From: Pelagibaculum spongiae
GTDB lineage: Bacteria; Pseudomonadota; Gammaproteobacteria; Enterobacterales; Pelagibaculaceae
Length of the DNA stretch: 64,000 bases
Assembly (NCBI RefSeq): GCF_003097315.1
Contig: NZ_QDDL01000012.1
Span: forward strand, 1 to 64,000
Direction of reading: 5' to 3'
The translations under genes were made by a program, and so were the position numbers. A model generated the notes under the pieces. It ran no database searches. It saw only the letters and a list, made by a program, of their open reading frames with translations, and was not told the DNA's origin. Numbering within the stretch: position 1 is the stretch's first letter; each line of letters starts with the position of its first letter. This document shows, in pieces, positions 1 to 64,000 of the stretch.

Positions 1-1
1 A

Positions 2-94
2 CATCCAGAGCGATGGCCAGGCGCAATCAGGGATTGGAGCCATATAAATGAAGTCGCTTTAAATCCAGAAAGAGAAAGGGCGGGTATAAATTAA
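2..94 (+). mobile_element. C-terminal tail of an integrase-core (IS3-like) transposase, partial
   Basis: An open frame runs in from the left edge and stops with TAA at 92-94. It encodes a 30-residue tail beginning HPERWPGAIRDWSHINEVAL, followed by NPERERAGIN. The pattern HPERW-x-G-x-x-R-x-W...V-x-LNPE is what I know from the C-termini of rve-type (IS3-like) transposases, so this is probably the 3' end of such a gene. The rest lies outside the window. It abuts the plasmid partition genes, which are convergent with it. The family call rests on this short tail only. Confidence 0.45.
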
Positions 95-167
95 TCTAAA
101 AAGGGACAACTACCTTGAAAAATACCGCTGTTGTCATTCTTGATATACGACTTGTTCTGCTAACTAG

Positions 168-725
168 CTATAAGTCTTCTATATTCAATTTCATTCGATG
201 GCAGATCGCATCAAAACCTGTAAGATCAGAAAATTGAATTGAAAATATTCCTGAATTTTTATTATTTTTATCTGGAATTATTTTAATTGGAAAACCTGCT
301 TGTTCTGAAAGTTTTGCTGCAAGAGAAGTAAAATATTCTTTATCCTTTTGATTTTCAAATTCAGGTCCCTTCTTTACCTTGTCTCGAAATCTCTGAACAC
401 TGGTGCCTAAACGCAATGCTTTACGCGCTTGATCTTCTTGCTCTTCATCTTTAATTGAGGCAAGTACACGCGCCATAGAAAAAGTTATTTTACCTTTATA
501 TAGCAGCAATTTAACCTCTGGAACTAGTTTTCTGGCAATGCGGATATAATGTCGAATTTTATAGTCTTTAATTCCAGTAATTTGCGCCAACTGCAATGAA
601 CTGAATTTCTGTTGTGACAAGAAAAATAATGTCTCAGCAATTTGCATATCACTGATACCTGCTTTAATTGGAGCTTGTAGGTTTTGTAATGCTTGATCGA
701 TATTATCAGCGAGGCAATATTTCAT
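168..725 (-). CDS. ParB/KorB-like helix-turn-helix plasmid protein
   Basis: The product has 185 residues. Residues about 20-80 (ISDMQIAETLFFLSQQ, then SLQLAQITGIKDYKIRHYIR) look like the helix-turn-helix region of ParB/KorB-type proteins. The next segment, including VKLLLYKGKITFSMARVLAS, resembles the part that follows the HTH in ParB proteins. The N-terminal arginine-rich ParB box (GERRxRA) is missing, so it may be a DNA-binding accessory rather than a CTPase-type ParB. It is the last gene of the minus-strand parA-parB operon. Its ATG overlaps the stop of the upstream gene by one base (TAATG), indicating translational coupling. A role in partition or in transcriptional control of the plasmid is inferred from this context. 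Confidence 0.6.
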   Translation of the reverse strand: MKYCLADNIDQALQNLQAPIKAGISDMQIAETLFFLSQQKFSSLQLAQITGIKDYKIRHYIRIARKLVPEVKLLLYKGKITFSMARVLASIKDEEQEDQARKALRLGTSVQRFRDKVKKGPEFENQKDKEYFTSLAAKLSEQAGFPIKIIPDKNNKNSGIFSIQFSDLTGFDAICHRMKLNIEDL

Positions 726-1006
726 TACTGATCCAAAACATTGGAAAAACGCACTAAAAATTCTGTGCGGTCAAACACACCCCAATGAGAAATATGATAA
801 TATCCGCTGCGACCTTTTGTATTACTATCAACAATAAAGCGTATATCCATATCATAATCTGAACGCAGTTGAGAGATTTGACGCTTTAAAGATGATCCTG
901 GTATTTTTGTAATTTCAGAAATATCTAAAAGTGTTGGCATATTTCCAATAGCGATCGCCGTAATAATTGAATATTTTCTTTTAATATCGGAAGTCAATTC
1001 AGCCAC
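725..1006 (-). CDS. Small winged-helix-like protein in the partition operon
   Basis: This 93-residue product begins with GTG (1006-1004) just 3 bases after the parB stop. The sequence TSDIKRKYSIITAIAIGNMP, then LLDISEITKIPGSSLKRQIS, reads like a winged helix-turn-helix. The following QLRSDYDMDIRFIVD and GRSGYYHISHWG fit a wing hairpin. Similar small proteins are known downstream of parB/korB genes on some plasmids, but I cannot name a family. It is coupled to the next gene by TAATG. Likely job, by inference: a DNA-binding regulator of the partition or replication genes. Confidence 0.55.
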   Translation of the reverse strand: MAELTSDIKRKYSIITAIAIGNMPTLLDISEITKIPGSSLKRQISQLRSDYDMDIRFIVDSNTKGRSGYYHISHWGVFDRTEFLVRFSNVLDQ

Positions 1007-1009
1007 CTA

Positions 1010-2224
1010 CTATTTTCCAGCAATTTTGACTGATTTGATTTTAATATCATCTAATTCAGCAGAAATAATATCACCACTCTTTAATAGCTTAATCCAAACC
1101 ATGCCAGATGCTTCTGGTTGGCGGTCTAGTAGCAGTTGCGCACGCTGCATCTCCCGCCATTCCACTTCTAATAGTGGAAGCTCCGGAATTATTTTAGTAG
1201 CTGCTTGAGTAGCATGATCTCTAGCTTGGATTTTCGAAGGTTGTCTCTTTGATGAAGTATCGATACTTCCCTCATGAGAGAGCGATGATTGCCTATCAGT
1301 AGCTGTCGCAGATTGTTGGTTTGTAACTTCTACCGATTTTCGTTGCGTACCGAAAGTTTCAGTTGGCTGATTAACTTCGCTCTTTTCAACTTGAGTGCTT
1401 ACAGTAATTTCAGCATTACCCGTTTCAGAAACATTTTTACACTGCTTATATTCTTGTTCGACTCGCTTGCGACTAATCCCCTCTCCTTCTCGTGCTAGAT
1501 CACACAACAACATAAATTTTTTGTTGTTAATTTCAGAAATCTTGCGCAAAAATTCCAGAGTAATCAGATCAGTTACGACGCCATCTTCAGCTAGATTTTT
1601 ACCCTCTTCAGGCAATTTATTAATGCTTAAAATCCGACTGACTTTATTAATGTTTGGTTTTTTTGAGCGCGTAATCCAACCTAGTTCTTCAGCAATTTCT
1701 TCTTGATTCAAACCTTGAGCAATCAGCTCAGACAAGGCCAGTGCCAGCTCCAAAGGTTGCAGATCGGCCCGCTGATCATTTTCAATAATCTGACCAACAA
1801 TTCTCTTTTGTCGGTTGCGCTTCGGTGCCAGCGGGTCAACAACCGCTTCCAATTCAAACCCTTCAATTAACTGAGATGCCCGCCAACGACATTCGCCCTT
1901 ATCAATTTTGTGCTTGCCGCGATTTGGGCCCTCTTCATCGGCAGGATAGACAATAATTGCCTGCAACTGACCATTAGCACGCATTGATGCAGCCCGCTCT
2001 TCGAGCTCTTGTGGATCAATTTTTTTTCTAACCTGATCATCAACATAGAATTTATTAAATGGCTTTTTAATCAAGTGACGGTCATAAATATTTACAACTC
2101 CAGCCATATTCGGCTGATCTAACAAAAAGTCGTCAAGATTTGTTACTTGGCGCTCGATTTTTTTGTCACTTTTCTCTTTTTGAGCTTGGTCTTTCGCTTC
2201 TTTTCGTTTGATGAATGAAGTCAT
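1010..2224 (-). CDS. parB: ParB / KorB-type partition protein
   Basis: The 404-residue protein contains the ParB order of domains. A ParB N-terminal domain spans about residues 60-165 and has a box II-like GECRWRAS (GERRxRA in classical ParB), followed by ENDQRADLQPLELALAL. An HTH domain (LNQEEIAEELGW...NKVSRILSI) lies at about 170-250. After a long polar linker, the last 45 residues (SGMVWIKLLKSGDIISAELD) match the SH3-like KorB_C dimerisation domain as I know it. ParB proteins bind parS sites, spread, and stimulate ParA. The gene lies 3 bases downstream of parA. A partial copy of the CTCATGAG palindrome seen upstream of parA lies within this gene at about 1267-1282. Confidence 0.9.
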   Translation of the reverse strand: MTSFIKRKEAKDQAQKEKSDKKIERQVTNLDDFLLDQPNMAGVVNIYDRHLIKKPFNKFYVDDQVRKKIDPQELEERAASMRANGQLQAIIVYPADEEGPNRGKHKIDKGECRWRASQLIEGFELEAVVDPLAPKRNRQKRIVGQIIENDQRADLQPLELALALSELIAQGLNQEEIAEELGWITRSKKPNINKVSRILSINKLPEEGKNLAEDGVVTDLITLEFLRKISEINNKKFMLLCDLAREGEGISRKRVEQEYKQCKNVSETGNAEITVSTQVEKSEVNQPTETFGTQRKSVEVTNQQSATATDRQSSLSHEGSIDTSSKRQPSKIQARDHATQAATKIIPELPLLEVEWREMQRAQLLLDRQPEASGMVWIKLLKSGDIISAELDDIKIKSVKIAGK

Positions 2225-2227
2225 GAA

Positions 2228-3025
2228 TTAGCTCTCCAGCTTAGTCAGAATTTCTTTAGTTACTGCAGTGATTTGTTTGGCTGGCTTAGAGCTTTTCTTC
2301 GCATAATTGCTGACTTTTTCTTGCAGCGCAATTGCATCTGATATTTTAACCGTTTGATTAATATGAGTATCTAAAGCAATATCACCAAACTCTTCTTTCA
2401 ATTTACTTAAATAGTGCTTAACAGATTGCGGCATTGGATTATTGACTACTTTATTTGCCAAAACGCCAACAATTTGCAAACCAAGATGCATACGATCATT
2501 CATTTGATCTATCCTGTTTTTAACCTTTTTCGCTGCTTTAAAAGATAAGTCATCAGGAATTACAGGAACAACAACTCCGCCAGAAATACAGCCGAGCATT
2601 GCAGCAGTAAATAACAATCCAAACGATGGGGGGCAGTCAATTAGAACAAAATCATACGCTTCTCGGAGCATATCCAGCGAGTCACAGAAATCGTAGGCTG
2701 GTTCCATATCTGCACCTTTCAACAGCGAAAGTGCATCTGTAGCACCAAGCAAAGAAAGATTTTTCGATATTTCCAGCGGCTCAAACTCACTGTCTTTCGA
2801 ATAGAGCTTAATTGTATTGGCTGTGGCTTCAGGACGGTTGCCTTGGCAAATTACTGTCGGCACTTTATTGCCGCACAAAGCGGTTGTCGCATCCCCCGAA
2901 GGATCATTATCAACTAAGCAGACTTTAAAGCCTAGCTCTGCCAACTCTAGTGCAAGTTGTACTGAGCAAGTCGTTTTGCCAACGCCTCCTTTCTCATTTG
3001 CAACTGCCAAAACTTTACCTGCCAT
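2228..3025 (-). CDS. parA: ParA-type partition ATPase
   Basis: ParA/MinD-superfamily ATPase of about 265 residues. It has the deviant Walker A KGGVGKTT near residue 12, the A' motif CLVDNDPSGDAT and the Walker B-like DFVLIDCPPSFG. ParA binds nucleoid DNA non-specifically and moves ParB-parS complexes. An upstream TTG at 3073 would extend the frame. I prefer ATG 3025 because GGGGAG lies 9 bases before it and because a strong promoter places the transcript start close to or downstream of 3073. The gene is followed by parB after a 3-base gap. It lacks the N-terminal HTH of type Ia ParAs, so regulation is more likely through ParB or another operon protein. Confidence 0.92.
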   Translation of the reverse strand: MAGKVLAVANEKGGVGKTTCSVQLALELAELGFKVCLVDNDPSGDATTALCGNKVPTVICQGNRPEATANTIKLYSKDSEFEPLEISKNLSLLGATDALSLLKGADMEPAYDFCDSLDMLREAYDFVLIDCPPSFGLLFTAAMLGCISGGVVVPVIPDDLSFKAAKKVKNRIDQMNDRMHLGLQIVGVLANKVVNNPMPQSVKHYLSKLKEEFGDIALDTHINQTVKISDAIALQEKVSNYAKKSSKPAKQITAVTKEILTKLES

Positions 3026-3075
3026 CAGTTCATGCTCCCCAAATTTAGCTTCATTAATTATTTTATATCGCAATT

Positions 3076-3105
3076 ATTATAGGTTCATTTTTTGATGCTA
3101 TGCAA
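3076..3105 (-). promoter_or_regulatory. Sigma70-type promoter of the parA operon
   Basis: On the minus strand, TTGCAT (3105-3100) and a perfect TATAAT (3081-3076) are separated by 18 bases. Transcription would start near 3069, giving a leader of about 44 bases to the ATG at 3025. The first 18-bp palindrome (3170-3187) lies about 65 bases upstream of the -35 box. Confidence 0.6.
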
Positions 3106-3386
3106 GAGTAACAAGAAAAAAATCAATAGCCGAATTTGAGTTGAAGCAAAAACAACATAATTGAGAAAAATTCTCTCATGAGAGAATTTCGTTATTGTTT
3201 AGCAAAAGACATCTTGATGAATACTTTCACTCCCGATTGAAACTGGTGCGAGCTAGATGATGTAATAGCTTTTTATCCAGCAGCCAAATCTACTGTTAGC
3301 TACTGGCCAAACAGTACAAAATCTATGCAAAGGAATCACTTTACGGCTACTAGACATAGAATTAAGAAATAGTAAGCTTGCGACCA

Positions 3387-3984
3387 TGTGTCTCAGGACA
3401 CAGATAAAATTAAGCTCATGCCGAAATCATTAGGATTAATCGCTTAGTTTGATGTGAGGTGGATGACTTACTTCATGATACACATGGCCGCAAGTTTTCG
3501 TTGGGATGCGATAGCACTGAAAAAGAGTGCTGCCTCATTTTGCTCCTAAACTAGAAAATCACCCTGAATGATTATTTTTGATTGAAATTGCGATGTTGCA
3601 TCATTGCCATTAATTCTCTCATGAGAGAATTCTTAACATCAAAATCACACAGTTTATTTATTCATCATGCGTGAAATGGGAAGTAACTTTCTTTTATTCC
3701 GTTAGCTGTAACGTTTTAACGTTACAGCTATTTCCAGTTGTAAATTCGCATTGCGTCTCCGAAGTGCCCATGACCAAGAGATTTTAGGGAAAATTTAATA
3801 CTTTAATTTACGTTAGGTGTAACACAAAAACTTGTTACCTGTAAGACCATTGTATTTCTATTCTCTCATGAGAGAGTTACAAATTTTATATCAACAGGTA
3901 CGAGGTAACCCGCAGACCTCAATATGGCTATCGATTACCGACATACACCAGAAAATCAAATTTCCAATTGTGTCCTGAGACACA
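3387..3984. repeat. Inverted pair of the imperfect palindrome TGTGTCYYRRGACACA
   Basis: TGTGTCTCAGGACACA at 3387-3402 and its reverse complement TGTGTCCTGAGACACA at 3969-3984 are identical 16-bp elements in opposite orientation. Each has TGTGTC/GACACA arms. They bracket the middle two ATTCTCTCATGAGAGAAT sites. They are probably operators for a dimeric DNA-binding protein; which one is unknown. Confidence 0.5.
3704..3729. repeat. 26-bp inverted repeat in the par-rep gap
   Basis: Twelve-base arms AGCTGTAACGTT and AACGTTACAGCT are separated by TT. A weaker relative (AGGTGTAAC...GTTACCT) lies at about 3825-3841. It could be an operator or a cruciform. It lacks the T-tract of a terminator. Confidence 0.5.
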
Positions 3985-4440
3985 AATTTAATATTTTTTT
4001 AGCAGATATCCCTCATGAGCGAAGCGAATAGCAACTTGCCAACAAAATTTCACGCTTCGCCAGGCTCAGGGATGACTTACGAGAGGGCACAGAAAGACTA
4101 TTTATTTCCACACCCTTACCTATATACAACCGAAAGCAATATTTCGAGCAAATCCAATTACCATCATTAAAAGTACATTTGGAAGAGGGGAGGGGGGAAG
4201 CACTCTAATGAGAAAATGACCTAACCAATGCATATTATCGATTCAATACCAAACCATTCTAGTTGTATGACGCCAATCTCTTAATTTCTCATTACTAATC
4301 TTTGACTATTCAGGCAACATCGCATCTTGGTCACATGCTCTGGATTTTCCAAGATAACAAAGAGAATTACCAGCCCCTCAAAACTCATAGTCAGCTTATC
4401 TAAGCAGTCATTCTCTCATGAGAGAATACATTTCATAGGT

Positions 4441-4579
4441 AGCTTAATTTTAGGAAAAGTAAAAATTAAGTATAACAAGTTCCTAAAATTAAGCTTAAAA
4501 TCAGGAAATGAAATTCTTGATTTCAAAATCTAAGCTTAATTGTAGGAATGCGTAACTCGCTTTTCCTAAAGTTAAGCTA
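4441..4579. repeat. Iteron cluster 1, next to the initiator gene
   Basis: A 17-bp motif TTCCTAAAATTAAGCTT occurs in alternating orientation: reverse 4441-4457, forward 4480-4496, reverse 4532-4548 (one mismatch) and forward 4563-4579. A degenerate reverse copy overlaps the second at 4491-4507. The cluster ends 36 bases before the initiator ATG. Iterons of this kind bind the Rep protein and define oriV; they often also repress rep. The same motif forms a second cluster at 8655-8806. Confidence 0.75.
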
Positions 4580-4614
4580 TATGCTTAAATAGTACTGTAC
4601 GCCTGAGAATATAA

Positions 4615-5718
4615 ATGACTGAACAAGCAGATCTGCTAAGTGGCTATTATCCAGCTGAAGTAGTCAATAAAGCTTTCGCTGAAACACCTGCAACAACAAC
4701 GCTTATGGATTGTATTTTCCTGCCTGGTCGCATTCCCCGTGATCTAATCAATCGAATTTCATCAGACCAAGACATGCTCGAGAAGCAGTTGCTTGCAGAA
4801 AAGCCTTTACTGAGCACCAAAATTGAAAAACATTATTGGAATAAGGGCTCCAGCCAACGCGAATTTGATGCGGTCCGATTAGATGTTTACAGCGCGGTCT
4901 GTCTAGCCGATGATCGTCATTTATTAGAAGCTCTAGTGAGTGTTGGCGGGATGTATAAAGATCTATCCGGTTTGACATTGCGCCAAGCTATCGAACTAGC
5001 TCAGTTGGATATTGATCTTGATAAACTTCCCCAACAATATTTCAACATGCTTGATACAAAAATCTTCACCGGCATTTATGATTATTTTTTATGTGACTTC
5101 GGGCGGCTATTTGAATTTCTCAATCTGAAAAATCAGAAAGCTAATAAAAAAACTGTCATTAAACGTTTGACACGACTTTCTCAAATGTTGCTAATGCTTG
5201 ACTATGAGAAAGATGGGAAAACTTTGCCAAAGTATCATTCTCGCATTCAGCTTGTTGATAGCAAATTTATCCCTTTGCTGGTTCCATCAGTAGTCAAGAA
5301 CAAGCGTTCAATCCGTAATGACACAATTACTCATTTAATTGTTGGAGTTGATAAAAATTTCACAGCCTCACTACGGCAAGAAGGTGCTATCAGCCGCAAT
5401 CGGTTCTTGAAAGTTTATCCACAGTTAACTGGCAAGCACAGTGTCACTGATTTTGCCAAATGGCTTGATGCGCATAAACGCGAGTATTTACATGGTAAAT
5501 ATCTGACGGATCTAATCAGAAACTATTACTCAAATAAAGTCAGAATTTCCAAGCAACATTTGTCACGACATATCAATAATACTCTTAGTGAAGTAATTGA
5601 AAAAAAAGAGATATTGCTTAAAGACTTTAATTTACTATTACAAGAAAGAATCCGGGAAAACGGAAAGGCAGACGTTATGCTCGTATATTTAGGTGAAGAT
5701 AATAAAGGGCTTAAGTAG
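4615..5718 (+). CDS. Probable plasmid replication initiator protein
   Basis: The product has 367 residues. I do not recognise a sharp signature, but size, position and partner fit an initiator. It starts directly after an iteron cluster, and its last base is shared with the start of an IncQ RepA-like helicase gene. The middle part (NKKTVIKRLTRLSQMLLMLD, then HSRIQLVDSKFIPLLVPS) reads like a winged-helix domain, and a basic C-terminal helical region follows (RNYYSNKVRISKQHLSRHIN). In IncQ plasmids the analogous pair is RepC (iteron binding) and RepA (helicase), so a RepC-like role is my inference. ATG 4615 is preceded by GAGA. Loss of the downstream helicase partner or of iteron binding would argue against this. 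Confidence 0.65.
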   Translation: MTEQADLLSGYYPAEVVNKAFAETPATTTLMDCIFLPGRIPRDLINRISSDQDMLEKQLLAEKPLLSTKIEKHYWNKGSSQREFDAVRLDVYSAVCLADDRHLLEALVSVGGMYKDLSGLTLRQAIELAQLDIDLDKLPQQYFNMLDTKIFTGIYDYFLCDFGRLFEFLNLKNQKANKKTVIKRLTRLSQMLLMLDYEKDGKTLPKYHSRIQLVDSKFIPLLVPSVVKNKRSIRNDTITHLIVGVDKNFTASLRQEGAISRNRFLKVYPQLTGKHSVTDFAKWLDAHKREYLHGKYLTDLIRNYYSNKVRISKQHLSRHINNTLSEVIEKKEILLKDFNLLLQERIRENGKADVMLVYLGEDNKGLK

Positions 5719-6764
5719 TGATATCAGAGATACAAGATAAACAGAATATAATTCGCTTTTCAGAAACAGATGTAGAAGTCGCACTACAAAGTAGTCGTGA
5801 AACTATTCTTAAAGGGCTGTATCGCGGTGCAGTCGGTTTTGTGATTGCTCCGCCAGACACAGGGAAAAGTTTTTTCTGTATGTCAATTGCTTATGAACTA
5901 GCGCAACCTAATAGTCAATTATTGGGATTAATTGAATCTGATCAGCCCCCTCTAAAAACCCTGATTTGGCCAATCGAAGACACAGTGCCTGGAATTCTCC
6001 CACGCATAAAGCAACACTTGGCTGCATTCTCAATAGAAATAAAAATACACCTCGAAAAATATGTTGCATTTTATGGTGAGGAAGAAGCTATTTGCTGTGC
6101 TGGACATTTGCAAAATTCTACCGAAGAAACAAAAGCTTATTTAGCTCTTCAGCAATTGATCGAAAAAGCACGTAACTATGATTTGGTCGTTATAGATACA
6201 TTGCGTGATGCGACAGGTTCAGCTGATGAAGTAAAGGACGATTACTACATTAAAACTGCATTGGAAAAGTTGGCAAAGGAAGCTGACGTAGCACTATTGG
6301 TTGTGCACCATCCAACCAAAGAAGTTGCCAGGGGCAAGGAAATAATTAACAGCGTTGCAGGCTCAGGTTTATCTTCAACCCTATCTAAATCTAAGCTGCA
6401 TATTTATCTCGATCGAGATTTAAAAAATCATCCAGATTCAATTCGAATGCGGCATATAAAAGCTAATTATTTGTCTGCTGATCAACAATTTACCAAACCT
6501 CGCCTACTACACTGGTCAAAAGAAGGTATTTTGTTTCAAAATGAAATTGGATTACAAATGTTAACTCAAGACTTAAAAGAAATTGGTAAATTAAAACCCA
6601 AAACACAGAAACGAAAGCGTTCAAAAATTTCTCTAGAACCTATCATTATTGATACAGACAAATCTTTATTATCAGAAGAGTCAAAAAAACTTGCAGAACA
6701 AGCTGAAGGGCCTTTTGGTAAAGGAATGGCTGATCAACTTACTGAAATGATGAATAAAAATTAA
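5718..6764 (+). CDS. RepA-like replicative helicase / AAA ATPase
   Basis: The 348-residue protein has a RecA-fold ATPase core. The Walker A is APPDTGKSFF near residue 50, the Walker B-like YDLVVIDTLRDAT lies near 150, and LLVVHHPTKE lies near 195. This arrangement is that of RepA helicases of IncQ plasmids and of AAA_25-type phage/plasmid ATPases. It begins with GTG at 5718, overlapping the stop of the initiator gene, so the two are translated together. The C-terminal 80 residues are charged and lack motifs. It probably unwinds the origin after the initiator has bound the iterons. It is followed by 270 bases with no visible gene and then IS66 debris. Confidence 0.72.
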   Translation: MISEIQDKQNIIRFSETDVEVALQSSRETILKGLYRGAVGFVIAPPDTGKSFFCMSIAYELAQPNSQLLGLIESDQPPLKTLIWPIEDTVPGILPRIKQHLAAFSIEIKIHLEKYVAFYGEEEAICCAGHLQNSTEETKAYLALQQLIEKARNYDLVVIDTLRDATGSADEVKDDYYIKTALEKLAKEADVALLVVHHPTKEVARGKEIINSVAGSGLSSTLSKSKLHIYLDRDLKNHPDSIRMRHIKANYLSADQQFTKPRLLHWSKEGILFQNEIGLQMLTQDLKEIGKLKPKTQKRKRSKISLEPIIIDTDKSLLSEESKKLAEQAEGPFGKGMADQLTEMMNKN

Positions 6765-7029
6765 AATACTTTATTCATAAATTAGTTTTTTATAGTAGAG
6801 CCTAGCAAATCTACTGCATTTTTTAATTCCATCCAGTTAAATTACTACACCATTAGCTATACAGCGAATAGTTTTTTCTTGTGATCTAGCCATTGCAGCT
6901 AACTTTTAGTTAATCTTCTAAGTTACTGGTAATCAATATTTTTTAAATGCGCATTGAGCCGCAATTTGATTTTTCGTAATAATCACTTGTGATGATTGCC
7001 ATTTAATCTCAGTGATGTTATCGAAACGC

Positions 7030-7447
7030 TGCGCTGTATATCGCATGCACGTTGCAAATTTAAAGAAGCGGAAAAGGTTCAAGGTAAAAGTAAAAGCGAC
7101 AAACCTGATAAAGTGGCTATGGCGCTAAGCTATTTAAATAAAAACTGGAAATACCTGATTCGTTATTGCGAAGACGGGCATTTAGAAATTGATAATAACA
7201 CCGCAGAAAATACGATCCGTCCGTTTGTAATTAGCTGAAAAACTGGCTGTTTAGCGACACCGAAGCTGGCGCGCAAAGCAGTGCGGTGCTTTACAGTTTG
7301 ACAGAAACCGCGAAAGCTTGTGGGCATAATCAGTACAACTGGTTAACGCAGGTATTGACAGAGCTTCCAAAAAGATTGGCAGACCATCAGGCATTTGACG
7401 ATTTACTACCGTGGAATATCGTCCCAGACTCCCTGTATAAAAAATAA
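7030..7447 (+). pseudogene. IS66-family TnpC, 3' remnant (copy A)
   Basis: From CISHARCKFKEAEKVQG onward the sequence matches the C-terminal part of IS66 DDE transposases, including NTAENTIRPFVI. A frameshift near 7235 then moves the rest (LKNWLFSDTEAGAQSSAVLY, ending in LPWNIVPDSLYKK) into another frame, with the stop at about 7445. Everything 5' of residue CISH is missing. The bases after the stop (CCAGAACGCTTTGTCAAC and on) resemble the inverse of an IS66 left end, so the right terminus of the element seems to survive up to about 7478. A second copy begins immediately afterwards. Confidence 0.8.
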
Positions 7448-7566
7448 TCACCAGAACGCTTTGTCAACCTGTGATTAATGGGTAACCGGTCATTTGAAGG
7501 CGTTCTGTTTTTGACCTCCCGCCAGTAGTAGCCTGATGTTGGTTTTTATTAACAAAGGTTTTTTCC

Positions 7567-7731
7567 ATGTCTGCAGCCCGTCAACCTCGTCGTTCCCGCA
7601 AACAGTGGCAAGCACTAATTCATTCGTTTAAAAACTCTGACCTGTCTGCATTGGCCAACCAGCGACTGCCTGGCTGGAATATTGTGTTATCCCTGGGCAA
7701 TGGCGTCGAACTCAAGTTGAGCCAGCAGTAA
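7567..7731 (+). pseudogene. IS66 tnpA with internal deletion
   Basis: The 54 codons start MSAARQPRRSRKQWQALIHS and end LPGWNIVLSLGNGVELKLSQ-Q. Both ends are those of IS66 TnpA/OrfA, but the middle is missing: about 50-60 residues with the helix-turn-helix, judged from the usual length near 110. The stop overlaps the tnpB ATG (TAATG), as in intact elements. The minus-strand copy at 56378-56614 has the N-terminal part that this one lacks. Confidence 0.7.
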
Positions 7732-8207
7732 TGTTGGCGTTTCCTGCCCAACAAAAAATCTGGTTGTATGCTGAACCGGTGGATATGCGAAAGTCATTCA
7801 ACGGGCTGACGGCATTGGCGCGACAACAAATGAAACAGTCACCTGTCAGCGGTGATTACTTTGTGTTTATTAATCGTCGTAAGACGCAAATTCGTATCCT
7901 TTACTTTGATCGTGATGGCTTTTGTTTGTGGAGTAAAAGGCTAGAACAAGGACAGTTTAATCCTCAGCAAAAAACAGGATTCTGTCATCAGATGACGCCA
8001 ACAGATCTTCAATTAATTCTTGAAGGTATTCAGGTAAAAAAAGTGCGTCTCCAGAACAATTGGTGGCGCGTGTTTATGTATTGGATGAAAACAATCGTCA
8101 TCTGGAACATAATAATCAGGAATTACAGGAAAGCGTTCGCACGCTGCAGCAAAACATCGATTGGCTCAAGAAACAATTTTTTGGTGAAAAATCTGAAAAA
8201 CGCCTGA
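7731..8207 (+). pseudogene. tnpB: IS66 tnpB, read-through at the 3' end
   Basis: Residues 1-105 (IWLYAEPVDMRKSFNGLTAL, then DYFVFINRRKTQIRILYFDR and GFCLWSKRLEQG) are typical of the IS66 accessory protein TnpB. Family members end shortly after the ILEGIQ segment. Here the frame continues for about 50 residues over the start of tnpC, giving a tail (NNWWRVFMYWMKTI...) that looks like out-of-frame translation. The natural stop has probably been lost through a small indel. Confidence 0.75.
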
Positions 8208-8692
8208 TTGAAAACCTGTATCAGGACAGTTTAAGCGGCTGGGAAGCAGAGTCTACGTCAGGCCCATCAGACGAAAAAAAGCAAACGATTACCTACCAGC
8301 GCGGTAAAGCCAAAAAGCAACGTACTGGCGATGAAGTGAGCGATAGTGGCTTGCGCTTTGATGAATCGGTGCCTGTCACAGTCATTCATGTTCAGCCCGA
8401 CGAACTAAAAGGCCCTCATGCTGATGAATATGAAATCATTGGCAGCCGCACAACCCATCGACTGGCACAGCGGCGCTCAGCGCATGAAATTCTGGAATAT
8501 CATATTCCGATCCTCAAGCGTAAAGGCAAAGTCATTACGCCCAAAGCACCTAGCGTGGTATTGCCGATGTCAGCTTCCTTGCAGGGCTCTTGGTCGATTG
8601 AACAGTTGCGGCCAATTGTCTTGGCAATGCTGAATAATATCCGGTTAAGTAAATTTCCTAACTTTAAGCTTAAAAGTTGGATGATTTCCTAA
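8060..8692 (+). pseudogene. IS66 tnpC, N-terminal part only
   Basis: Residues 1-195 match the N-terminal half of IS66 TnpC. They include a coiled-coil/leucine-rich start (VYVLDENNRHLEHNNQELQE), KKQFFGEKSEK, and the zinc-binding/HTH region up to GSWSIEQLRPIVL. After about residue 192 the sequence changes to LNNIRLSKFPNFKLKSWMIS. This is translation of the iteron repeats at 8655 onward and not transposase. The catalytic half is absent. Confidence 0.8.
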
Positions 8693-8806
8693 CTTTAAGC
8701 TATTTGGTTTTTGATTTTTCCTCAAACTAAGCTTTAGTTTCCTCAAACTAAGCTTTGGTCTCCTAAAACTAAGCTTAAAGTTAGGAAATTTCCTAACTTT
8801 AAGCTT
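8655..8806. repeat. Iteron cluster 2 (seven copies), with no initiator gene beside it
   Basis: Seven 17-bp copies related to TTCCTAACTTTAAGCTT lie at 8655-8671, 8686-8702, 8718-8734, 8739-8755, 8760-8776, 8771-8787 (reverse, sharing AAGCTT with the previous copy) and 8790-8806. Start-to-start steps of 31, 32, 21 and 21 bases keep the forward copies on the same DNA face, as expected for iterons. The core TTCCTMAA...TAAGCTT is the same as in cluster 1 near the rep gene. The cluster sits exactly at the broken end of the IS66 copy. It may be a duplicated origin or a copy-control (inc) locus. Confidence 0.75.
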
Positions 8807-9068
8807 TGATTTTGTCGACATAACTATATAACTACTATGTAGTTATTTATAAATAACAAACATTCGTCTCTGATGAGACTCACTTGATTCAATTTTCTAA
8901 CATATAACTAGCATATAAACTGGGGCGCACTATCGTTTGCTCTGCTCATTCAAGTCCTGCCAGGCTGCTAACGCAGTCTGATGACTTTCTTGAGCTGCGT
9001 TTAGAAGACGTTTTATATATTTTCTACAGAAAGACCTGTTCATTGAAAGAAAGTGGCTAAGAACGCTT

Positions 9069-9680
9069 TTGATGCTGTTAGATGTGAATGATCAAGCGTA
9101 CAATGATTACGCTTGGTATTATATGCTTTGCCAGCAAAACACCCGATTTGTAGGGCGAATGAAAAGCAATGCTAAATATGAAATCATTGAAGAAAGAGCC
9201 GTCAATCAGCCCAACCTTCTTCATGATCAAGTGATTAAATTAAGTGGTCTTGCAGGCAAAAAGTGTCCACAGAACCTTCGTCGAATAACGATTATCCGAG
9301 AAGAAGATGGCAAGGAACTGACATTTATTAGCAATGATTTAAAGTGTGAGGCACAAGAGATTGCTGCGCTATATAAATCACGCTGGCAAGTTGAATTATT
9401 TTTTAAATGGATCAAACAAAACCTAAAAATAAAACGGTTTGTAGGTCGCTCGGAAAATGCGGTGAAGATTCAGATTCTGGTAGCAATGATTGGTTATTTA
9501 TTGCTGCGACTGGCTCAAATTGGAAGTACGAGCAAGAGATCCTTACAAGGGATTGCCAAGCTTATCAGTTTGAACCTGACCAGCAGGCGATGTTTGATAG
9601 ATTTGATCACGAAGCCGCCGGAAACAGAACCTCCGGTGCAAGCCTCGCTACAGCACGAGCTGAGGCTTGCTATTCAATGA
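9069..9680 (+). pseudogene. IS4-family transposase, C-terminal remnant
   Basis: The 203 residues include YNDYAWYYMLCQQNTRFVGR and the catalytic-glutamate region of IS4-type DDE transposases, ALYKSRWQVELFFKWIKQNL-KIKRFVG. This is followed by the usual helical tail IQILVAMIGYLLLRLAQ. The N-terminal half with the first two acidic residues is missing, and the ATG at 9069 is probably internal. It is a dead fragment lying between iteron cluster 2 and an antitoxin-like gene. Confidence 0.8.
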
Positions 9681-9928
9681 CCGGACAGTAGTGACCTATA
9701 ATGTATATTTTTCCAACTTTTTATATCAAAAAGCCACAAGGCAATTTTGCATGCATCCTCCCCCTAATATTTTGTTGGCACCATGATTTTTCAACAAAGT
9801 AACACACACCAGATATCACGTTAAAAATTGATCGCAGGCTAAAGCGGGCACGTTTAAATAAGTTAGAGGCTTCGAGATCTACATTGATCAATGCGAAATT
9901 AGCAACTAGCCAAACTTGAGAAAACAAT

Positions 9929-10192
9929 ATGATGAAAAGTGAAATTAAACGCTGGGGCAACAGTGCAGCTGTAAGATTGCCCAGCAAGTTACTCGCCGCA
10001 GTTCACCTTGAAATAAATAGCCCGATCACTATCGAGATTATTGGCCAGCAAATTATTATCAAAGCGAACCCAGATAAAACGCCTCGTAAGAAGCTGCCAT
10101 TTTCCGAGCAGGAATTGTTGCAGGGCATGGATCCCCGGAAAGCTCATGCAGATGAATTGTCAGTCGCTTCCGCAACGGAGTTAGGAATTTAA
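9929..10192 (+). CDS. AbrB/MazE-type antitoxin (toxin partner absent)
   Basis: The 87-residue protein starts MMKSEIKRWGNSAAVRLPSK, the swapped-hairpin AbrB/MazE DNA-binding fold (WGNSxAVRLP), followed by ITIEIIGQQIIIKA. The C-terminal tail is where MazE proteins contact MazF. In complete modules a MazF gene overlaps or follows directly. Here the next frame opens with ATG GAT TTT and stops at once. CCTGTCGGAGAC just after it could be a relic of a MazF start, but this is weak. Either ATG (9929 or 9932) may be used. It is probably an orphan antitoxin. Confidence 0.75.
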   Translation: MMKSEIKRWGNSAAVRLPSKLLAAVHLEINSPITIEIIGQQIIIKANPDKTPRKKLPFSEQELLQGMDPRKAHADELSVASATELGI

Positions 10193-10327
10193 TGGATTTT
10201 TAACCTGTCGGAGACAAATAGACCGGCAAGTATACTCACTCATGAAATTGACATAATATGCTTATTTGTGCCGACATCTTGAATTAAAAGGCTTATTTCC
10301 AAGATCGGTATGTTAAGGGGAAAAATA

Positions 10328-10585
10328 ATGGACTTTTCAGATGTTAAAAACAGGGCTATTTTGCTATTTGCTCAAACAGAGTTTATTTGGAGTGAGCAGC
10401 AGTACGATATGGCACTAGAACTGATGGATCAGCTGATTAATGAGTATGATCTTAATCGCCCACTCATCGACATTCTCTCGAATGCCATAGAAAAGTATGA
10501 GAATCAGGCTACCGAGTTTGTTGAATTTAATAGAAGCGTTGCAGATCTGGATAACAGTGTAGCGCTAAAATCTAGCGACGAATAA
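10328..10585 (+). CDS. Small HigA-N-like or unknown protein
   Basis: The product has 85 residues from ATG 10328, which has AAGGGG 8-10 bases upstream; the ATG at 10310 lies before that site and is less likely. The helical sequence YDMALELMDQLINEY, then LIDILSNAIEKYENQATEFV, recalls the N-terminal segment of some HigA-family antitoxins, but no HTH follows. It may be a truncated antitoxin or an independent small protein. A frameshifted coding-like stretch follows at 10601. Confidence 0.45.
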   Translation: MDFSDVKNRAILLFAQTEFIWSEQQYDMALELMDQLINEYDLNRPLIDILSNAIEKYENQATEFVEFNRSVADLDNSVALKSSDE

Positions 10586-10600
10586 TAAAACCTGATTTAA

Positions 10601-10827
10601 TTAATTCACATTACCTATCTGAGGAAAAAGTATCCGGACGCAGATCCATTGCTTGTCGAGATATTTGAACAGTTAGTAGATGACGCGGCAGATTACCAGC
10701 ATATCAGCGAGATCAATAGCGTAAACCGGGTAGAATTATTGGTGAAAAAATCATCAAGGAGTTGCTGTTAGAATATAAAATTCCCGAAGAAGGTGAAAAT
10801 GGTACGAATACTTTTCGGCTATAGATT
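10601..10827 (+). pseudogene. Frameshifted gene remnant, family unknown
   Basis: One frame reads YLRKKYPDADPLLVEIFEQL, then VDDAADYQHISEINSVNRVE, before running out near 10768. Another frame continues GEKIIKELLLEYKIPEEGEN and stops at about 10827. The composition is protein-like and the two pieces join after one frameshift around 10740. No start codon is visible. I cannot assign a family; it may have been downstream of, or part of, the gene at 10328. Confidence 0.35.
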
Positions 10828-10960
10828 CTAAATATTACAGCCGATAGAATTAATAAGTTGAAGCTTGCTATAGTCAGTCAAAGAAAACTATAGGCATCAC
10901 ATCGCTAGCATACATCATTTTAGATATATTTTCGTTTTAATTTAAGCGTTTAGCTGTAAG

Positions 10961-11294
10961 CTATTCAACTTCTTCAACATGCTCAATTTCAGCATCGTGG
11001 TAAAGCTCTTTTGCCAGCCAGCCAGCCACTTCCAAAAAAATTAAATATTTCAGATTGGTCATCAAAAACAGCAGCACTGAAATTTGTTTTTTCTCCTATC
11101 CATTGTGATTCATCCATTTTTTTACCGACATATTTACCAGCCTGAGTTTTATAGAGCGTTAGTGTGCTCCACCTTCCGACACTCCCTGAAAAAGATGAAC
11201 TTTGTCGATCGAGGCAGCTTTTTACACTAGCTAGTAATTCTCCAGTAAATTTAATGTCGAGATCATCATCACGATACACTGTGATCACTTCCAT
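10961..11294 (-). pseudogene. Small conserved protein (paralog of 41511-41828) broken by a TGGC repeat slip
   Basis: The start is clear: AGGAG lies 6-7 bases before ATG 11294. The N-terminus EVITVYRDDDLDIKFTGELL-ASV is nearly the same as that of the gene at 41511-41828. As sequenced the frame ends at 10989 with a mismatched tail. At about 11024-11039 the coding strand carries four TGGC units. With three units the frame continues AKELYHDAEIEHVEEVE to a stop at 10961-10963 and aligns with the paralog's C-terminus (AKMLYEKAGLENVERIA). The gene is therefore off by one 4-base unit. Function unknown. Confidence 0.65.
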
Positions 11295-12414
11295 TGATAA
11301 CTCCTAGTCATGTGGAATAATTTAAACACCATGCATTAAATGATATGTGCTTTGGTGCCTTGAACTGCTTTTAAATATTGCCAGATCAAAAAATGAAAGC
11401 AAGCGTCATCTTTATTTCAATTGCATTATAATTAAGGGTTTTTTCCGTTTGTCGGTTTATTTTCTAGGATCACTTTATGAAAATAAAATACACAATTGAT
11501 CAAATGAATAGCTTGCTTGAATTAAAACAATAAATTACATAAATAGAATCTAGGATTATTAATGAAAACAAAAAGACGACAAACGGAACGTTCGCTATAT
11601 AAATATTTTAACTAGATACGACTTAAACGTTGACTTGGAGAGATCCTAAAAGAAATTTTGTGCATCACATAAAGTGATCCGCTAAGGATATAAGTATCAG
11701 ATGATTAATTGAGTACAAATAATATATATACTCTTCTCTCTTCAGTAAATAACCAGTTGTCCGATTTTCATAAAATTACACGAATTATTTACAAACTCAT
11801 GTTTAAGTTAATTTTATATAGAAATATAAATAATTTATTGACTGGACTGTTTATCCAAAGTAACCTTTTTAAGGTGTTTTCAGCAGCAGAAAGATAATCG
11901 AGAGGCAAGTTTGAACAACCTAAGTAGCGTTGAAAAATATTGATTGCCAGCCAAAGATTCATTGAAAATAGTTATTTGTTGATGGTAGAAGTACAGCAGA
12001 GAGATTAAGTGAACATAATTGCAGCCGGCATAAGATACAGACTTGCTGACTCCGATATCGTGCGGGCGCAGCATTTAGTAGACGCTTATGGTGCTAACGA
12101 GCGAATTGAACGCACAAATGAAAAGCGGGGAGAAAATTCCTATAACATTTTTTTCAACTACTGCGAGTGCGAGTGCTGGTGTTGCTTCAGCAGTTGCCGC
12201 CAACTCGATCGCTGCTATTCCACATATCACAATCGCAGTTGATGTTAGCTATGGCGTGAAAAAAATTCTTAATTGGATATGCATTTTATTTTTTAACTAT
12301 TATCTATCCTAGTACATCATATTATTCGCCATACCCCAAGTATATTGCTAACAAAATACAGCCGCATGCTTAGGGCAATTAAAAACAACGTAACCATTCA
12401 GCTCAATAAGCTAA
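11295..12414. other. 1.1-kb stretch without a supported gene
   Basis: AT-rich sequence between two minus-strand genes. Short open frames (for example 11709-11897 and 12088-12312) have no ribosome site or recognisable motif. The hydrophobic frame at 12088 (TTASASAGVASAVAANSIAA) might be a gene scrap. I see no repeat or RNA. Confidence 0.5.
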
Positions 12415-13799
12415 TTACTGCAGATGCTGCTTAATAAATTCAGGCCATTCATTTCTCGCCAGCAAATTAATGCCTTCAGATGCAGACACGCCATGCTTTA
12501 AACAACTGCTTAAATAGGATCTAAATAAACGATAGTTTTCTGCGCTCCCTGCCGATCGGAAACAACCCGATATCTTTTGCTGCACCTTGAGCATTCGTAT
12601 CTCTCGCTCCCCTTGATTATTGGTGAAGGGAACCTTTGCATCGGTCATAAAGCGCAACGTGTCATCTTCATAAATGCGTAAACGATCCAGAAGATTTCTC
12701 GCTTTACTTTGCTTGGGACGACCTCGTTTGCCTGCTTCACTTGGTCTTACCGGGCTTTCTTTCTCACCCCGCTTAATCAAGCTACGGTAGCGCTTTCGAT
12801 ACCCTTTGATGGCCGATTCTGAGAGTTCACCACCCGCATCGGTGACCGCTTGATTGATTTTAAGAAGTAGCGCATGCATCAGTTTTGCCCATCGACAATC
12901 ATCTTGCTCATGGGCACGAATCAATTCTCTAAGATAATGAGCATTGCAATACTGATGCTGACATTCAAATTGCAAATAAGCACTCCAATGGTCATGCACC
13001 AATACACCTTTGAAGGGAGGTAACACGCCAATATCCGCCTCTCTGTTTATGGGGTGTTAATAGCGCCCAATGCGTACTGGAGATGCCGTGAACCCAGTGG
13101 CGGGATGCATTGATATTGACGCCAGTCTCATCAGCACACGCCACATCCGCTAAAGCAATTTGCTCAATTGCTAATGGCTTAAAAACACGATGTAAGCGCT
13201 CAGCAAGCTGCTGATTAAAGTTAACCAACGTGCCCATACTCAGATCAACACCAAACATATCTTGAAATTGATTTTGTAATCGTTCGTAAGGAATCAATTG
13301 GTACATCGATAGATACACTGCATGCGCAATGACTGAATGCCCATATTGAATCGGTCGCTTTGCATCAGCAGGAAAGGTCGCCGTGCGTTGTTGACCCCGC
13401 TGATTTCTCATAATCTGGGCTCGATTACTTGCCGAGCTTCATAACCCACCGATTCCCAGCACTCCCCTTTAAGCAAGCTGCGCTTGTCTAAAGGCAGCGT
13501 GACGACTTCATCAGGATGATCAACCGGCTCAAGCGTGCTTCCAATATGGCCGGGTTGTCCGCCTGGTTTTTTACCGGTGATTGTGCGTTTGCTTGTAGCG
13601 GACTTTTTGCGATTGATATCTTGAGAGGGAGGAATGCTGCTATTGCGACTGTTAAGTCCTAATTATTTGCCATCAACTCAACCACCAGCAACATGATTTG
13701 AAAGACGGCGCGGGTCGACGCTGAGATCAACTGATCTTGCTTTAGCGCCAGCCTTGCATCATCTAAAGTCTGTGTGATGTTAATCTTATCGATGGTCAA
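12415..13799 (-). pseudogene. Degenerate IS66-family transposase (copy C)
   Basis: The whole length of an IS66 TnpC is recognisable but in several frames. The N-terminus (TIDKINITQTLDDARLALKQ) lies near 13797. LNSRNSSIPPSQDI and GKKPGGQPGHIGSTLEPVDH follow, then CADETGVNINASRHWVHGIS with the DDE aspartate region. A shift near 13015-13025 leads into VLPPFKGVLVHDHWSAYLQF, CNAHYLRELI and the end domain VPFTNNQGEREIRMLKVQQK. At least three frameshifts or stops (about 13665, 13420 and 13020) make it non-functional. It belongs to a different IS66 subgroup from copies A, B and D. Confidence 0.85.
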
Positions 13800-14277
13800 A
13801 ATGAGGTGTCAGCGCTGTAAAACAGAAGATCGCTATCTTGCAATAAAAACAATAAAGATGCCGTATTTATAATGTCGAGTAAGTCACGGAAACAAAATAG
13901 TAAACTAGCGTAAGCCATATGATTTATGCTGAATGGTTACAAAACAACAAGCAATATTTACTTAGTATTGCCTCTCTCGTATAACATCATGAAAGCCTCG
14001 CTATGCAACCTTTGACTGACTTAACTTATATAAAACAAGCCTTCGGTCATGTAACATTATTTATCATAAATGATTATGAACTTTAATAGTGCATATGTAA
14101 TTCATTTTTAGCCATATGTGTGTAAGTAAAGCAGCATTCACGACCAGAGACACGCCAAAAATCGATGTATTACCATACTTTTTAGCATGTTAGGTAGAGT
14201 CCTGTTACTGAAGCTACAGTAGGCACTCATAAAAAATCAGATCGTGTAATTTAAACTTAAGTCATAGCGAGTAAAAA
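13800..14277. other. 478 bases without a gene
   Basis: AT-rich spacer between an IS66 relic and a small membrane protein. I see no ORF with support and no strong repeat. Confidence 0.4.
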
Positions 14278-14514
14278 ATGTTGTACATTGTTGGTCTTGT
14301 AGTTGTGTTATTGATTATTTTTTTTGTGGCAATCCCTTTGATTAAAGGGCTGATCAGTATGTTGATTTCTTTGTTAGGAAACCTTCTGGGTATAGCTATT
14401 GGTATCGGTATCATTGTATTGACTGTTGCTGTATGTATCGCTTTCCCGCCATTGATTATTGTTGTAGCCATATTCATCATCTACCAAATGTATGGAAATA
14501 AGCAGGCAAGCTAG
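14278..14514 (+). CDS. Small hydrophobic membrane protein
   Basis: The 78-residue product is almost wholly hydrophobic, with two to three predicted transmembrane stretches (IVGLVVVLLIIFFVAIPLI, then LLGIAIGIGIIVLTVAVCIA and LIIVVAIFIIYQM) and a short polar end. The ribosome site is weak (GCGAG 8 bases upstream). Small membrane proteins of this kind occur on plasmids as lysis or type I toxins, but length and composition do not identify it. It could also be a chance frame in AT-rich DNA. Confidence is modest. Confidence 0.4.
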   Translation: MLYIVGLVVVLLIIFFVAIPLIKGLISMLISLLGNLLGIAIGIGIIVLTVAVCIAFPPLIIVVAIFIIYQMYGNKQAS

Positions 14515-14907
14515 TAGCTTAATCGCTTAAGACTTGAATTCAGGTCCGTTATATAATGAAAATCGAAATGTTGTTTATGCTTGAAGTAGCATGCTACCAA
14601 GAATTTACACTCATCGTAGCGTGGCCCCATTGCTTTTAGAGGTTAGTCGCGGCAAGCGATGATAGGATCTGCGTATTTCGTATGCGAGCAGGGGTTGGCT
14701 TTTACTGCTCGCTGCGATTTTCAGCCGAACTATGGATTGCTAAAGCTCTTGCTAATTTGTTATACCCGCCGGTCAATTCTTGTTTAATCGTTGGGAAGTA
14801 GTCCAGCGCCCAAAATGGTATTTGAGCATTCAGCTGTAAATGAGAAATGGTACGTTCTGCTAGTACTCACCTGCAACATGAGCTTGTCGCAGGCGAATGA
14901 ACTTCCA
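14515..14907. other. 393 bases without a recognised gene
   Basis: No supported frame is present. Part of the sequence (about 14640-14900) is less AT-rich and may be a remnant of coding DNA, but I could not match it to a family. Confidence 0.35.
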
Positions 14908-16053
14908 TTATTTTAACCAATCTATGATTAGCCGGTAGCGGGCAGAAGAATCGTCAGAAGCAAGGTTTTCAATCTGCTTTAATCTACCCTCTGTACTTTG
15001 CAAAATATCTATATTGTCTTTTCTTAAAACAATTATATTCTTACTTTCTTGTAACGATTTTTCGCTGACTAACAGCCCGCACAACGTCGCTAGTTCGTTA
15101 ATAGCAATTTTATCATGTGCAAGTAAGCTAGACCGAACATCTTGGCTGAGTTTCTTTGTAACCTCTGCTTTTTCAATTCCTGGGTAGCTGTTGGCTACAT
15201 GAGTATCAATTCTAGAATACATATTTTTTGGGTTGGCAATAACCGAAGTTACTTCAGCTGTTCTCTGCCCTGACAGTGCAGCGACATGAAATGTTGCAGT
15301 CCGTTGTTCTTGTTTTTTCTCTAGATCAAATTCTACTTGCAATACTGCATGAATATCTTGTGATCTAACTCTAATTATCGCTGCAATTTTGTTTGTCAGA
15401 TCGCAATATAATCGATAGTGACCTGCCAACATAATTGATATTCCATATCCTGAGATCGCAGCACTTACACAATCTTGAATTTCCTCTGTTCTTACAGCTG
15501 CTCTAGCTTGACGTATTAGCTCTTGGTCTTTTTGGGAAAGTCTATCTAGCGCAAATAAAATGCTCCCCGGCGCTACTCCAAACTCTTGAATCCATTTATC
15601 AATCAACTTTCGTGTGCTTTCTTGCTGCTCAGGTTCTCTAATCAGGCCATCATGATCATTAGACAAAGATGCAAGAATATAACCAATCCCCATTACTTCA
15701 TTTTTCTCCACACCATCACCCGAGATAAGCATTTTTCCTGCTGTGGACTTACCTCTGGGGTGCCCCTTATCTGCCGTTCTTAAAATTAGGTCAAATGCTG
15801 CCGCTTGAGATTTTTCAAAATGCAATCCATTGAAATGCATTAATCCCAAATTAAACTCAGCATCGAGGTTCCCGCCCTTGCTTGAAATTTCAAAATACTC
15901 TGCCGCTTTTTCAAAATTTCCAGCCTCAAGTGCCTTAATGCCTTCCTGAAAAACTGTCGTTAAAGTGGTAGCTTCAATAGAGGATGCAGAGAAAGAATTT
16001 TTTTCTTTGAATAACCAGCTACGTAGACCTGTTCTCCAATCGATTGTCTGTTG
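14908..16053 (-). CDS. Sel1-like repeat protein, start codon unclear
   Basis: The open frame runs from 16053 down to 14908. The upstream part reads IDWRTGLRSWLFKEKNSF, then KALEAGNFEKAAEYFEISSK-GGNLDAEFNLGLMHF. This is a TPR/Sel1 repeat (AxxxLGxM...GxG) continuing into a second (AAFDLILRTADKGHPRGKST, then GDGVEKNEVMG). The first ATG (15849) lies in the middle of the repeat, so it is not the real start. The better N-terminus near 16042 has ATC, not ATG/GTG/TTG. Either the start codon is mutated or the 5' end was lost. The remaining 200 residues are unrecognised. Sel1 proteins act as protein-protein scaffolds. Confidence 0.55.
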   Translation of the reverse strand, partial: QQTIDWRTGLRSWLFKEKNSFSASSIEATTLTTVFQEGIKALEAGNFEKAAEYFEISSKGGNLDAEFNLGLMHFNGLHFEKSQAAAFDLILRTADKGHPRGKSTAGKMLISGDGVEKNEVMGIGYILASLSNDHDGLIREPEQQESTRKLIDKWIQEFGVAPGSILFALDRLSQKDQELIRQARAAVRTEEIQDCVSAAISGYGISIMLAGHYRLYCDLTNKIAAIIRVRSQDIHAVLQVEFDLEKKQEQRTATFHVAALSGQRTAEVTSVIANPKNMYSRIDTHVANSYPGIEKAEVTKKLSQDVRSSLLAHDKIAINELATLCGLLVSEKSLQESKNIIVLRKDNIDILQSTEGRLKQIENLASDDSSARYRLIIDWLK

Positions 16054-16291
16054 CTAGCCAACAAGCTATTTGTTTTTCCGAATACATGAGTTTTACATTC
16101 ATTTTTTGTATGATTTGATAGGGCTATGTCGCAATAATCAATGAAATATTGCTGATTTTTGGCTTATTAGCTATCGTGTCAGTCAATTTTTTATTGAATT
16201 TTTTCAACTGATTCAGGGGGGGGGTTGGCACCACTACCAGATTATTTATACCGCTATGAACCAATGCCATTTATCAAGTCACTGCTTTTAA

Positions 16292-16310
16292 CGCCTTTGG
16301 CGGTTTTTTT
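16292..16310 (+). terminator. Rho-independent terminator-like hairpin
   Basis: CGCC-TTT-GGCG followed by G and seven T. The stem is short (4 bp, GC-only) but the T-tract is good. No plus-strand gene ends just upstream, so it may shield the following operon from read-through. Confidence 0.4.
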
Positions 16311-16399
16311 ACTGCTTTGGTTCTATATCGTATTTAGTGGCTTCTGCTAAGATAGCTGTCTGTTTTGCAGGTGGTGGCACTTCTGCGGATTCTAGGGAT

Positions 16400-16435
16400 G
16401 ACTGCCTATTTTTCTAATGCATTAGTTAGGCAGTC
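16400..16435. repeat. Nested palindromes about 125 bp upstream of the SNF2 gene
   Basis: Arms GACTGCCTA (16400-16408) and TAGGCAGTC (16427-16435) enclose a perfect 12-bp palindrome CTAATGCATTAG (16414-16425). The position fits an operator for the defence operon. No regulator gene sits nearby. Confidence 0.45.
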
Positions 16436-16557
16436 AATTCTATCAACAGTTAACCCTAAGTTCGTGCAATTCATAACGCAGCTTGGTCATAACTGAATTT
16501 AAAAACACCCCACCATCAATTATTTAACGAAAATTTCGGCGCTCAAAGCCGGATGAT

Positions 16558-19449
16558 ATGAGTATCAGCATGGCGAATAAGCAAACCAATTATGCCCCGG
16601 GTATGCGGGTAGTCGTTAGAGATACTGAATGGGTGATCCAGAAGGTCGATCCCACATCAGATGGTGGATATCTTTTGACTTGCGAAGGTATTTCAGAGCT
16701 TGTAAATGGTAAGCAGGGCAGATTTTTAACTAATCTGGAGCAACAGATCGATGTTCTCGATCCTGCACAAACTCAACTAGTAGAAGATGAGTCTTCAGCT
16801 TATCTAACTTCGCGCCTGTATATCGAGAGCATGCTGCGCCAGCGTTTACCTACTGATCAGCGAGTTCATCTTGGTCACAAAGCAGCGATGGACCCACTAC
16901 CATTCCAGCTCGATCCAGTAAAAATAGCACTCCAACAGCCTCGACAAAGAATTTTAATTGCTGATGCAGTTGGCCTGGGAAAAACTCTAGAAGCGGGCAT
17001 TCTAGTATCTGAATTAATTCGTCGCGGTAAAGGCAAACGCATCTTAGTGCTTACCGTAAAGTCTATGTTGACTCAATTTCAGAAAGAGCTTTGGTCTCGT
17101 TTCGCTATTCCTTTGACCCGTCTTGATTCAACTGGCATTCAGAAAATTCGTAATAGGGTACCGACCAATCACAACCCATTTCATTATTACGATAAGTCCA
17201 TTGTTTCAATTGATACCATCAAACAAGATGTCGAATACCGCCATTATCTAGAGAATGCTTATTGGGACATTATCGTCATCGACGAAGCGCATAATGTGGC
17301 AGAGCGGGGTACAGGCTCGCAGCGTAGTAAGCTAGCTAGGCTATTAGCCCGCCGTAGTGATACGTTAGTGATGCTTTCTGCAACACCGCATGATGGAAAA
17401 GCAGAAAGTTTTGCCAGTCTGGTAAACATGCTAGATGCAACGGCAATAGCTAATCCATCTGATTATCAGTATGACGATTTCAAAGACAAAAATCTGGTAG
17501 TTCGACGTTTCAAAAAAGATGTTAAAGATCAGATGAAACAAGCCTTTCCCGAGCGCCACATCGAACCTATCCACAGTGAAGCCAGTCTGGAAGAAGAGGA
17601 AGCTTATCGCCGTCTGGTTGATCTGGAACTGGCAGCAATGGACAGTCAGCGTAATACCAGTCGCCTATTCAAGGTTACTCTTGAAAAAGCACTCTTTTCC
17701 AGTCCTATGGCATGTTTATCGACAGTCGAAAATCGCATCAAAAATTTACAACGCCGAGATGATTCGGAGTTACAGTGCGATATTAATGAACTGGAATCAT
17801 TTGCCGGTGCATTAAAAAATATCGATAAAAATAGTTTTAGTAAATATCACTCGCTATTAAATACTATTAAAAAAGATTTTTCTTGGAAAAAGAATAATTC
17901 AAGTGATCGATTAGTAATTTTTACCGAAAGTATTAAAACATTAAATTTTTTATTCCAAAACTTAAAAGATGATTTAAAGCTTTCAGATAAGTCCATCCAA
18001 GCCATGCACGGCGGCATGCCAGATACTGAAATCATGCAGATTGTTGAGGACTTTGGCAAAGAAAGTGCCCCTATTCGTTTGCTAGTGTGCTCAGATGTCG
18101 CTTCAGAAGGTATTAACTTGCATCATCAAAGCCATAAGATGATCCATTTCGATGTGCCCTGGTCGTTGATGGCTTTTCAGCAACGTAACGGTCGTATCGA
18201 TCGCTATGGCCAACAGCAACAGCCTCAAATTCGCTATCTGCTCACCAAAAGTGACAATGGCAAAATTAAAGGTGACATGCGAGTGTTGGAAGTCTTGATT
18301 GAAAAAGACGAACAAGCACAAAAGAATATTGGCGATAGCTCAGAATTTACTCGGCGTTACAGCATCGAAGAAGAAGAGCAGCAAGTTGCTGATGTGATGA
18401 GTAACGATGGCCATCAGGACCCAGCAGCAGTATTAAATGCGCTATTTGAAAACAACACTCAAAATACCACTGAGCAAGATCCATTAGCCGCACTATTTGC
18501 CAATACAGCACATCAACCTGAACCTCAGGAAGCTGTTCAGGAAATGTCTCTATTCAAAAACGATATGGATTACAGCCAACAGGCATTAAAATATCTAAAA
18601 TCACTTAACCAAACGCTGAATTATGAGGTTGATAGCAGCCAACAAGTCCTGTCGCTATATGCACCACAAGACTTACGCCAGCGTTTTAAGTTTTTACCAC
18701 CTGAAATTCAGCCCAATAAAGACAACCATCATATGTTGCGCTTTAGCCATAAAACGGAACTGGTTAATCAGGAAATCATAAACTGCCGTAGTGAACAAAC
18801 AGCATGGCCAAAGATCCAGTATTTATGGCCAATCAATCCTGTTGCACAATGGCTAAACGATAAAATGTTATGTGCTTTTGGCCGTCACCAAGCACCTGTT
18901 TTACGTATCACGAAAATATTCCAAGCAGAAGAAGATCATTTTATTCTCAGTGGCTTATTCCCTAATCGTAAATCTCACCCAGTCGTTAACCCGTGGTTAG
19001 TGGTTAGTTTTGATCGAGGAAATCTATCCGAAATCAAACCATTTGAAGAGTTCGTAGAGCAGCATCCGTTTCATATTGACGTCATCACTAACCAAGGCGG
19101 AGCGCGCAATCATGAGCGCCAGCAAGATTTACTACCAACAGCAATTGCTATGGCTGAGCCATGGATGAAAACCCGGCGCAATGAAGTTGATAAAGAATTA
19201 AGCCAACAGCTAGAGCAGCAATTAACAAAGTTATCCAAATTAAAATCCAAACAGATAAGTCAGCTGGAGTTGAATTTTGCCGATAACAAGCAAGCACAGC
19301 ACTTGGTAGAAGGACGTAAAGAACAGCGCCAGCGAGAAATTGAGCAGGTATTTGATGAATACCAGCAATGGATACAAGACACTATGACCACCGAAGACCA
19401 GCCGTATATTCAGCTGGTGGCGGTATTAACCGGCTCAGAAGGATATTAG
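16558..19449 (+). CDS. SNF2/RapA-type helicase, DrmD-like
   Basis: The 963-residue SF2 ATPase has Walker A ADAVGLGKTLEAGILVSELI (near 140), DEAH-type IIVIDEAHNV (near 240), MLSATPHDGKAESF (near 275) and the helicase C-terminal motifs VCSDVASEGINLHHQ and QQRNGRIDRYGQ (near 510-550). The C-terminal 350 residues are a charged accessory region. This is the SNF2-like helicase found as DrmD next to an adenine methyltransferase in class 1 DISARM. It is the first of four plus-strand genes. The next gene starts 3 bases after its stop. Expected role, from the family: ATP-driven DNA translocation during recognition or restriction of foreign DNA. Similar RapA-like helicases also occur in other restriction islands. 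Confidence 0.85.
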   Translation: MSISMANKQTNYAPGMRVVVRDTEWVIQKVDPTSDGGYLLTCEGISELVNGKQGRFLTNLEQQIDVLDPAQTQLVEDESSAYLTSRLYIESMLRQRLPTDQRVHLGHKAAMDPLPFQLDPVKIALQQPRQRILIADAVGLGKTLEAGILVSELIRRGKGKRILVLTVKSMLTQFQKELWSRFAIPLTRLDSTGIQKIRNRVPTNHNPFHYYDKSIVSIDTIKQDVEYRHYLENAYWDIIVIDEAHNVAERGTGSQRSKLARLLARRSDTLVMLSATPHDGKAESFASLVNMLDATAIANPSDYQYDDFKDKNLVVRRFKKDVKDQMKQAFPERHIEPIHSEASLEEEEAYRRLVDLELAAMDSQRNTSRLFKVTLEKALFSSPMACLSTVENRIKNLQRRDDSELQCDINELESFAGALKNIDKNSFSKYHSLLNTIKKDFSWKKNNSSDRLVIFTESIKTLNFLFQNLKDDLKLSDKSIQAMHGGMPDTEIMQIVEDFGKESAPIRLLVCSDVASEGINLHHQSHKMIHFDVPWSLMAFQQRNGRIDRYGQQQQPQIRYLLTKSDNGKIKGDMRVLEVLIEKDEQAQKNIGDSSEFTRRYSIEEEEQQVADVMSNDGHQDPAAVLNALFENNTQNTTEQDPLAALFANTAHQPEPQEAVQEMSLFKNDMDYSQQALKYLKSLNQTLNYEVDSSQQVLSLYAPQDLRQRFKFLPPEIQPNKDNHHMLRFSHKTELVNQEIINCRSEQTAWPKIQYLWPINPVAQWLNDKMLCAFGRHQAPVLRITKIFQAEEDHFILSGLFPNRKSHPVVNPWLVVSFDRGNLSEIKPFEEFVEQHPFHIDVITNQGGARNHERQQDLLPTAIAMAEPWMKTRRNEVDKELSQQLEQQLTKLSKLKSKQISQLELNFADNKQAQHLVEGRKEQRQREIEQVFDEYQQWIQDTMTTEDQPYIQLVAVLTGSEGY

Positions 19450-19451
19450 TT

Positions 19452-22400
19452 ATGGCACTGGTAGGAATTAGCAACGAAAACGATTTTTATTCCCACCATT
19501 ACTTGAGTGAAATTTTTGTTAATGACCTCAAGGATCTGCTAGGACAATGGCTGGAACAGGAAAATAATGCCCGAGAAGCAGAACGCCAAGAGCGTGATAA
19601 GGGTGGCAATCCACCTGCCGGTTATCGTTCGCCGGTCACTAGATTAAGTAGTGCTTCCGGTGGTTTTTTTAAGCTACTCAATCAGCATCGCAAAGAAACT
19701 GATCCCGTTCGGCGATTGGCCAATCAACGTTTACGCTGGCAGCCCATATTGGCCGCAATGGATTTTTCTCCTGCCAATGAGCAATTTAAACCGGTAACCG
19801 TCCCACTTGATCAGGGTGAGTTGCCAGTGCTGGCAGCTTTCAATGATGCCCATAATGCACCGCTTTTATGGGTGGTTGAAGCCCATGATCTCTCTAACGA
19901 CGATTGCGCTGATCCTTTATCTCTGCCTTTATTACCAGAACAGTTAAAAAATATTAGTGAAGAATCACGCGGGGTATTTTCCAGTAATGACAAAGGCCAA
20001 AAACACTCATTAAACTGGCAGGAAATCCTGTCGAAAAAAATATTTAGCGCCATCGAGCCACCACGTTGGGTTTTACTGCTAGGTAATCGCCAGTGTTTAT
20101 TGCTTGATCGCACCAAATGGGCACAAAACCGTTTGCTGCGATTCGATATTGAAGAAATTCTTGGCCGTCGTGAAGCGAATACGCTAAAGGCAATGGCAGC
20201 ACTGCTGCACAAAGACTCAATCTGCCCGCAACAGGGCAGTAGCCTGCTAGACACGCTGGATGAATCTTCTCATAAACATGCTTTCTCCGTATCAGAAGAC
20301 CTGAAATACGCACTGCGTGAATCTATCGAATTGTTGGGTAATGAAGCCTCCAGGCAACTGTTGGAAAAAGGCTTTACCTACGATGGCGGCAAAAATATCA
20401 ACCCTGATCAGTTGTCGCGGGAAAGTCTGCGCTATATGTATCGGTTGTTGTTTTTGTTTTATGTCGAAGCACGGCCGGAACTGCGTTATGCGCCGATTGA
20501 CTCTGAAATCTACCTCAAGGGCTACAGCCTGGAATCGTTGCGTGAACTAGAGATGATCGATCTCACCAGTGACGAGTCGCGCAATGGCCGCTACCTGCAT
20601 GACAGTTTGCAAATGCTATTCAAGCTGGTCAGCCAGGGCTTTTCTGGCCAGGAACACACTCCACAAGATGAGATGTTCCAACAACAACACGGCACGCTAA
20701 TTAACAGCTTTTCCATGCGCAAGTTGGAAAGTCACCTGTTTGACGACAGTGGTATGGCTTATTTGCGCAATATTGTATTTCCCAACCAGGTGCTGCAGCG
20801 GATTATCGAATTGATGTCGCTAAGCCGGGAAAAATCTGGCCGTGGCCAGCGTCGCGGACGTATTTCCTATGCTCAGCTGGGTATTAACCAATTGGGGGCA
20901 GTGTATGAAGCACTGCTGTCATACCGTGGTTTTTTTGCCAAGAAAGATCTGTTTGAAGTAAAAAAAGCCGATGAAAAACCCAGCGAACTGGATACCGGTT
21001 ATTTTGTCACCGCTGAGCAGTTGCCGGAATACAATGAAAATGAAAAAGTGTTTTACCAAAGTGGCCCTAACAAAGGCGCGCTAGTTAAACATGCCAAAGG
21101 TCGCTTTATCTATCGGATGGCCGGGCGTGACCGTCAGAAATCGGCCTCTTACTACACCCCGGAAGTATTGACCAAATCTCTGGTCAAATACGCGCTGAAA
21201 GAGTTATATCAAACTCAGCTGCAGCCATTGGAACAATCTGATGATAAAGCCAGTGCCGCCGCGCAAGCCGAGCGTATTTTACAACTCAAGGTTTGCGAGC
21301 CAGCGATGGGTAGCGCGGCGTTCTTGAATGAAGCCATTAACCAGTTGGCAGAAAAATATCTGGAGTTGAAACAACAAGCCCAAGATCAGCGAATTCCTCA
21401 GGAAGATTACACTCGGGAATTACAGCGGGTAAAAATGTTTATTGCCGATAACAATGTATTCGGCGTCGATTTAAACCCGGTGGCGGTAGAACTGGCTGAA
21501 GTATCGTTATGGTTGAATGCCATTAGCGATGAAGCTTTTGTCCCCTGGTTCGGTTTTCAGTTGTTTAACGGTAACTCACTGATTGGTGCCCGGCGCCAGG
21601 TGTTCTCAACCGGTGATCTTGAGTATAAAAAAGCCAAAGATCCCAGCTGGCTTAACCTGCCGCCAAAACCTCTGGCATTTGACCAGCAACCAGCACAGCA
21701 GGTGTATCACTTTTTGCTGCCAGACAGTGCCATGGCAGATTATAAAGACAAGGTGGTCAAAGGCCTTAAGGCAGAGCAGATAAAAACCATTACCAGCTGG
21801 CGCAAGGATTTTTGCAAAAGCTTTAATCAGCTGGAAAAGCAGCGTTTGCAACAGCTGTCACAACAAATCGATTTGTTATGGCAAGCTTGGGTTAAACAAA
21901 GCCGCCAGTTCCGCCAGCAAACGACGGATAATCTGCAGGTTTGGCCAGAATCCACCGTCTCAAGCTATGCCAGTGACACCAGCAGCAAAGACAGCCAGCT
22001 GCAACAGGCCAATAGCCCAGCCTATCTGCAGCTAAAAACCATTATGAATTATTGGTGTGCGCTTTGGTTCTGGCCGATTGATCAGGCCGGGTTACTGCCC
22101 AATCGTGAAGCCTGGCTGAGCCAGTTGGAAATACTGGCATTTGGCAAATTGGCCGAGCAGAGCCCGAGCGAACAGCAAGCTGACGCTCCAGCATCTCAGT
22201 TCAATGAAACTGCAGCAGCTTCTGCCAATCACATCAAAGGCCAGGCTTTATTTGAAAAAGGTCTACCCAGCTTGGTACTGACGCAGGCAATACCACAGCT
22301 TAAAATTATCAATCAGCTGGCAGGCCAGTATAAATACTTCCATTGGGAGCTGGAGTTTGCTGATATTTTCCATGACCAGGGCGGTTTTGATTTGATTCTT

Positions 22401-24464
22401 GGTAACCCGCCATGGCTAAAGGTTGAATGGGAAGAAGGTGGCATACTGGGCGACTATGAACCATCATTTGTCATTCGCAAACTCAGTGCGTCCAAACTAA
22501 ATAATCTTCGTGCAGAGACTTTTGAGAACATTCCTAACTTGCAGGCCGCTTATCTGCAAGAGTATCAAGGTGATGCCGCAACTAAAAACTTCTTGAATGG
22601 CGCAGTAAACTATCCAGATTTAAAAGGCATTCAAACCAATTTATATAAATGCTTTTTGCCGCAATCCTGGATGATTGGAAACCAGCAGGGAGTGAGTGGT
22701 TTCCTGCACCCAGAAGGAATTTATGACGATCCTAAAGGTGGTACTTTTCGAGAAAAAATATACCCTCGCTTAAGAGCACATTTCCAACTGCAAAATGAGC
22801 TGAGCTTATTTGCAGAGGTGGACCACCATGCAAAATTTAGCTCTAATATTTACTCATATGATCGTGAATATATTGAATTTTTACATATTTCTAACATTTT
22901 TGCAGTAGATACAATCGACCAATGCCATACAAGTTGTCATGGTATGGTTCCAACCATAAAGTGTGAAGATAATAAGTGGGAAACTAAAGGCCATACAGAA
23001 CGCTGTATCACTATTGACAATGAAACTCTTTCACTATTTGCAGCGTTGTATGATGTAGAAGGCACAAAGCTTGAAGCTGCTCGCTTGCCTTCCTTGCATA
23101 CAAAACAATTAATATCAGTACTGCGAAAATTTGCAAAGCAGCCACATAAGCTAGCTAATTTATCTGGCACCTATTTGTCTTTAGAAATGTGGCATGAAAC
23201 TAATGCTCAAAAAGATGAAACTATTGAAAGAAAAACAGGTTTCAGCAGAAAAACTAGCCAAATGGTATTATCTGGACCTCATTTTTTCGTTGGCAATCCA
23301 TTTAATAAAACGCCCAGAGCCTCTTGTAAGTTAAATAGTGATTACGATGTCTTGGACTTAACCCATCTGCCTGATGATTATTTGCCACGTACCAACTATG
23401 TACCAGCTTGTGATGCTGCTGAGTATCTAAAGCGTACGCCAAAAGTGCCATGGATCGATGATGCAGACCTACAACAATGGCAAGCCGCTGGTAGCAAACC
23501 TGAAGATAAACCCAACCCAAGGCCGGTAACGGATTATTATCGGTTAGCGCTAAGAGGTATGTTAAATCCAACTCAAGAAAGAACTTTGATAGGAATGATC
23601 TCTTTAAAAGGGACGTCGCATACTAACGCAGTACGTACTTACGTTTTCAAAGATAATTTTTTATTAACTACTGTGGCAGCAGCAGCAGCTTCTTTACCAT
23701 TTGATTTTATGTGTAAATCAACGGGCAAAGCTAACCTCCATCAAATGCTAGATGACTTTCCTCTAATTGAAAACAGCAAATATGCTAAAGAGATCGTAAG
23801 GCGATTTTTATTACTCACAACATTAACTATTGATTACAAAGAACTTTGGGAAAGTCTATTTGAGCACCTACCTTTTAATAACTACTGGTTAAAAAAAGAT
23901 TTTCGTCTTTCTAATCAGCTTCTTAAAGACATAACGCCCAAATGGCAGCGTAATTGTGCGTTACGCTCTGACTATGCGCGTCGCCAAGCATTGGTTGAGA
24001 TTGATGTGCTGGTGGCTATGGCATTGGAAATGACGCTGGAAGAGCTCAAAACCATTTATCGGGTTCAGTTCCCGGTAATGCGCCAGTATGAAGCCGATAC
24101 CTGGTATGACCGCAATGGACGAATTGTCTTTACCGCTTCCAAAGGTTTGGTGGGGGTTGGGCTTGACCGAAAGTTTAAGAAAAACGGCAGTTATAGCATA
24201 TCAGTCATCGATGGTGTGCTTGCTGATAAAACCAAAGGAGAGGGTTCTGAAGAGCAACCATGGTTTGAAACCCATGGCAAAATTGGTTGGGAAAACATCT
24301 GCGATCTACAGCGCGGTAGCGTCAGTAAAACCTTTATCGATAACACTCTGCCCGGCGGTGAAGTAGAGCGCACCATTGAATATATCGCCCCGTTTGATAA
24401 ATGCAGCCGAGAGCTGGATTACGAGGAAGTCTGGGCCAATTTTGAGCAGAGGCTCAAAGACTAG
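19452..24464 (+). CDS. Large Eco57I-type adenine-N6 methyltransferase, DrmMI-like
   Basis: The protein has about 1670 residues from ATG 19452, preceded by AGAAGGA. A longer frame starting inside the SNF2 gene lacks support. SAM motif I is CEPAMGSAAFLNEAI near residue 614; FGVDLNPVAVELAEVSLWLN follows. Catalytic motif IV is LILGNPPWLKVEW near 985, so a long insert separates the motifs. This arrangement is that of Eco57I-class N6-adenine methyltransferases such as DISARM DrmMI and BREX PglX. I see no PD-(D/E)xK nuclease motif, so cleavage would need a partner. It probably marks host DNA and lets the flanking helicases act on unmodified DNA. The 264-base gap after it holds two hairpins. Confidence 0.88.
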   Translation: MALVGISNENDFYSHHYLSEIFVNDLKDLLGQWLEQENNAREAERQERDKGGNPPAGYRSPVTRLSSASGGFFKLLNQHRKETDPVRRLANQRLRWQPILAAMDFSPANEQFKPVTVPLDQGELPVLAAFNDAHNAPLLWVVEAHDLSNDDCADPLSLPLLPEQLKNISEESRGVFSSNDKGQKHSLNWQEILSKKIFSAIEPPRWVLLLGNRQCLLLDRTKWAQNRLLRFDIEEILGRREANTLKAMAALLHKDSICPQQGSSLLDTLDESSHKHAFSVSEDLKYALRESIELLGNEASRQLLEKGFTYDGGKNINPDQLSRESLRYMYRLLFLFYVEARPELRYAPIDSEIYLKGYSLESLRELEMIDLTSDESRNGRYLHDSLQMLFKLVSQGFSGQEHTPQDEMFQQQHGTLINSFSMRKLESHLFDDSGMAYLRNIVFPNQVLQRIIELMSLSREKSGRGQRRGRISYAQLGINQLGAVYEALLSYRGFFAKKDLFEVKKADEKPSELDTGYFVTAEQLPEYNENEKVFYQSGPNKGALVKHAKGRFIYRMAGRDRQKSASYYTPEVLTKSLVKYALKELYQTQLQPLEQSDDKASAAAQAERILQLKVCEPAMGSAAFLNEAINQLAEKYLELKQQAQDQRIPQEDYTRELQRVKMFIADNNVFGVDLNPVAVELAEVSLWLNAISDEAFVPWFGFQLFNGNSLIGARRQVFSTGDLEYKKAKDPSWLNLPPKPLAFDQQPAQQVYHFLLPDSAMADYKDKVVKGLKAEQIKTITSWRKDFCKSFNQLEKQRLQQLSQQIDLLWQAWVKQSRQFRQQTTDNLQVWPESTVSSYASDTSSKDSQLQQANSPAYLQLKTIMNYWCALWFWPIDQAGLLPNREAWLSQLEILAFGKLAEQSPSEQQADAPASQFNETAAASANHIKGQALFEKGLPSLVLTQAIPQLKIINQLAGQYKYFHWELEFADIFHDQGGFDLILGNPPWLKVEWEEGGILGDYEPSFVIRKLSASKLNNLRAETFENIPNLQAAYLQEYQGDAATKNFLNGAVNYPDLKGIQTNLYKCFLPQSWMIGNQQGVSGFLHPEGIYDDPKGGTFREKIYPRLRAHFQLQNELSLFAEVDHHAKFSSNIYSYDREYIEFLHISNIFAVDTIDQCHTSCHGMVPTIKCEDNKWETKGHTERCITIDNETLSLFAALYDVEGTKLEAARLPSLHTKQLISVLRKFAKQPHKLANLSGTYLSLEMWHETNAQKDETIERKTGFSRKTSQMVLSGPHFFVGNPFNKTPRASCKLNSDYDVLDLTHLPDDYLPRTNYVPACDAAEYLKRTPKVPWIDDADLQQWQAAGSKPEDKPNPRPVTDYYRLALRGMLNPTQERTLIGMISLKGTSHTNAVRTYVFKDNFLLTTVAAAAASLPFDFMCKSTGKANLHQMLDDFPLIENSKYAKEIVRRFLLLTTLTIDYKELWESLFEHLPFNNYWLKKDFRLSNQLLKDITPKWQRNCALRSDYARRQALVEIDVLVAMALEMTLEELKTIYRVQFPVMRQYEADTWYDRNGRIVFTASKGLVGVGLDRKFKKNGSYSISVIDGVLADKTKGEGSEEQPWFETHGKIGWENICDLQRGSVSKTFIDNTLPGGEVERTIEYIAPFDKCSRELDYEEVWANFEQRLKD

Positions 24465-24511
24465 TAAATAAAAATGGGAGGGTAAGCATAAATTACCTTC
24501 CTATGGCTGAG

Positions 24512-24605
24512 CCTCGTCAATTCCTGACGAGGTTATCAGGAAAAATACTGAATTAAATTCACATTGGTGGCATTACCTCAAAAGCGCTGCTTAACGCTTT
24601 TGAGG
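24512..24605. repeat. Two hairpins in the methyltransferase-helicase gap
   Basis: CCTCGTCA/TGACGAGG (24512-24519, 24525-24532) and CCTCAAAAGCG/CGCTTTTGAGG (24576-24586, 24595-24605) are perfect inverted repeats in the only sizeable gap (24465-24728) of the operon. Neither has a T-tract. They could reduce downstream expression, stabilise the mRNA, or bind a regulator. Confidence 0.5.
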
Positions 24606-24728
24606 AATCATTCTCCCGCCAAAGCAGTAATTGTTGGTATGGCCGCCTGATGTTAGGTTGAGATATCGCTATCTCAGAATATTTCCGGGCAGCACCTGGG
24701 ATCAATCAAATAAAAACAGGGGATTAGC

Positions 24729-27700
24729 GTGTTACCCTCAGTACTGAGTCAACAGGTCATTAGCGGCCTGCAGAAATATGTAAAGTCAGCGTTTACTATG
24801 AATAGCCCGTGCTTTAACCAGCCAGATTATTCAATGATGGATACATTTTTAAATAATAAAAAAAATCTGGTTAAAGGGCCTTATCTGTCGATTCAGTTGC
24901 CATTTCGTCAAAGTGATTTATCACTACAATTTTTTAAGCATTTTAATTTACCTTTTCCACCCTATGCCCATCAGGCACAAGCCTATCAGAGGTTAGGTCA
25001 GCGACCACCACAATCAACACTGGTTGCTACCGGTACCGGCTCGGGTAAAACTGAGTGTTTTCTGTACCCAATCGTGAATGCCTGCGCTGAAAGCAATAGT
25101 CAGCATGGTCATAGTAAGGGAGTCAAGGCGATCATCATCTATCCGATGAATGCTTTGGCTACTGACCAAGCAAAACGCTTTGCTAAGGTAATTGCTGAAA
25201 ACCCAGCGCTAACGGGCAAAGTGAGTGTTGGACTATTTGTCGGTGGTGATTCATCGGATGAAAATAGTAGCCAAATGACCGCCAAACAAGTGATTACTGA
25301 TAAGGAAGCTCTGCGGAAAGAACCACCAGATATTTTACTTACCAACTATAAAATGCTCGATTATTTGCTGATGCGGCCTGAAGATCAGAGCCTATGGCAG
25401 CATAATCAGCCTGGCACTTTGCAGTATCTGGTGGTGGATGAACTACATACTTTTGATGGTGCCCAAGGATCTGACTTAGCGTGTTTAATTCGCCGCCTGA
25501 AATATCACCTAAGTGTTGAAGATGACAGCTTTGCCTGTGTTGGTACCTCGGCTACTGTGGGTGATCAACTTCAACCATTGCTGGATTTTGCCGGCAATAT
25601 TTTCGACAGCCAGTTTGATGAAAATGCAGTCATTAAAGAAGACCGTTATCACTACAGTGAATATTTATTGGGACAGCAAACTTGTTACTTTGCCTACCCA
25701 GGAATAGATCAGCTACAAAGACTAGATTATCAGACGGTTACTGGAATAGAAAAAAATGAAGTGGCCTATCTGAACCGACAGATTGCGCTGTGGTTTCCTG
25801 AACTAAAACTGACGCTGGATAATAATCTGGAAAGTGATCAGGGATGTGCTGATCGGATTGCTTTGGGTCAAGCAATTAAAAACCACAGCTTTTTCGAAAG
25901 TTTGCTGCAAATGCTCGATAGCCAGCTGAGAAATATTAGTTCATTAGTGGCCGAGGTCAGCCCGGCGCTAGCAATAAATGAGTATCAAGCTGAGCAGGTG
26001 ATTGACAGCTTTGTCAGTCTGGTATCGGTTGCCAGAAGCCCAATAGCTGAAACACCTTCCAGCCAGCAAGAACGTGTTGCCAAAGGCAATCCCCGTCCGG
26101 TATTGCCTTTACTACAAGTTCGTCATCAATTATGGCTACGTGAACTACGTCGCTTGGTAGCCAGCGTTGCATTGCAGCCTGAACTGAATTTTGTCGATGA
26201 TCTGGCCCATGACCTAGAGCAGCACTATTTACCGGTAATTAATTGCCGTGACTGCCATGTAACGGGGTGGGGCACTTTTTTCAACGGCATTCAAGATACC
26301 CCCGAAACCGATATTGATGCTTTTTACCGGATGTTTTTTGCTAGAAATCATAATATCCGAATTCTATTTCCGCTAGCTGATGATACCAAAGCACCTGAAA
26401 AAGCTCGGGTGATGAAATTATGCTGCCAGTGTTTGCAATTAAATGGAGATGGCGCCAGCCACTGTAACCAGTGTGAACAAATTAAATTAGTACGGATCTT
26501 TATTCCGGATTTAATTAGTGATTCTGAAAAACATGGACCGCAATTTAAAAACCGCTGCCCTTGTTGCCATAGCAATAATGGCCTGTCAGTAATGGGTGCC
26601 CGGGCGGCTACTTTATCCAGCGTAGCGATCAACCAGATCTATGCCAGTCGGTTTAACGACAATAAAAAACTGATTGCATTTTCTGATTCGGTACAGGATG
26701 CAGCCCATAGAGCGGGCTTTTTTACCGCACGGACCTGGCCTTTAATGGTTCGTGGTCATATCGGGAATGTTGCCAGCCAGCATGACGGCATTAGTGCGGC
26801 AGAATTAACGGATCATGTAATAAAACACGGTCAGCTGCAGTCAGGTAGCGATGAACATTTTGTGGCGAATTTTATTGCGCCCAATATGGAGTGGTTAGAT
26901 GACTACCGTAAGCTGATTGACCATGAAGGTAATGGCAAGCTGGGCAGGGAAAGCAACCTGGCACAACTAGTGGGGCTCCGTTTGAGCTGGGAGGTCATTA
27001 GCGAGCTGGGAATGCGTTCACAGTTTGGCCGTACTCTGGAACGTAGTCATGAGCTGGCGATTGATTTCTGTGATGATGATTTCTTTAAAATCGCTTCTCG
27101 CTTACATGCAGAGCTCACTGAGGAGCTGGGCGCAGAGTACTGTGGTGTCAACGACCAAGATGTGCAGCACTTTTTACTTGGTCTGCTGCAACAAATGCGT
27201 CATAAAGGTGCGGTTTATCACGATGCATTAAAAGCTTATATAGAAGATGGTGGTGAAACTTACCGGCTAACCAAGGTTAATCTCTTTACCTCACGCTTTA
27301 TGCCAAATTGGGGTAAGAAAACCCGAACACCAGCATTTTTGTGTTTTGGAAAAACCCCCAATTTCGACAATTTACTTGGTTCAAAAAACCGCCCCAGTTG
27401 GCATCAGCAATGGGTAGTTAAATGTTTTGAAAAAGAACAAAACTTATTAATTAGTAACCATACCACCACCATTTACAGCAGCGCTATGCGCCAGTTAAAG
27501 CGGTGTGGGGTGGTAAATGATTTCGATGCTAAGGACGAAAAAGTTTGGGCGATCGATCCAAATGCCATGTTCATTCGCCAACAAGTAGATGTTATTGGTT
27601 GTGATCAGTGTAACGAGACTCAAGTAGTAGCAAAAAAGGCTCTGGATTATTACCAAGGTATGCCTTGTCAGCGAGATCAGTGTTTTGGGGCAATGACCCA

Positions 27701-30700
27701 AAAATTAGCACCATTACAAAAAGAGTGGGCACAGGCTCAGGTGCACCGGGTTAATGCTGCTGAGCACACCGGTTTGCTGGAACGAAAAGAGCGGGAAGCT
27801 ACCGAAAACTCGTTTATCCAAAATCAGCAGCCATGGGATATCAATTTACTCTCTGCCACGCCAACTCTAGAAATGGGTATTGATATTGGTGATTTATCAT
27901 CGGTATTACTGTGCTCAGTTCCGCCGGCACAAGCTAATTATTTGCAGCGTATTGGTCGTGCAGGACGAAAGGACGGCAATGCTTTTAATATGACCGTGGC
28001 GGGCGGTAATCCTCATGATCTGTATTTTTACCAAGACCCTCTAGAAATGATGGCGGGTAGTGTGGCTGCACCGGGAGTATTCCTCGATGCTTCGGCCATT
28101 TTACAACGTCAGCTGACCGCTTTTTGTATGGATCGCTGGATCAAGAGTGGTGTTGGCCCTGAAGCTATCAGCAAAATGGTTAAGCATATGCTGAATGCGA
28201 CTGAAGCGAATAAACAAGACCAGTATCCTTATAACTTTCTAAATTTTGTTGAAAGCCAAAAAGAATCTTTGTTCGATCAGTTTACCGGTATTTTTGATCA
28301 GTTATCCGATGGATCAAAAGAGAACTTGCGTACTTTTATTTTGGGTAATGATCAGCAATACAGTTTGGCAGGAAAGATCCAGCAATCATTGCAGCTATTG
28401 GTTAAAGATCGTAAGTCATTAAAGAGCCGTGCAGATAAACTGAAGCGGCAAATTGACAAGTTAAATCAATCGCCAGAAAAAGATCTGAATTATGAGAGAG
28501 ATCTGGATGATTTGACCAAAGAGCGTGATGCATTATTAAAATTGGTACGGCAAATTAATGCCAAGCACACACTCAATTTTATGACCGATGAAGGTTTGTT
28601 GCCCAATTATGCTTTCCCGGAAGCAGGTATTACGCTGCGCTCTGTACTCTGGCGCAAGAATGAACGCCATGAAAAAACAAAAGATACCGAAAATTTTGAG
28701 CAGAAATTCAATACCCAAACTTTCGAATATGAACGCCCTGCAGCCACTGCTATTTCTGAGCTTGCGCCTTCAAATCATTTCTACGCTGGTGGCCACAAAG
28801 TAGAAATCGATCAGATTGATTTAAAAGTCTCTGAAATCGAAACCTGGCGTATCTGTAGCCACTGCAATCATAGTGTTCAATTGGATACGGATCATCTTGC
28901 TGACTGCCCTAAGTGTGGCCATCCCTCTTGGAGTGATCCAGATCGTAAGATGCAAATGCTGATGTTGCGTCAAGTCTATGCTCGTTCCAGCAGTCGCGAC
29001 AGCAGAATTTCTGATGATTCTGACATGCGCCAGCCATCGTTTTTCCAGCGTCAGATGCTGGTGAGCTTTGAGCCTGAGCATATTAATTATGCCTATCAGG
29101 TTGAAAACCAAGATGTACCTTTTGGTTTTGAATATTTAAATAGGGTTGCGCTACGCGACATTAACTTTGGCAGTGCTATTGATGATGCTGAAACCTTTGA
29201 AGTGGCAGGTGAGAAAAAGAAAAAAAGCGGTTTTGACGTGTGTAAAGACTGCGGGAAAGTCCGCAAACCCTATAAATTCGATAAATTCGAACATGATATT
29301 TCATGTAAATATCGTAATTCAGAACTAGAAGCAGAGTTTGAATCTTGCCTGTATCTGTACCGTCATCTGGAATCAGAGGCAATTCGTATACTTTTACCGG
29401 TCAGTAATAGGATTACTGGTGAGGTAACCGAAGCCTCATTGAGTGCGGCTTTGCAGCTTGGAATGAAGCTGTATTTCAAAGGCAGCGTGGATCATCTGAA
29501 GGGAACGGTATATCGCGAACCGGAAGATGCTGGTGCTAGCCATCGCTACTACCTGGTGATTTATGATTCAATTCCTGGTGGTACTGGTGCCTTAAAAGAA
29601 CTTATGCAAACACCGGAAAATCTGCTGCGTTTACTGGATATGACCTTGCAGCATTTAAATGCCTGTGAGTGTGTTCTTGATGGCAAGGACGGCTGTTACA
29701 AGTGCGTTTACGCTTACCGGGAGCGTGGACGTATGCGCGCTATCTCCCGCGAACGAGCGAGTAATTTACTGAAATCGATTCTTGATGGTGGTGGTCAGTT
29801 AAAACAGATTAATTCCCTTTCAGATATTTCTGTTAAGTCACTGTCTGACTCTGAGCTGGAAGATCTGTTTATCGATAGCTTGAGCAAATCGAATCAAGAA
29901 TTTGTAGTTAATAAGGATTATGTGCGTGGCAAGGCCGGCTGGAGTATTTCTTCTAAACACAATGACACTATTGCCTGGGAAATGTTGCAGCATGTCCACC
30001 TAGGTGCCAGTGACGGTGTGCATGTAAATACCGAAGCCGATTTTGTGCTCTATCCGGCAAATCGTAATATGAACTGCAAGCCAGTGGCGGTTTATCTGGA
30101 TGGTTATCAATATCACAGAGATATTGTTGATGATGACGTCCGTAAGCGCACCGCTATCTTGAACAGTGGTCGCTATCAGGTCTGGAATTTGGGCTGGGAT
30201 GATTTAGCCAATACAGAAAATAGCCATTTTGTGGAGTTTCTTACTCAGCATCGCTCTGAAATTCAGCAAAAAGACGAGATCTGTAAGCAGCATCAAGTGC
30301 TAGGTGGCAATTACGCCATACTGCGCGACAGTTATGAAAATAAAAATAACTGGATGCTGTTAAAAAACTGGTTGCACCAACCAGATTCTATGACCAGAAC
30401 TTACCAGCAAGCAGGCTTTGCTAGCTGTTTTTACTGGCTCGCATTAATGAAATCACGAGATGATTCGGTAAAACACCGCTTTGGATATGAAATGCGTGAA
30501 AACGCCTCGTCGGATCGCTACCAGGAACTATGCCCTGGTCAGGACTGCTTTTTCGGCGGTTTACTAGATGCCGTGCGGACCTCTACAAAAAATCAAATTG
30601 TTGAGATTGCTGCGGTGATGCCAGAAGCCCCGCTGATGCATGTACTGACCAACATGGTGAAGAATCAGTCAAACTATGAATATTTGCTGCGCTCTATGCG

Positions 30701-31229
30701 ATTGCATGTCAGTTTTGATGATCGATATGTTGAAGACGAAGGTTTCCAACGGGCACTTAATGGTTTTTGGAAACTGGTGAATATCTGCCAGTTTTTACCT
30801 GATTTCAGCTTTACCTCTTATAAAACATTACGTTCAGAATCTGCTCATCCGCAGCAGCCAGCCACTGAACAGGCTGATGCATTTACTGAAGGAAGTGAGG
30901 TTAGATCTTTGGTTTTAGCATCTGGCACATTACAAGTGGCAGAGGATCCGAGGTGGCAAGAAATTATCGAGCTGGAATTATTGGAATCAGAGCACTTGCA
31001 ACAGTTGCTAGCCAGCAAGCTGCCGGTTCCGGAAATTGGTTATCCATTAATGAATGAGAAGGGCGTTTTGGTATTTGAAGCCGAACTTGCCTGGCCGGAG
31101 CAAAAAGTTGCACTGGTTGAAAATCTGCTATTGGATGCCGAGAAAATTTTCAACCATTTAGGTTGGCAATGTGTTGAAGGTGAGATTAATTCCACCACGT
31201 TATCCAAATTAAAAGAACTTGTGGGGTAA
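24729..31229 (+). CDS. Giant DEAD/DEAH helicase with DUF1998 and nuclease-like C-terminus (DruE/DrmAB-like)
   Basis: The 2166-residue protein starts at GTG 24729 with AGGGGA 8 bases upstream. Domains in order: DEAD helicase with Walker A ATGTGSGKTECF (~100) and VVDELHTFDGAQGSDLACLI (~236); several CxxC pairs at 500-620; helicase C LLSATPTLEMGIDIGDLSSV and RIGRAGRKDG (~1040-1080); a coiled coil near 1230; DUF1998 with IPGGTGALKEL and the CEC/CYKC cysteine pairs (~1613-1655); a Vsr/DUF559-like stretch VAVYLDGYQYHRD...DVRKRTAILNSGRYQVWNLGW (~1785-1825); and a short end module with PEIGYP and ELAWPE (~2100). The YprA/MrfA-type helicase plus DUF1998 is central to DISARM (DrmA, DrmB) and Druantia (DruE). 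Here both functions and a putative nuclease are in one chain. Confidence 0.85.
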   Translation: MLPSVLSQQVISGLQKYVKSAFTMNSPCFNQPDYSMMDTFLNNKKNLVKGPYLSIQLPFRQSDLSLQFFKHFNLPFPPYAHQAQAYQRLGQRPPQSTLVATGTGSGKTECFLYPIVNACAESNSQHGHSKGVKAIIIYPMNALATDQAKRFAKVIAENPALTGKVSVGLFVGGDSSDENSSQMTAKQVITDKEALRKEPPDILLTNYKMLDYLLMRPEDQSLWQHNQPGTLQYLVVDELHTFDGAQGSDLACLIRRLKYHLSVEDDSFACVGTSATVGDQLQPLLDFAGNIFDSQFDENAVIKEDRYHYSEYLLGQQTCYFAYPGIDQLQRLDYQTVTGIEKNEVAYLNRQIALWFPELKLTLDNNLESDQGCADRIALGQAIKNHSFFESLLQMLDSQLRNISSLVAEVSPALAINEYQAEQVIDSFVSLVSVARSPIAETPSSQQERVAKGNPRPVLPLLQVRHQLWLRELRRLVASVALQPELNFVDDLAHDLEQHYLPVINCRDCHVTGWGTFFNGIQDTPETDIDAFYRMFFARNHNIRILFPLADDTKAPEKARVMKLCCQCLQLNGDGASHCNQCEQIKLVRIFIPDLISDSEKHGPQFKNRCPCCHSNNGLSVMGARAATLSSVAINQIYASRFNDNKKLIAFSDSVQDAAHRAGFFTARTWPLMVRGHIGNVASQHDGISAAELTDHVIKHGQLQSGSDEHFVANFIAPNMEWLDDYRKLIDHEGNGKLGRESNLAQLVGLRLSWEVISELGMRSQFGRTLERSHELAIDFCDDDFFKIASRLHAELTEELGAEYCGVNDQDVQHFLLGLLQQMRHKGAVYHDALKAYIEDGGETYRLTKVNLFTSRFMPNWGKKTRTPAFLCFGKTPNFDNLLGSKNRPSWHQQWVVKCFEKEQNLLISNHTTTIYSSAMRQLKRCGVVNDFDAKDEKVWAIDPNAMFIRQQVDVIGCDQCNETQVVAKKALDYYQGMPCQRDQCFGAMTQKLAPLQKEWAQAQVHRVNAAEHTGLLERKEREATENSFIQNQQPWDINLLSATPTLEMGIDIGDLSSVLLCSVPPAQANYLQRIGRAGRKDGNAFNMTVAGGNPHDLYFYQDPLEMMAGSVAAPGVFLDASAILQRQLTAFCMDRWIKSGVGPEAISKMVKHMLNATEANKQDQYPYNFLNFVESQKESLFDQFTGIFDQLSDGSKENLRTFILGNDQQYSLAGKIQQSLQLLVKDRKSLKSRADKLKRQIDKLNQSPEKDLNYERDLDDLTKERDALLKLVRQINAKHTLNFMTDEGLLPNYAFPEAGITLRSVLWRKNERHEKTKDTENFEQKFNTQTFEYERPAATAISELAPSNHFYAGGHKVEIDQIDLKVSEIETWRICSHCNHSVQLDTDHLADCPKCGHPSWSDPDRKMQMLMLRQVYARSSSRDSRISDDSDMRQPSFFQRQMLVSFEPEHINYAYQVENQDVPFGFEYLNRVALRDINFGSAIDDAETFEVAGEKKKKSGFDVCKDCGKVRKPYKFDKFEHDISCKYRNSELEAEFESCLYLYRHLESEAIRILLPVSNRITGEVTEASLSAALQLGMKLYFKGSVDHLKGTVYREPEDAGASHRYYLVIYDSIPGGTGALKELMQTPENLLRLLDMTLQHLNACECVLDGKDGCYKCVYAYRERGRMRAISRERASNLLKSILDGGGQLKQINSLSDISVKSLSDSELEDLFIDSLSKSNQEFVVNKDYVRGKAGWSISSKHNDTIAWEMLQHVHLGASDGVHVNTEADFVLYPANRNMNCKPVAVYLDGYQYHRDIVDDDVRKRTAILNSGRYQVWNLGWDDLANTENSHFVEFLTQHRSEIQQKDEICKQHQVLGGNYAILRDSYENKNNWMLLKNWLHQPDSMTRTYQQAGFASCFYWLALMKSRDDSVKHRFGYEMRENASSDRYQELCPGQDCFFGGLLDAVRTSTKNQIVEIAAVMPEAPLMHVLTNMVKNQSNYEYLLRSMRLHVSFDDRYVEDEGFQRALNGFWKLVNICQFLPDFSFTSYKTLRSESAHPQQPATEQADAFTEGSEVRSLVLASGTLQVAEDPRWQEIIELELLESEHLQQLLASKLPVPEIGYPLMNEKGVLVFEAELAWPEQKVALVENLLLDAEKIFNHLGWQCVEGEINSTTLSKLKELVG

Positions 31230-31232
31230 ATA

Positions 31233-33407
31233 ATGACTGCTGTTGAAATGCCAAAAGTTGCAATTGCTGCTGATTTTTTATCCGCATTTGCAAAAATACC
31301 GAAAAAACAACAAAAAAAGGTTCAGGAATTTATTAGTAAATTTCGTCAAAACCCGACTAGTTCTGCGATTAATTATGAAAAAATTATCCAGGCCAGAAGT
31401 AAAGATGTTTTCTCAGTACGTATTGACTATGCCTATCGAGGCATCGTTCTTAAGCCAAAACAAGGCAATATCTTCATGTTGATGTGGGTGGATCATCATG
31501 ATGAGGCCTATGGCTGGGCTGAGCGTCATGAATGTGTAATTCACCGCTCTACAGGTGCTATTCAAATTGTTGATGTCAGCTACCAACAAGCCAGTGAAAC
31601 ACCACCACCTCAGCATATTGAGCCAGAACAAATCGCAAAACCCCAGCCTGTTGTGGCGGCAGAAGTTACACCGTTGTTTGCTGATTACAGCTGTGAGCAG
31701 ATTCTGGCTCTTGGTGTGCCAGATGCTTTTATTGATACTGTTATGTCACTTACTAGTGATAGAGAACTAGACAAACTTGAGTACCGCTTGCCGCCTGAAT
31801 CTTATGAACCACTATTTTTTCTTGCTGCAGGTGACAGCTACGATGAGCTGTTAAATCAATACAACCAAAGCACTGATGAAGCGGTTGATACCGAAGATTA
31901 TGCTGCGGCACTGGAGCGTGCTGTCAGCCAACGCAGTTTCAAACTGGTAACTGATGATCTAGATTTGCAGAAAATGCTTAATGCGCCCTTGGAAAAATGG
32001 CGAGTGTTTTTGCATCCAAGTCAGCGAAACTTGGTGAATAAATCCAACAAGGGCCCAACCCGAGTGTTGGGTGGTGCAGGTACAGGTAAAACGGTGGTGG
32101 CCATGCACCGTGCAGTGGCACTAGCTAAAGCAATTCCTAATGCCTCTGGCAGCAAGGTTTTATTCACTACTTTTACTCGAAATCTGGCGCTGGATATTGA
32201 ACATAGTCTGAAAAAAATTGCTTCAGAAGCTGAGTTAGCAAAAATTGAAGTCGTGAATATTGATAGCTGGGTGAGCCGTTTTTTATCGCGGTGTAACTAT
32301 GATTTTAAAGTGGTTTACGATCAGGATCAGATCCGTAAGCAATGTTGGAAGATTGCACTGGATCAAGCACCAGTTGAACTGAACCTTGAAGATCAGTTTT
32401 ACCGCGAAGAGTGGCATCATGTTGTGCAGCAAAATGATGTGCAAAGTCGCCAAGAGTACTTCAAGATCAGCAGGGTTGGTCGAGGTACACCGCTTACCCG
32501 TATTGAACGGGCGAAAATCTGGCCAGTTTTTGAAGAGTATCGCAATCAGATGAACCGCAAGCGGATTCGTGAAGTGGCCGATGCCATGATGGATGCTATC
32601 AAATTGCTTCGCGAGCGGGATCTATCTCTACCCTATAGCTCAGTTATTGTCGATGAAGCTCAAGACATGGGCCGACAAGCATTTACTCTATTACGAGCAC
32701 TCATCCCTGAAAAAGCCAACGATATGTTTATTGTTGGCGATGGTCATCAGCGAATTTATCGTAATAAAGTAGTATTGAGTCATTGTGGTATCAACGTGCG
32801 TGGTCGCCGTTCGCAAAAGCTTAAAATTAACTATCGCACCACAGAAGAAACCCGCCGCTTTGCCAGTAGTATTCTAAATAACGTTGAAGTAGATAACCTA
32901 GATGGCGAAGCAGATCAGTCGCATGATTATTTGTCGCTGTTTCATGGTGAACAGCCATTGGTAAAGCTGTTCAGCACCGGTGGTGAAGAGGTTACTTTTG
33001 TTCAGCAAACCATTCAGCAGTTATTACAGCAAGAAGATATTGAACTGAAAGATATCTGTATGGTAGCCCGAACCAAATATATTCGTAATAGCTATGCCAA
33101 ACAGCTGAATGACCTGGGAATTGAAACCTATTCTTTGTCCGGACAGAACGCTGATAGCAATAAAAGTGGATTACGAGTTGCAACCATGCACAGGGTCAAA
33201 GGCTTGGAATTTAAATATCTGTTCATTATCAATGTCAGTGACGGCGTCATTCCACTTTGCAATGGAAACAGTAATGACCCGGTGGAACAAAGAGACAATG
33301 ATTTCAACGAACGGGCGCTACTTCATGTGTCCGCTACTCGGGCAATTAAAGGCTTGTTTGTCACTGCTACGGGAACTCCAAGCACTTATTTAGCCTCGTT
33401 CCTTTGA
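31233..33407 (+). CDS. RelE-like domain fused to a UvrD/Rep-family helicase
   Basis: The product has 724 residues and begins 3 bases after the giant helicase. Residues 1-110 (FLSAFAKIPKKQQKKVQEFI, then VFSVRIDYAYRGIVL) have the RelE/ParE toxin-fold pattern, ending with a WVDHHDEAYGWAERH strand. From about 250 onward comes a UvrD-type SF1 helicase: Walker A RVLGGAGTGKTVVAMHRA, SSVIVDEAQDMG, INYRTTEETRRFA and VATMHRVKGLEFKYLFI. No nuclease domain is visible. The N-terminal domain may bind ribosomes or RNA, or may only be a structural adaptor; its catalytic residues cannot be judged. As the last gene of the four-gene operon it probably supplies 3'-5' DNA translocation. UvrD-like genes are frequent partners of restriction systems. 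Confidence 0.8.
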   Translation: MTAVEMPKVAIAADFLSAFAKIPKKQQKKVQEFISKFRQNPTSSAINYEKIIQARSKDVFSVRIDYAYRGIVLKPKQGNIFMLMWVDHHDEAYGWAERHECVIHRSTGAIQIVDVSYQQASETPPPQHIEPEQIAKPQPVVAAEVTPLFADYSCEQILALGVPDAFIDTVMSLTSDRELDKLEYRLPPESYEPLFFLAAGDSYDELLNQYNQSTDEAVDTEDYAAALERAVSQRSFKLVTDDLDLQKMLNAPLEKWRVFLHPSQRNLVNKSNKGPTRVLGGAGTGKTVVAMHRAVALAKAIPNASGSKVLFTTFTRNLALDIEHSLKKIASEAELAKIEVVNIDSWVSRFLSRCNYDFKVVYDQDQIRKQCWKIALDQAPVELNLEDQFYREEWHHVVQQNDVQSRQEYFKISRVGRGTPLTRIERAKIWPVFEEYRNQMNRKRIREVADAMMDAIKLLRERDLSLPYSSVIVDEAQDMGRQAFTLLRALIPEKANDMFIVGDGHQRIYRNKVVLSHCGINVRGRRSQKLKINYRTTEETRRFASSILNNVEVDNLDGEADQSHDYLSLFHGEQPLVKLFSTGGEEVTFVQQTIQQLLQQEDIELKDICMVARTKYIRNSYAKQLNDLGIETYSLSGQNADSNKSGLRVATMHRVKGLEFKYLFIINVSDGVIPLCNGNSNDPVEQRDNDFNERALLHVSATRAIKGLFVTATGTPSTYLASFL

Positions 33408-33429
33408 TCTAGTGGTTTTCCCGCTCTGC

Positions 33430-33449
33430 GGCGTAGGCAAGCCTACGCC
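33430..33449 (+). terminator. Inverted repeat downstream of the UvrD-like gene, possible terminator
   Basis: GGCGTAGGC-AA-GCCTACGCC, 23 bases after the operon stop, inside a larger imperfect repeat (CCGCTCTGC...GGGCGGAGAGG). The stem is strong, but only AAAAGGG follows and not a T-run. Termination is therefore possible but unproven. Confidence 0.4.
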
Positions 33450-33910
33450 AAAAGGGCGGAGAGGTGTGCTCTAAGGAGTATATTTCTTACTCAGTTTCTG
33501 CAAAGCAGTCTGATCACCGATCGCAATACTCAAGTATTTTATTTTTTACGATTTAGATTTTCTTTGGTTCACTTCCAGTAGATATTTTGTTGCTTTGTAA
33601 TCATATCGAACAACGTTTTTAAGAAAATATTCAATCAATTCACATGCACTGCTATCTGTAACGCACCGATTCATCGCTTCAACATTCATATTAATGCGCC
33701 AATTTCTTGTTGAAATTAAAATCAAAATATGATATTTATTTATAAGTTTTATAGGTCTTATAAGTTTTATAGGTTTATATTTATTAAGAAGTGGAGGGTA
33801 TAGTCGCTGTCTGATTTGACGAGCGGCGAGCAGTTTCCTCTAAAAAAACGCGAACGCTCCCAGGCAGAATTGCGTTTTTCGTGGCAGAATTACGTTTTCC
33901 CCGGCTGCTC

Positions 33911-34065
33911 TGCCTCATCATATTCGTTTCTGCCTCATCTTATTCGTTTCTGCCTCATCTTATTCGTTTCTGCCTCATCTTATTCGTTTCTGCTTCATCT
34001 TATTCGTTTCTGCCTCATCTTATTCGTTTCTGCTTCATCTTATTCGTTTCTGCCTCTTCAAGTTT
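33911..34065. repeat. 20-bp tandem repeat, seven copies plus a partial one
   Basis: The unit TGCCTCATCTTATTCGTTTC repeats at 33911, 33931, 33951, 33971, 33991, 34011 and 34031, with a decayed eighth at 34051. Only C/T changes at one position and CA/CT in the first copy distinguish them. Twenty is not a multiple of three, and all frames are open by chance. The repeat resembles a VNTR or a protein-binding array rather than coding DNA. Confidence 0.85.
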
Positions 34066-34169
34066 CGTCCTGCTTGCTGACCAACTTTTGAATTTGCTAT
34101 TTGCAGGCAAACTGGCGATGGAAGTTGCCGATGTTTTTGTATATTTTCGAACGGAAAATTTAATAAAGA

Positions 34170-34229
34170 GAGGCTGAAGCTCAACGGAGTCAAATCATAC
34201 GACAAGGCTTAAAGGCTATATTTTTCAAT
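34170..34229 (+). repeat. Dispersed ~60-bp repeat, copy A
   Basis: GAGGCTGAAGCTCAACGGAG, then TCAAATCATACGACAAGGCT and TAAAGGCTATATTTTTCAAT. Related copies are B (42714-42764, reverse), C (53517-53580) and D (57235-57300, reverse). Each can fold an imperfect hairpin TTTGA...CCCAACGGG...TCAAA. This copy separates the DISARM-like operon from the broken fic gene and the Zorya-like operon. Confidence 0.7.
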
Positions 34230-34621
34230 CAATTAAAACCATCTTAATTACAGTGCTGGGGAATAGTGCAATCTTGAGCTATTTTAATCAGCAGCTTACA
34301 GAAAATTAGGTGCTGATTCCTAGGAGCTGTTAATTGATACCGTTCTTAAACTAGAACCAATCAAACCCTCGAATCTATCAAACTTAGCTAAATAAACCAT
34401 AAGACTTTATTTTTTAAGGTTTAATAAAAAAAGCTCTAATGATTTTCTGTCCGAAAAAGCACAGCCGTTTTCGGACAAACTCTACTGGCCAATCATGGAG
34501 ATAATCATCGCGCAATGTGCTGAAACCAGTCATTTTGATCAATATGATTTTCTGATATGTCGACACTGTCGACATAAGTTGATTTGAAAGCGCTATATCG
34601 GTTTTTTTAGGAAGAATAAAC

Positions 34622-35504
34622 ATGAACTGGCGGGCCAAGCAGCCCACCTCCCACCAGACGAAGATCTGCTGGAGACAAAGGTTGTTTTGAAAGCCTGTAT
34701 TGCAGCACGCACTGCTCTCGCTGAACTCAAAAAAACAGGAGAGCTTATTCCTAACCAGAGCATGCTGCTTAACTTGTTGCCACTGCTGGAAGCAAAAGAC
34801 AGTTCAGAAATTGAGAATATTGTGACTACGACCGGTCAACTGTTTCAGTATGCAGAAGAAAGTAGAGGTGCCGATCTAGAGGCAAAGGAAGCGCTGCGCT
34901 ACAGAACTGCACTCAACCAAGGCTTTATCCGACTAGAGAGAGAACCACTCTGCATTGAAATGGATATTCGCAAGGGATTAGGAGCGGTCATGGCTAATCA
35001 GACTACCGGTGACATTATTTATACTCCTCCCGTCGGAGAACAAGTCATTCGTGATTTACTGACTAATTGGGAGCGCTTTATCCATGGCGAAGATGACCTA
35101 GATCCACTAATTAAAATGGCTGTCAGTTTGAAGCGATTCATCCATTTTATGATAGTAACGGTCGAGCCGGTCGCATCCTGAATGTTTTATATCTGGTTGA
35201 GCAAAACTTACTAACCTTACCGATCCTTTGTTTAAGCCACTATACCCTTAAAAATAAACAAAAATACTACCAGTTGCTTAACCAAGTTACTGTCGAGAAA
35301 AACTGACTTCTGTTTATGCTCAAAGGTGTAGAACAATCTGCACGATTGACTTGTGAAAAAATCGCTGAGATTACAACGCTTATGGAAAAAACTACAGACT
35401 ATAGCAACTTGGTTGAACGAAATTTCGCTAAACGACAGACTGCTTCAATTTATTTAAAACAACTTGTTGATGTAGGGATTTTGCAAGAAATAGTTTCTGG
35501 GTGA
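34622..35504 (+). pseudogene. Broken fic (Fido-domain AMP-transferase) gene
   Basis: The probable original start is ATG 34622 (MNWRAKQPT), one frame off from the continuing HLPPDEDLLETKVVLKACIA, so a first indel lies near 34648. The N-terminal inhibitory region SSEIENIVTT is intact. Near 35128 a deletion of about a dozen bases removes the equivalent of IHFQ and shifts frame; [20 protein letters not shown] follows in another frame (catalytic His retained, G to S in the loop). Then come a stop and a final shifted piece (35316-35504) ending in a winged-helix tail with a further internal deletion. An intact relative lies at 46579-47658. Confidence 0.8.
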
Positions 35505-35811
35505 GAAAAACTGTCTGTTAATTCAAAGCTTATGAAACTTATGACGCAGGAGAGCAATGAGGCCAGTGATTTTTCATCCAATCAGAAAAGCTAGCTCGCT
35601 AGTGAGCTAACTCAGGGAACAGCTATCCAAGATAGAGTTGCTAGTTTTTTCTGTTTAAACTCTTTTTAGAACTTCACACACAAGTGATATTTTGATTCAA
35701 CTCATATTTTACCGATATAGCAGTAGAAATAATTAATGACAGCTTGAATCTTAGGCAATGTGTTCTGATATTAAGCGGAATCTTCTAGCTTAGTCACGGA
35801 CAAAAATAACG
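35505..35811. other. 307 bases upstream of the YaaW-like gene
   Basis: No gene is present. A short imperfect repeat GCTAGCTCGCTAGTGAGCTA lies at about 35590-35609. The promoter for the following operon is probably here, but I could not place boxes with confidence. Confidence 0.4.
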
Positions 35812-36543
35812 ATGAGCACCGATCATAAAAAATATCAGTCAGTTTTGGATGACCACGATCTGTTTCCAATGCTGGAGCAGGCAACCACAAAAGAAAAAAA
35901 ATTAATCTCGACAGTTATCGCTGAAAAAATTTCCAGTAACATTGAAAGTTCCTGTACAAATAGTATGAAAATTGGACGAGAGCTACAACTGATGGGGGGC
36001 AATTCAGCCGTTAATCTTTTCAGAGGCGATGGTGTTAAATACAAAGAGCTCGCTTACGATGCTGCCAAGAAGGTTAGAGCCAAGGTTAAAAGTAATGATT
36101 CAATCGAAACAATTGAGTGGGAACTGCTTACGACTTTAGTAAAAAAAGCGGTTGAGAAGATGAACGAGCAGGACAAGGAGCAGTTTTTTGCGGAACTTGA
36201 AGAGTCTACAGGGCAGGCTTTTAACTGGAAAAATGTAGCCATGGATCAATTATTCAAAATTGGTGTACCAGGAGCTGCTGGTATCTACCTTGCATTAGCA
36301 GAAATCGCCATACCACAAATATTGAGAGCGCTCGGAATTACTGCTGCTGTAGGCTTTATTGGTGGTCGCGCAGCCGCGGCAGCAATACCAGTTGTTGGCT
36401 GGGGGCTTGCGATTGGTAGTATTTTTCAATCTATGGCTGGTACAGCTTATTCGGTGACCATTCCGTGCACAGCATATCTTGGGGCAATTCGCGCCCGTAT
36501 TAATGCAAATAGTGTCGCAGCAGAAATTTTTGGTGATTTATGA
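35812..36543 (+). CDS. YaaW-like (UPF0174 / DUF3944) protein
   Basis: The product has 243 residues. The pattern matches E. coli YaaW as I know it: a short DUF3944-like start (VLDDHDLFPMLEQATTKEKK), then IGRELQLMGGNSAVNLFRGD-GVKYKELAYDAAKKV (YaaW has ELQHFGGDSIANKLRGHGKLYRAILLD). It ends with a hydrophobic stretch (GFIGGRAAAAAIPVVGWGLA) and AGTAYSVTIPCTAYLGAIR (YaaW: SGSAYRVTIPAVLQIACLR). The biochemical role of the family is unknown to me. The hydrophobic segment suggests membrane contact. It overlaps the next gene by 4 bases (ATGA) and stands directly upstream of zorAB-like genes on the same strand, so it may be an accessory of that system. Confidence 0.7.
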   Translation: MSTDHKKYQSVLDDHDLFPMLEQATTKEKKLISTVIAEKISSNIESSCTNSMKIGRELQLMGGNSAVNLFRGDGVKYKELAYDAAKKVRAKVKSNDSIETIEWELLTTLVKKAVEKMNEQDKEQFFAELEESTGQAFNWKNVAMDQLFKIGVPGAAGIYLALAEIAIPQILRALGITAAVGFIGGRAAAAAIPVVGWGLAIGSIFQSMAGTAYSVTIPCTAYLGAIRARINANSVAAEIFGDL

Positions 36544-37496
36544 TCTCAGTTGAAAGAATTATCCCCTTAGAGTTTTTAAGTAAAATTGGCACTGAATTAA
36601 TATTAAGCGGCGGTACACTTCGTGTCGCATCAGGACTGCCAAAAGCAGGCTCAATTGTTAAACACTTGCGCTTTCCAGAAAGCCAGCAGGCCACCACCCA
36701 AGTTCTTGAACAAATCAAAGCGGTAGCAATAAACAATCAGCAAGCTCTTGCTAAGGTTGGTGAAACCGTTGGACAAAGCCAGCATTTGCTCAACGGGATT
36801 CAGGCAATGCAGCAAGCGACAATGCTAATGCAAGGTGCAAATTTGGCAGTATCCGCAATTGGTTTTGCAATTGTGATTAACAAGCTAAATAAAATGCAAT
36901 CTCAGCTTCATAACATGAATGTAAAACTAGATCACTTACTAGCGAATACTGATGAGATTCAGCAATACCAGGCTCTGGTGCAAGAAACAAAATTTGAAGC
37001 CAATATGCAGACTCTTGCCGCGGCACTGCGCGTGAACGACTCCATTACAAGCATGAGTGCTATCAAAAGTTTGAGAGAATCTTATGTTTTATATAAACGC
37101 TTAACAGAGCGTCTGTTAGATGATGTACAAAGGACCTATCAGCAGCCAGCATTTTTTGAAACTTGTTTTAAAATCGCAATAACCTCGGGATTAGCAATTG
37201 CAAGCGCTTATTCCCAGCTCGGGCAACATGAAGAAAGTAGTATTGTCATTCAAGATATCATGCAGTGGCAGCAAGATGTTTCTGAGAAATTTATGGCTCC
37301 TGCGTATAACAAGCCTGTGTGGCTGGCACATTTACCCGAACAAGCCAAGCTAGCGGCTTCTCAAGTTGTTACGCTACAAAAAAGTGCTCCACAAATGCTA
37401 GAGTATTTGAAAGATCAATACGCACTTAAATGCGATAACTTCACCTCTGTTGAAGGATTGCTGGTCTTCGAAGCGGAGCCAGCTCTAACTAGTTAG
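36540..37496 (+). CDS. Unknown coiled-coil / membrane-associated protein
   Basis: The 318-residue protein overlaps the YaaW-like gene by ATGA. It has a glutamine-rich helical N-terminus (ATTQVLEQIKAVAINNQQAL), a hydrophobic segment at about 98-115 (LMQGANLAVSAIGFAIVINK), then a coiled coil (LNKMQSQLHNMNVKLDHLLA), and a helical C-terminal domain. I do not recognise a family. The pattern (amphipathic helix, one membrane-like helix, coiled coil, helical bundle) recalls membrane-acting effectors, but no motif supports this. It lies 140-180 bases upstream of zorA on the same strand and may belong to the same operon. Confidence 0.65.
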   Translation: MISVERIIPLEFLSKIGTELILSGGTLRVASGLPKAGSIVKHLRFPESQQATTQVLEQIKAVAINNQQALAKVGETVGQSQHLLNGIQAMQQATMLMQGANLAVSAIGFAIVINKLNKMQSQLHNMNVKLDHLLANTDEIQQYQALVQETKFEANMQTLAAALRVNDSITSMSAIKSLRESYVLYKRLTERLLDDVQRTYQQPAFFETCFKIAITSGLAIASAYSQLGQHEESSIVIQDIMQWQQDVSEKFMAPAYNKPVWLAHLPEQAKLAASQVVTLQKSAPQMLEYLKDQYALKCDNFTSVEGLLVFEAEPALTS

Positions 37497-37677
37497 CTTT
37501 CTTTCTGTAAATATCACATCTCAATAGGGTTGGAATTTTACTCAGTCCTCTTTGCCTTATAATTACAAATTACTTAATAGCATTGCAGGTGCTGAAAATT
37601 TGACTAAATTAATCTAAAATTCTTACTTTGATGCCATTGTGGCATATTTGTTTTTTTCATCAATATCGAGATACACA

Positions 37678-39339
37678 GTGTTATCACAACCCCTTGAAAA
37701 CATTATAAGTAACGTTGGTGCACCAAACCTGACGGACATTTTTTTAATTCTTATTATTATAGTTTTTGTTTTATCCATTGCTTGGAAGAAACAAGATAAA
37801 CATCATGCATTTACCCAGTACACACCAACTTTACTTACGTCACTAGGCATTCTCGGTACTTTTATGGGGATTGTTGCCGGTTTGCTGGAGTTTGATACTG
37901 CAAATATTGACAACAGTATTGGCCCTCTTTTGGAAGGTTTGAAAACGGCATTTATTACCAGCCTATCTGGCATGCTGTCATCTATTCTTTATAAAGGTCT
38001 GGTCGCCACTGGTTTTTTAACCAAGAAGGTAGTTGAAGGAACTTCGACTAATGTTGATGAAATAACGGCAAGCGACCTTTATGCGGTTATGATGCAGCAG
38101 GCTAAAGGGGTCGAGCAGCTACAAAAAACTATTGGTGATGATAGCGACTCCAGTCTAATAGGCCAGTTCAAGCTAATGCGTTCGGATGTCGCCGACCAGA
38201 ACAAGCAAAGTCAAAAGTACCTGAAAACTTCAACAGAATTACTGTCAAAAATTGAAGCCTCGATACAAAGCCAACAACAGAATTTCCAACAGTTTGAAGA
38301 TCGCTTGTGGATCAAGCTGCAAGATTTTGCCGATATGCTTTCCAAATCGGCTACAGAGCAAGTTGTTGAAGCTCTAAAAACTGTGATTCAGGATTTTAAC
38401 CAAAACCTCACGGAGCAATTTGGTGAAAACTTTAAGCAGCTTAATGCGGCAGTTATTGAGCTGGTAACCTGGCAAGAAAACTACAAACTGCAGCTAGCTG
38501 ATATGAGAAATCAATATAGTCATGGTGTTCAAGCAATTTCTCAAACAGAAATTTCAGTTGCCCACATAAGAGAACAGGCACAGGCCATCCCATTAGCGAT
38601 GGATCACCTTGGTAAAGTAATGGAAGTTAATCAACACCAGATTGAAGAGCTTTCTCGTCATTTGGGTGCATTCGAGCAAGTCAGAGACAAAGCCGTTGAA
38701 GCCGTGCCAGAAATTCGCAGCCAAATAGATAGTGCTATTGCAGGTGCCCGCTTGGCTAACGAGGAAATGGCCAAAGGTGTGCAAGACAGCACTGAAGCTT
38801 TAAAGCTGGTTGTAGTAGAAAGTGCTGAAAATTACAGGGACACCGTCGATCGAACACGTGGTGCTTTAGATGATGCGGCAACCACTACAGCAAACTCCAG
38901 TCAGGAGATAAAAGAGCAGTTTTCTATTGCTCTGGAAGATATTAACGCAACCATGCGAAACCTAGTTGCGGAGCTTCAGGATGGCGGAAAGCAACTGAAT
39001 GAAAGCTATAAAGAAAGCAGCAACCAACTCTCAAAAGAACTCAGTGATATTCAAAACCGTTTGGCAAATACCATCGAAGAGCAGGCCCACGAGCATAAAA
39101 AACAGGCTGATCGAGTTTTTGCCGGACTTGAAGGTAGCATCCAGCAGGCACTTTCTAACACTGGTGAATCGGTAGAGAAACAGGTCAAGATGATTGATCA
39201 AGCATTGGAGCATGAACTCGGACAAGTAATGCAGTCCATGGGTGGTGCACTAGCTAGCATTAGTGGTCAATTTACCAATGACTACAAAAAACTGGTTCGG
39301 CAAATGCATGACCTTGCTTTGGCATCCCAGGAGAAGTAA
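37678..39339 (+). CDS. zorA: ZorA-like motor protein (MotA/TolQ/ExbB family with long tail)
   Basis: The protein has about 553 residues from GTG 37678, which has CGAGA 7 bases upstream. A GTG at 37639 would add 13 residues but lacks a ribosome site. Transmembrane segments: FLILIIIVFVLSIAW, LLTSLGILGTFMGIVAGLL and LKTAFITSLSGMLSSILYKG. Together they form the MotA/TolQ/ExbB channel unit. About 370 residues of coiled coil follow, the ZorA tail that projects into the cytoplasm. Zorya ZorA-ZorB form a proton-driven inner-membrane motor that senses phage entry and signals to a cytoplasmic nuclease through the tail. The stop overlaps the zorB start by one base. Confidence 0.85.
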   Translation: MLSQPLENIISNVGAPNLTDIFLILIIIVFVLSIAWKKQDKHHAFTQYTPTLLTSLGILGTFMGIVAGLLEFDTANIDNSIGPLLEGLKTAFITSLSGMLSSILYKGLVATGFLTKKVVEGTSTNVDEITASDLYAVMMQQAKGVEQLQKTIGDDSDSSLIGQFKLMRSDVADQNKQSQKYLKTSTELLSKIEASIQSQQQNFQQFEDRLWIKLQDFADMLSKSATEQVVEALKTVIQDFNQNLTEQFGENFKQLNAAVIELVTWQENYKLQLADMRNQYSHGVQAISQTEISVAHIREQAQAIPLAMDHLGKVMEVNQHQIEELSRHLGAFEQVRDKAVEAVPEIRSQIDSAIAGARLANEEMAKGVQDSTEALKLVVVESAENYRDTVDRTRGALDDAATTTANSSQEIKEQFSIALEDINATMRNLVAELQDGGKQLNESYKESSNQLSKELSDIQNRLANTIEEQAHEHKKQADRVFAGLEGSIQQALSNTGESVEKQVKMIDQALEHELGQVMQSMGGALASISGQFTNDYKKLVRQMHDLALASQEK

Positions 39340-40043
39340 TGAACAAGTTGCTTCTAACCGGTGCTGACGAGCAAGAAGAAAATCACTGGCTATCTGTTTC
39401 AGATTTAATGGCCGGACTTATGATGGTTTTTTTGTTTATATCCATTGCACTAATGCGTAACGCATTTATTGAACGAGACAAAATCAAGCAGATCGCAATT
39501 GCCTACCAGGAAAATCAGGTTGCTATTTATGATGCACTTACAAGCGAATTCAAAGAGGACTTGTCCCAGTGGGATGCCGGCATCGATGAAAATACGCTGA
39601 CATTTACCTTTAATGCCCCTGAGGTGTTATTCGAAACAGGACAAATTGATTTAAGCCCGACTTATCAGGCATTGCTGGATGAATTCTTTCCACGCTATAT
39701 GGAAGTACTTAAACCTTTCCAAAGCTCTATCAATGAGGTTCGCATTGAAGGCCATACCAGTAGTGACTGGAATATTGGCTCCAGCGAAGAAGAGGCATAT
39801 TTCAAAAATATGAAGTTGTCCCAGGGAAGAACCCGTGCGGTCTTGGATTATGTTTACCGCCTTCCTTCCAGTGCTCCTTTCCGTCAATGGATAAAATTCC
39901 ACTTAGCGGCTGTTGGCTTGTCATCGTCGAAACCTGTTCTTAGTTTACAGGGAAATGAAGACAAGGTTCGCTCGCGTAGAGTCAGTTTTCGTGTGATTAC
40001 CAACTCGGATATTCAAATCAAACGCATTCTGGAAGAAGCCTGA
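39339..40043 (+). CDS. zorB: ZorB-like stator protein (OmpA-type peptidoglycan-binding domain)
   Basis: The product has 234 residues. An N-terminal signal-anchor helix with the ion-binding aspartate reads WLSVSDLMAGLMMVFLFISI (residues about 18-37), as in MotB and ZorB. A periplasmic linker is followed by an OmpA/MotB-like domain (TFNAPEVLFETGQIDLSPTY, then NEVRIEGHTSS, LSQGRTRAVLDYV and SRRVSFRVI). This domain should anchor the motor to peptidoglycan. Its ATG shares a base with the zorA stop, and its TGA overlaps the next ATG (TGATG), so the three genes are translationally coupled. Confidence 0.88.
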   Translation: MNKLLLTGADEQEENHWLSVSDLMAGLMMVFLFISIALMRNAFIERDKIKQIAIAYQENQVAIYDALTSEFKEDLSQWDAGIDENTLTFTFNAPEVLFETGQIDLSPTYQALLDEFFPRYMEVLKPFQSSINEVRIEGHTSSDWNIGSSEEEAYFKNMKLSQGRTRAVLDYVYRLPSSAPFRQWIKFHLAAVGLSSSKPVLSLQGNEDKVRSRRVSFRVITNSDIQIKRILEEA

Positions 40044-41155
40044 TGAAGCTGAACGTAAGCTTGGATGCTCTTTGGTCTAATGTTCATCGAATGGGTGCAA
40101 AGACAGTTTCAGTAGATATGGATATCTCTCATGACAATGGGATTGATATTGATGCTGAGCTAAGCAGTGGTATTGAAATTGATATCAAAGATCTTGATAT
40201 TACCCTAGCAGGTGTACTGAGTGTTAAAGGGCGCCAAGTACTGCTTTTTATTTCAGATCATGGGCATCGTGTTGCTAGTATTCTCGCTGACTCGGCTAAA
40301 GGGAACAGATTCCATATTGCTGATTGCAGTACTTTGCAGGAGATGCGTCGAGGGAATCGCTTTGAACGCTATCATGTCACCAATAACTTGAGTGGTGAGT
40401 TTGAGGTTTTTGGAACCGATCAGTTCAAAGGAAAAATGGAAGGAAAAGCAAAGCTCAATGTATGTAAGAATTGCCTGAACCAGCTTAATTACAAGCGATC
40501 AGCTAACCTTGCAGTACCAGAAAGAAATCGCCTTGTGCAAGAATTTGATGTCGGCGAGTTCTTCTCCTGTTACAGCTCATTGTTCAAGTTTATGCCCAAG
40601 CAGGCTCAGCAGGCCGAAAAAGGTTACAGTGAAGACTGGAAAGAAATCTCTGCTGAAGTCCGTAGATCTGCAAGTTATGTATGCGAAAGCTGTAATTTGA
40701 ACCTCTCGCAGCACAAACGGTTGCTACATGTTCATCATAAAGATGGTGTCAAGCACAACAATTCCCGCAGCAACTTAGCTGTTCTCTGTATTGATTGCCA
40801 TCGTAAAGAGCCGCACCATCAGCATATGTTTATTAAACATCATGATACACAGCTGATCAACCAATTACGGCGAGAACAAAGCGTCATCAGAGAAAACCCC
40901 AATGATTGGAGCAAAACTTATGAATTTGCCGACCCTGCGGTTCATGGAATTTTGAATCATGCGCAAAAGCGAAATATTGCACCTCCAGAAATTGGTTATC
41001 CAGTCCAAGATAATAATGGTGAGATCATTGCAGAGTTAGAGTTGGCTTGGCCTGAGGTAAAATTTGGAGTCTTTATCGAAGAGCCCAAGAAAAAATCTGA
41101 CTGGAATATGCTGAACATGCAGCAAGCAATGCAGCACTTTAGCCAAAAACGTTAA
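40043..41155 (+). CDS. zorE: HNH endonuclease, ZorE-like (Zorya type II effector)
   Basis: The product has 370 residues. The HNH zinc-finger nuclease at about 205-265 reads ASYVCESCNLNLSQHKRLLH-VHHKDGVKHNNSRSNLAVLC-IDCH, with the CxxC...H-H-x14-N-x8-H order. A CxxC pair at about 140 (NVCKNCL) may bind another metal. Its position right after zorAB is that of ZorE in type II Zorya, the nuclease released or activated by the motor. Unusually, the last 60 residues contain PEIGYPVQDNNGEIIAELEL-AWPEVKF. This is closely similar to the last 70 residues of the giant helicase at 24729-31229. That module is not part of HNH domains. Confidence 0.82.
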   Translation: MKLNVSLDALWSNVHRMGAKTVSVDMDISHDNGIDIDAELSSGIEIDIKDLDITLAGVLSVKGRQVLLFISDHGHRVASILADSAKGNRFHIADCSTLQEMRRGNRFERYHVTNNLSGEFEVFGTDQFKGKMEGKAKLNVCKNCLNQLNYKRSANLAVPERNRLVQEFDVGEFFSCYSSLFKFMPKQAQQAEKGYSEDWKEISAEVRRSASYVCESCNLNLSQHKRLLHVHHKDGVKHNNSRSNLAVLCIDCHRKEPHHQHMFIKHHDTQLINQLRREQSVIRENPNDWSKTYEFADPAVHGILNHAQKRNIAPPEIGYPVQDNNGEIIAELELAWPEVKFGVFIEEPKKKSDWNMLNMQQAMQHFSQKR

Positions 41156-41510
41156 ATTATTCGCTAAGTAAATCACTACTGTGATCAAATTGATGGTAGG
41201 CCGCATATAGTAATCACTCTGCAGCCAGCCGTGATAACCAGCCAGTAATTCGCGCACCACTTTGCTTGACCGTGATGGATCATAATGAAACAGAATCAGT
41301 TTTTTCTTTTAATCTGGCGGATCAAGATAACTAACCAATACTCACATATAGGATTTTTACTGGGCAGTTCGCCCTATAATTGCTGATGGTGTTCTGCGCT
41401 GCCTCGAGTGCCTGTGCTTACCCAGCTAAAGTAGCTGGGTAAGCACAGGCACTCGACAATCATGAAGTACTTCGTTAATGAGCGTTATTTCAATCGAAAT
41501 ATGACGTTAC
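41156..41510. other. 355-base gap after the Zorya-like operon
   Basis: Contains the perfect 25-bp inverted repeat at 41404-41456 and no gene. Confidence 0.5.
41404..41456. repeat. Perfect 25-bp inverted repeat with 3-base loop
   Basis: Arms 41404-41428 and 41432-41456 are exact reverse complements, beginning TCGAGTGCCTGTGCTTACCC and ending at a loop AAG. A stem this long and perfect is beyond ordinary terminators and lacks a T-tract. It lies between convergent genes (ZorE-like and the small paralog), so bidirectional termination, a fold-back element scar, or a palindrome made by recombination are all possible. Confidence 0.85.
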
Positions 41511-41828
41511 TCATGCAATTCTTTCGACGTTCTCCAACCCAGCTTTTTCGTACAACATTTTTGCCTGATCGTCATTTCCAAAAAAATCAAAGATTTCAGA
41601 TTGATCATTACAACTAGTTGCAGTGAAAGAACGCTTATAGTCTTCATGGGCCAGTTCTTCAATTTTTTCACAGATATAACTACCACTTTGATTAATATAT
41701 AAATTAAGCCAAGTATGAGGGCTGTAATCTGAATATTTTGGACATTCTCTAGCTGCTACACTAGCCAACAACTCCCCTGTAAATTTAATATCCTTATCAT
41801 TATCACGCTTGACTGTAATCACTATCAT
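41511..41828 (-). CDS. Small conserved protein (paralog of 10961-11294)
   Basis: The protein has 105 residues from ATG 41828, which has AGGAG 7-8 bases upstream; a longer frame to 41900 lacks this site. The N-terminus IVITVKRDNDKDIKFTGELL-ASV and the end DQSEIFDFFGNDDQAKMLYE-KAGLENVERI align with the gene at 10961-11294. Cysteine- and aromatic-rich middle parts differ. I do not know the family. The two copies share their ribosome sites and N-termini, suggesting a recent duplication or a family common on these plasmids. Possible roles (immunity-like, TA-associated) cannot be supported. Confidence 0.65.
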   Translation of the reverse strand: MIVITVKRDNDKDIKFTGELLASVAARECPKYSDYSPHTWLNLYINQSGSYICEKIEELAHEDYKRSFTATSCNDQSEIFDFFGNDDQAKMLYEKAGLENVERIA

Positions 41829-42150
41829 TCCCAACTCCTGAAAAATTAAAATAAAGCACATTGATATTCTTTCTCTATTTCCTCTAGTTTTACCAGCCAC
41901 AGAAATAAAAACAAGTTCTTTTTAAACTAAATTAAATTTTATTTAAATCAGCAAGTTAATGTGAAAAATTGAGCGTATTTTTCAGTAGTTAATTATGCAA
42001 ACAGGTTGAATCCCTTAAAAGTTTTAATTTCAAGGATGAATTGTGCAACACGAAAATATATATTTATTTAAATAACTCTAATGACATTAGATTTAAGCTT
42101 CTGTTTTTATGGTGATAGTTGTTTATTTTCAGTTGGTGTACAAGGCGAAA

Positions 42151-42322
42151 TTGGCCAGCAGATAAACATTGCTCGGGGCGGGCAGAGGTCTGCCCGGTAA
42201 ATTAAACCCACCAATGTTGGCCAGCAGATAAGCATTGCTCGGGGCGGGCAGAGGTCTGCCCGGTAAATTAAACCCACCAATGTTGGCCAGCAGATAAACA
42301 TTGCTCGAGGCAGGCAGAGGTC
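42151..42322. repeat. 66-bp tandem repeat, about 2.6 copies
   Basis: Copies start at 42151, 42217 and 42283 with TTGGCCAGCAGATAARCATT. Each of the first two holds the hairpin GGGCAGA-GG-TCTGCCC. They differ by only one base, pointing to recent duplication. Sixty-six is a multiple of three, so minus-strand frames stay open, but the translated text has no protein character. Confidence 0.8.
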
Positions 42323-42713
42323 GGGATTTGAAGTCCAACGGAACGGAATTGTAAACTAAAGCCAAAAAAACAGCTTAAATTCAATGGCTTGAAATGGTGG
42401 TGTTTTTGTCATTCAGTGATTTAGCATACTTAATTACTGACCATTTGAGGTATACCCCAATCTGACACCAGGCTTTATCTGTAAAAGGTGTCAGATTAGA
42501 CTGCTTTTCTTATTTATCTGACAGTTTAAGCTACTGACTGCTAAAAAACGAAATAGAGGCTTCGCGGCAAAAGCACCTTTAATCTCTTTGGGTCTAATTC
42601 CCCGCCGCTTGCGGCGTATAAATTAAACTTGTAATCGAAATACCCCGCTCCGGAGGAGGCGAGCCACAGGCGAGAGGGCTTGCCCCGGGGATTTTTATTT
42701 TAACTGAAAGAAG

Positions 42714-42764
42714 GCAACTTTTAGATCTTAGCGTATGTTTTGACTCCGTTGGGCTTCAAACTCC
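42714..42764 (-). repeat. Dispersed ~60-bp repeat, copy B
   Basis: On the minus strand it reads GGAGTTTGAAGCCCAACGGA, then GTCAAAACATACGCTAAGAT and CTAAAAGTT. It is close to copies A, C and D and lies between the 66-bp tandem repeat and the AbiE pair. Confidence 0.7.
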
Positions 42765-42810
42765 ATCACCAGCCACCGGCGGTGGGAAATGGGTGTATTT
42801 CCAAATTTTT

Positions 42811-42862
42811 CACAAACTTAGCCTTAAATCAGCGTAGATTTACCCACAAACTTAGCTTTAAA
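42811..42862 (+). repeat. Two iteron-like 18-bp direct repeats
   Basis: CACAAACTTAGCCTTAAA (42811-42828) and CACAAACTTAGCTTTAAA (42845-42862), 34 bases apart, differ by one base. They resemble the CCTCAAACTAAGCTT variant of iteron cluster 2. They could be operators for abiE or a remnant of a third iteron site. Confidence 0.45.
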
Positions 42863-42948
42863 GGGATGACAGTTCCCTCAAACTATTGAACATACTCACC
42901 AACAGACTTACAATTTCTTACAGTATTCGTTATAAATTGTTGACCTGG

Positions 42949-43473
42949 ATGACCAAAACAGAACGCTTATTGTTGGCCATCTCTCAATCTGTTCAGGCTG
43001 GGGGCGGCGTTTATAGCAACCAGGAATTGGCATTTTTAATCGGGCAGCCTTATTCTGCTGCATTCACCAAATTCCTTGCTGACTGTGTTAAAAAAGGCGT
43101 ATTACTGCGTGTAGCTCAAGGCATTTATCAAAGTGCGCTTACTCCACCAGACCCCGCAACCGCTATCTATCAAACTTTAAAAAAGCTGCGGCGCGGCGTG
43201 TTAAATTACATCAGTTTAGAAAGCCAGCTGAGTTATGCTGGTGAAATTTCCCAAGTGCCATTTGATCAAATAACGGTGATAACCAAAGGCCGTAGCGGAA
43301 CTTTTCAGACATTTTATGGGGCGATTGAATTTACTCATACCAGGAAGGCTCTCGATCAAATTAGCACTGAGCTGTATTTCGATCCGGATATCAATATGTA
43401 TAGAGCAAGTGTCGAGCAAGCGGTGGCTGATTTAAAAGCATGTAACAGAAATTTGCATCTGCTGGAGAAATAA
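42949..43473 (+). CDS. abiEi: AbiEi-type antitoxin (type IV TA)
   Basis: The protein has about 174 residues from ATG 42949 (MTKTERLLLAISQ); a TTG at 42886 gives an unlikely extension. A winged-helix N-terminus (GVYSNQELAFLIGQPYSAAF, then GVLLRVAQGIYQS) is followed by the AbiEi C-terminal domain (NYISLESQLSYAGEIS, ITVITKGRSGTFQTFYGAIE). AbiEi represses its own promoter and neutralises AbiEii without direct binding. The toxin gene starts 1 base after its stop. The two 18-bp repeats at 42811-42862 lie in the promoter region and could be its operator. Confidence 0.85.
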   Translation: MTKTERLLLAISQSVQAGGGVYSNQELAFLIGQPYSAAFTKFLADCVKKGVLLRVAQGIYQSALTPPDPATAIYQTLKKLRRGVLNYISLESQLSYAGEISQVPFDQITVITKGRSGTFQTFYGAIEFTHTRKALDQISTELYFDPDINMYRASVEQAVADLKACNRNLHLLEK

Positions 43474-43474
43474 A

Positions 43475-44365
43475 ATGCTAGAGCAGCATATAAATCGAAT
43501 TATTCAATCCAACCCGCAATACGCAGGTCTGCAGCAAGCTATTGAGAAAGAAATACTTCACCATGATATTTTTGATGTACTGATCCAGCAAGGAGTGATG
43601 CAGTCATTAACATTTATTGGCGGCACATCGCTTCGCTTATGCTACAACAGCGTCAGGCTCTCAGAGGACCTAGATTTCACGGCAGGTAGCAGCTTTAAAC
43701 CATCAGATTTAAATGGTCTGGATTTACAGCTACAGCAGTATATTGAAAGAAAATATGAAACAGAAGTGACTGTGAAATGTCCGCCAGAAAAAAAGCAAGG
43801 AGATACAGCTACCTGGAAAATCAGTATGGCGCGCAAAGCTAATCGCCCAGATATACCGAAATTAAATATTCATTTGGATATCTGTGCCTTACCATCTTTG
43901 ACAACTGAAAAAAAACCGTTAATCAATCATTACAATATTGTTGCACCAACAAGTGGAATATTAATTCCTGTTCAATCCCTTGCAGAGATCATGACAGATA
44001 AGTTTATTGCTTTGGCATATCGAGCAAAACGTATCGTCCCCCGAGATATTTGGGATCTTACTTGGATCAGTCAACGTGGTACGCCAGTATCCATGCGATT
44101 ACTTGAACAAAAACTTGAACTACGCGGTAAGTCGAAAGCCGATTTTGACCATGCAATGTCAGATAAGCTGCTGAAGTTACAAAATGAAGACCAAGTTAAA
44201 AGATCTTTTTGCAATGAACTCAGTCGATTTGTTCCATCTCATATCAAACATCGCACTCTGGATGATCAGGACTATTGGGGCTACGTGCAGTCAGAAGTCA
44301 CTTCTTTAGTTGAATCATTGTTGCAAAATGCATCAGACAACCCATTTGATATGGGGGCTAAATAA
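43475..44365 (+). CDS. abiEii: AbiEii-type nucleotidyltransferase toxin
   Basis: The 296-residue nucleotidyltransferase-fold protein has the signature FIGGTSLRLCYNSVRLSEDL-DF (GS-like loop, then DxD), followed by KLNIHLDICALPS (third acidic residue) and the helical end MTDKFIALAYRAKRIVPRDI-WDL. AbiEii/MenT-type toxins transfer nucleotides to RNA such as tRNA and block growth, giving abortive infection. It is paired with the AbiEi gene directly upstream. It ends 12 bases before a convergent HipB-like gene. Confidence 0.88.
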   Translation: MLEQHINRIIQSNPQYAGLQQAIEKEILHHDIFDVLIQQGVMQSLTFIGGTSLRLCYNSVRLSEDLDFTAGSSFKPSDLNGLDLQLQQYIERKYETEVTVKCPPEKKQGDTATWKISMARKANRPDIPKLNIHLDICALPSLTTEKKPLINHYNIVAPTSGILIPVQSLAEIMTDKFIALAYRAKRIVPRDIWDLTWISQRGTPVSMRLLEQKLELRGKSKADFDHAMSDKLLKLQNEDQVKRSFCNELSRFVPSHIKHRTLDDQDYWGYVQSEVTSLVESLLQNASDNPFDMGAK

Positions 44366-44377
44366 CCGGATAGTAAT

Positions 44378-44710
44378 TTACCAATCCAGATCTGGCTCTT
44401 GGTCCGGCTGACGAAGTCCGGAAGCGCGCTGACGCTGCTTGCCACGGAGTTTTAACATTTGAATCGGTGAAATTCCTGGCTCTGGTAAAAAGCATTCCAG
44501 CTGATCAATTAATTGCAAGCTATGCATGATTGAAACAAAAGCCTTCAGTGAAGCCTGGCCCTTTTCAGCATTCATTACAGTTTTACGAGACAAACCGCAA
44601 TGCGAGGCTACTTCGGCTTGTGAAGCATTTTTATTTAACCGGGCTTGCTTCAAGCGACAGCCCAACTCTGCCGTGATTTCATCAATGCTCGATAAGCGAT
44701 CCAACTTCAT
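44378..44710 (-). CDS. HipB-like XRE-family regulator (no HipA next to it)
   Basis: The protein has about 110 residues from ATG 44710, with GAGAGGA 6-7 bases upstream; an earlier ATG at 44731 lies before that site. The Cro/cI HTH reads LGCRLKQARLNKNASQAEVA, then SHCGLSRKTVMNAEKGQASL. The tail PGISPIQMLKLRGKQRQRAS is typical of HipB-type antitoxins that precede a HipA kinase. Downstream of it there is only the convergent abiEii, so the kinase has been lost or never followed. It may act as a stand-alone repressor. Confidence 0.8.
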   Translation of the reverse strand: MKLDRLSSIDEITAELGCRLKQARLNKNASQAEVASHCGLSRKTVMNAEKGQASLKAFVSIMHSLQLIDQLECFLPEPGISPIQMLKLRGKQRQRASGLRQPDQEPDLDW

Positions 44711-45169
44711 GATAGTCCTCTCACTCAACACATATAGTTAGTGCACATGTAGTGGCCAACAATTAAATCACTACACTTCTTAAGGTCCCTATTGAGTTAC
44801 ATTAACACTATTTTAGAAGTTAAAGTGCCTAGGAAAGAACTTTAACGTAACTGCTGTTCAGGAATGATCTCGTTCATCCTCGATTGGTGGTTAGGCATTC
44901 AGAATGGAGTGTTCTCGCAGCGGCTTCTGTGTAAACACTGATTAGCAAGGAATTATGATCTGTAGGCTGGCGCTCTGAGTATTTTATCGATAGTTGAAAG
45001 ATGACACAGAGGCTAACTTTTCATTATGGCAAAACCTGATGCCAGCCCCAACTACATTCGCATATGCATGTAAGCTTTGGACTGATGGTTCAAAAACAAA
45101 ACATAAATGATCGTTATACAATTGTACTTGTTGCTGATATTTACAGGGGCTACTTATTTATTTGTACTG
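44711..45169. other. 459 bases without a gene
   Basis: Spacer between the HipB-like gene and the end of kfrA. GTGCACATGTAGTG near 44742-44755 could be an operator for the HipB-like protein; nothing else is seen. Confidence 0.35.
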
Positions 45170-46168
45170 CTATTTGAAAGTCAGCGAGATTTTATCAATG
45201 ACTTTTTGAAGCAGGGCCAGTTCAACCGAAAGCTTCTCATTTTCTTTTATTAGCCCAGTATTTTTGCTTTCAATTTTTTGCATTTCCATATCTGGTTTTT
45301 CCAGCTCAGAAATGATCTCGACTGTTTTCTGAAGCTCAGATTCCTTAGCTTCGAGCAAAGCAGATAGCTCTGAAACCTCGACAGCTTGGCTGGAAATGAT
45401 CTGATCCTTCTCGCTGACCAAGGTATTGAAGCTCTGGATTTCTTTGTTGGTTTCGAAACGTTGTTCTTTCAGCCCGCTTATTTCTAGAGCTTGTTGCTTG
45501 TTGGCGTTTTGAGCGGCTTCAAGCTGACTTTTCACCTGGTCAACAGCACTATTCGACTGTTGAATGGCTTCCTTGTATCCCTGAACCGTGCTGGCATGCT
45601 CATTTTTGAGCAAGATCACCAACTCCTTGTGTTCTGCTTTAGCAGCAATCAGCTGCTGTTTTAGATCGTCCTGGCTGGCGACGGCTGCAGCCAGTTTCTC
45701 TTCAAGTGATTCTGAGCGCTGTTGTTGGCTAACCAGTTGCTGTTGAGTTGAATCCACCTCAGCCTGCAGCTCGGTAACTTGACCAAGGGCATCTTCCGCA
45801 CGCTCATGCTCATTCTCAAACTTGGTTGCTATTTCCTTGAGCTCACTTTGCAGTGATTTGTTCTTTTCTCTTTCTAGAGTCAGCTGCTCAACCAAATCTG
45901 CTTTTTCGCGCTGAATCTGCTGCTCATATTGCTCATTCAGCTCAACCATTGCGGGACGGATGATATTCACAATGCGCTTGGTTAGCGGATCGTCATCCTG
46001 GTATTCCACCTGAAGCCCCATGCCTTTTAAGTAGTAAAGAATCTTCGATTCTGAGCCTTTGCCTAGGATAGATCTGACCTGGTAAGGATTGATGGGCTTA
46101 CCTTTCCCTTGAAGGATGCGAACGGCTTCTGCCACGTCTTCATAGCTGATTACGGAAGGTCGGCCCAT
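45170..46168 (-). CDS. kfrA: KfrA-type plasmid DNA-binding coiled-coil protein
   Basis: The product has 332 residues. The KfrA N-terminal DNA-binding domain occupies residues 1-110 (MGRPSVISYEDVAEAVRILQ, then PYQVRSILGKGSESKILYYL). It is followed by a continuous coiled coil (VEQLTLEREKNKSLQSELKE and so on) to the end. KfrA proteins of IncP/IncU/IncW plasmids repress their own promoter and help plasmid segregation. ATG 46168 has TAGGGAG upstream. The promoter immediately before it is covered by a perfect 33-bp palindrome, fitting autoregulation. Its presence is strong evidence that this DNA is a plasmid. Confidence 0.9.
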   Translation of the reverse strand: MGRPSVISYEDVAEAVRILQGKGKPINPYQVRSILGKGSESKILYYLKGMGLQVEYQDDDPLTKRIVNIIRPAMVELNEQYEQQIQREKADLVEQLTLEREKNKSLQSELKEIATKFENEHERAEDALGQVTELQAEVDSTQQQLVSQQQRSESLEEKLAAAVASQDDLKQQLIAAKAEHKELVILLKNEHASTVQGYKEAIQQSNSAVDQVKSQLEAAQNANKQQALEISGLKEQRFETNKEIQSFNTLVSEKDQIISSQAVEVSELSALLEAKESELQKTVEIISELEKPDMEMQKIESKNTGLIKENEKLSVELALLQKVIDKISLTFK

Positions 46169-46209
46169 GGTGTGCTCCCTAGCAAGGTGTAACTACTATC
46201 TTGTCACCG

Positions 46210-46238
46210 ATTATAGCTTTATATGTTTCTTGTCACAA
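46210..46238 (-). promoter_or_regulatory. kfrA promoter
   Basis: On the minus strand TTGTGA (46238-46233), 17 bases, then a perfect TATAAT (46215-46210). The -35 box lies in the centre of the 33-bp palindrome, so a bound dimer would block RNA polymerase. Confidence 0.65.
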
Positions 46239-46250
46239 GAAACATATAAA
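46218..46250. promoter_or_regulatory. 33-bp perfect palindrome, probable KfrA operator
   Basis: TTTATATGTTTCTTGT-C-ACAAGAAACATATAAA: 16-base arms around one base. A half-site-like TCTTGTCACC lies at about 46199-46208. The position over the kfrA promoter is that of known KfrA auto-operators; the sequence itself is not one I know. Confidence 0.7.
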
Positions 46251-46280
46251 GAAACTAATTTATTTTAAGCTTTTGCTACC

Positions 46281-46327
46281 CCCTTCATAAGGCGTGATAA
46301 TAGAACATTATCACGCCTTATGAAGGG
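46281..46327. repeat. Perfect 21-bp inverted repeat between kfrA and fic
   Basis: Arms 46281-46301 and 46307-46327 (starting CCCTTCATAAGGCGTGATAA) are exact reverse complements around AGAAC. It lies in the divergent kfrA-fic gap, so it is not a terminator for either gene. It may be an operator or a cruciform. Confidence 0.8.
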
Positions 46328-46446
46328 AAAAGGGTGCTATCGAGTCTGCTGTGCTGTTGTCAAAGGCGGGTGTGCGCTTGATTGAGAGTTCGATAGAGGA
46401 GCACGCCTCAGCGGGTGATCAGAGGTGGGTCGTGGTGCAAGTTTTT

Positions 46447-46487
46447 ACCTACATGCAAAGAAAGTGCTATTTTCTTTGCATGTAGGT
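46447..46487. repeat. 17-bp inverted repeat and 12-bp direct repeats upstream of fic
   Basis: ACCTACATGCAAAGAAA (46447-46463) pairs exactly with 46471-46487 around a 7-base loop. Downstream, ATGTATAGATAT occurs twice, at 46494-46505 and 46534-46545. Together they occupy the 130 bases before the fic start, as expected for a repressor-controlled promoter. Confidence 0.65.
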
Positions 46488-46578
46488 GCCGTTATGTATA
46501 GATATCACGGTTTTCTATGCATGTTTTGATATCATGTATAGATATTTGCTGCTTTCTATATATTGGAGAGAAAAGCCA

Positions 46579-47658
46579 GTGTCATGCCATCCAACAGAAT
46601 TACCGCTTGCCAATGAAAACCAATTGGAAAGCATACCTGTCCTTAAAAAGCTGGCAGCAACACATCGCCGACTTGCTGAATTGAAAGGTGTTGCTGGATC
46701 AATTCCAAATGAAAACATTTTGATTTCAACACTAACGTTGCAAGAAGCGAAAGATAGCTCTGAAGTCGAGAATATTGTCACGACACACGATGAATTGTTT
46801 CGCAGTAATGCATCTTCAAACCCATACAATGCTGCAGTTAAAGAGGTTTCCTGTTATGCGAAGGCGCTCAACTACGCATTTGATAGAGTTCGTAAAAGTG
46901 AGCTACTTCGCTTGCAAGATATTCTTGATATTCAACAAAGCATGGAATCGAATAATGCTGGGTTGAGAAAGCTGCCAGGGACAGAGTTAAAAAACGCTGT
47001 CACTGGAGAGGTTGTTTACACTCCGCCGCAAAATGCTGAAGCTGTATCCACTTTAATGAGCAACCTAGTAGCCTACATAAATGATGATGCACTATCGGAT
47101 AATGACCCACTGATAAAAATGGCCGTAATTCACTTTCAGTTCGAGAGCATTCATCCATTTTACGATGGTAATGGTAGAACTGGCCGTATTATCAATATTC
47201 TTTATCTTGTATTGCAGGGGTTGCTCGATCTGCCAATCCTGTACCTTAGCCGATACATCATCAAGCATAAATCCGACTATTATAATTGTCTTCAGGCTGT
47301 ACGAGATAAATCCGAGTGGGAAAGCTGGTTACTGTTTATGCTGACCGCGATCGAGGAAACTGCACTAGAAACAGCGCTTCTGGTAAAACGGATTAGCGGC
47401 CTAATGCTGGACATGAAGCACCGATTACGCTCGGAGCTCCCCAAAATATACAGCCAAGATCTTTTGAATAATATTTTTTGTCATCCATATACAAAAATCG
47501 ATTATCTTGAAAATGACCTGTCAGTATCAAGGGTAACAGCAACAAGGTATTTAAATCTGCTTTGTGAAAAGGGGTTTTTACAGAAGAATAAAGAAGGAAA
47601 AAGCAATTACTACATCAACACTGAATTAGTCCAGCTGCTAGCTGATGCTGGGGAGTAG
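46579..47658 (+). CDS. fic: Fic-family AMP-transferase (Fido domain)
   Basis: The protein has about 359 residues from GTG 46579, with GGAGAG 8 bases upstream; the frame is open further 5' but without a ribosome site. A Fic N-terminal domain carries the inhibitory helix SSEVEN (S/TxxxE(G/N), about residues 60-65), so this is a class II, self-inhibited Fic. The catalytic core HPFYDGNGRTGR starts at His192. A winged-helix C-terminus (YLENDLSVSRVTATRYLNLL) follows. Such proteins transfer AMP to target proteins and probably repress their own gene through the HTH. Inverted and direct repeats precede it. A decayed relative lies at 34622-35504. Confidence 0.9.
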   Translation: MSCHPTELPLANENQLESIPVLKKLAATHRRLAELKGVAGSIPNENILISTLTLQEAKDSSEVENIVTTHDELFRSNASSNPYNAAVKEVSCYAKALNYAFDRVRKSELLRLQDILDIQQSMESNNAGLRKLPGTELKNAVTGEVVYTPPQNAEAVSTLMSNLVAYINDDALSDNDPLIKMAVIHFQFESIHPFYDGNGRTGRIINILYLVLQGLLDLPILYLSRYIIKHKSDYYNCLQAVRDKSEWESWLLFMLTAIEETALETALLVKRISGLMLDMKHRLRSELPKIYSQDLLNNIFCHPYTKIDYLENDLSVSRVTATRYLNLLCEKGFLQKNKEGKSNYYINTELVQLLADAGE

Positions 47659-47837
47659 GTTTTTCTTTTTTCGAGCCTAGTGTATAGGAAAATTGTGAGA
47701 ATAATGACGAAGCTGAATTATAGAGTTGCGCAGTGGTATCAAACTGAAAAACACCAAGTTACTGGATGGCTCCAAGTGAGCCGCAAAATAATAGAAGTTT
47801 ATGCAGGTTGGCAATTTACTGCACTAGGCAAATCACT

Positions 47838-48914
47838 ATGACAGTCGAAAAGGATAATGGTCCGGAGTTGTTAGGAAAATCTGTAGAACTTGATATTTTG
47901 GCGAAAGAAGCATCAATTCTGGAAGCTTCTGAAAATGCTAATACCACAAGGGCTTTTGATAATGCCGTTAAACATTTTACCAGCGTTTTTGGCGGGCGGC
48001 TCCCCTGTCGCGATGAAGATCTAAAAAATTACTTGGTGAAGTATGCTGGTCAATTAAGCGTGTCTACTTTAGAACAGCGCAGGGTTTTGATTGGCCGCTG
48101 GCATAAAGAAAATGGGTTTGAACATAACCCTAATGATTCCGAATTGGTTAGAAAAATCATGAGGGGGATTCGGCGAAAGTATGGCAAAAAGCCGAAGCAA
48201 GCAAAGCCAGCTCCTCTCAAAGTGATTGAAAAGGTGTGTGTTCATTTGGACTCCGTCCAAGCAACGTTAGGTGAAGATCAGAGTCAGCGCAGCCTGAGTT
48301 GCTTCAGAGACAAGGCAATGCTTTTGACGGCTTTTTGGTTTGGATTGCGCTCTGATGAACTTATTAATATTCGAGCCTGTGATGTAAAGTTTTTCTGGGA
48401 TGGCGACCAGCCTTATTTCGAGCTTTTTCTTCCGAAATCAAAAACGGATAAAGAAGGACTGGGAATGACGAAAAAAATGAATGCATTGGCTAACTTATGT
48501 CCCATGTTGGCGCTGAGGGACTGGGTCGAGGCCAGATGTAGCGGCGTGGATATTAAGTCTTTCCGAGACAGCGAGCTACCACTGTTTTCAGGGGTTAATC
48601 GTTGGGGAGGAATATCTGAATCACACATCCACCCTAACTCGATTAATAAAATGTTTAAGAAGTTACTGGAGTCAGGTAGCGTTGATCCGGATGAGTACAG
48701 CACTCACAGCATGCGTCGTGGGATCGCCAACTGGATTATTGATTCTGGTGCATCGGTTGCGGAGCTTAAAGAATGGATTGGCTGGAGTGATACCAGGACT
48801 GCGATGCGCTACCTCGACGGAAAATCATCACTCCCAAGCAAGATTATCGAGAGAAAAATTCAAACGGGTGCTTTCTTGGATAGCTCAAGCGCCAAGCGGC
48901 TGGATAAAGGCTGA
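47838..48914 (+). CDS. Tyrosine recombinase / integrase
   Basis: The protein has about 358 residues from ATG 47838 (MTVEKDNGPELLGK); an upstream ATG at 47766 adds 24 residues without a clear ribosome site. A SAM-like core-binding N-terminal domain spans about 40-130. The catalytic residues are visible: Arg171 in FGLRSDELINIRACDV, His290 and Arg293 in STHSMRRGIANWI, and Tyr325 in GWSDTRTAMRYLDG. The second histidine position is Trp in GWSD. It could act in plasmid dimer resolution, or in integration of a module. No attachment site could be recognised, although the dispersed ~60-bp repeats are candidates. Confidence 0.88.
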   Translation: MTVEKDNGPELLGKSVELDILAKEASILEASENANTTRAFDNAVKHFTSVFGGRLPCRDEDLKNYLVKYAGQLSVSTLEQRRVLIGRWHKENGFEHNPNDSELVRKIMRGIRRKYGKKPKQAKPAPLKVIEKVCVHLDSVQATLGEDQSQRSLSCFRDKAMLLTAFWFGLRSDELINIRACDVKFFWDGDQPYFELFLPKSKTDKEGLGMTKKMNALANLCPMLALRDWVEARCSGVDIKSFRDSELPLFSGVNRWGGISESHIHPNSINKMFKKLLESGSVDPDEYSTHSMRRGIANWIIDSGASVAELKEWIGWSDTRTAMRYLDGKSSLPSKIIERKIQTGAFLDSSSAKRLDKG

Positions 48915-48978
48915 GGAAATAGCTTGATAGTACAACAAGCACATAGGGATTGGGCCTTTTAGAGCGACTAGAAGGCAT

Positions 48979-49257
48979 TTAATTACAGGAAAAAACCAAC
49001 CTTCTATCAATAGGGTAGATTGTTGTTTCGAAAACAGGATAATATTCTGGTGGATATAGAATTTGTTCTTTGTCGATTACAATGTAGTAGCCCCCACATT
49101 CTTGGTTCGCTGATTTATGGCAATTACTCCAATTATTTAATACACCATTACAATAAGTTTCAAATACACCATTCCCTAACTGGTAGGCTTGAGGAATAGC
49201 CGTCGCACAAGATAACAGGCTGAGAGCTATGACCACAATGACAACTACTTTATTCAA
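48979..49257 (-). CDS. Small lipoprotein
   Basis: The 92-residue product has a signal sequence VVVIVVIALSLLSC ending in a lipobox (LLSC, Cys17). The mature part is short, with several cysteines (ETYCNG, NCHKSANQECGG) and IYPIDRRLVFSC at the end. Function unknown. It sits upstream of, and in the opposite orientation to, the secreted HNH gene region, and next to another small exported protein. Small lipoproteins on conjugative plasmids sometimes act in entry exclusion, but nothing here proves it. Confidence 0.65.
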   Translation of the reverse strand: MNKVVVIVVIALSLLSCATAIPQAYQLGNGVFETYCNGVLNNWSNCHKSANQECGGYYIVIDKEQILYPPEYYPVFETTIYPIDRRLVFSCN

Positions 49258-49317
49258 AAATATAATCCATTAATACTTCTTACAAACGACTGTAAAAAAA
49301 CCTGCCTGCCATGAATT

Positions 49318-49665
49318 CTATGGTTGCAATAAATATCTATTGGGTTGATTTGAATATGGGTTTGCATTTAATGGTGATTTGTAACTACCTCCTCTATTCA
49401 AATAAGAATTTTTTCTGCTGTTTTCTTTATAATATCCTGATGTAGAGTTGTTTCTGTATTTTTTAGTGCCTTTTTGCCCCGTATATGGATTGGTGTTGTT
49501 TCGATAAGAATAGTTGTCTCTAACTGTATTATTTGGGCTTGAACGGTAATGACCTGGGACATATGTTCCATTGCTTTTGTAGTAACCATTTACATATTGG
49601 TCTGCACTGGAAGCAGTAGAAAACATCGCAAGACCAATTGATATGAATATAATAAGTTTATTCAT
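49318..49665 (-). CDS. Small secreted protein with VNGYY...YVPGHYRS repeat-type sequence
   Basis: The protein has about 115 residues from ATG 49665 (MNKLIIFISIGLAMFSTASS, cleavage after SSA likely). The mature protein starts DQYVNGYYKSNGTYVPGHYR-SSPNNT and continues NTNPYTGQKGTKKYRNN. I know this YV.GYYRSNGTYV..HYRS...NPYTG pattern from short exported bacterial proteins of unknown function. The rest is low-complexity Asn/Tyr/Ser. An ATG at 49677 is also possible. Neighbouring genes are also exported proteins. Confidence 0.7.
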   Translation of the reverse strand: MNKLIIFISIGLAMFSTASSADQYVNGYYKSNGTYVPGHYRSSPNNTVRDNYSYRNNTNPYTGQKGTKKYRNNSTSGYYKENSRKNSYLNRGGSYKSPLNANPYSNQPNRYLLQP

Positions 49666-49786
49666 GAGACATCCCAACTAAACAATAATAGATCTCAATT
49701 GTGGCACAGCCCCTCGCTTTTCCAAGTCACTTCATCTATTTGCTTTTATGTCATCAATGCTAATTATTGACCTATGGAGATTTCGC

Positions 49787-50031
49787 ATGCGGCGAGCTTG
49801 TCGCAACTGCGGCATGGTGGTGAAGTTGTTGTATTTGGATGAAATGCGGGATGTCGATCAAGTGAATCGCGATCAGGACGGTGGCTTAATTTGGAGCTGC
49901 GAGCATGCATGGCCGAAACCCTAAGGGTTTCTCAATAAGAGCCAGGGTAGCTATGCCGATCTTCATCATTTGTGCCTGAGGATCGAAATTTGGATGGAGC
50001 ACATTCTAGTTATGGTTAGTATTCCCATTTC
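49787..50031 (+). pseudogene. Broken endonuclease I (EndA/Dns-like) gene fragment
   Basis: The frame from ATG 49787 reads VVKLLYLDEMRDVDQVNRDQ, then WSCEHAWPKP, before a TAA at 49922. It continues in the same frame GFLNKSQGSYADLHHL. After a shift near 49980 it reads PEDRNLDGAHSSYG. The order EH-x-WPK...GF...YADLHHLxPED is that of periplasmic endonuclease I enzymes, including the catalytic EH. Signal peptide and C-terminus are missing. A stop and a frameshift make it a pseudogene. It lies just upstream of a different secreted nuclease. Confidence 0.65.
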
Positions 50032-50125
50032 TATGGGGATGTAAAAATTTCTGTAGGATTTTTGTGGATAGGCCATAAGTAGCCATATCATCCCCTTCAT
50101 ACGGAACAAATCACAGAGAGAAACA

Positions 50126-50827
50126 ATGACGCGACTAATTACACTAGTACTAGCTGTACTGCTGCTATCTACTGGGGTTCAAGCCGATCTAGTCAAGAAA
50201 AGTAAATCTGGCATCTGTCACGATACGTCTAGCCGATATTATGAACGAACCAAAAAATATACAGCTTTTGATAATTTGCAAGAGTGCCTGGACCGTGGCG
50301 GCCGACTCCCGAAGGGATCAAAAACAAAACCCACGCCCGTCACTTCTTCAAAGTATCAGCGTTCTTACTTTGGTAGCTGGATTGATGAAGATAAGGACTG
50401 TCTGAACACTCGTCACGAACTACTAATGAAATTATCTACAGGTACAGTAAATACGGGCTCCAATAGGTGTACGGTGAGTCGAGGGCGATGGCTTGATCCG
50501 TACACGGGCCAGATTTTCTATGAAGCAAAGCAACTCGACATCGATCACCTCGTTCCGTTGAAGTGGGCATGGGATCATGGGGCAGATAAATGGAGCAAAG
50601 ATAAGCGGATAGCATTCGCCAATGATGAAGCTAACTTGTTCGCTGTAAAAGCACGTGTGAACAGGCAAAAAGGTGCTCTTGGTCCTTTTGAATGGATGCC
50701 GCCTGCTCGGTCATTTCACTGCCAGTATGTTGTTAGGTTCAATCGAATCATGAAAGCATATCGTCTTCAGTTCACAGCCAGCGAAAGCGAAAAATTCAGG
50801 GAATTGAAAAGCAGCGTTTGCAAGTAA
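50126..50827 (+). CDS. Secreted HNH endonuclease (DUF1524/GmrSD-type HNH fold)
   Basis: The product has 233 residues. The signal peptide is MTRLITLVLAVLLLSTGVQA. Residues 25-60 hold a cysteine-containing N-terminal segment (SGICHDTSSRYYERTKKYTA). The nuclease region reads GRWLDPYTGQIFYEAKQLDI-DHLVPLKWAWDHGADKWSKD, continuing AFANDEANLFAVKARVNRQK with DH...N...N-x-x-K, as in extracellular HNH nucleases. A final cysteine-containing helical segment follows. It should degrade DNA in the periplasm or medium, either for nutrition or to block incoming DNA. GAGAGAAAC precedes the ATG. Confidence 0.82.
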   Translation: MTRLITLVLAVLLLSTGVQADLVKKSKSGICHDTSSRYYERTKKYTAFDNLQECLDRGGRLPKGSKTKPTPVTSSKYQRSYFGSWIDEDKDCLNTRHELLMKLSTGTVNTGSNRCTVSRGRWLDPYTGQIFYEAKQLDIDHLVPLKWAWDHGADKWSKDKRIAFANDEANLFAVKARVNRQKGALGPFEWMPPARSFHCQYVVRFNRIMKAYRLQFTASESEKFRELKSSVCK

Positions 50828-51000
50828 GTTATTTGGTAAAACACAGGCTAGGGCAAGTGCTTACCCACACTTGCGCTACTCAAGGACAACGAATTTTTTA
50901 CTATGAGCAAGGATTTTATCTTTAATTGCGGTGTTTATATTATGGGTATTCTTTATGATTTTTTGGCAAGAATTAATGTTTGTATGCTCCCCCGTTCTTT

Positions 51001-51441
51001 TTATGAACATGGCAGCGGTTGGTAAAGTTTGAATTTTTTTTGTTCGGCTGGGGTTTTGCTACGGTTAGCATGATTGTTTCGTTGAATAAAATAACGACCG
51101 TCTGGTAACTCAATGATCTCTCCTGCTTTGACCTCACCAAGTAATTCAAGGCACGCCAAGGCTCGAAGGCGGTATTCTTCGAAGTCCACATCTCTTGGTG
51201 CTCTCATTGAGATCAGTCCGGTTATTGTTACACCTCTTAGAGCGGCCCAATGCTTACCGTAGTTTATGCTGGCGGGATGAGTTGGCGTTGATGATGCTTG
51301 AGTCACGTTTAGCGGTCTCCAGTATCTTGGTTTTTTTGCTACGATATGATTAGGTTCTTGGTGTCGTCTTTTATTTCGTGGGCTAGATTGACGACAAAAT
51401 ATATCATTAATCAAAAGTTTTACGTTTGTAAAGCCTGACAT
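51001..51441 (-). CDS. Hypothetical protein
   Basis: The product has 146 residues. The second half looks like a folded domain (HWAALRGVTITGLISMRAPR, then FEEYRLRALACLELLGEVKA-GEIIELPDGRYFIQRN). The N-terminal 55 residues are basic and low in structure. I do not recognise a family. No partner gene is close: hipT ends about 180 bases upstream on the same strand. It could be a small plasmid DNA-binding or recombination-associated protein, but that is only a guess from the charge. Confidence 0.45.
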   Translation of the reverse strand: MSGFTNVKLLINDIFCRQSSPRNKRRHQEPNHIVAKKPRYWRPLNVTQASSTPTHPASINYGKHWAALRGVTITGLISMRAPRDVDFEEYRLRALACLELLGEVKAGEIIELPDGRYFIQRNNHANRSKTPAEQKKFKLYQPLPCS

Positions 51442-51621
51442 TTTCGGGCAAAGAGATGTCCGTTTTTCAGGTTTTATAGATAGAGTGTTGGCAGGGGCGG
51501 TAGGCTTGGCAGGTAAAAAGCTAGCGCAAAGAATCCATTGCAGACCCTGAAGTTAAAGCAACTTCAATCGACTAAAATTGCTTTAACTGCTTTGTCATTA
51601 AAAAGTAATAATGCCAGTCGG

Positions 51622-52611
51622 CTATTTAATTTTATCAATAATTAACAGTGCTTTTAATCGCTGTTTAATTAAATTCTTTAGATGAGCTTTTTTGTCTTCT
51701 GGTAAAAAGCTGATTGAAATAAGGTCGAATATTTTCTTGAGTCGGGTTTTGATGAGGCCAATAAACTTAATCACCAGCTTTTTGTTCACGCCCAGTCGCT
51801 CGGTAAGGATAATGAAGTCGTGACCGGTGTAAAAACCGTACTCGCTTAAGTTAACCAGCTCAGCATCGTCGTCATTAGCCAGCAGATCCATGGCCAGATA
51901 GTTACTGTCCAGCCCGGGGTAGAAGTCACAGCACAAAAAATCGTAGTTGGGTGACAGCTGATCATAATGGATATGTGTGCTGCCTGGGATTCTCACCAAG
52001 CTAAAGTTTTTTAAGTGCAGGTCATTATTACCAACCAGGTAAGCGAGAATGACGCGCTTGATGAGCTCACTAGCAGCGCTGATGTTGTCGTTCGTTGCTT
52101 CAAGCAAAGCTTTACCAGCAGCTTCATAGGAGCTGTCGTATTTGCGGTCCGGGGCAAGATCCATGCATTGCAGTAGCTCTTCCTGCTCCAGCTTGCCGTT
52201 TTTGTTGCGATCAAAGCGTTTGCAGATATAAGCGTACTCACCATCATTAAATCGGCCTAGGGCGCAATCGGCAGTGTCTATGCCCAAGTGCTTGCTAATA
52301 AGCATGACGAGGTGCTCGTTTTCTGCAGCATGGGGAATGCCTTCTGGACTTGGCTTTAGGATGTACCGACCATTCTGTGATGTTTTTTTGAATACACCGC
52401 TCTCAATGACCAGTGAGAGCTTCTCCTGGGCACCGGAAATTGACATACCAGCAGCGTAGGTTCGACTGGCTTCAAAAAAATCGGATCGATAAAAAGGCAG
52501 ATCTAATGTGGCTTTTTTCCCATCGCAAAACGACTTCAGCGGAGATGCGTTGCTCCCCTCTGTTGCGCTACTGGTGAGCGGTTTTAGGCTGATTTGGCAG
52601 TATTTACTCAT
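51622..52611 (-). CDS. hipT: HipT-type serine/threonine kinase toxin of a HipBST module
   Basis: The 329-residue HipA-family kinase lacks the N-terminal subdomain 1, which is encoded separately as HipS. The glycine-rich loop carries an S-I-S pair at Ser57 and Ser59 (AAGMSISGAQEKLSLV), the same positions as the autophosphorylation sites I know for E. coli HipT. RYILKP gives the ATP lysine region, and LVGNNDLHLKNFSL the catalytic loop. HipT phosphorylates tryptophanyl-tRNA synthetase in E. coli; the target here is assumed to be similar. The gene overlaps hipS by 8 bases and is last in the order hipB-hipS-hipT. Confidence 0.9.
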   Translation of the reverse strand: MSKYCQISLKPLTSSATEGSNASPLKSFCDGKKATLDLPFYRSDFFEASRTYAAGMSISGAQEKLSLVIESGVFKKTSQNGRYILKPSPEGIPHAAENEHLVMLISKHLGIDTADCALGRFNDGEYAYICKRFDRNKNGKLEQEELLQCMDLAPDRKYDSSYEAAGKALLEATNDNISAASELIKRVILAYLVGNNDLHLKNFSLVRIPGSTHIHYDQLSPNYDFLCCDFYPGLDSNYLAMDLLANDDDAELVNLSEYGFYTGHDFIILTERLGVNKKLVIKFIGLIKTRLKKIFDLISISFLPEDKKAHLKNLIKQRLKALLIIDKIK

Positions 52612-52960
52612 AATTAACGCTCATATCTTGCAATGGTTCATCGGCTGGCAGAACGGATACGGCACCAATCAAATCGCGACCATTTCGAAGCAGTAGGCCG
52701 AAATGATCCTTCTCATCGATATGTTGGGAGCAGGATTGAATTTTTCGTAACCAACCCTCGCTCACCAGATTGTCGAAAAATGGAGGGAGCGAGTCATACA
52801 AAAAGGCTACTTCCCTTAGTGGAAAGCGGAATGCGATAGGTCTGCCTTCCACTAGGTATGCTTTTTGGTACTGAAATGAGAAACCTGAGGGTGTCTCTAG
52901 CAAGATGCCAGCCAATTGATTGTGGTGATACACAGCAGCCACTCGAAGCTTTTTCTTCAT
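52604..52960 (-). CDS. hipS: HipS antitoxin (HipA subdomain-1 protein)
   Basis: The protein has about 118 residues from ATG 52960, which shares a base with the hipB stop (TAATG). The GTG at 52972 is an alternative. It matches the HipA N1 domain: VAAVYHHNQLAGILLETPSG, then FSFQYQKAYLVEGRPIAFRF, DSLPPFFDNLVSEGWLR and DEKDHFGLLLRNGRDLIGAV. In HipBST this separate protein is the antitoxin that neutralises HipT. The downstream hipT overlaps it. Confidence 0.88.
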   Translation of the reverse strand: MKKKLRVAAVYHHNQLAGILLETPSGFSFQYQKAYLVEGRPIAFRFPLREVAFLYDSLPPFFDNLVSEGWLRKIQSCSQHIDEKDHFGLLLRNGRDLIGAVSVLPADEPLQDMSVNYE

Positions 52961-53268
52961 TACGCCACCCACACCTTGAGGCCAGTGGCTTTGGCAATGG
53001 CAATGAAATTATCCAGCTGAACTTTCATGCTGCTGTTTTCGGCTTTGCTGATGGTTGTGCAGGAAACACCAGTGATGTCACTGACATCCTGTTGTGACAT
53101 GCCCAGCTGATTTCGTCGGCCACTTATGAGTTTCGCGGCTTCTTCAATGGGTACGGCATTTGCTAATTTATCTGATGTTGCGAGTTGGCGCTGCTGGTTT
53201 TCTATACGATCTTTTAGGGCTTCCAGAAGCAACCCTGTTGGGATCTCGGCAAGCTTGTTCGTTGTCAT
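52960..53268 (-). CDS. hipB: HipB regulator of the HipBST module
   Basis: The product has 102 residues. The HTH is in the C-terminal half: AAKLISGRRNQLGMSQQDVS, then DITGVSCTTISKAENSSMKV. The N-terminal 45 residues are helical and charged. HipB binds the promoter and augments neutralisation. It is the first gene of three. The 500 bases upstream contain no gene, and dispersed-repeat copy C. Confidence 0.87.
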   Translation of the reverse strand: MTTNKLAEIPTGLLLEALKDRIENQQRQLATSDKLANAVPIEEAAKLISGRRNQLGMSQQDVSDITGVSCTTISKAENSSMKVQLDNFIAIAKATGLKVWVA

Positions 53269-53794
53269 TGTACTGACCCCCTGTTGGCTGCAATCTGGCT
53301 GATCGTGTCTACAGCAATGAAAAATACATTAATGCAGTAATTCTATGTGCTTTAGTGGTTGCAGGCAAGAATCTATATTTTAAAACACATAAAATCAGAG
53401 TTATTATGGTAAGTTATATTTTAAAAAATATAGATTGTGAATGTATCTGTTTTAAAACAAATGAAGTAAAGGAGTTGGTGCAGGTCTATAGGCTATAAGC
53501 AGTTTCTGTTAACTTAGGGGTTTGAAGCCCAATGGGGTCAAATCATACGCTAAGGCCTAAAAGTCACCTGTATTCAATAAAATAAAATCGATTTTGCCGC
53601 TTTGTTGTTATTCTGTCCGGCAATTGTTTCCGGTAGCGTAAAAGCTAAAAACAGAGTTGTGCGAACTAATACAGCAGCACTGTCAGTAAAACTGAGGTAT
53701 GAATGGTGGCTGCAACAACAAGGTTGGGTTTACATGTTTTGTGACCGTGCCACCCAGGAATCTGTGGTACGAGTAAAATTAAATCGTAAAGCGC
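53269..53794. other. 526-base gap between HipBST and the SUKH gene
   Basis: Holds the divergent-side control region of hipB (imperfect repeats of TATATTTTAAAA and TTTTAAAACA at 53370-53460, possibly operators) and dispersed-repeat copy C. A plus-strand frame at 53602-53811 was not accepted. Confidence 0.4.
53517..53580 (+). repeat. Dispersed ~60-bp repeat, copy C
   Basis: GGGGTTTGAAGCCCAATGGG, then GTCAAATCATACGCTAAGGC and CTAAAAGTCACCTGTATTCA. It is the best-preserved copy beside B. It separates the HipBST module from the SUKH gene. Confidence 0.7.
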
Positions 53795-54490
53795 CTATTC
53801 AAAGCCAATAACAGTCCAAGCATCCAGGTACCCCCAAAAGTTGACATTTTCTCGGGGCTTATTATGGGCAGACCAGATATGAGCGCTATCATGATCTTCA
53901 GATGGTTTGAACTCAATGCATAGGTAGTCACCTGTTGCATCGCTGAAAAACGAAAATGCCCTTGATAAATCAATATTAATATTTTCCAACTCATCCAATA
54001 TACCCCAATCGTCATCTGACAGAGGATGGATTTCTGACAGGGGTTCCAGTCCCATGGCCATGGTTACCACCTCTCGCCATCCATCGTGGAATGAGTAAAA
54101 AGACAAAAGATTTTCAGGTAAATAATCAATATAAGGGCGGAGACTGTCGTTGATTAGACTGGCTGCTGGATTCCGTGCTTCGTAATACAGGACTTCGTCT
54201 TTATCCTTGCTCCAGAGGCAATAAATTAAAGAATAATTTTTGTATTCTCCTTTTTCGACAGACACTAACTGTATATCAATCAAATTATCTTTAAAGTATT
54301 CGTAGACGCCTGATAGCTCTGGGATGATTTTTTTCCAGTAGCTGGCAACCATATCCGGTTTACCATTCTTTGCATGGTTAAGTATTTCCTTCCAGCTGTC
54401 AGGTATGCTTGAGATGCGCTCATAGTCATGCACTATATCAATGTTCGCTGCATATGGTTTCAAAGCATCAATATCAAAAGTGGATTTCAT
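53795..54490 (-). CDS. SUKH / SMI1-KNR4-family immunity-like protein
   Basis: The product has 231 residues. Key patterns are the SUKH-type LPENLLSFYSFHDGWREVV (residues about 123-141), then HPLSDDDWGILDELENI, SRAFSFFSDATGDYLCIEFK and HIWSAHNKPRENVNFWGYLD. These are the features of SMI1/KNR4 proteins that protect against polymorphic toxins. No toxin gene adjoins it, so it is an orphan immunity gene or a defence accessory. It ends near 53795 and is transcribed in the same direction as the flanking hip modules. Confidence 0.75.
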   Translation of the reverse strand: MKSTFDIDALKPYAANIDIVHDYERISSIPDSWKEILNHAKNGKPDMVASYWKKIIPELSGVYEYFKDNLIDIQLVSVEKGEYKNYSLIYCLWSKDKDEVLYYEARNPAASLINDSLRPYIDYLPENLLSFYSFHDGWREVVTMAMGLEPLSEIHPLSDDDWGILDELENINIDLSRAFSFFSDATGDYLCIEFKPSEDHDSAHIWSAHNKPRENVNFWGYLDAWTVIGFE

Positions 54491-54611
54491 TTAACGGATT
54501 CCTGACCAGCAAGTCACTGATTTTTTGCTGGGCTTTTTGCTTCAAAATTCAGGTCAATTTGGGCTGTTTGCACAGCCTGATATTTATTTCCAGGGCACTG
54601 TATTCTTCCTA

Positions 54612-55904
54612 TTACTGCAGCAGCACTTTATTTTCTGATCGACGACTCTCCAGCGTTTTATGAATCAATTTTATGGTGCTTTTTTTGACCTCATATTGTT
54701 GAGCTGTTTTTTGGAAATTGGCAACGGTATCAACAATGTGAAGAATCTCTTGCTGTGCAGCCTTCCAGTTAGAAAAACCGGCGCTGGAGGCCAGTTTTTG
54801 AATCGATTTTAAGGGTGGTGCTTTACCAAATCCTGAAAATGCAGTGGCATGCTGATTAAATGGATGTGGGCTATAAGTGACGTCAAAAAAAGGGGCTGGT
54901 TGCCACCGGCCTTGATCATCTTGAAGGAAAGCCCAGTTTTTGCTGTGGTCGTCCTGGTTGGCGGCAAAAAGGTTAAATATGGCGCGGCGAAAGATGAGCC
55001 GCCCAGTTGCAGGTGACTTGCACAACTGCCGACTGGCTTTGATCAGATCAGAGTAATCGAGACTTGGCATACGAAAGTCAGCATTTAACAGGCCGCATGC
55101 ACTATGCATATGCAATCTACCTGCTGTTTTTTGTGGCCCTTGATTGATCCAGTCAAAGCGCTTCACTGCTAACCAGGCTTTGGCACCACTTTGCTTGGGC
55201 GCATCCAATAATTTCCATTGAGGTGGTTGCAGATCTGCTTGGGCGGCTAGATCAAGATATGCCGCTTCGCATAATCCTTCTTCGTGGCCCAGCGCTAGGT
55301 TAGCCGATGTAAATTTGATCAACCAACCATCATCACCGGTTATAGAGCGAGTTCGAGATTGGCCGGGGTCTGCTGCATTGGTATAAATTTGTGCTTTGGG
55401 TCTGGCACCACCCGAGCTACCGGCTGCAACCAGTGCTGCAAGCACTTTATCTGTTTGCCCATCAAATACGGCCTGTGCTTGCAAGCCTAGTGAGGCGAGG
55501 TCTGTTGTTTCTTGGCCCGTCGTATCGAAATCTACAACAGGGCTATAACTAAGGGCTCCAATGGCTTGTTGGCCAACAAATGCCAAGCGATCCATAGCGG
55601 TCACTTGAGCAGGCAAGATGCCGTGCTGACGGAAAACGCGATCTTGTAATAATAACCCCCAGCCATCAGGCAAACTGTCTGCGAAAACGCCATGTAAGCC
55701 TTGGTGAATATCGCGATCTGCCAGATGAAGTTGATCATTACCTGGCAGTAGAAAGGGTGATAAGTTACCAAATTGACTTAGATATTCTGGATGGTACTGA
55801 AAAAATACCCCTTGACGGTTCTGCGCCAAAGTCCCCACCGCTACCTTTTCTCCTGTGCTGAGTGTTCGATGCACAGATAGTTTCTGAATCGGCTTAAAGC
55901 TCAT
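54612..55904 (-). CDS. hipA: HipA serine/threonine kinase toxin (full length)
   Basis: The 430-residue protein has both HipA subdomains. The N-terminal part reads LSTGEKVAVGTLAQNRQGVF, FQYHPEYLSQ, then DSLPDGWGLLLQDRVFRQHG. The glycine-rich loop is AAGSSGGARPKAQIY, the ATP lysine WLIKF, the catalytic loop NLFAANQDDHSKNWAFLQDD, and APFFDVTYSPHPFN follows. HipA kinases inactivate a tRNA synthetase and induce dormancy. It overlaps the upstream hipB by 11 bases. This is a separate system from HipBST at 51622-53268, and the proteins are not close copies. Confidence 0.9.
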   Translation of the reverse strand: MSFKPIQKLSVHRTLSTGEKVAVGTLAQNRQGVFFQYHPEYLSQFGNLSPFLLPGNDQLHLADRDIHQGLHGVFADSLPDGWGLLLQDRVFRQHGILPAQVTAMDRLAFVGQQAIGALSYSPVVDFDTTGQETTDLASLGLQAQAVFDGQTDKVLAALVAAGSSGGARPKAQIYTNAADPGQSRTRSITGDDGWLIKFTSANLALGHEEGLCEAAYLDLAAQADLQPPQWKLLDAPKQSGAKAWLAVKRFDWINQGPQKTAGRLHMHSACGLLNADFRMPSLDYSDLIKASRQLCKSPATGRLIFRRAIFNLFAANQDDHSKNWAFLQDDQGRWQPAPFFDVTYSPHPFNQHATAFSGFGKAPPLKSIQKLASSAGFSNWKAAQQEILHIVDTVANFQKTAQQYEVKKSTIKLIHKTLESRRSENKVLLQ

Positions 55905-56184
55905 CGTTTAAAACCTCATCAATAGATGCGGGTATGCGTTGGCCAGTTTTTTCAGCCACGGTTAAATCGAACAGTCGTTGCAAGTTATCCAGTGATTGCC
56001 AGAGCAATAGCAATTGCCGAAATGAAATCTGACCCGTCAATTCAAACTTTTTTATGGTCGCAGCTGGCACACTGCTGCGTTGAGCCAGCGCCTCGCGGGA
56101 CATCTTTTCCTGCTCGCGTAGGCGTCGCAGGTGACCAGCAAAGGCCTGCTGGATATCTGTGTCATCAAGCAGTTGAATGCGCAT
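55894..56184 (-). CDS. hipB: HipB antitoxin/repressor paired with HipA
   Basis: The 96-residue XRE-family protein reads FAGHLRRLREQEKMSREALA, then QRSSVPAATIKKFELTGQIS and FRQLLLLWQSLDNLQRLFDL, with an acidic tail. Typical HipB neutralises HipA and represses the operon. ATG 56184 is followed downstream by hipA overlapping 11 bases. The upstream TACCATAGTATCTATTG and TTGGATACTACTGTG (56207-56255) contain inverted GGATACTA/TAGTATC half-sites that may be its operators. Confidence 0.85.
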   Translation of the reverse strand: MRIQLLDDTDIQQAFAGHLRRLREQEKMSREALAQRSSVPAATIKKFELTGQISFRQLLLLWQSLDNLQRLFDLTVAEKTGQRIPASIDEVLNDEL

Positions 56185-56360
56185 TGATCATCAGTCAGTA
56201 ATGGATACCATAGTATCTATTGTAGGGCAAAAATTACTACTTTGGATACTACTGTGCCCAAGGTTATTGGAGAGTGTATCAGTGAACAGTGGCATTTCTT
56301 ATCTAAAAAGGTGTTGCTGGTTAGAGTTTTGACCAATATGGCGCTCAAAACTTCAATAAT

Positions 56361-56697
56361 GTGCCCTCAATGACCGGTTACGCCAATGATGCCAGATCGA
56401 TAAATGCGGACGCGCTATTTTGTTCTGAAGCAAATTGCTCGGGAGTTGAATCATTTTGATTGCTGGTAAAAAACGGATGCCATTTATTAAACAGTGGCAC
56501 TGAAAGATTGTGCTGCTGACAGAATTGCTCGATGGGTAAATCAGATTTTTTAAAAGCAGCAATTAATGCTTGCCATTGTTTGCGGGAGCGGCGAGGTTGG
56601 CGGGCAACTGACATGGAAAACATCCTGTTGATGAAACACAACGGAAGGCTAACCCCGGCAGCAGATCAAAAACAGAGCGCCCTCAATGACCGGTTGC
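56361..56697 (-). mobile_element. IS66-family left-end fragment with truncated tnpA (copy D)
   Basis: The left end GCAACCGGTCATTGAGGGCG starts at 56697 on the minus strand, followed by tnpA from ATG 56614 (SVARQPRRSRKQWQALIAAF, then QFCQQHNLSVPLFNKWHPFF). The gene is cut at SAFIDLASLA, where a second left end in the same orientation (TAACCGGTCATTGAGGGCAC, 56380-56361) supplies the stop. Two left ends in direct order, with no right end between, indicate nested or recombined copies. Confidence 0.75.
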
Positions 56698-56741
56698 AGA
56701 ATGCTGGGGGTCATCGAAAAAATTCTAAACGCTCAAATCTT

Positions 56742-57210
56742 GAGCAAAAATTCTGAGGCCTTCCAGTTTGGCCAAGGCAATCATTGAAATGGGTAGAATT
56801 AATAAAACCCTTTATTTATTGAATTATATCGATAATGAAGACTATTGGCGGCGCATATTAACCCAATTAAATCGAGGTGAAGGACGCCATGCCGTAGCAA
56901 GAGCTATTTGCTATGGCCAGTGTGGAGAATCCGAAAACGCTATCGCGAAGGCAGGAAGATCAGTTAGGCGCACTGGGGCTGGTGACCAATGCCCTGGTGC
57001 TATGGAACACCATTTATATGCAAGCATTGGTGGATCACCTCAAACAACAGGGGCAATCCTTCAACGATGAAGACCTGACCAGGTTGTCGCCACTGTGCCA
57101 TCAACACGTCAATACAGTTTTACCTTGTCAGAACAGGTAGCTAATGGCGCGCTCCGGCCACTCAAGCAACCGGATCCAATCGCAGACTGGTTTGAATATC
57201 AAATAATGAC
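56742..57210 (+). pseudogene. Tn3-family transposase, C-terminal remnant
   Basis: In one frame: AKAIIEMGRINKTLYLLNYI, then RRILTQLNRGEGRHAVARAI. In another: RRQEDQLGALGLVTNALVLW-NTIYMQALVDHL and LTRLSPLCHQHVN. In a third: LSEQVANGALRPLKQPDP. All are hallmark segments of the Tn3 TnpA C-terminus, which contains the last acidic catalytic residue. At least two frameshifts (near 56925 and 57120) kill it. No Tn3 terminal repeat was found nearby. Confidence 0.82.
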
Positions 57211-57849
57211 AAGGCGGCGAAATTGCTTTTAGTGTATTGAAAAATATTAGCTTTTAGGTCTCGGCGTATAATTTGACCCCCCGTTGGTCTTCAGACCTCT
57301 TTTTAGTTGGAAAAGCCTTGTGCAACTGGGCAAAGAACTGCCTGTTTTCAAATGTTTAGCTAGATTGCATTGACAGATGGCTAGTGTACTGGATACCTTA
57401 ATGAAGCTTGCTCGCATGGATGCGATTGCCCAGCAAGCTGCGACACCTGCCGGAAGTGGTGTGACGCCAGGAGAGACTGGGGCTATGTGACATCCTGTAA
57501 TCTATTCTTATAACTCCCTTTTTTAGTTAGTGGTTTATTGTTGGCTATGCTGTTGAGCTTGCTACAGATGCAAGGCAATTTACACTGCAAAGATTCTCCG
57601 AGCGAGAATGCACTCACTTCAATGTAGAACAGAAGATCATAGCCATGCCCTCTTCTGCTCTGGTACTTCTTGGTTAAGCCAAGCTTAGGTGACCCTTCCA
57701 AGGTTCTTCAGTTGCTGTTGAATTTTTTGTATTTTGACACAACCACTTGATATTCATCGTTTTTCAGCGTACCGCAGGCTATAGCGTTTAGCCCGCCGAA
57801 ATTTAAAGGGAAATAAAGAAGGTGTTTATAGATAAAATGTAATTTCGGC
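57211..57849. other. Gap between transposon debris and the McrBC-like operon
   Basis: Contains dispersed-repeat copy D (57235-57300) and a short frame at 57377-57490 (MASVLDTLMKLARMDAIAQQ...), which may be a gene scrap. No clear terminator for the minus-strand operon was found. Confidence 0.4.
57235..57300 (-). repeat. Dispersed ~60-bp repeat, copy D
   Basis: On the minus strand: AGAGGTCTGAAGACCAACGG, then GGGGTCAAATTATACGCCGA and GACCTAAAAGCTAATATTTT. It shares the TTTTTCAATA end with copy A. It stands between the Tn3 remnant and the McrBC-like operon. Confidence 0.65.
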
Positions 57850-59346
57850 CTAAAAATATTTTTCAAACCATTTATCAAGAACTTGAGAGCTGTTTAAGCC
57901 AAGCAGTTTAGCTGCCGCTAACTTGTTTCCGTTAGTGGTTTGCAATGCTAATTGTAAGTGATGCTTGGCCACCTCTCCCATTACTGAGCGCAAGTCCATT
58001 GGCTCGGATAGTATTTCAGGCATCATGTCTGGTTTTGTTTCTCGGTTGATCATCGAGACTTTTAAGTCCTCAGCGGATAGAGCTGCTTGTTCTGACCAAA
58101 GCGTAGCTCGAAAAATACATGCATTTAATTCGCGAATATTTCCAGGCCATGGCTGAGCTTCTATGAATTGATATGCTTCATCAGTAAAAAAACGCCGCTG
58201 AAAACTGTCTTGGTCAGCTAGCTCCTTATTAACCGAACTCAGGGTTAAATCCGCGAGCAGTTTAATATCATCGCCACGGGCACTAAGTGGGGGAAGTTGC
58301 AAAATCCCTATAGCTAAACGATAAAAAAGATCTTCTCTGAACTCACCACTATTGATTAATTGAGCCAGTTTACGATGAGTAGCTGAAATTAATCTAAAAT
58401 CACTACTTCTTTCTTTGCTATCACCAAGAGGGGTAAACTTTTTTTCTTGTAATGCTCTTAATAATTTTGTTTGTAAAAGTTGAGGTAACTCCCCTACTTC
58501 ATCCAAGAATAAGGTTCCACCATCGGCTTGAGCAAAAAAGCCATCGTGGTCTGCATGAGCCCCAGAAAACGCTCCTTTTTTATGACCAAACAATAATGAT
58601 TCAGCAAGGTCATGTGGCATAGCACCACAGTTTACCGGAACAAACTGCTTGTTTTTTCGATTACTATTGTTGTGAATTGCCCTGGCAAAAACCTCTTTTC
58701 CTGTACCCGTTTCACCAAGAATTAAAACTGGAACATCCCTTACAGCAACTCTATTGGCTTTCTCGACTTGCTGTTTCATGACTTCACTATTGCCAATAAT
58801 TGAAGCAAAACTACCGAGGTCGGCATCTATTTTAGAAAGCGATTGATCACGAATTTTTTTCTGACTTTTTTGAAATTGTGCATCGATTTTAAACGGCAGC
58901 TCAACTTGGCGAACATGCTGAATATTATCCTTGCTGAGCCATGATTCAATGCAGGCTGCAGGAAATTGGGTTTTTACCAGCAGAACCCATACCGCAGTCA
59001 TTGCAGGTGTGCCTGGGCTGAGATGAACCGAGTACCGATGGTCTGGAAAGCGCTTGGATAGCAACTTTAACTGTTTAAGAGCTGCTGGGTAAATCTCTTC
59101 ATATGCCGTAGGCGAGGACAGCGATATATGCTCGGCTTCAATTTTTGCTTGAGGTACTTTTTTATTTAACCAAGATACGTATTTTTCTGCATCTTTTTTG
59201 GGGTAATTACAAAGCAGATATACATTGTCAAATGGCCTACCGATGCTTTTAGCATGCTCCAATGCAGCAAGCACTGGGCCAGTAGTTGATTGATCTATGG
59301 CTTTCAGATCATGGTTGCCAATCCAGCTTACCAGGAGTTTTTTCAT
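57850..59346 (-). CDS. RtcR-like sigma54 activator with CARF-type sensor domain
   Basis: The product has 498 residues. Residues 1-170 form a CARF-like Rossmann domain: KKLLVSWIGNHDLKAID at the start and SVHLSPGTPAMTAVWVLLVK, the ligand-loop motif, near 105-125. The AAA+ sigma54-activator core has Walker A GETGTGKEVFARAI, the GAFTGA loop variant GAFSGAHADHDGFF, Walker B GGTLFLDEVGELP, and FRLISATHRKLAQ. A Fis-type HTH ends the protein (KLAAAKLLGLNSSQVLDKWF). RtcR binds RNA ends with cyclic phosphates or cyclic nucleotides and then activates sigma54 promoters. It follows the McrC-like gene by 6 bases and probably controls this operon; the operon promoter is outside the window. Confidence 0.88.
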   Translation of the reverse strand: MKKLLVSWIGNHDLKAIDQSTTGPVLAALEHAKSIGRPFDNVYLLCNYPKKDAEKYVSWLNKKVPQAKIEAEHISLSSPTAYEEIYPAALKQLKLLSKRFPDHRYSVHLSPGTPAMTAVWVLLVKTQFPAACIESWLSKDNIQHVRQVELPFKIDAQFQKSQKKIRDQSLSKIDADLGSFASIIGNSEVMKQQVEKANRVAVRDVPVLILGETGTGKEVFARAIHNNSNRKNKQFVPVNCGAMPHDLAESLLFGHKKGAFSGAHADHDGFFAQADGGTLFLDEVGELPQLLQTKLLRALQEKKFTPLGDSKERSSDFRLISATHRKLAQLINSGEFREDLFYRLAIGILQLPPLSARGDDIKLLADLTLSSVNKELADQDSFQRRFFTDEAYQFIEAQPWPGNIRELNACIFRATLWSEQAALSAEDLKVSMINRETKPDMMPEILSEPMDLRSVMGEVAKHHLQLALQTTNGNKLAAAKLLGLNSSQVLDKWFEKYF

Positions 59347-59352
59347 CTGTTG

Positions 59353-61224
59353 CTATATCTCACCTAGTGCAAAGGAACCATACCAGCGGCCGGATAATTT
59401 ATATTCATTCGGCGTCTGATTGGCTGTCAATAAAAAATGTGGCTGCCCTTGCTGTATATCCAGCTTCCATTCTGCTCGGCACTGTGTCTGTTTACATTGA
59501 GCTATGAAAGCCCCATGTTGGCGCGGATGAAACTCGGCAGTTTTTTGGCAAAATGGACAGGTTTCCAGAGTTTTTAATGCATCGAGCGCAGAATTCAGAT
59601 CAGTTAGTGATTGCTTGGCGTTAGCTTTTTTCAATGCATGCTGAATCGCTTGTACATCTTCCGTTGAAGCAGACTGAATCACCTGAAGCTTGTGATCATC
59701 ATTTTTCACCAACCAATCGTATCCGTTGGCCAGTTGCATCACAGGAGTAGGAACACGAGTGATCGGCGTTCGGTAGAGCTTGATAGATTGCGCCATCAAC
59801 CACTGATTAATCAGGGTAATCAGCTGTTCTTCCACATAGAAATTCAAAGGAGAAACCTGCATTGCAGGCTGTTTGTCTTTGATTAACCACTCGCTAGGTT
59901 CGTGGGAAGCTTCACTGTAAAAGCAACATGGAATAACCAGAGTGTCTTTTTGCTTGCTTGAGAGAAGACTGCTGCTGTGCCATGTCGCTATGGGTACAAA
60001 CCTGACCTTGTTTTTCGACAAAGCGTCTGTCAGTTGCCAAGAGTCTGTCTCTGTCTTTTTTAGCTGGAGCCGTCGTCCAGTTGAGGGCTGGATATATTCC
60101 TGGTCATCACCCGAGCTAACAGATTGAAAACCTAGCTGTGAAAGCGCCCTGCTGAGAATCAGCTTGTGATAATCAATATAAAAAGTTTGAAGATTAAGAT
60201 TGTGCTCGAACTTTTCTTGAGGAGTCAACTGGTCCAATTTGCTTTCTTTTTGCAGGCTATTCCACAAGGTGCGCAAATAACGGTAATGCTGATCGTGTGA
60301 TAAAATATTTGTCGCTTGAAGCTGGCCGTTTACTTGTTGGTTACGAGGTATTTTTTTGTATAAAGGCCCCTGGATAAATCCTCGAATGCGTTTAATTTGT
60401 TGTTCGATACTTTTTTGGGTTGCCTGGAGCTTTTCCAGTGCATCATGAGCAGCTTCTTTCGAGAAGGTTTTACCCCATAAAAAACATAACTCTTTGCGTA
60501 AAAGAAATGCCAACTCAGATGAGTCACCAAATTCCAATGCTTCACATAGATTATTTTCCAACGCAATCAATTCATGCAGGCGTTTGCTTAAAAACCTTTC
60601 CAAGCGGTCTAATAGACGGGCATAAACCCGATTTTCATATAAATTAAATTCATCATCGCTGACCATTCCCAATACTTTTTTTGGACGAATGCCAGTTAAA
60701 GTTCTGCTTTGCCAGCATTCTGAGTGCGCCGCCAGGTGTCGGTGGGCACTATTGGCGAGTTTTTTAGCACGGCCAATGGGCTGAACCAGTTCATCGTAAC
60801 GCATATCAAAACGGGGTCTGACACTGATCTCATTAATATGACCCTGTTGCAGTACAAGCTCCAGTTCTTCCTCTAATTGGTTAAGCTGACTTTCATCGGT
60901 AAAAAGTTGGCTAGGGATTAAAGGAGATACAGAGAGCTCTGTAACACCAGAGCATGATTCGATGATTTGCTCCAGCGCCTGACAACAGAATTTATTTTGT
61001 GCGTCATGTTCTTTGTCTTCGATTTTTTCATTACAAGTAAAAGACTGGCTATTCACGTGTAGCTTGGTTGAGCCATCACCTGCTAACACAGTTCCTGCCG
61101 ACAAAGTTGAATGAGCATTTATTTCTACATCTGACAAAACCTGGTACCTGCCAGGAACAATTTGTTCCGGCAGGTTTTCCAAGTTGATCTGCTGATGTGT
61201 GATGCGATCCATCAGCTTGATCAT
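59353..61224 (-). CDS. McrC-like protein (DUF2357) with C-terminal zinc ribbon
   Basis: The product has 623 residues. Its ATG overlaps the McrB-like stop by 4 bases. The N-terminal half (INLENLPEQIVPGRYQVLSD) and the segment IGRAKKLANSAHRHLAAHSE fit DUF2357 proteins, the McrC partners of McrB. The core continues with NLYENRVYARLLDRLERFLS, a helical section, and LNLQTFYIDYHKLILSRALS. I do not see an intact PD-(D/E)xK motif after it, so the nuclease may be degenerate. A C-terminal zinc ribbon begins CPFCQKTAEF near 554 and closes with CKQTQC. CoCoNuT McrC homologues have such architectures. Expected role: partner of the GTPase, perhaps in nucleic-acid recognition. Confidence 0.78.
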   Translation of the reverse strand: MIKLMDRITHQQINLENLPEQIVPGRYQVLSDVEINAHSTLSAGTVLAGDGSTKLHVNSQSFTCNEKIEDKEHDAQNKFCCQALEQIIESCSGVTELSVSPLIPSQLFTDESQLNQLEEELELVLQQGHINEISVRPRFDMRYDELVQPIGRAKKLANSAHRHLAAHSECWQSRTLTGIRPKKVLGMVSDDEFNLYENRVYARLLDRLERFLSKRLHELIALENNLCEALEFGDSSELAFLLRKELCFLWGKTFSKEAAHDALEKLQATQKSIEQQIKRIRGFIQGPLYKKIPRNQQVNGQLQATNILSHDQHYRYLRTLWNSLQKESKLDQLTPQEKFEHNLNLQTFYIDYHKLILSRALSQLGFQSVSSGDDQEYIQPSTGRRLQLKKTETDSWQLTDALSKNKVRFVPIATWHSSSLLSSKQKDTLVIPCCFYSEASHEPSEWLIKDKQPAMQVSPLNFYVEEQLITLINQWLMAQSIKLYRTPITRVPTPVMQLANGYDWLVKNDDHKLQVIQSASTEDVQAIQHALKKANAKQSLTDLNSALDALKTLETCPFCQKTAEFHPRQHGAFIAQCKQTQCRAEWKLDIQQGQPHFLLTANQTPNEYKLSGRWYGSFALGEI

Positions 61225-63836
61225 GCACCGCGCTCCATTCTTTGGATATCTTTATCGATACAGCTGAGAATTTGTTTCGGATCCTGTTCTAAGCCTAGCA
61301 ATTCCCATGTCTCGACTACGTCTTGCCGTAGTCCTTTCAAATCATCCATTGAAATATCGAATCGGCCCATTGCTTTGCCATTTCTGAAGAGTTTGGTTGC
61401 CAGCAGGTGATCTAGGCCTTGCTCATAGCTGCCTCCGGATTCTTTGAAGACAGAAACAAAACTTTTTGCATGACGATCTAACCGGTTACCCCAACTAGTC
61501 GAGAAGATCTCTTCAAGAGTAGTTTTCATCGGGCTCTCGGTTAGCGTATCGAGCATTTCGGAAATGTTTTTCTCATGGTATTTTTGTGCATTATCAAAGG
61601 CATCTATCAAAGAATTAAAGTCATAGGTGACTTTGTTGTCATATAGCGGTGTTACGAAGCGCCCTGCATTACGAGAGAGCTCCATTACATGAGCACGATC
61701 GTATGTTTTATCTGCAAACTCATTGGTGGTTTCGTCGTGGTTTGCTGTACCAATAAACCAAACATTTCCAGGGACTTTTATTTTTCTATTTTCAAGTAAG
61801 TGCTTTGGTGCATTGGCGTGAGATTCTGTTAGCAGTACGACGTTACGGTCAGGGTCATGGATGTCTTTTTCCAGTGCACCATTAAAGTCTGCGAAATACT
61901 GTTCCGGACGAGACAGGTTCATCTCATCCAGCAAAATAACATTCACTCGATTTGAATAGGTCGGGAGCTGAGCTTTATATAGTGCTTGCAAGGCTTCACT
62001 TTCGTAGAACTTACGCTCAAAAGCATTGTAATGCCCCAGCAGGTCATCCTTGTCGCGCCAGCCAGCTTGTACAGAAATATCGGTACAGCTACCGCCAACA
62101 ACACGAGTAAATGCTTTAGCCAGGCTGGTTTTACCTGTGCCGGACATACCCTGCAGAATATGCAAGCGACTCATGGCCAAGCCTGCGAGGAAAACTCTGA
62201 CATCGTGCTCTTGATAGTAAAGCGGTGTATGGTCTTTCCAAAGTTCACTGGCCATTCCTTGGCGGAGAATTTGGATGAACTCACGCAAAGGTGGTACGGG
62301 TTGGAGGTTAGCTGACGGATTACGGTGCTTGTGATCCATATTTTTTAGCTGAGGAAATGCTTGGCTGCCCTGCTGTTTTTCTACAAGTTCGTCTAGTTGT
62401 TGGGAAAGCCCTTTAATACTACTGTCTAGTACTGCATTGTGCTTTTCCAATAAATATTTTTCTTTCTGCAACTGGTGCTTTTCCAACGCACTAAGTTGCT
62501 GCTTTTTCTGCTTTTGCTTCAGTTCTAGATATTTACTAGTTAAGTCAGCAATTTCGTCTCGCTGTTCATCAATTTTTTCTTCAAGAAATTCACATTTTTC
62601 CTCCAGATTTTCATCAGAAGAATACAGTTTGGTTTTAAGCTCTTTATTGGTTTTTCTTAATTCATCTATTTCAGATTGAATATCTTCAATGTTTTCATTT
62701 TCAAGAGAACGCTGAAGATCTTTAAAGTTGACTAGTTGCTGCTGCAATTCAACGATTTTATTCCGGTCTTTTTCGCGGTTTTTTTGCTCTTGCTCCAGTT
62801 GGGCGCTTAATTGAGCAATTTCAGAAGCAAAGTCAGATCGGATACGTTCAACTTGTTGCTGTTCGAGGCTTTTAACATTATTTTGGCGCTGCTCCAGCAG
62901 TTGCTGTGAGCCCGAAAGCTCACTTTTTTGCAGTCTCAACGAATCTATTTGTCGCTCAATTTCGAGTCGTTTATTTTGGAATTGCTGTTGATTTACTTCA
63001 ATTTCGGCGGATACCTGCTCTTTATGAGCTTGTAATGAGCTGGCTAGTTTCTGGCTATGCCGTGCCTCTTGATCTCGAATGTACTGTTCTAAGGTTTCCT
63101 TTTGATCTTGCAGCTTCTGTTTTTCTTGAGCAATGTATTGCAGTAATTCCTGTCTTTCTTTGAAAAAGCCTGCATCAGCATTTTCTTTACGCTGTAAATA
63201 ATCTGCTTCTTGCTCTAGCAAGCCAGCTTCGCGCTTTGCCAAAGCATTTTGACGCTGTTCCAGCTTGTTTTGATGCTGTAAATCCAACTCAGAGATTTGC
63301 TTTTGCTTTAGCTCAAGCGCTTCAAGTCGCTCGTTGGCAAAGCTACTGGTAGCGTCAGCTTGTAACTGATCCAGTTTTGCCTTCAGCTCCGCTTGTTTAG
63401 CTGTCTGTAGCGCCAAAACTTCCTTTTGCTGGGCAAATTTCTTTTGCTGGATTATCTCTTGGTCAGATACTGTGGCTTCACGTCGTTTAACAGAGGCTAT
63501 TTGTTCATTAAGCTGCTGCTCTTTTTCTTTAAATTCAGTGACTAAGGATTCACTTTCAGCGCTTTTGTTTTGATAATTGTTGGTTTCGTGCTTCAACGTC
63601 TCAATAAGCTGCATCACTTCAGCTAAGGACTCTTCAGCCGTCTTGCTATGCTTCTCGCTATCCAGAATGGCAGATGTATCCATATCGGGAGCTGCTTTAG
63701 ATGGTAAAACTTCAGCGAGCGCATTATTTATTTGCTGTGTTTTTGTCTTAAAAAAACCAGCTTTCTGAAAATTATTATCTTTTGCAGTTTTAGCTTGGTT
63801 GCGATTGTCGTTATTAGATCTTTTTTTTCTAGCCAT
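61221..63836 (-). CDS. Coiled-coil McrB-like AAA+ GTPase (CoCoNuT-type)
   Basis: The product has 871 residues. Residues about 60-480 are one long Gln/Glu/Lys-rich coiled coil (ALQTAKQAELKAKLDQLQAD and similar). The C-terminal McrB-family motor has Walker A LQGMSGTGKTSLAKAF (~560), Walker B VNVILLDEMNLSRPEQYFAD (~630) and the signature region NVWFIGTANHDETTNEFADK, where canonical McrB has MNxxDR. Coiled-coil McrB proteins paired with DUF2357 proteins define the CoCoNuT branch of type IV restriction, predicted to act on RNA as well as DNA. It starts 3 bases after the preceding HEPN-like gene and overlaps the McrC-like gene. Confidence 0.87.
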   Translation of the reverse strand: MARKKRSNNDNRNQAKTAKDNNFQKAGFFKTKTQQINNALAEVLPSKAAPDMDTSAILDSEKHSKTAEESLAEVMQLIETLKHETNNYQNKSAESESLVTEFKEKEQQLNEQIASVKRREATVSDQEIIQQKKFAQQKEVLALQTAKQAELKAKLDQLQADATSSFANERLEALELKQKQISELDLQHQNKLEQRQNALAKREAGLLEQEADYLQRKENADAGFFKERQELLQYIAQEKQKLQDQKETLEQYIRDQEARHSQKLASSLQAHKEQVSAEIEVNQQQFQNKRLEIERQIDSLRLQKSELSGSQQLLEQRQNNVKSLEQQQVERIRSDFASEIAQLSAQLEQEQKNREKDRNKIVELQQQLVNFKDLQRSLENENIEDIQSEIDELRKTNKELKTKLYSSDENLEEKCEFLEEKIDEQRDEIADLTSKYLELKQKQKKQQLSALEKHQLQKEKYLLEKHNAVLDSSIKGLSQQLDELVEKQQGSQAFPQLKNMDHKHRNPSANLQPVPPLREFIQILRQGMASELWKDHTPLYYQEHDVRVFLAGLAMSRLHILQGMSGTGKTSLAKAFTRVVGGSCTDISVQAGWRDKDDLLGHYNAFERKFYESEALQALYKAQLPTYSNRVNVILLDEMNLSRPEQYFADFNGALEKDIHDPDRNVVLLTESHANAPKHLLENRKIKVPGNVWFIGTANHDETTNEFADKTYDRAHVMELSRNAGRFVTPLYDNKVTYDFNSLIDAFDNAQKYHEKNISEMLDTLTESPMKTTLEEIFSTSWGNRLDRHAKSFVSVFKESGGSYEQGLDHLLATKLFRNGKAMGRFDISMDDLKGLRQDVVETWELLGLEQDPKQILSCIDKDIQRMERGA

Positions 63837-63839
63837 GGT

Positions 63840-64000
63840 TTAGTCCATTAAATTTAAAAGTTTTTTAAGCCATTCTGAAGTAAAATCGGCATACATTAAG
63901 GCGGTGTTTTTGGTTGTTTGCTTGTCAGAAGCATGGGCAACTTTGTTTCTTGCCTCTGCGACCGCAAGGATTTGATCGATGCGTAAATCATCTGGGTTCA
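63840..64000 (-). CDS. C-terminal end of a HEPN-like protein, partial
   Basis: The last 53 codons of a gene that continues beyond the window, ending at 63840-63842. They encode DDLRIDQILAVAEARNKVAH-ASDKQTTKNTALMYADFTSE and a short end. RNKVAH matches the R-x4-6-H motif (commonly RNxxxH) of HEPN ribonucleases, in a helical context. The next gene (McrB-like) starts 3 bases later, so they form one operon. A HEPN RNase is an expected effector of CoCoNuT systems. Only the tail is visible, so the assignment is tentative. Confidence 0.6.
   Translation of the reverse strand, partial: NPDDLRIDQILAVAEARNKVAHASDKQTTKNTALMYADFTSEWLKKLLNLMD

Follow-up and report, generated by a model that had tools for sequence, protein, structure and literature searches.

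The four-gene locus

The window analysed, meaning the whole stretch of 64,000 nucleotides, comes from a contig of Pelagibaculum spongiae (NZ_QDDL01000012.1, positions 1 to 64,000). ORF calls confirmed the four plus-strand genes that an earlier note on this DNA had reported, their products measuring 963, 1670, 2166 and 724 aa. They are named below armA to armD, and the features referred to in the text are as follows.

16558-19449, plus strand: armA, SNF2/RapA (BrxHII/DrmD-like) helicase, 963 aa; Walker A K142, Walker B D242
19452-24464, plus strand: armB, PglX/Eco57I-like methyltransferase, 1670 aa; SAM motif G620, NPPW N985
24465-24728, no strand: armB-armC junction, 264 bases; strong hairpins if transcribed
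24729-31229, plus strand: armC, YprA-family DEAD helicase with MZB/DUF1998, 2166 aa; Walker A K107, Walker B D237
29847-30389, plus strand: probable nuclease domain within ArmC, PD-(D/E)xK (Vsr-like) type, aligned over about aa 1707-1887
30936-31226, plus strand: tail domain at the C-terminus of ArmC, about aa 2070-2166, with sequence-profile homology to the ZorE tail
31233-33407, plus strand: armD, RelE-like domain fused to a GajB-like UvrD helicase, 724 aa; Walker A K286, Walker B D474
31233-31574, plus strand: predicted RelE/YoeB-like fold of ArmD, aa 1-114; E49, R63, R69, H89, Y93
37639-41155, plus strand: Zorya II genes zorA (37639-39339), zorB (39339-40043) and zorE (40043-41155), by PADLOC/NCBIfam
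40940-41152, plus strand: tail at the C-terminus of ZorE, aa 300-370, with sequence-profile homology to the ArmC tail

The full armB frame runs from 19368 to 24464, the inner start at 19452 giving the 1670 aa product, and armC begins with GTG. The earlier note had described 3-base gaps except for one of 264 bases, which held for armC/armD (3) and armB/armC (264); the armA/armB junction measures 2 bases. Pfam identified SNF2 and Helicase_C in ArmA, Eco57I/MmeI methyltransferase in ArmB, DEAD, Helicase_C and MZB (DUF1998) in ArmC, and UvrD in ArmD. RapA was matched by ArmA in phmmer (E 6e-29), and the ArmB profile had no match among solved chains at E≤0.01. Scans of 15850-34700 yielded 24 promoters, below the 38.4 expected by chance, and 26 terminators for 17.5 expected; both were set aside.

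Relation to ARMADA Type II

ARMADA Type II is known from E. coli NCTC 12900 / ATCC 8739 (Bell et al. 2025 preprint, PMC12458937). It is defined there by the order BrxHII/RapA-like helicase, PglX-like methylase, YprA helicase and RelE-fused GajB-like UvrD. The gene order found here, established from ORFs, Pfam, PADLOC and, for RelE, predicted structure, matches this definition. The proteins were compared with those of the Zorya-Druantia-ARMADA island of E. coli C4, which carries armABCD. ArmA was 65.1% identical over 948 aligned residues, ArmB 55.2%, ArmC 51.1% and ArmD 61.1%. Defence is reported to be reduced or abolished by mutation of ArmA K136 or D236, ArmB G605 or N971, ArmC K110 or D234, and ArmD K266 or D454 (PMC12458937). 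This numbering fits the E. coli C4 proteins at all eight positions, and all eight residues are conserved at the aligned positions here.

A tree of 34 rows, our own rather than the published one, placed the query inside the 28 rows labelled type II (SH-aLRT 100), adjoining the enterobacterial ArmC. The three DruE rows and three type I-like rows (two with YprA-first order and a Thermus row that we assigned) fell apart from type II. Because the tree holds no DrmA row, the DrmA side of the comparison rests on PADLOC scores and the published account; a PADLOC search for DrmA in 114 genomes of the class gave none at E≤1e-60, with no control giving a signal.

Synteny was examined at the best 80 of 520 confirmed ArmC candidate loci, which are not a random sample. 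All four genes were present at 35 of these 80. Where sequence room sufficed, armD was found in 62/64, armB in 49/52 and armA in 34/34 of these best 80 of 520 loci, so that the genes missing despite room amounted to two, three and none, respectively.

These results bear on two other ways of reading the locus. Each of the four proteins matches many single families, as would be expected if known helicases and a methyltransferase were neighbours by accident, lacking a joint function; yet the same order recurs across phyla, with all four genes at 35 of the best 80 of 520 loci, and the arrangement is therefore not due to chance, an explanation to which we give practically no credence. A divergent DISARM or Druantia is favoured by the best PADLOC profiles, DrmD for ArmA (346 bits) and DruE3 for ArmC (366 bits). 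However, the true DruE3 of the same contig scores 2529 bits, the tree sets DruE apart from type II, and no DrmB, DrmC or DruH was among the matches listed for the four proteins, up to 25 of them from PADLOC, which makes this origin very improbable.

We thus consider, with a probability of about 0.88, that the four genes, armABCD, form an anti-phage system of ARMADA Type II, carried by a plasmid-like contig of 127 kb. "Plasmid-like" refers solely to partition and replication genes, since no exact overlap of the contig ends was found at the lengths tried. The class has already been described (Bell et al. 2025), and the operon is a divergent member of it. The earlier note had mentioned ARMADA as a possible name, which gene order, identities, the eight residues, tree and synteny bear out. 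What it proposed, a defence class built on a YprA helicase and intermediate between the DISARM and Druantia systems, corresponds to ARMADA Type II as described in the preprint. The outcome it had named as refuting was not seen, ArmC lying outside the DruE rows, in a tree lacking DrmA, and the four genes being conserved together across phyla. A divergent member outside the tested E. coli lineage helps to separate conserved from lineage-specific features.

Accessory domains, the armB-armC junction and neighbouring systems

Type II ArmC is described as carrying a Vsr-type C-terminal nuclease and BrxA-like, zinc beta-barrel and MarR-like inserts (PMC12458937). An AlphaFold2 model of the ArmC C-terminus, compared by VIA-align, gave tied scores for I-Bth0305I (Z 8.1), BsoBI (8.0) and Vsr (7.6), with unrelated mitoribosomal chains close behind (Z 7.0 and 6.8). 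Foldseek with this region returned no match at E≤0.001, and the C-terminal profile found no relevant match by sequence among solved chains. The C-terminal alignment covered 41 of 69 loci (from the best 80 of 520), and D1771, D1791, H1796, D1803, R1807 and D1825 were invariant in 42 picked ArmC rows. The structural match is moderate, and a PD-(D/E)xK (Vsr-like) nuclease domain is probable in ArmC. Nothing specific aligned with the central part of the C-terminal region, and no EEP-like domain is claimed for it. The earlier statement that DrmC is lacking stands for the matches listed for the four proteins; it need not imply a system devoid of nuclease, given the probable nuclease domain within ArmC.

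The N-terminus of ArmD was modelled with a pLDDT of 92.5, and its best Foldseek match was the archaeal RelE 1wmi (E 6.8e-5, probability 1.00), so that a RelE/YoeB-like fold is supported by the predicted structure. Sequence comparison could not establish RelE: Pfam reported none in ArmD at E≤0.001, and RelE/YoeB solved chains appeared at E 0.08-0.39 below unrelated chains. Together with the Pfam UvrD match, the model upholds the RelE-UvrD fusion proposed earlier for the last gene. E49, R63, R69, H89 and Y93 were all kept in 42/51 ArmD N-termini (loci from the best 80 of 520); the set was incomplete in the other nine and largely gone in L038, L041, L055, L067 and L072. Earlier alignments of this domain comprised 29/52 rows and lacked rows with eroded motifs (L038, L041, L055, L061, L067, L072 and others). 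Since the residues are eroded in some relatives, the predicted RNase activity may not be general.

Inspection of the gene junctions revealed extra genes between armB and armC in 27/53 loci (from the best 80 of 520), mostly co-directional and including some Zorya, Hachiman and Mokosh components. By the same ORF-based count in the best 80 of 520 loci, extra genes occurred in 1/39 armA-armB junctions (one row having an impossible gap of -4683) and in 1/69 armC-armD junctions. Gaps above 500 bases at armC-armD (27/69) were mostly unaligned ArmC tails, and the ORF-based count was used instead. For the query and the E. coli, Nostoc, Pseudanabaena and Streptomyces rows, slot states were assigned by hand from annotations, Nostoc being scored as filled with one 558-bp gene. 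Ten slot proteins were scanned singly; two had no PADLOC match at 1e-10 and two more matched weakly. This suggests that the armB-armC junction is an insertion slot and that ARMADA II operons often house other defence genes, which makes it a place to seek uncharacterised ones. No earlier description of such a slot was found in the available parts of the ARMADA literature.

In the query, the 264-base gap sits at the slot position. It is not a missed armC N-terminus, because the reading frame of armC extends no further than five codons upstream of the start before it closes. The segment 24465-24728 has a folding z of -5.35 and had no match in an Rfam scan of the window at gathering scores. As a repeated element it was rejected, no second copy being found in the genome at E≤0.001.

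The contig also holds Zorya II, JukAB and Druantia III, the DruE/DruH pair of the latter lying at positions 116098-125776. The Zorya II genes lie downstream of armD, outside the ARMADA operon. Profile searches indicate homology between the ArmC tail, about 75 residues long, and that of ZorE. A ZorE-tail HMM, built from six tails with no motif choice (three rows, L115-L117, from a mixed-seed search), matched 64/85 ArmC-like ORFs longer than 1500 aa. An ArmC-tail HMM, built from the 22/74 tails fitting a motif chosen after viewing the query ArmC and ZorE, matched 72/85 of these ORFs and 6/6 ZorE. The searches covered 13,086 ORFs, copies of the same DNA included, and three of the 85 are the query ArmC itself. 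The modelled ArmC tail weakly resembles a PvuRts1I-like fold (4oky, Z 5.3, 89 residues aligned).

The ZorE tail has been linked to Druantia-Zorya synergy in a 2026 preprint, which leaves the region unassigned; the homology gives it relatives, and the available ARMADA and ZorE literature contained no earlier description of it that we could find. The shared tail would be a simple possible cause of synergy in Zorya-Druantia-ARMADA islands. A general ARMADA-Zorya linkage was rejected: among the best 80 of 520 ArmC loci, with flanks up to 10 kb and many shorter, only L050 has a ZorE with a clear tail. We tentatively raise, as a rather doubtful extension, that ARMADA II is a chassis taking other defence systems via armB-armC cassettes and the shared tail. 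If so, the cassettes could be co-expressed with ARMADA, and the tail, by recognising a shared DNA structure or partner, could couple ARMADA with Zorya II and Druantia III; the coupling module would then occur in more than one protein, the ZorE tail being one copy of it, with a role beyond Druantia synergy.

Proposed action and comparison with known systems

Membership is what the data address directly; the domains and the published E. coli mutants allow a course of action to be proposed. ArmB, an adenine methyltransferase, would read or mark DNA, and ArmA, a SWI2/SNF2 motor, would travel along the duplex. ArmC, of the YprA type, would open invading DNA and might cut it via the fused Vsr-like nuclease, after which the UvrD motor and RelE-like domain of ArmD may process the exposed strand or its transcripts. 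Phage replication would be hindered directly, rather than by cell suicide.

Two different divisions of labour were considered. ArmB could be a free-standing type IIG restriction-modification enzyme doing most of the defence, the helicases acting as helpers, since its best PADLOC label is REase_MTase_IIG (type IIG restriction enzyme-methyltransferase; 899 bits, residues 188-1574). This is unlikely: according to PMC12458937, deletion of any one of the four genes abolishes defence in E. coli, and the profile may itself derive from ArmB proteins. Somewhat less improbable, though still unlikely, is that the RelE domain acts as a ribosome-dependent toxin and that the system finally arrests the host. 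The fold and the five residues kept in most N-termini speak for it, but these residues are lost in several relatives, and the E. coli assays in that source indicate that cells stay intact and viable after infection, with no host shutdown. Direct hindrance of the phage by ARMADA II is preferred.

The operon has in common with E. coli ARMADA II the four genes, their order, the domain types and the catalytic residues, and both are found together with Zorya II and Druantia III. It differs from the E. coli C4 system in protein sequence (51-65% identity), in its plasmid-like contig and in the 264-base armB/armC gap, whose counterpart in E. coli C4 is a 1-base overlap. Druantia III, directly upstream of armA in E. 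coli, lies about 83 kb from armD here. Class 1 DISARM likewise combines a SNF2 helicase with an adenine methyltransferase, and its YprA-type helicase with DUF1998 is a further shared feature. In contrast to DISARM, which has separate DrmA, DrmB and PLD nuclease DrmC, the helicase and MZB/DUF1998 are joined in the single chain of ArmC; DrmB and DrmC are missing from the matches listed, and a RelE-UvrD gene is added. In Druantia III, too, the YprA-type helicase is a giant protein, of about 2100 aa, whereas ArmC has no DruH partner, belongs to a separate tree group and has a probable Vsr-like nuclease at its C-terminus instead of the PLD-like domains reported for Druantia III (PMC12458937). Zorya II is related through the C-terminal tail of ZorE, whereas the rest of ZorE (DUF8245 and HNH, according to PMC13192584) had no ArmC match in these searches.

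Identity and distribution of the operon

The four genes, armA (16558–19449), armB (19452–24464), armC (24729–31229) and armD (31233–33407), all lie on the plus strand, as described in the earlier note; the gaps between them are 2, 264 and 3 bases, although both short gaps had been put at 3. Pfam assigned SNF2/Helicase_C to ArmA, an Eco57I/MmeI-type methyltransferase to ArmB, DEAD/Helicase_C/MZB to ArmC and UvrD to ArmD. The top PADLOC profiles were DrmD, a type IIG restriction-methyltransferase, DruE3 and GajB, respectively, and no match of any of the four ORFs reached an NCBIfam curated cut-off.

ARMADA, a name raised in the earlier note, proved apt: the operon matches the Type II definition in the portions available of Bell et al. 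2025 (bioRxiv, PMC12458937), namely, in a fixed order, a BrxHII/RapA-like helicase, then a PglX-like methylase, a YprA helicase and finally a GajB-like helicase fused to RelE. According to the same portions, the E. coli system confers protection from phages, requires all four genes as well as motifs within them, and leaves infected cells intact, the defence being direct and non-abortive. Identity to the proteins of E. coli C4 (NZ_CP010121), whose operon lies within a Zorya-Druantia-ARMADA island beside fim, was 65.1% for ArmA, 55.2% for ArmB, 51.1% for ArmC and 61.1% for ArmD. All eight residues reported as mutated in those portions of PMC12458937 are kept in the window proteins, and the numbering used there (strain NCTC 12900) agrees with the C4 proteins at 8/8 positions. 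The window operon is a true, divergent representative of ARMADA Type II, a system already described.

Conservation of the four genes together, suggested earlier as a check, was borne out in loci retrieved by searching a collection of species genomes with an alignment of four ArmC rows (best 80 of 520 loci kept). Where enough sequence was present, armD came next in 62/64 loci (missing in L049 and L063), armB stood before armC in 49/52 (missing in L031, L047 and L063) and armA was found in 34/34; all four genes were visible in 35 of these best 80. The 80 loci came from Pseudomonadota, Cyanobacteriota, Bacillota, Planctomycetota, Bacteroidota, Acidobacteriota and other phyla. The four-gene order also occurs on one Streptomyces plasmid, one Klebsiella plasmid and two cyanobacterial plasmids, of which the Nostoc one has one small gene separating armB and armC. 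ARMADA Type II is sparse, since an ArmC-profile match (E≤1e-50) was found, in a narrower sample, in 3 of 59 genomes drawn mostly from the same taxonomic order, the window's own counted.

In an ArmC tree (34 rows, 1902 columns; quick IQ-TREE, SH-aLRT support only), window and enterobacterial ArmC formed one group (SH-aLRT 100), nested in 28 rows that we labelled type II (SH-aLRT 100), one of which, L063, is without armB and armD. Outside stood three type I-like rows, in which YprA comes first (Rhodococcus and Mesorhizobium) or follows the methylase (Thermus), as well as three DruE rows, including one of the window's own contig. The tree comparison proposed earlier thus separates ArmC from DruE and holds no DrmA row; because that row is absent and the DruE branches are long, the deeper branching order is not claimed.

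Genes around the operon

Contig C12, of which the window forms the first part, is 127,275 bp long and belongs to a genome of 4.99 Mb.

Features of contig C12 outside the operon (window positions, or C12 positions where marked)
1010–6764: ParA, KorB-like ParB and AAA_25 ATPase, a plasmid-like partition/replication region
34687–35181: Fic N-terminal fragment, after armD
35812–37496: JukA and JukB homologues (PADLOC E 3e-40 and 2e-29), between armD and Zorya II
37639–41155: Zorya II zorABE, downstream of armD, ZorE with an ArmC-type tail
42886–44365: AbiEi/AbiEii type IV toxin-antitoxin pair
45170–46168: coiled-coil protein
46486–47658: full SoFic-like Fic protein
47766–48914: tyrosine recombinase
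50126–50827: GmrSD C-terminal domain protein
51622–52611 and 54612–55904: two HipA-type kinases
C12:116098–122427, minus: Druantia III DruE, 2109 aa, far end of contig
C12:122462–125776, minus: Druantia III DruH, 1104 aa, far end of contig

The trio of the E. coli island, Zorya, Druantia and ARMADA, is also together on this contig, but its arrangement differs. The N-terminus of the coiled-coil protein presumably resembles plasmid KfrA proteins. Positions 57850–63836 and C12:65293–71457 hold an RtcR-like sigma-54 regulator and a MoxR-like AAA protein, then kinase-, PP2C- and vWA-like ORFs, so labelled from N-terminal sequences read by eye; the cluster possibly forms a vWA-MoxR ternary conflict system.

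Domains of ArmD and ArmC and the tail shared with ZorE

The RelE-UvrD fusion read earlier from sequence was supported, UvrD by Pfam and the N-terminus by a RelE/YoeB-like model (pLDDT 92.5), whose top match among solved structures was an archaeal RelE (E 6.8e-5, probability 1.00; 18 matches at E≤0.001). The whole set E49, R63, R69, H89 and Y93 was present in 42 of 51 N-termini and mostly gone in five.

For the ArmC C-terminus (model of 1697–2166, pLDDT 84.6), the first domain gave I-Bth0305I (Z 8.1), BsoBI (8.0) and Vsr (7.6), tied, with two mitoribosomal chains behind (7.0, 6.8); I-Bth0305I is a homing endonuclease which we take to be a Vsr family member. Foldseek with this model returned nothing at E≤0.001. 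Residues D1771, D1791, H1796, D1803, R1807 and D1825 were invariant across 42 picked rows. ArmC probably carries a PD-(D/E)xK-like nuclease, of which the Vsr subtype is not singled out by this structural comparison. PvuRts1I, a 5hmC endonuclease, gave a weak alignment to the last domain (Z 5.3, 89 residues). In the available portions of PMC12458937 this end is described as an active Vsr, then EEP and Vsr domains, often inactive. The window proteins show homology, conserved catalytic residues and folds. Judged from their domains and from the E. coli mutants, ArmB would provide recognition guided by methylation or structure, ArmA translocation, ArmC unwinding and cutting, and ArmD processing of strand or transcript.

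Window ArmC and window ZorE have similar C-terminal stretches of about 75 residues. A profile of 22 ArmC tails, run against 13,086 stop-to-stop ORFs of the collected loci, found outside large ArmC ORFs only window ZorE (E 3.4e-15) and the ZorE of locus L050 (3.1e-15), apart from three ORFs of borderline score (E 0.0015–0.01). It matched 6/6 ZorE at 32–55 bits, the lowest being E. coli C4, and two further ZorE found by core alone (27 and 50 bits); three shorter ZorE were not matched. In the opposite direction, six ZorE tails gave a profile that recognised 64 of 85 ArmC-like ORFs above 1500 aa, both ZorE and one 145-aa ORF in L061, with zero matches among other large ORFs of the set; among the 21 ArmC-like ORFs that it missed is the ArmC of L050, whose armB-armC junction holds a tail-bearing ZorE. 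Shuffled ZorE controls gave 0/1800 reports even at E 100. A profile built from mixed seeds and searched against 299 genomes of the phylum had 9 matches, in four ORFs of 366–391 aa, four of 2104–2171 aa and one of 1281 aa. Window ZorE had no Pfam match at E≤0.001. At L061:14855–15289, the ArmC-type tail is a separate 145-aa ORF in the armC-armD junction.

Of six genomes with tail-bearing ZorE, five have DruE3 and two have ArmC (the window genome and G118, the latter carrying ArmC on the contig of its ZorE), so that by this small count the tail accompanies Druantia III more than ARMADA. In three genomes with tail-less ZorE, DruE3 and ArmC were both absent at E≤1e-30. Among Druantia-associated ZorE leaves, 53/59 were reported with a nuclease-like C-terminal region, unassigned there (PMC13192584, a 2026 preprint whose subject is Druantia III). 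The six-genome co-occurrence is consistent with that report, and only consistency is claimed because three of them belong to a single genus and were recovered by the tail search itself, and G606, with a weak tail match, has neither DruE3 nor ArmC. On contig C259 of G118, another genome of the class, ZorE and ArmC lie on the same strand about 8 kb apart; Zorya II could stand directly upstream of armA there. ZorE is absent from the main text of Bell et al. (PMC12458937) and Vsr from that of the Zorya preprint; a literature search for ZorE together with ARMADA gave nothing beyond this preprint, and the link may stand in supplements.

The armB-armC slot

Junctions longer than 500 bases were found at armB-armC in 27/53 loci (the slot, taken as the distance between the armB stop codon and the point where the armC match begins), at armA-armB in 1/39 and at armC-armD in 1/69, the last two being the same locus, L075. 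All three junctions of L075 carry insertions; its MAG also yielded a second ARMADA locus, L062. Slot ORFs (≥130 aa, largely non-overlapping) lay on the operon strand in 71/78 cases. Among the 27 filled slots, every ORF was on that strand in 23, while 23 had a first ORF beginning ≤200 bases from the armB match and 22 a last ORF stopping ≤200 bases from armC; by our count 15/27 had no MAG label in the title. Mapped onto a 54-row ArmC tree with 25 filled rows, slot state switches at least 15 times.

The commonest PADLOC families among the 71 plus-strand slot ORFs were AriA, HEC-01, GajA/PtuA and Leo, with 3–5 members each (best 25 of 461 families), ATPase profiles that overlap and leave individual names unsure. 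Pfam domains include AbiE, GmrSD, dynamin, Schlafen and PIN. Single PADLOC scans of ten chosen slot ORFs gave strong matches to MkoA and MkoB (L040), HamB (L045), ZorA2 (L050), LeoB (L071) and PDC-M68B (L084), weak ones in L079 and L085, and none at 1e-10 for L022:8183 and L050:5106.

The window's 264-base gap occupies the slot position; it exceeds all 25 junctions of ≤200 bases and is close to one of 279. It folds far below shuffles (z −5.35), with no second copy in the genome and no Rfam match, and may be a scar, a regulatory element or neither.

The slot and the tail shared by ArmC and ZorE are the aspects that deserve specialist attention. Strict gene order is emphasised in the available portions of Bell et al. 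(PMC12458937), and no mention of the slot was found in those portions or among 12 of 24 term matches listed. The idea of such a slot is not new in kind, since effectors embedded within core loci are known for BREX from the available part of PMC12839542.
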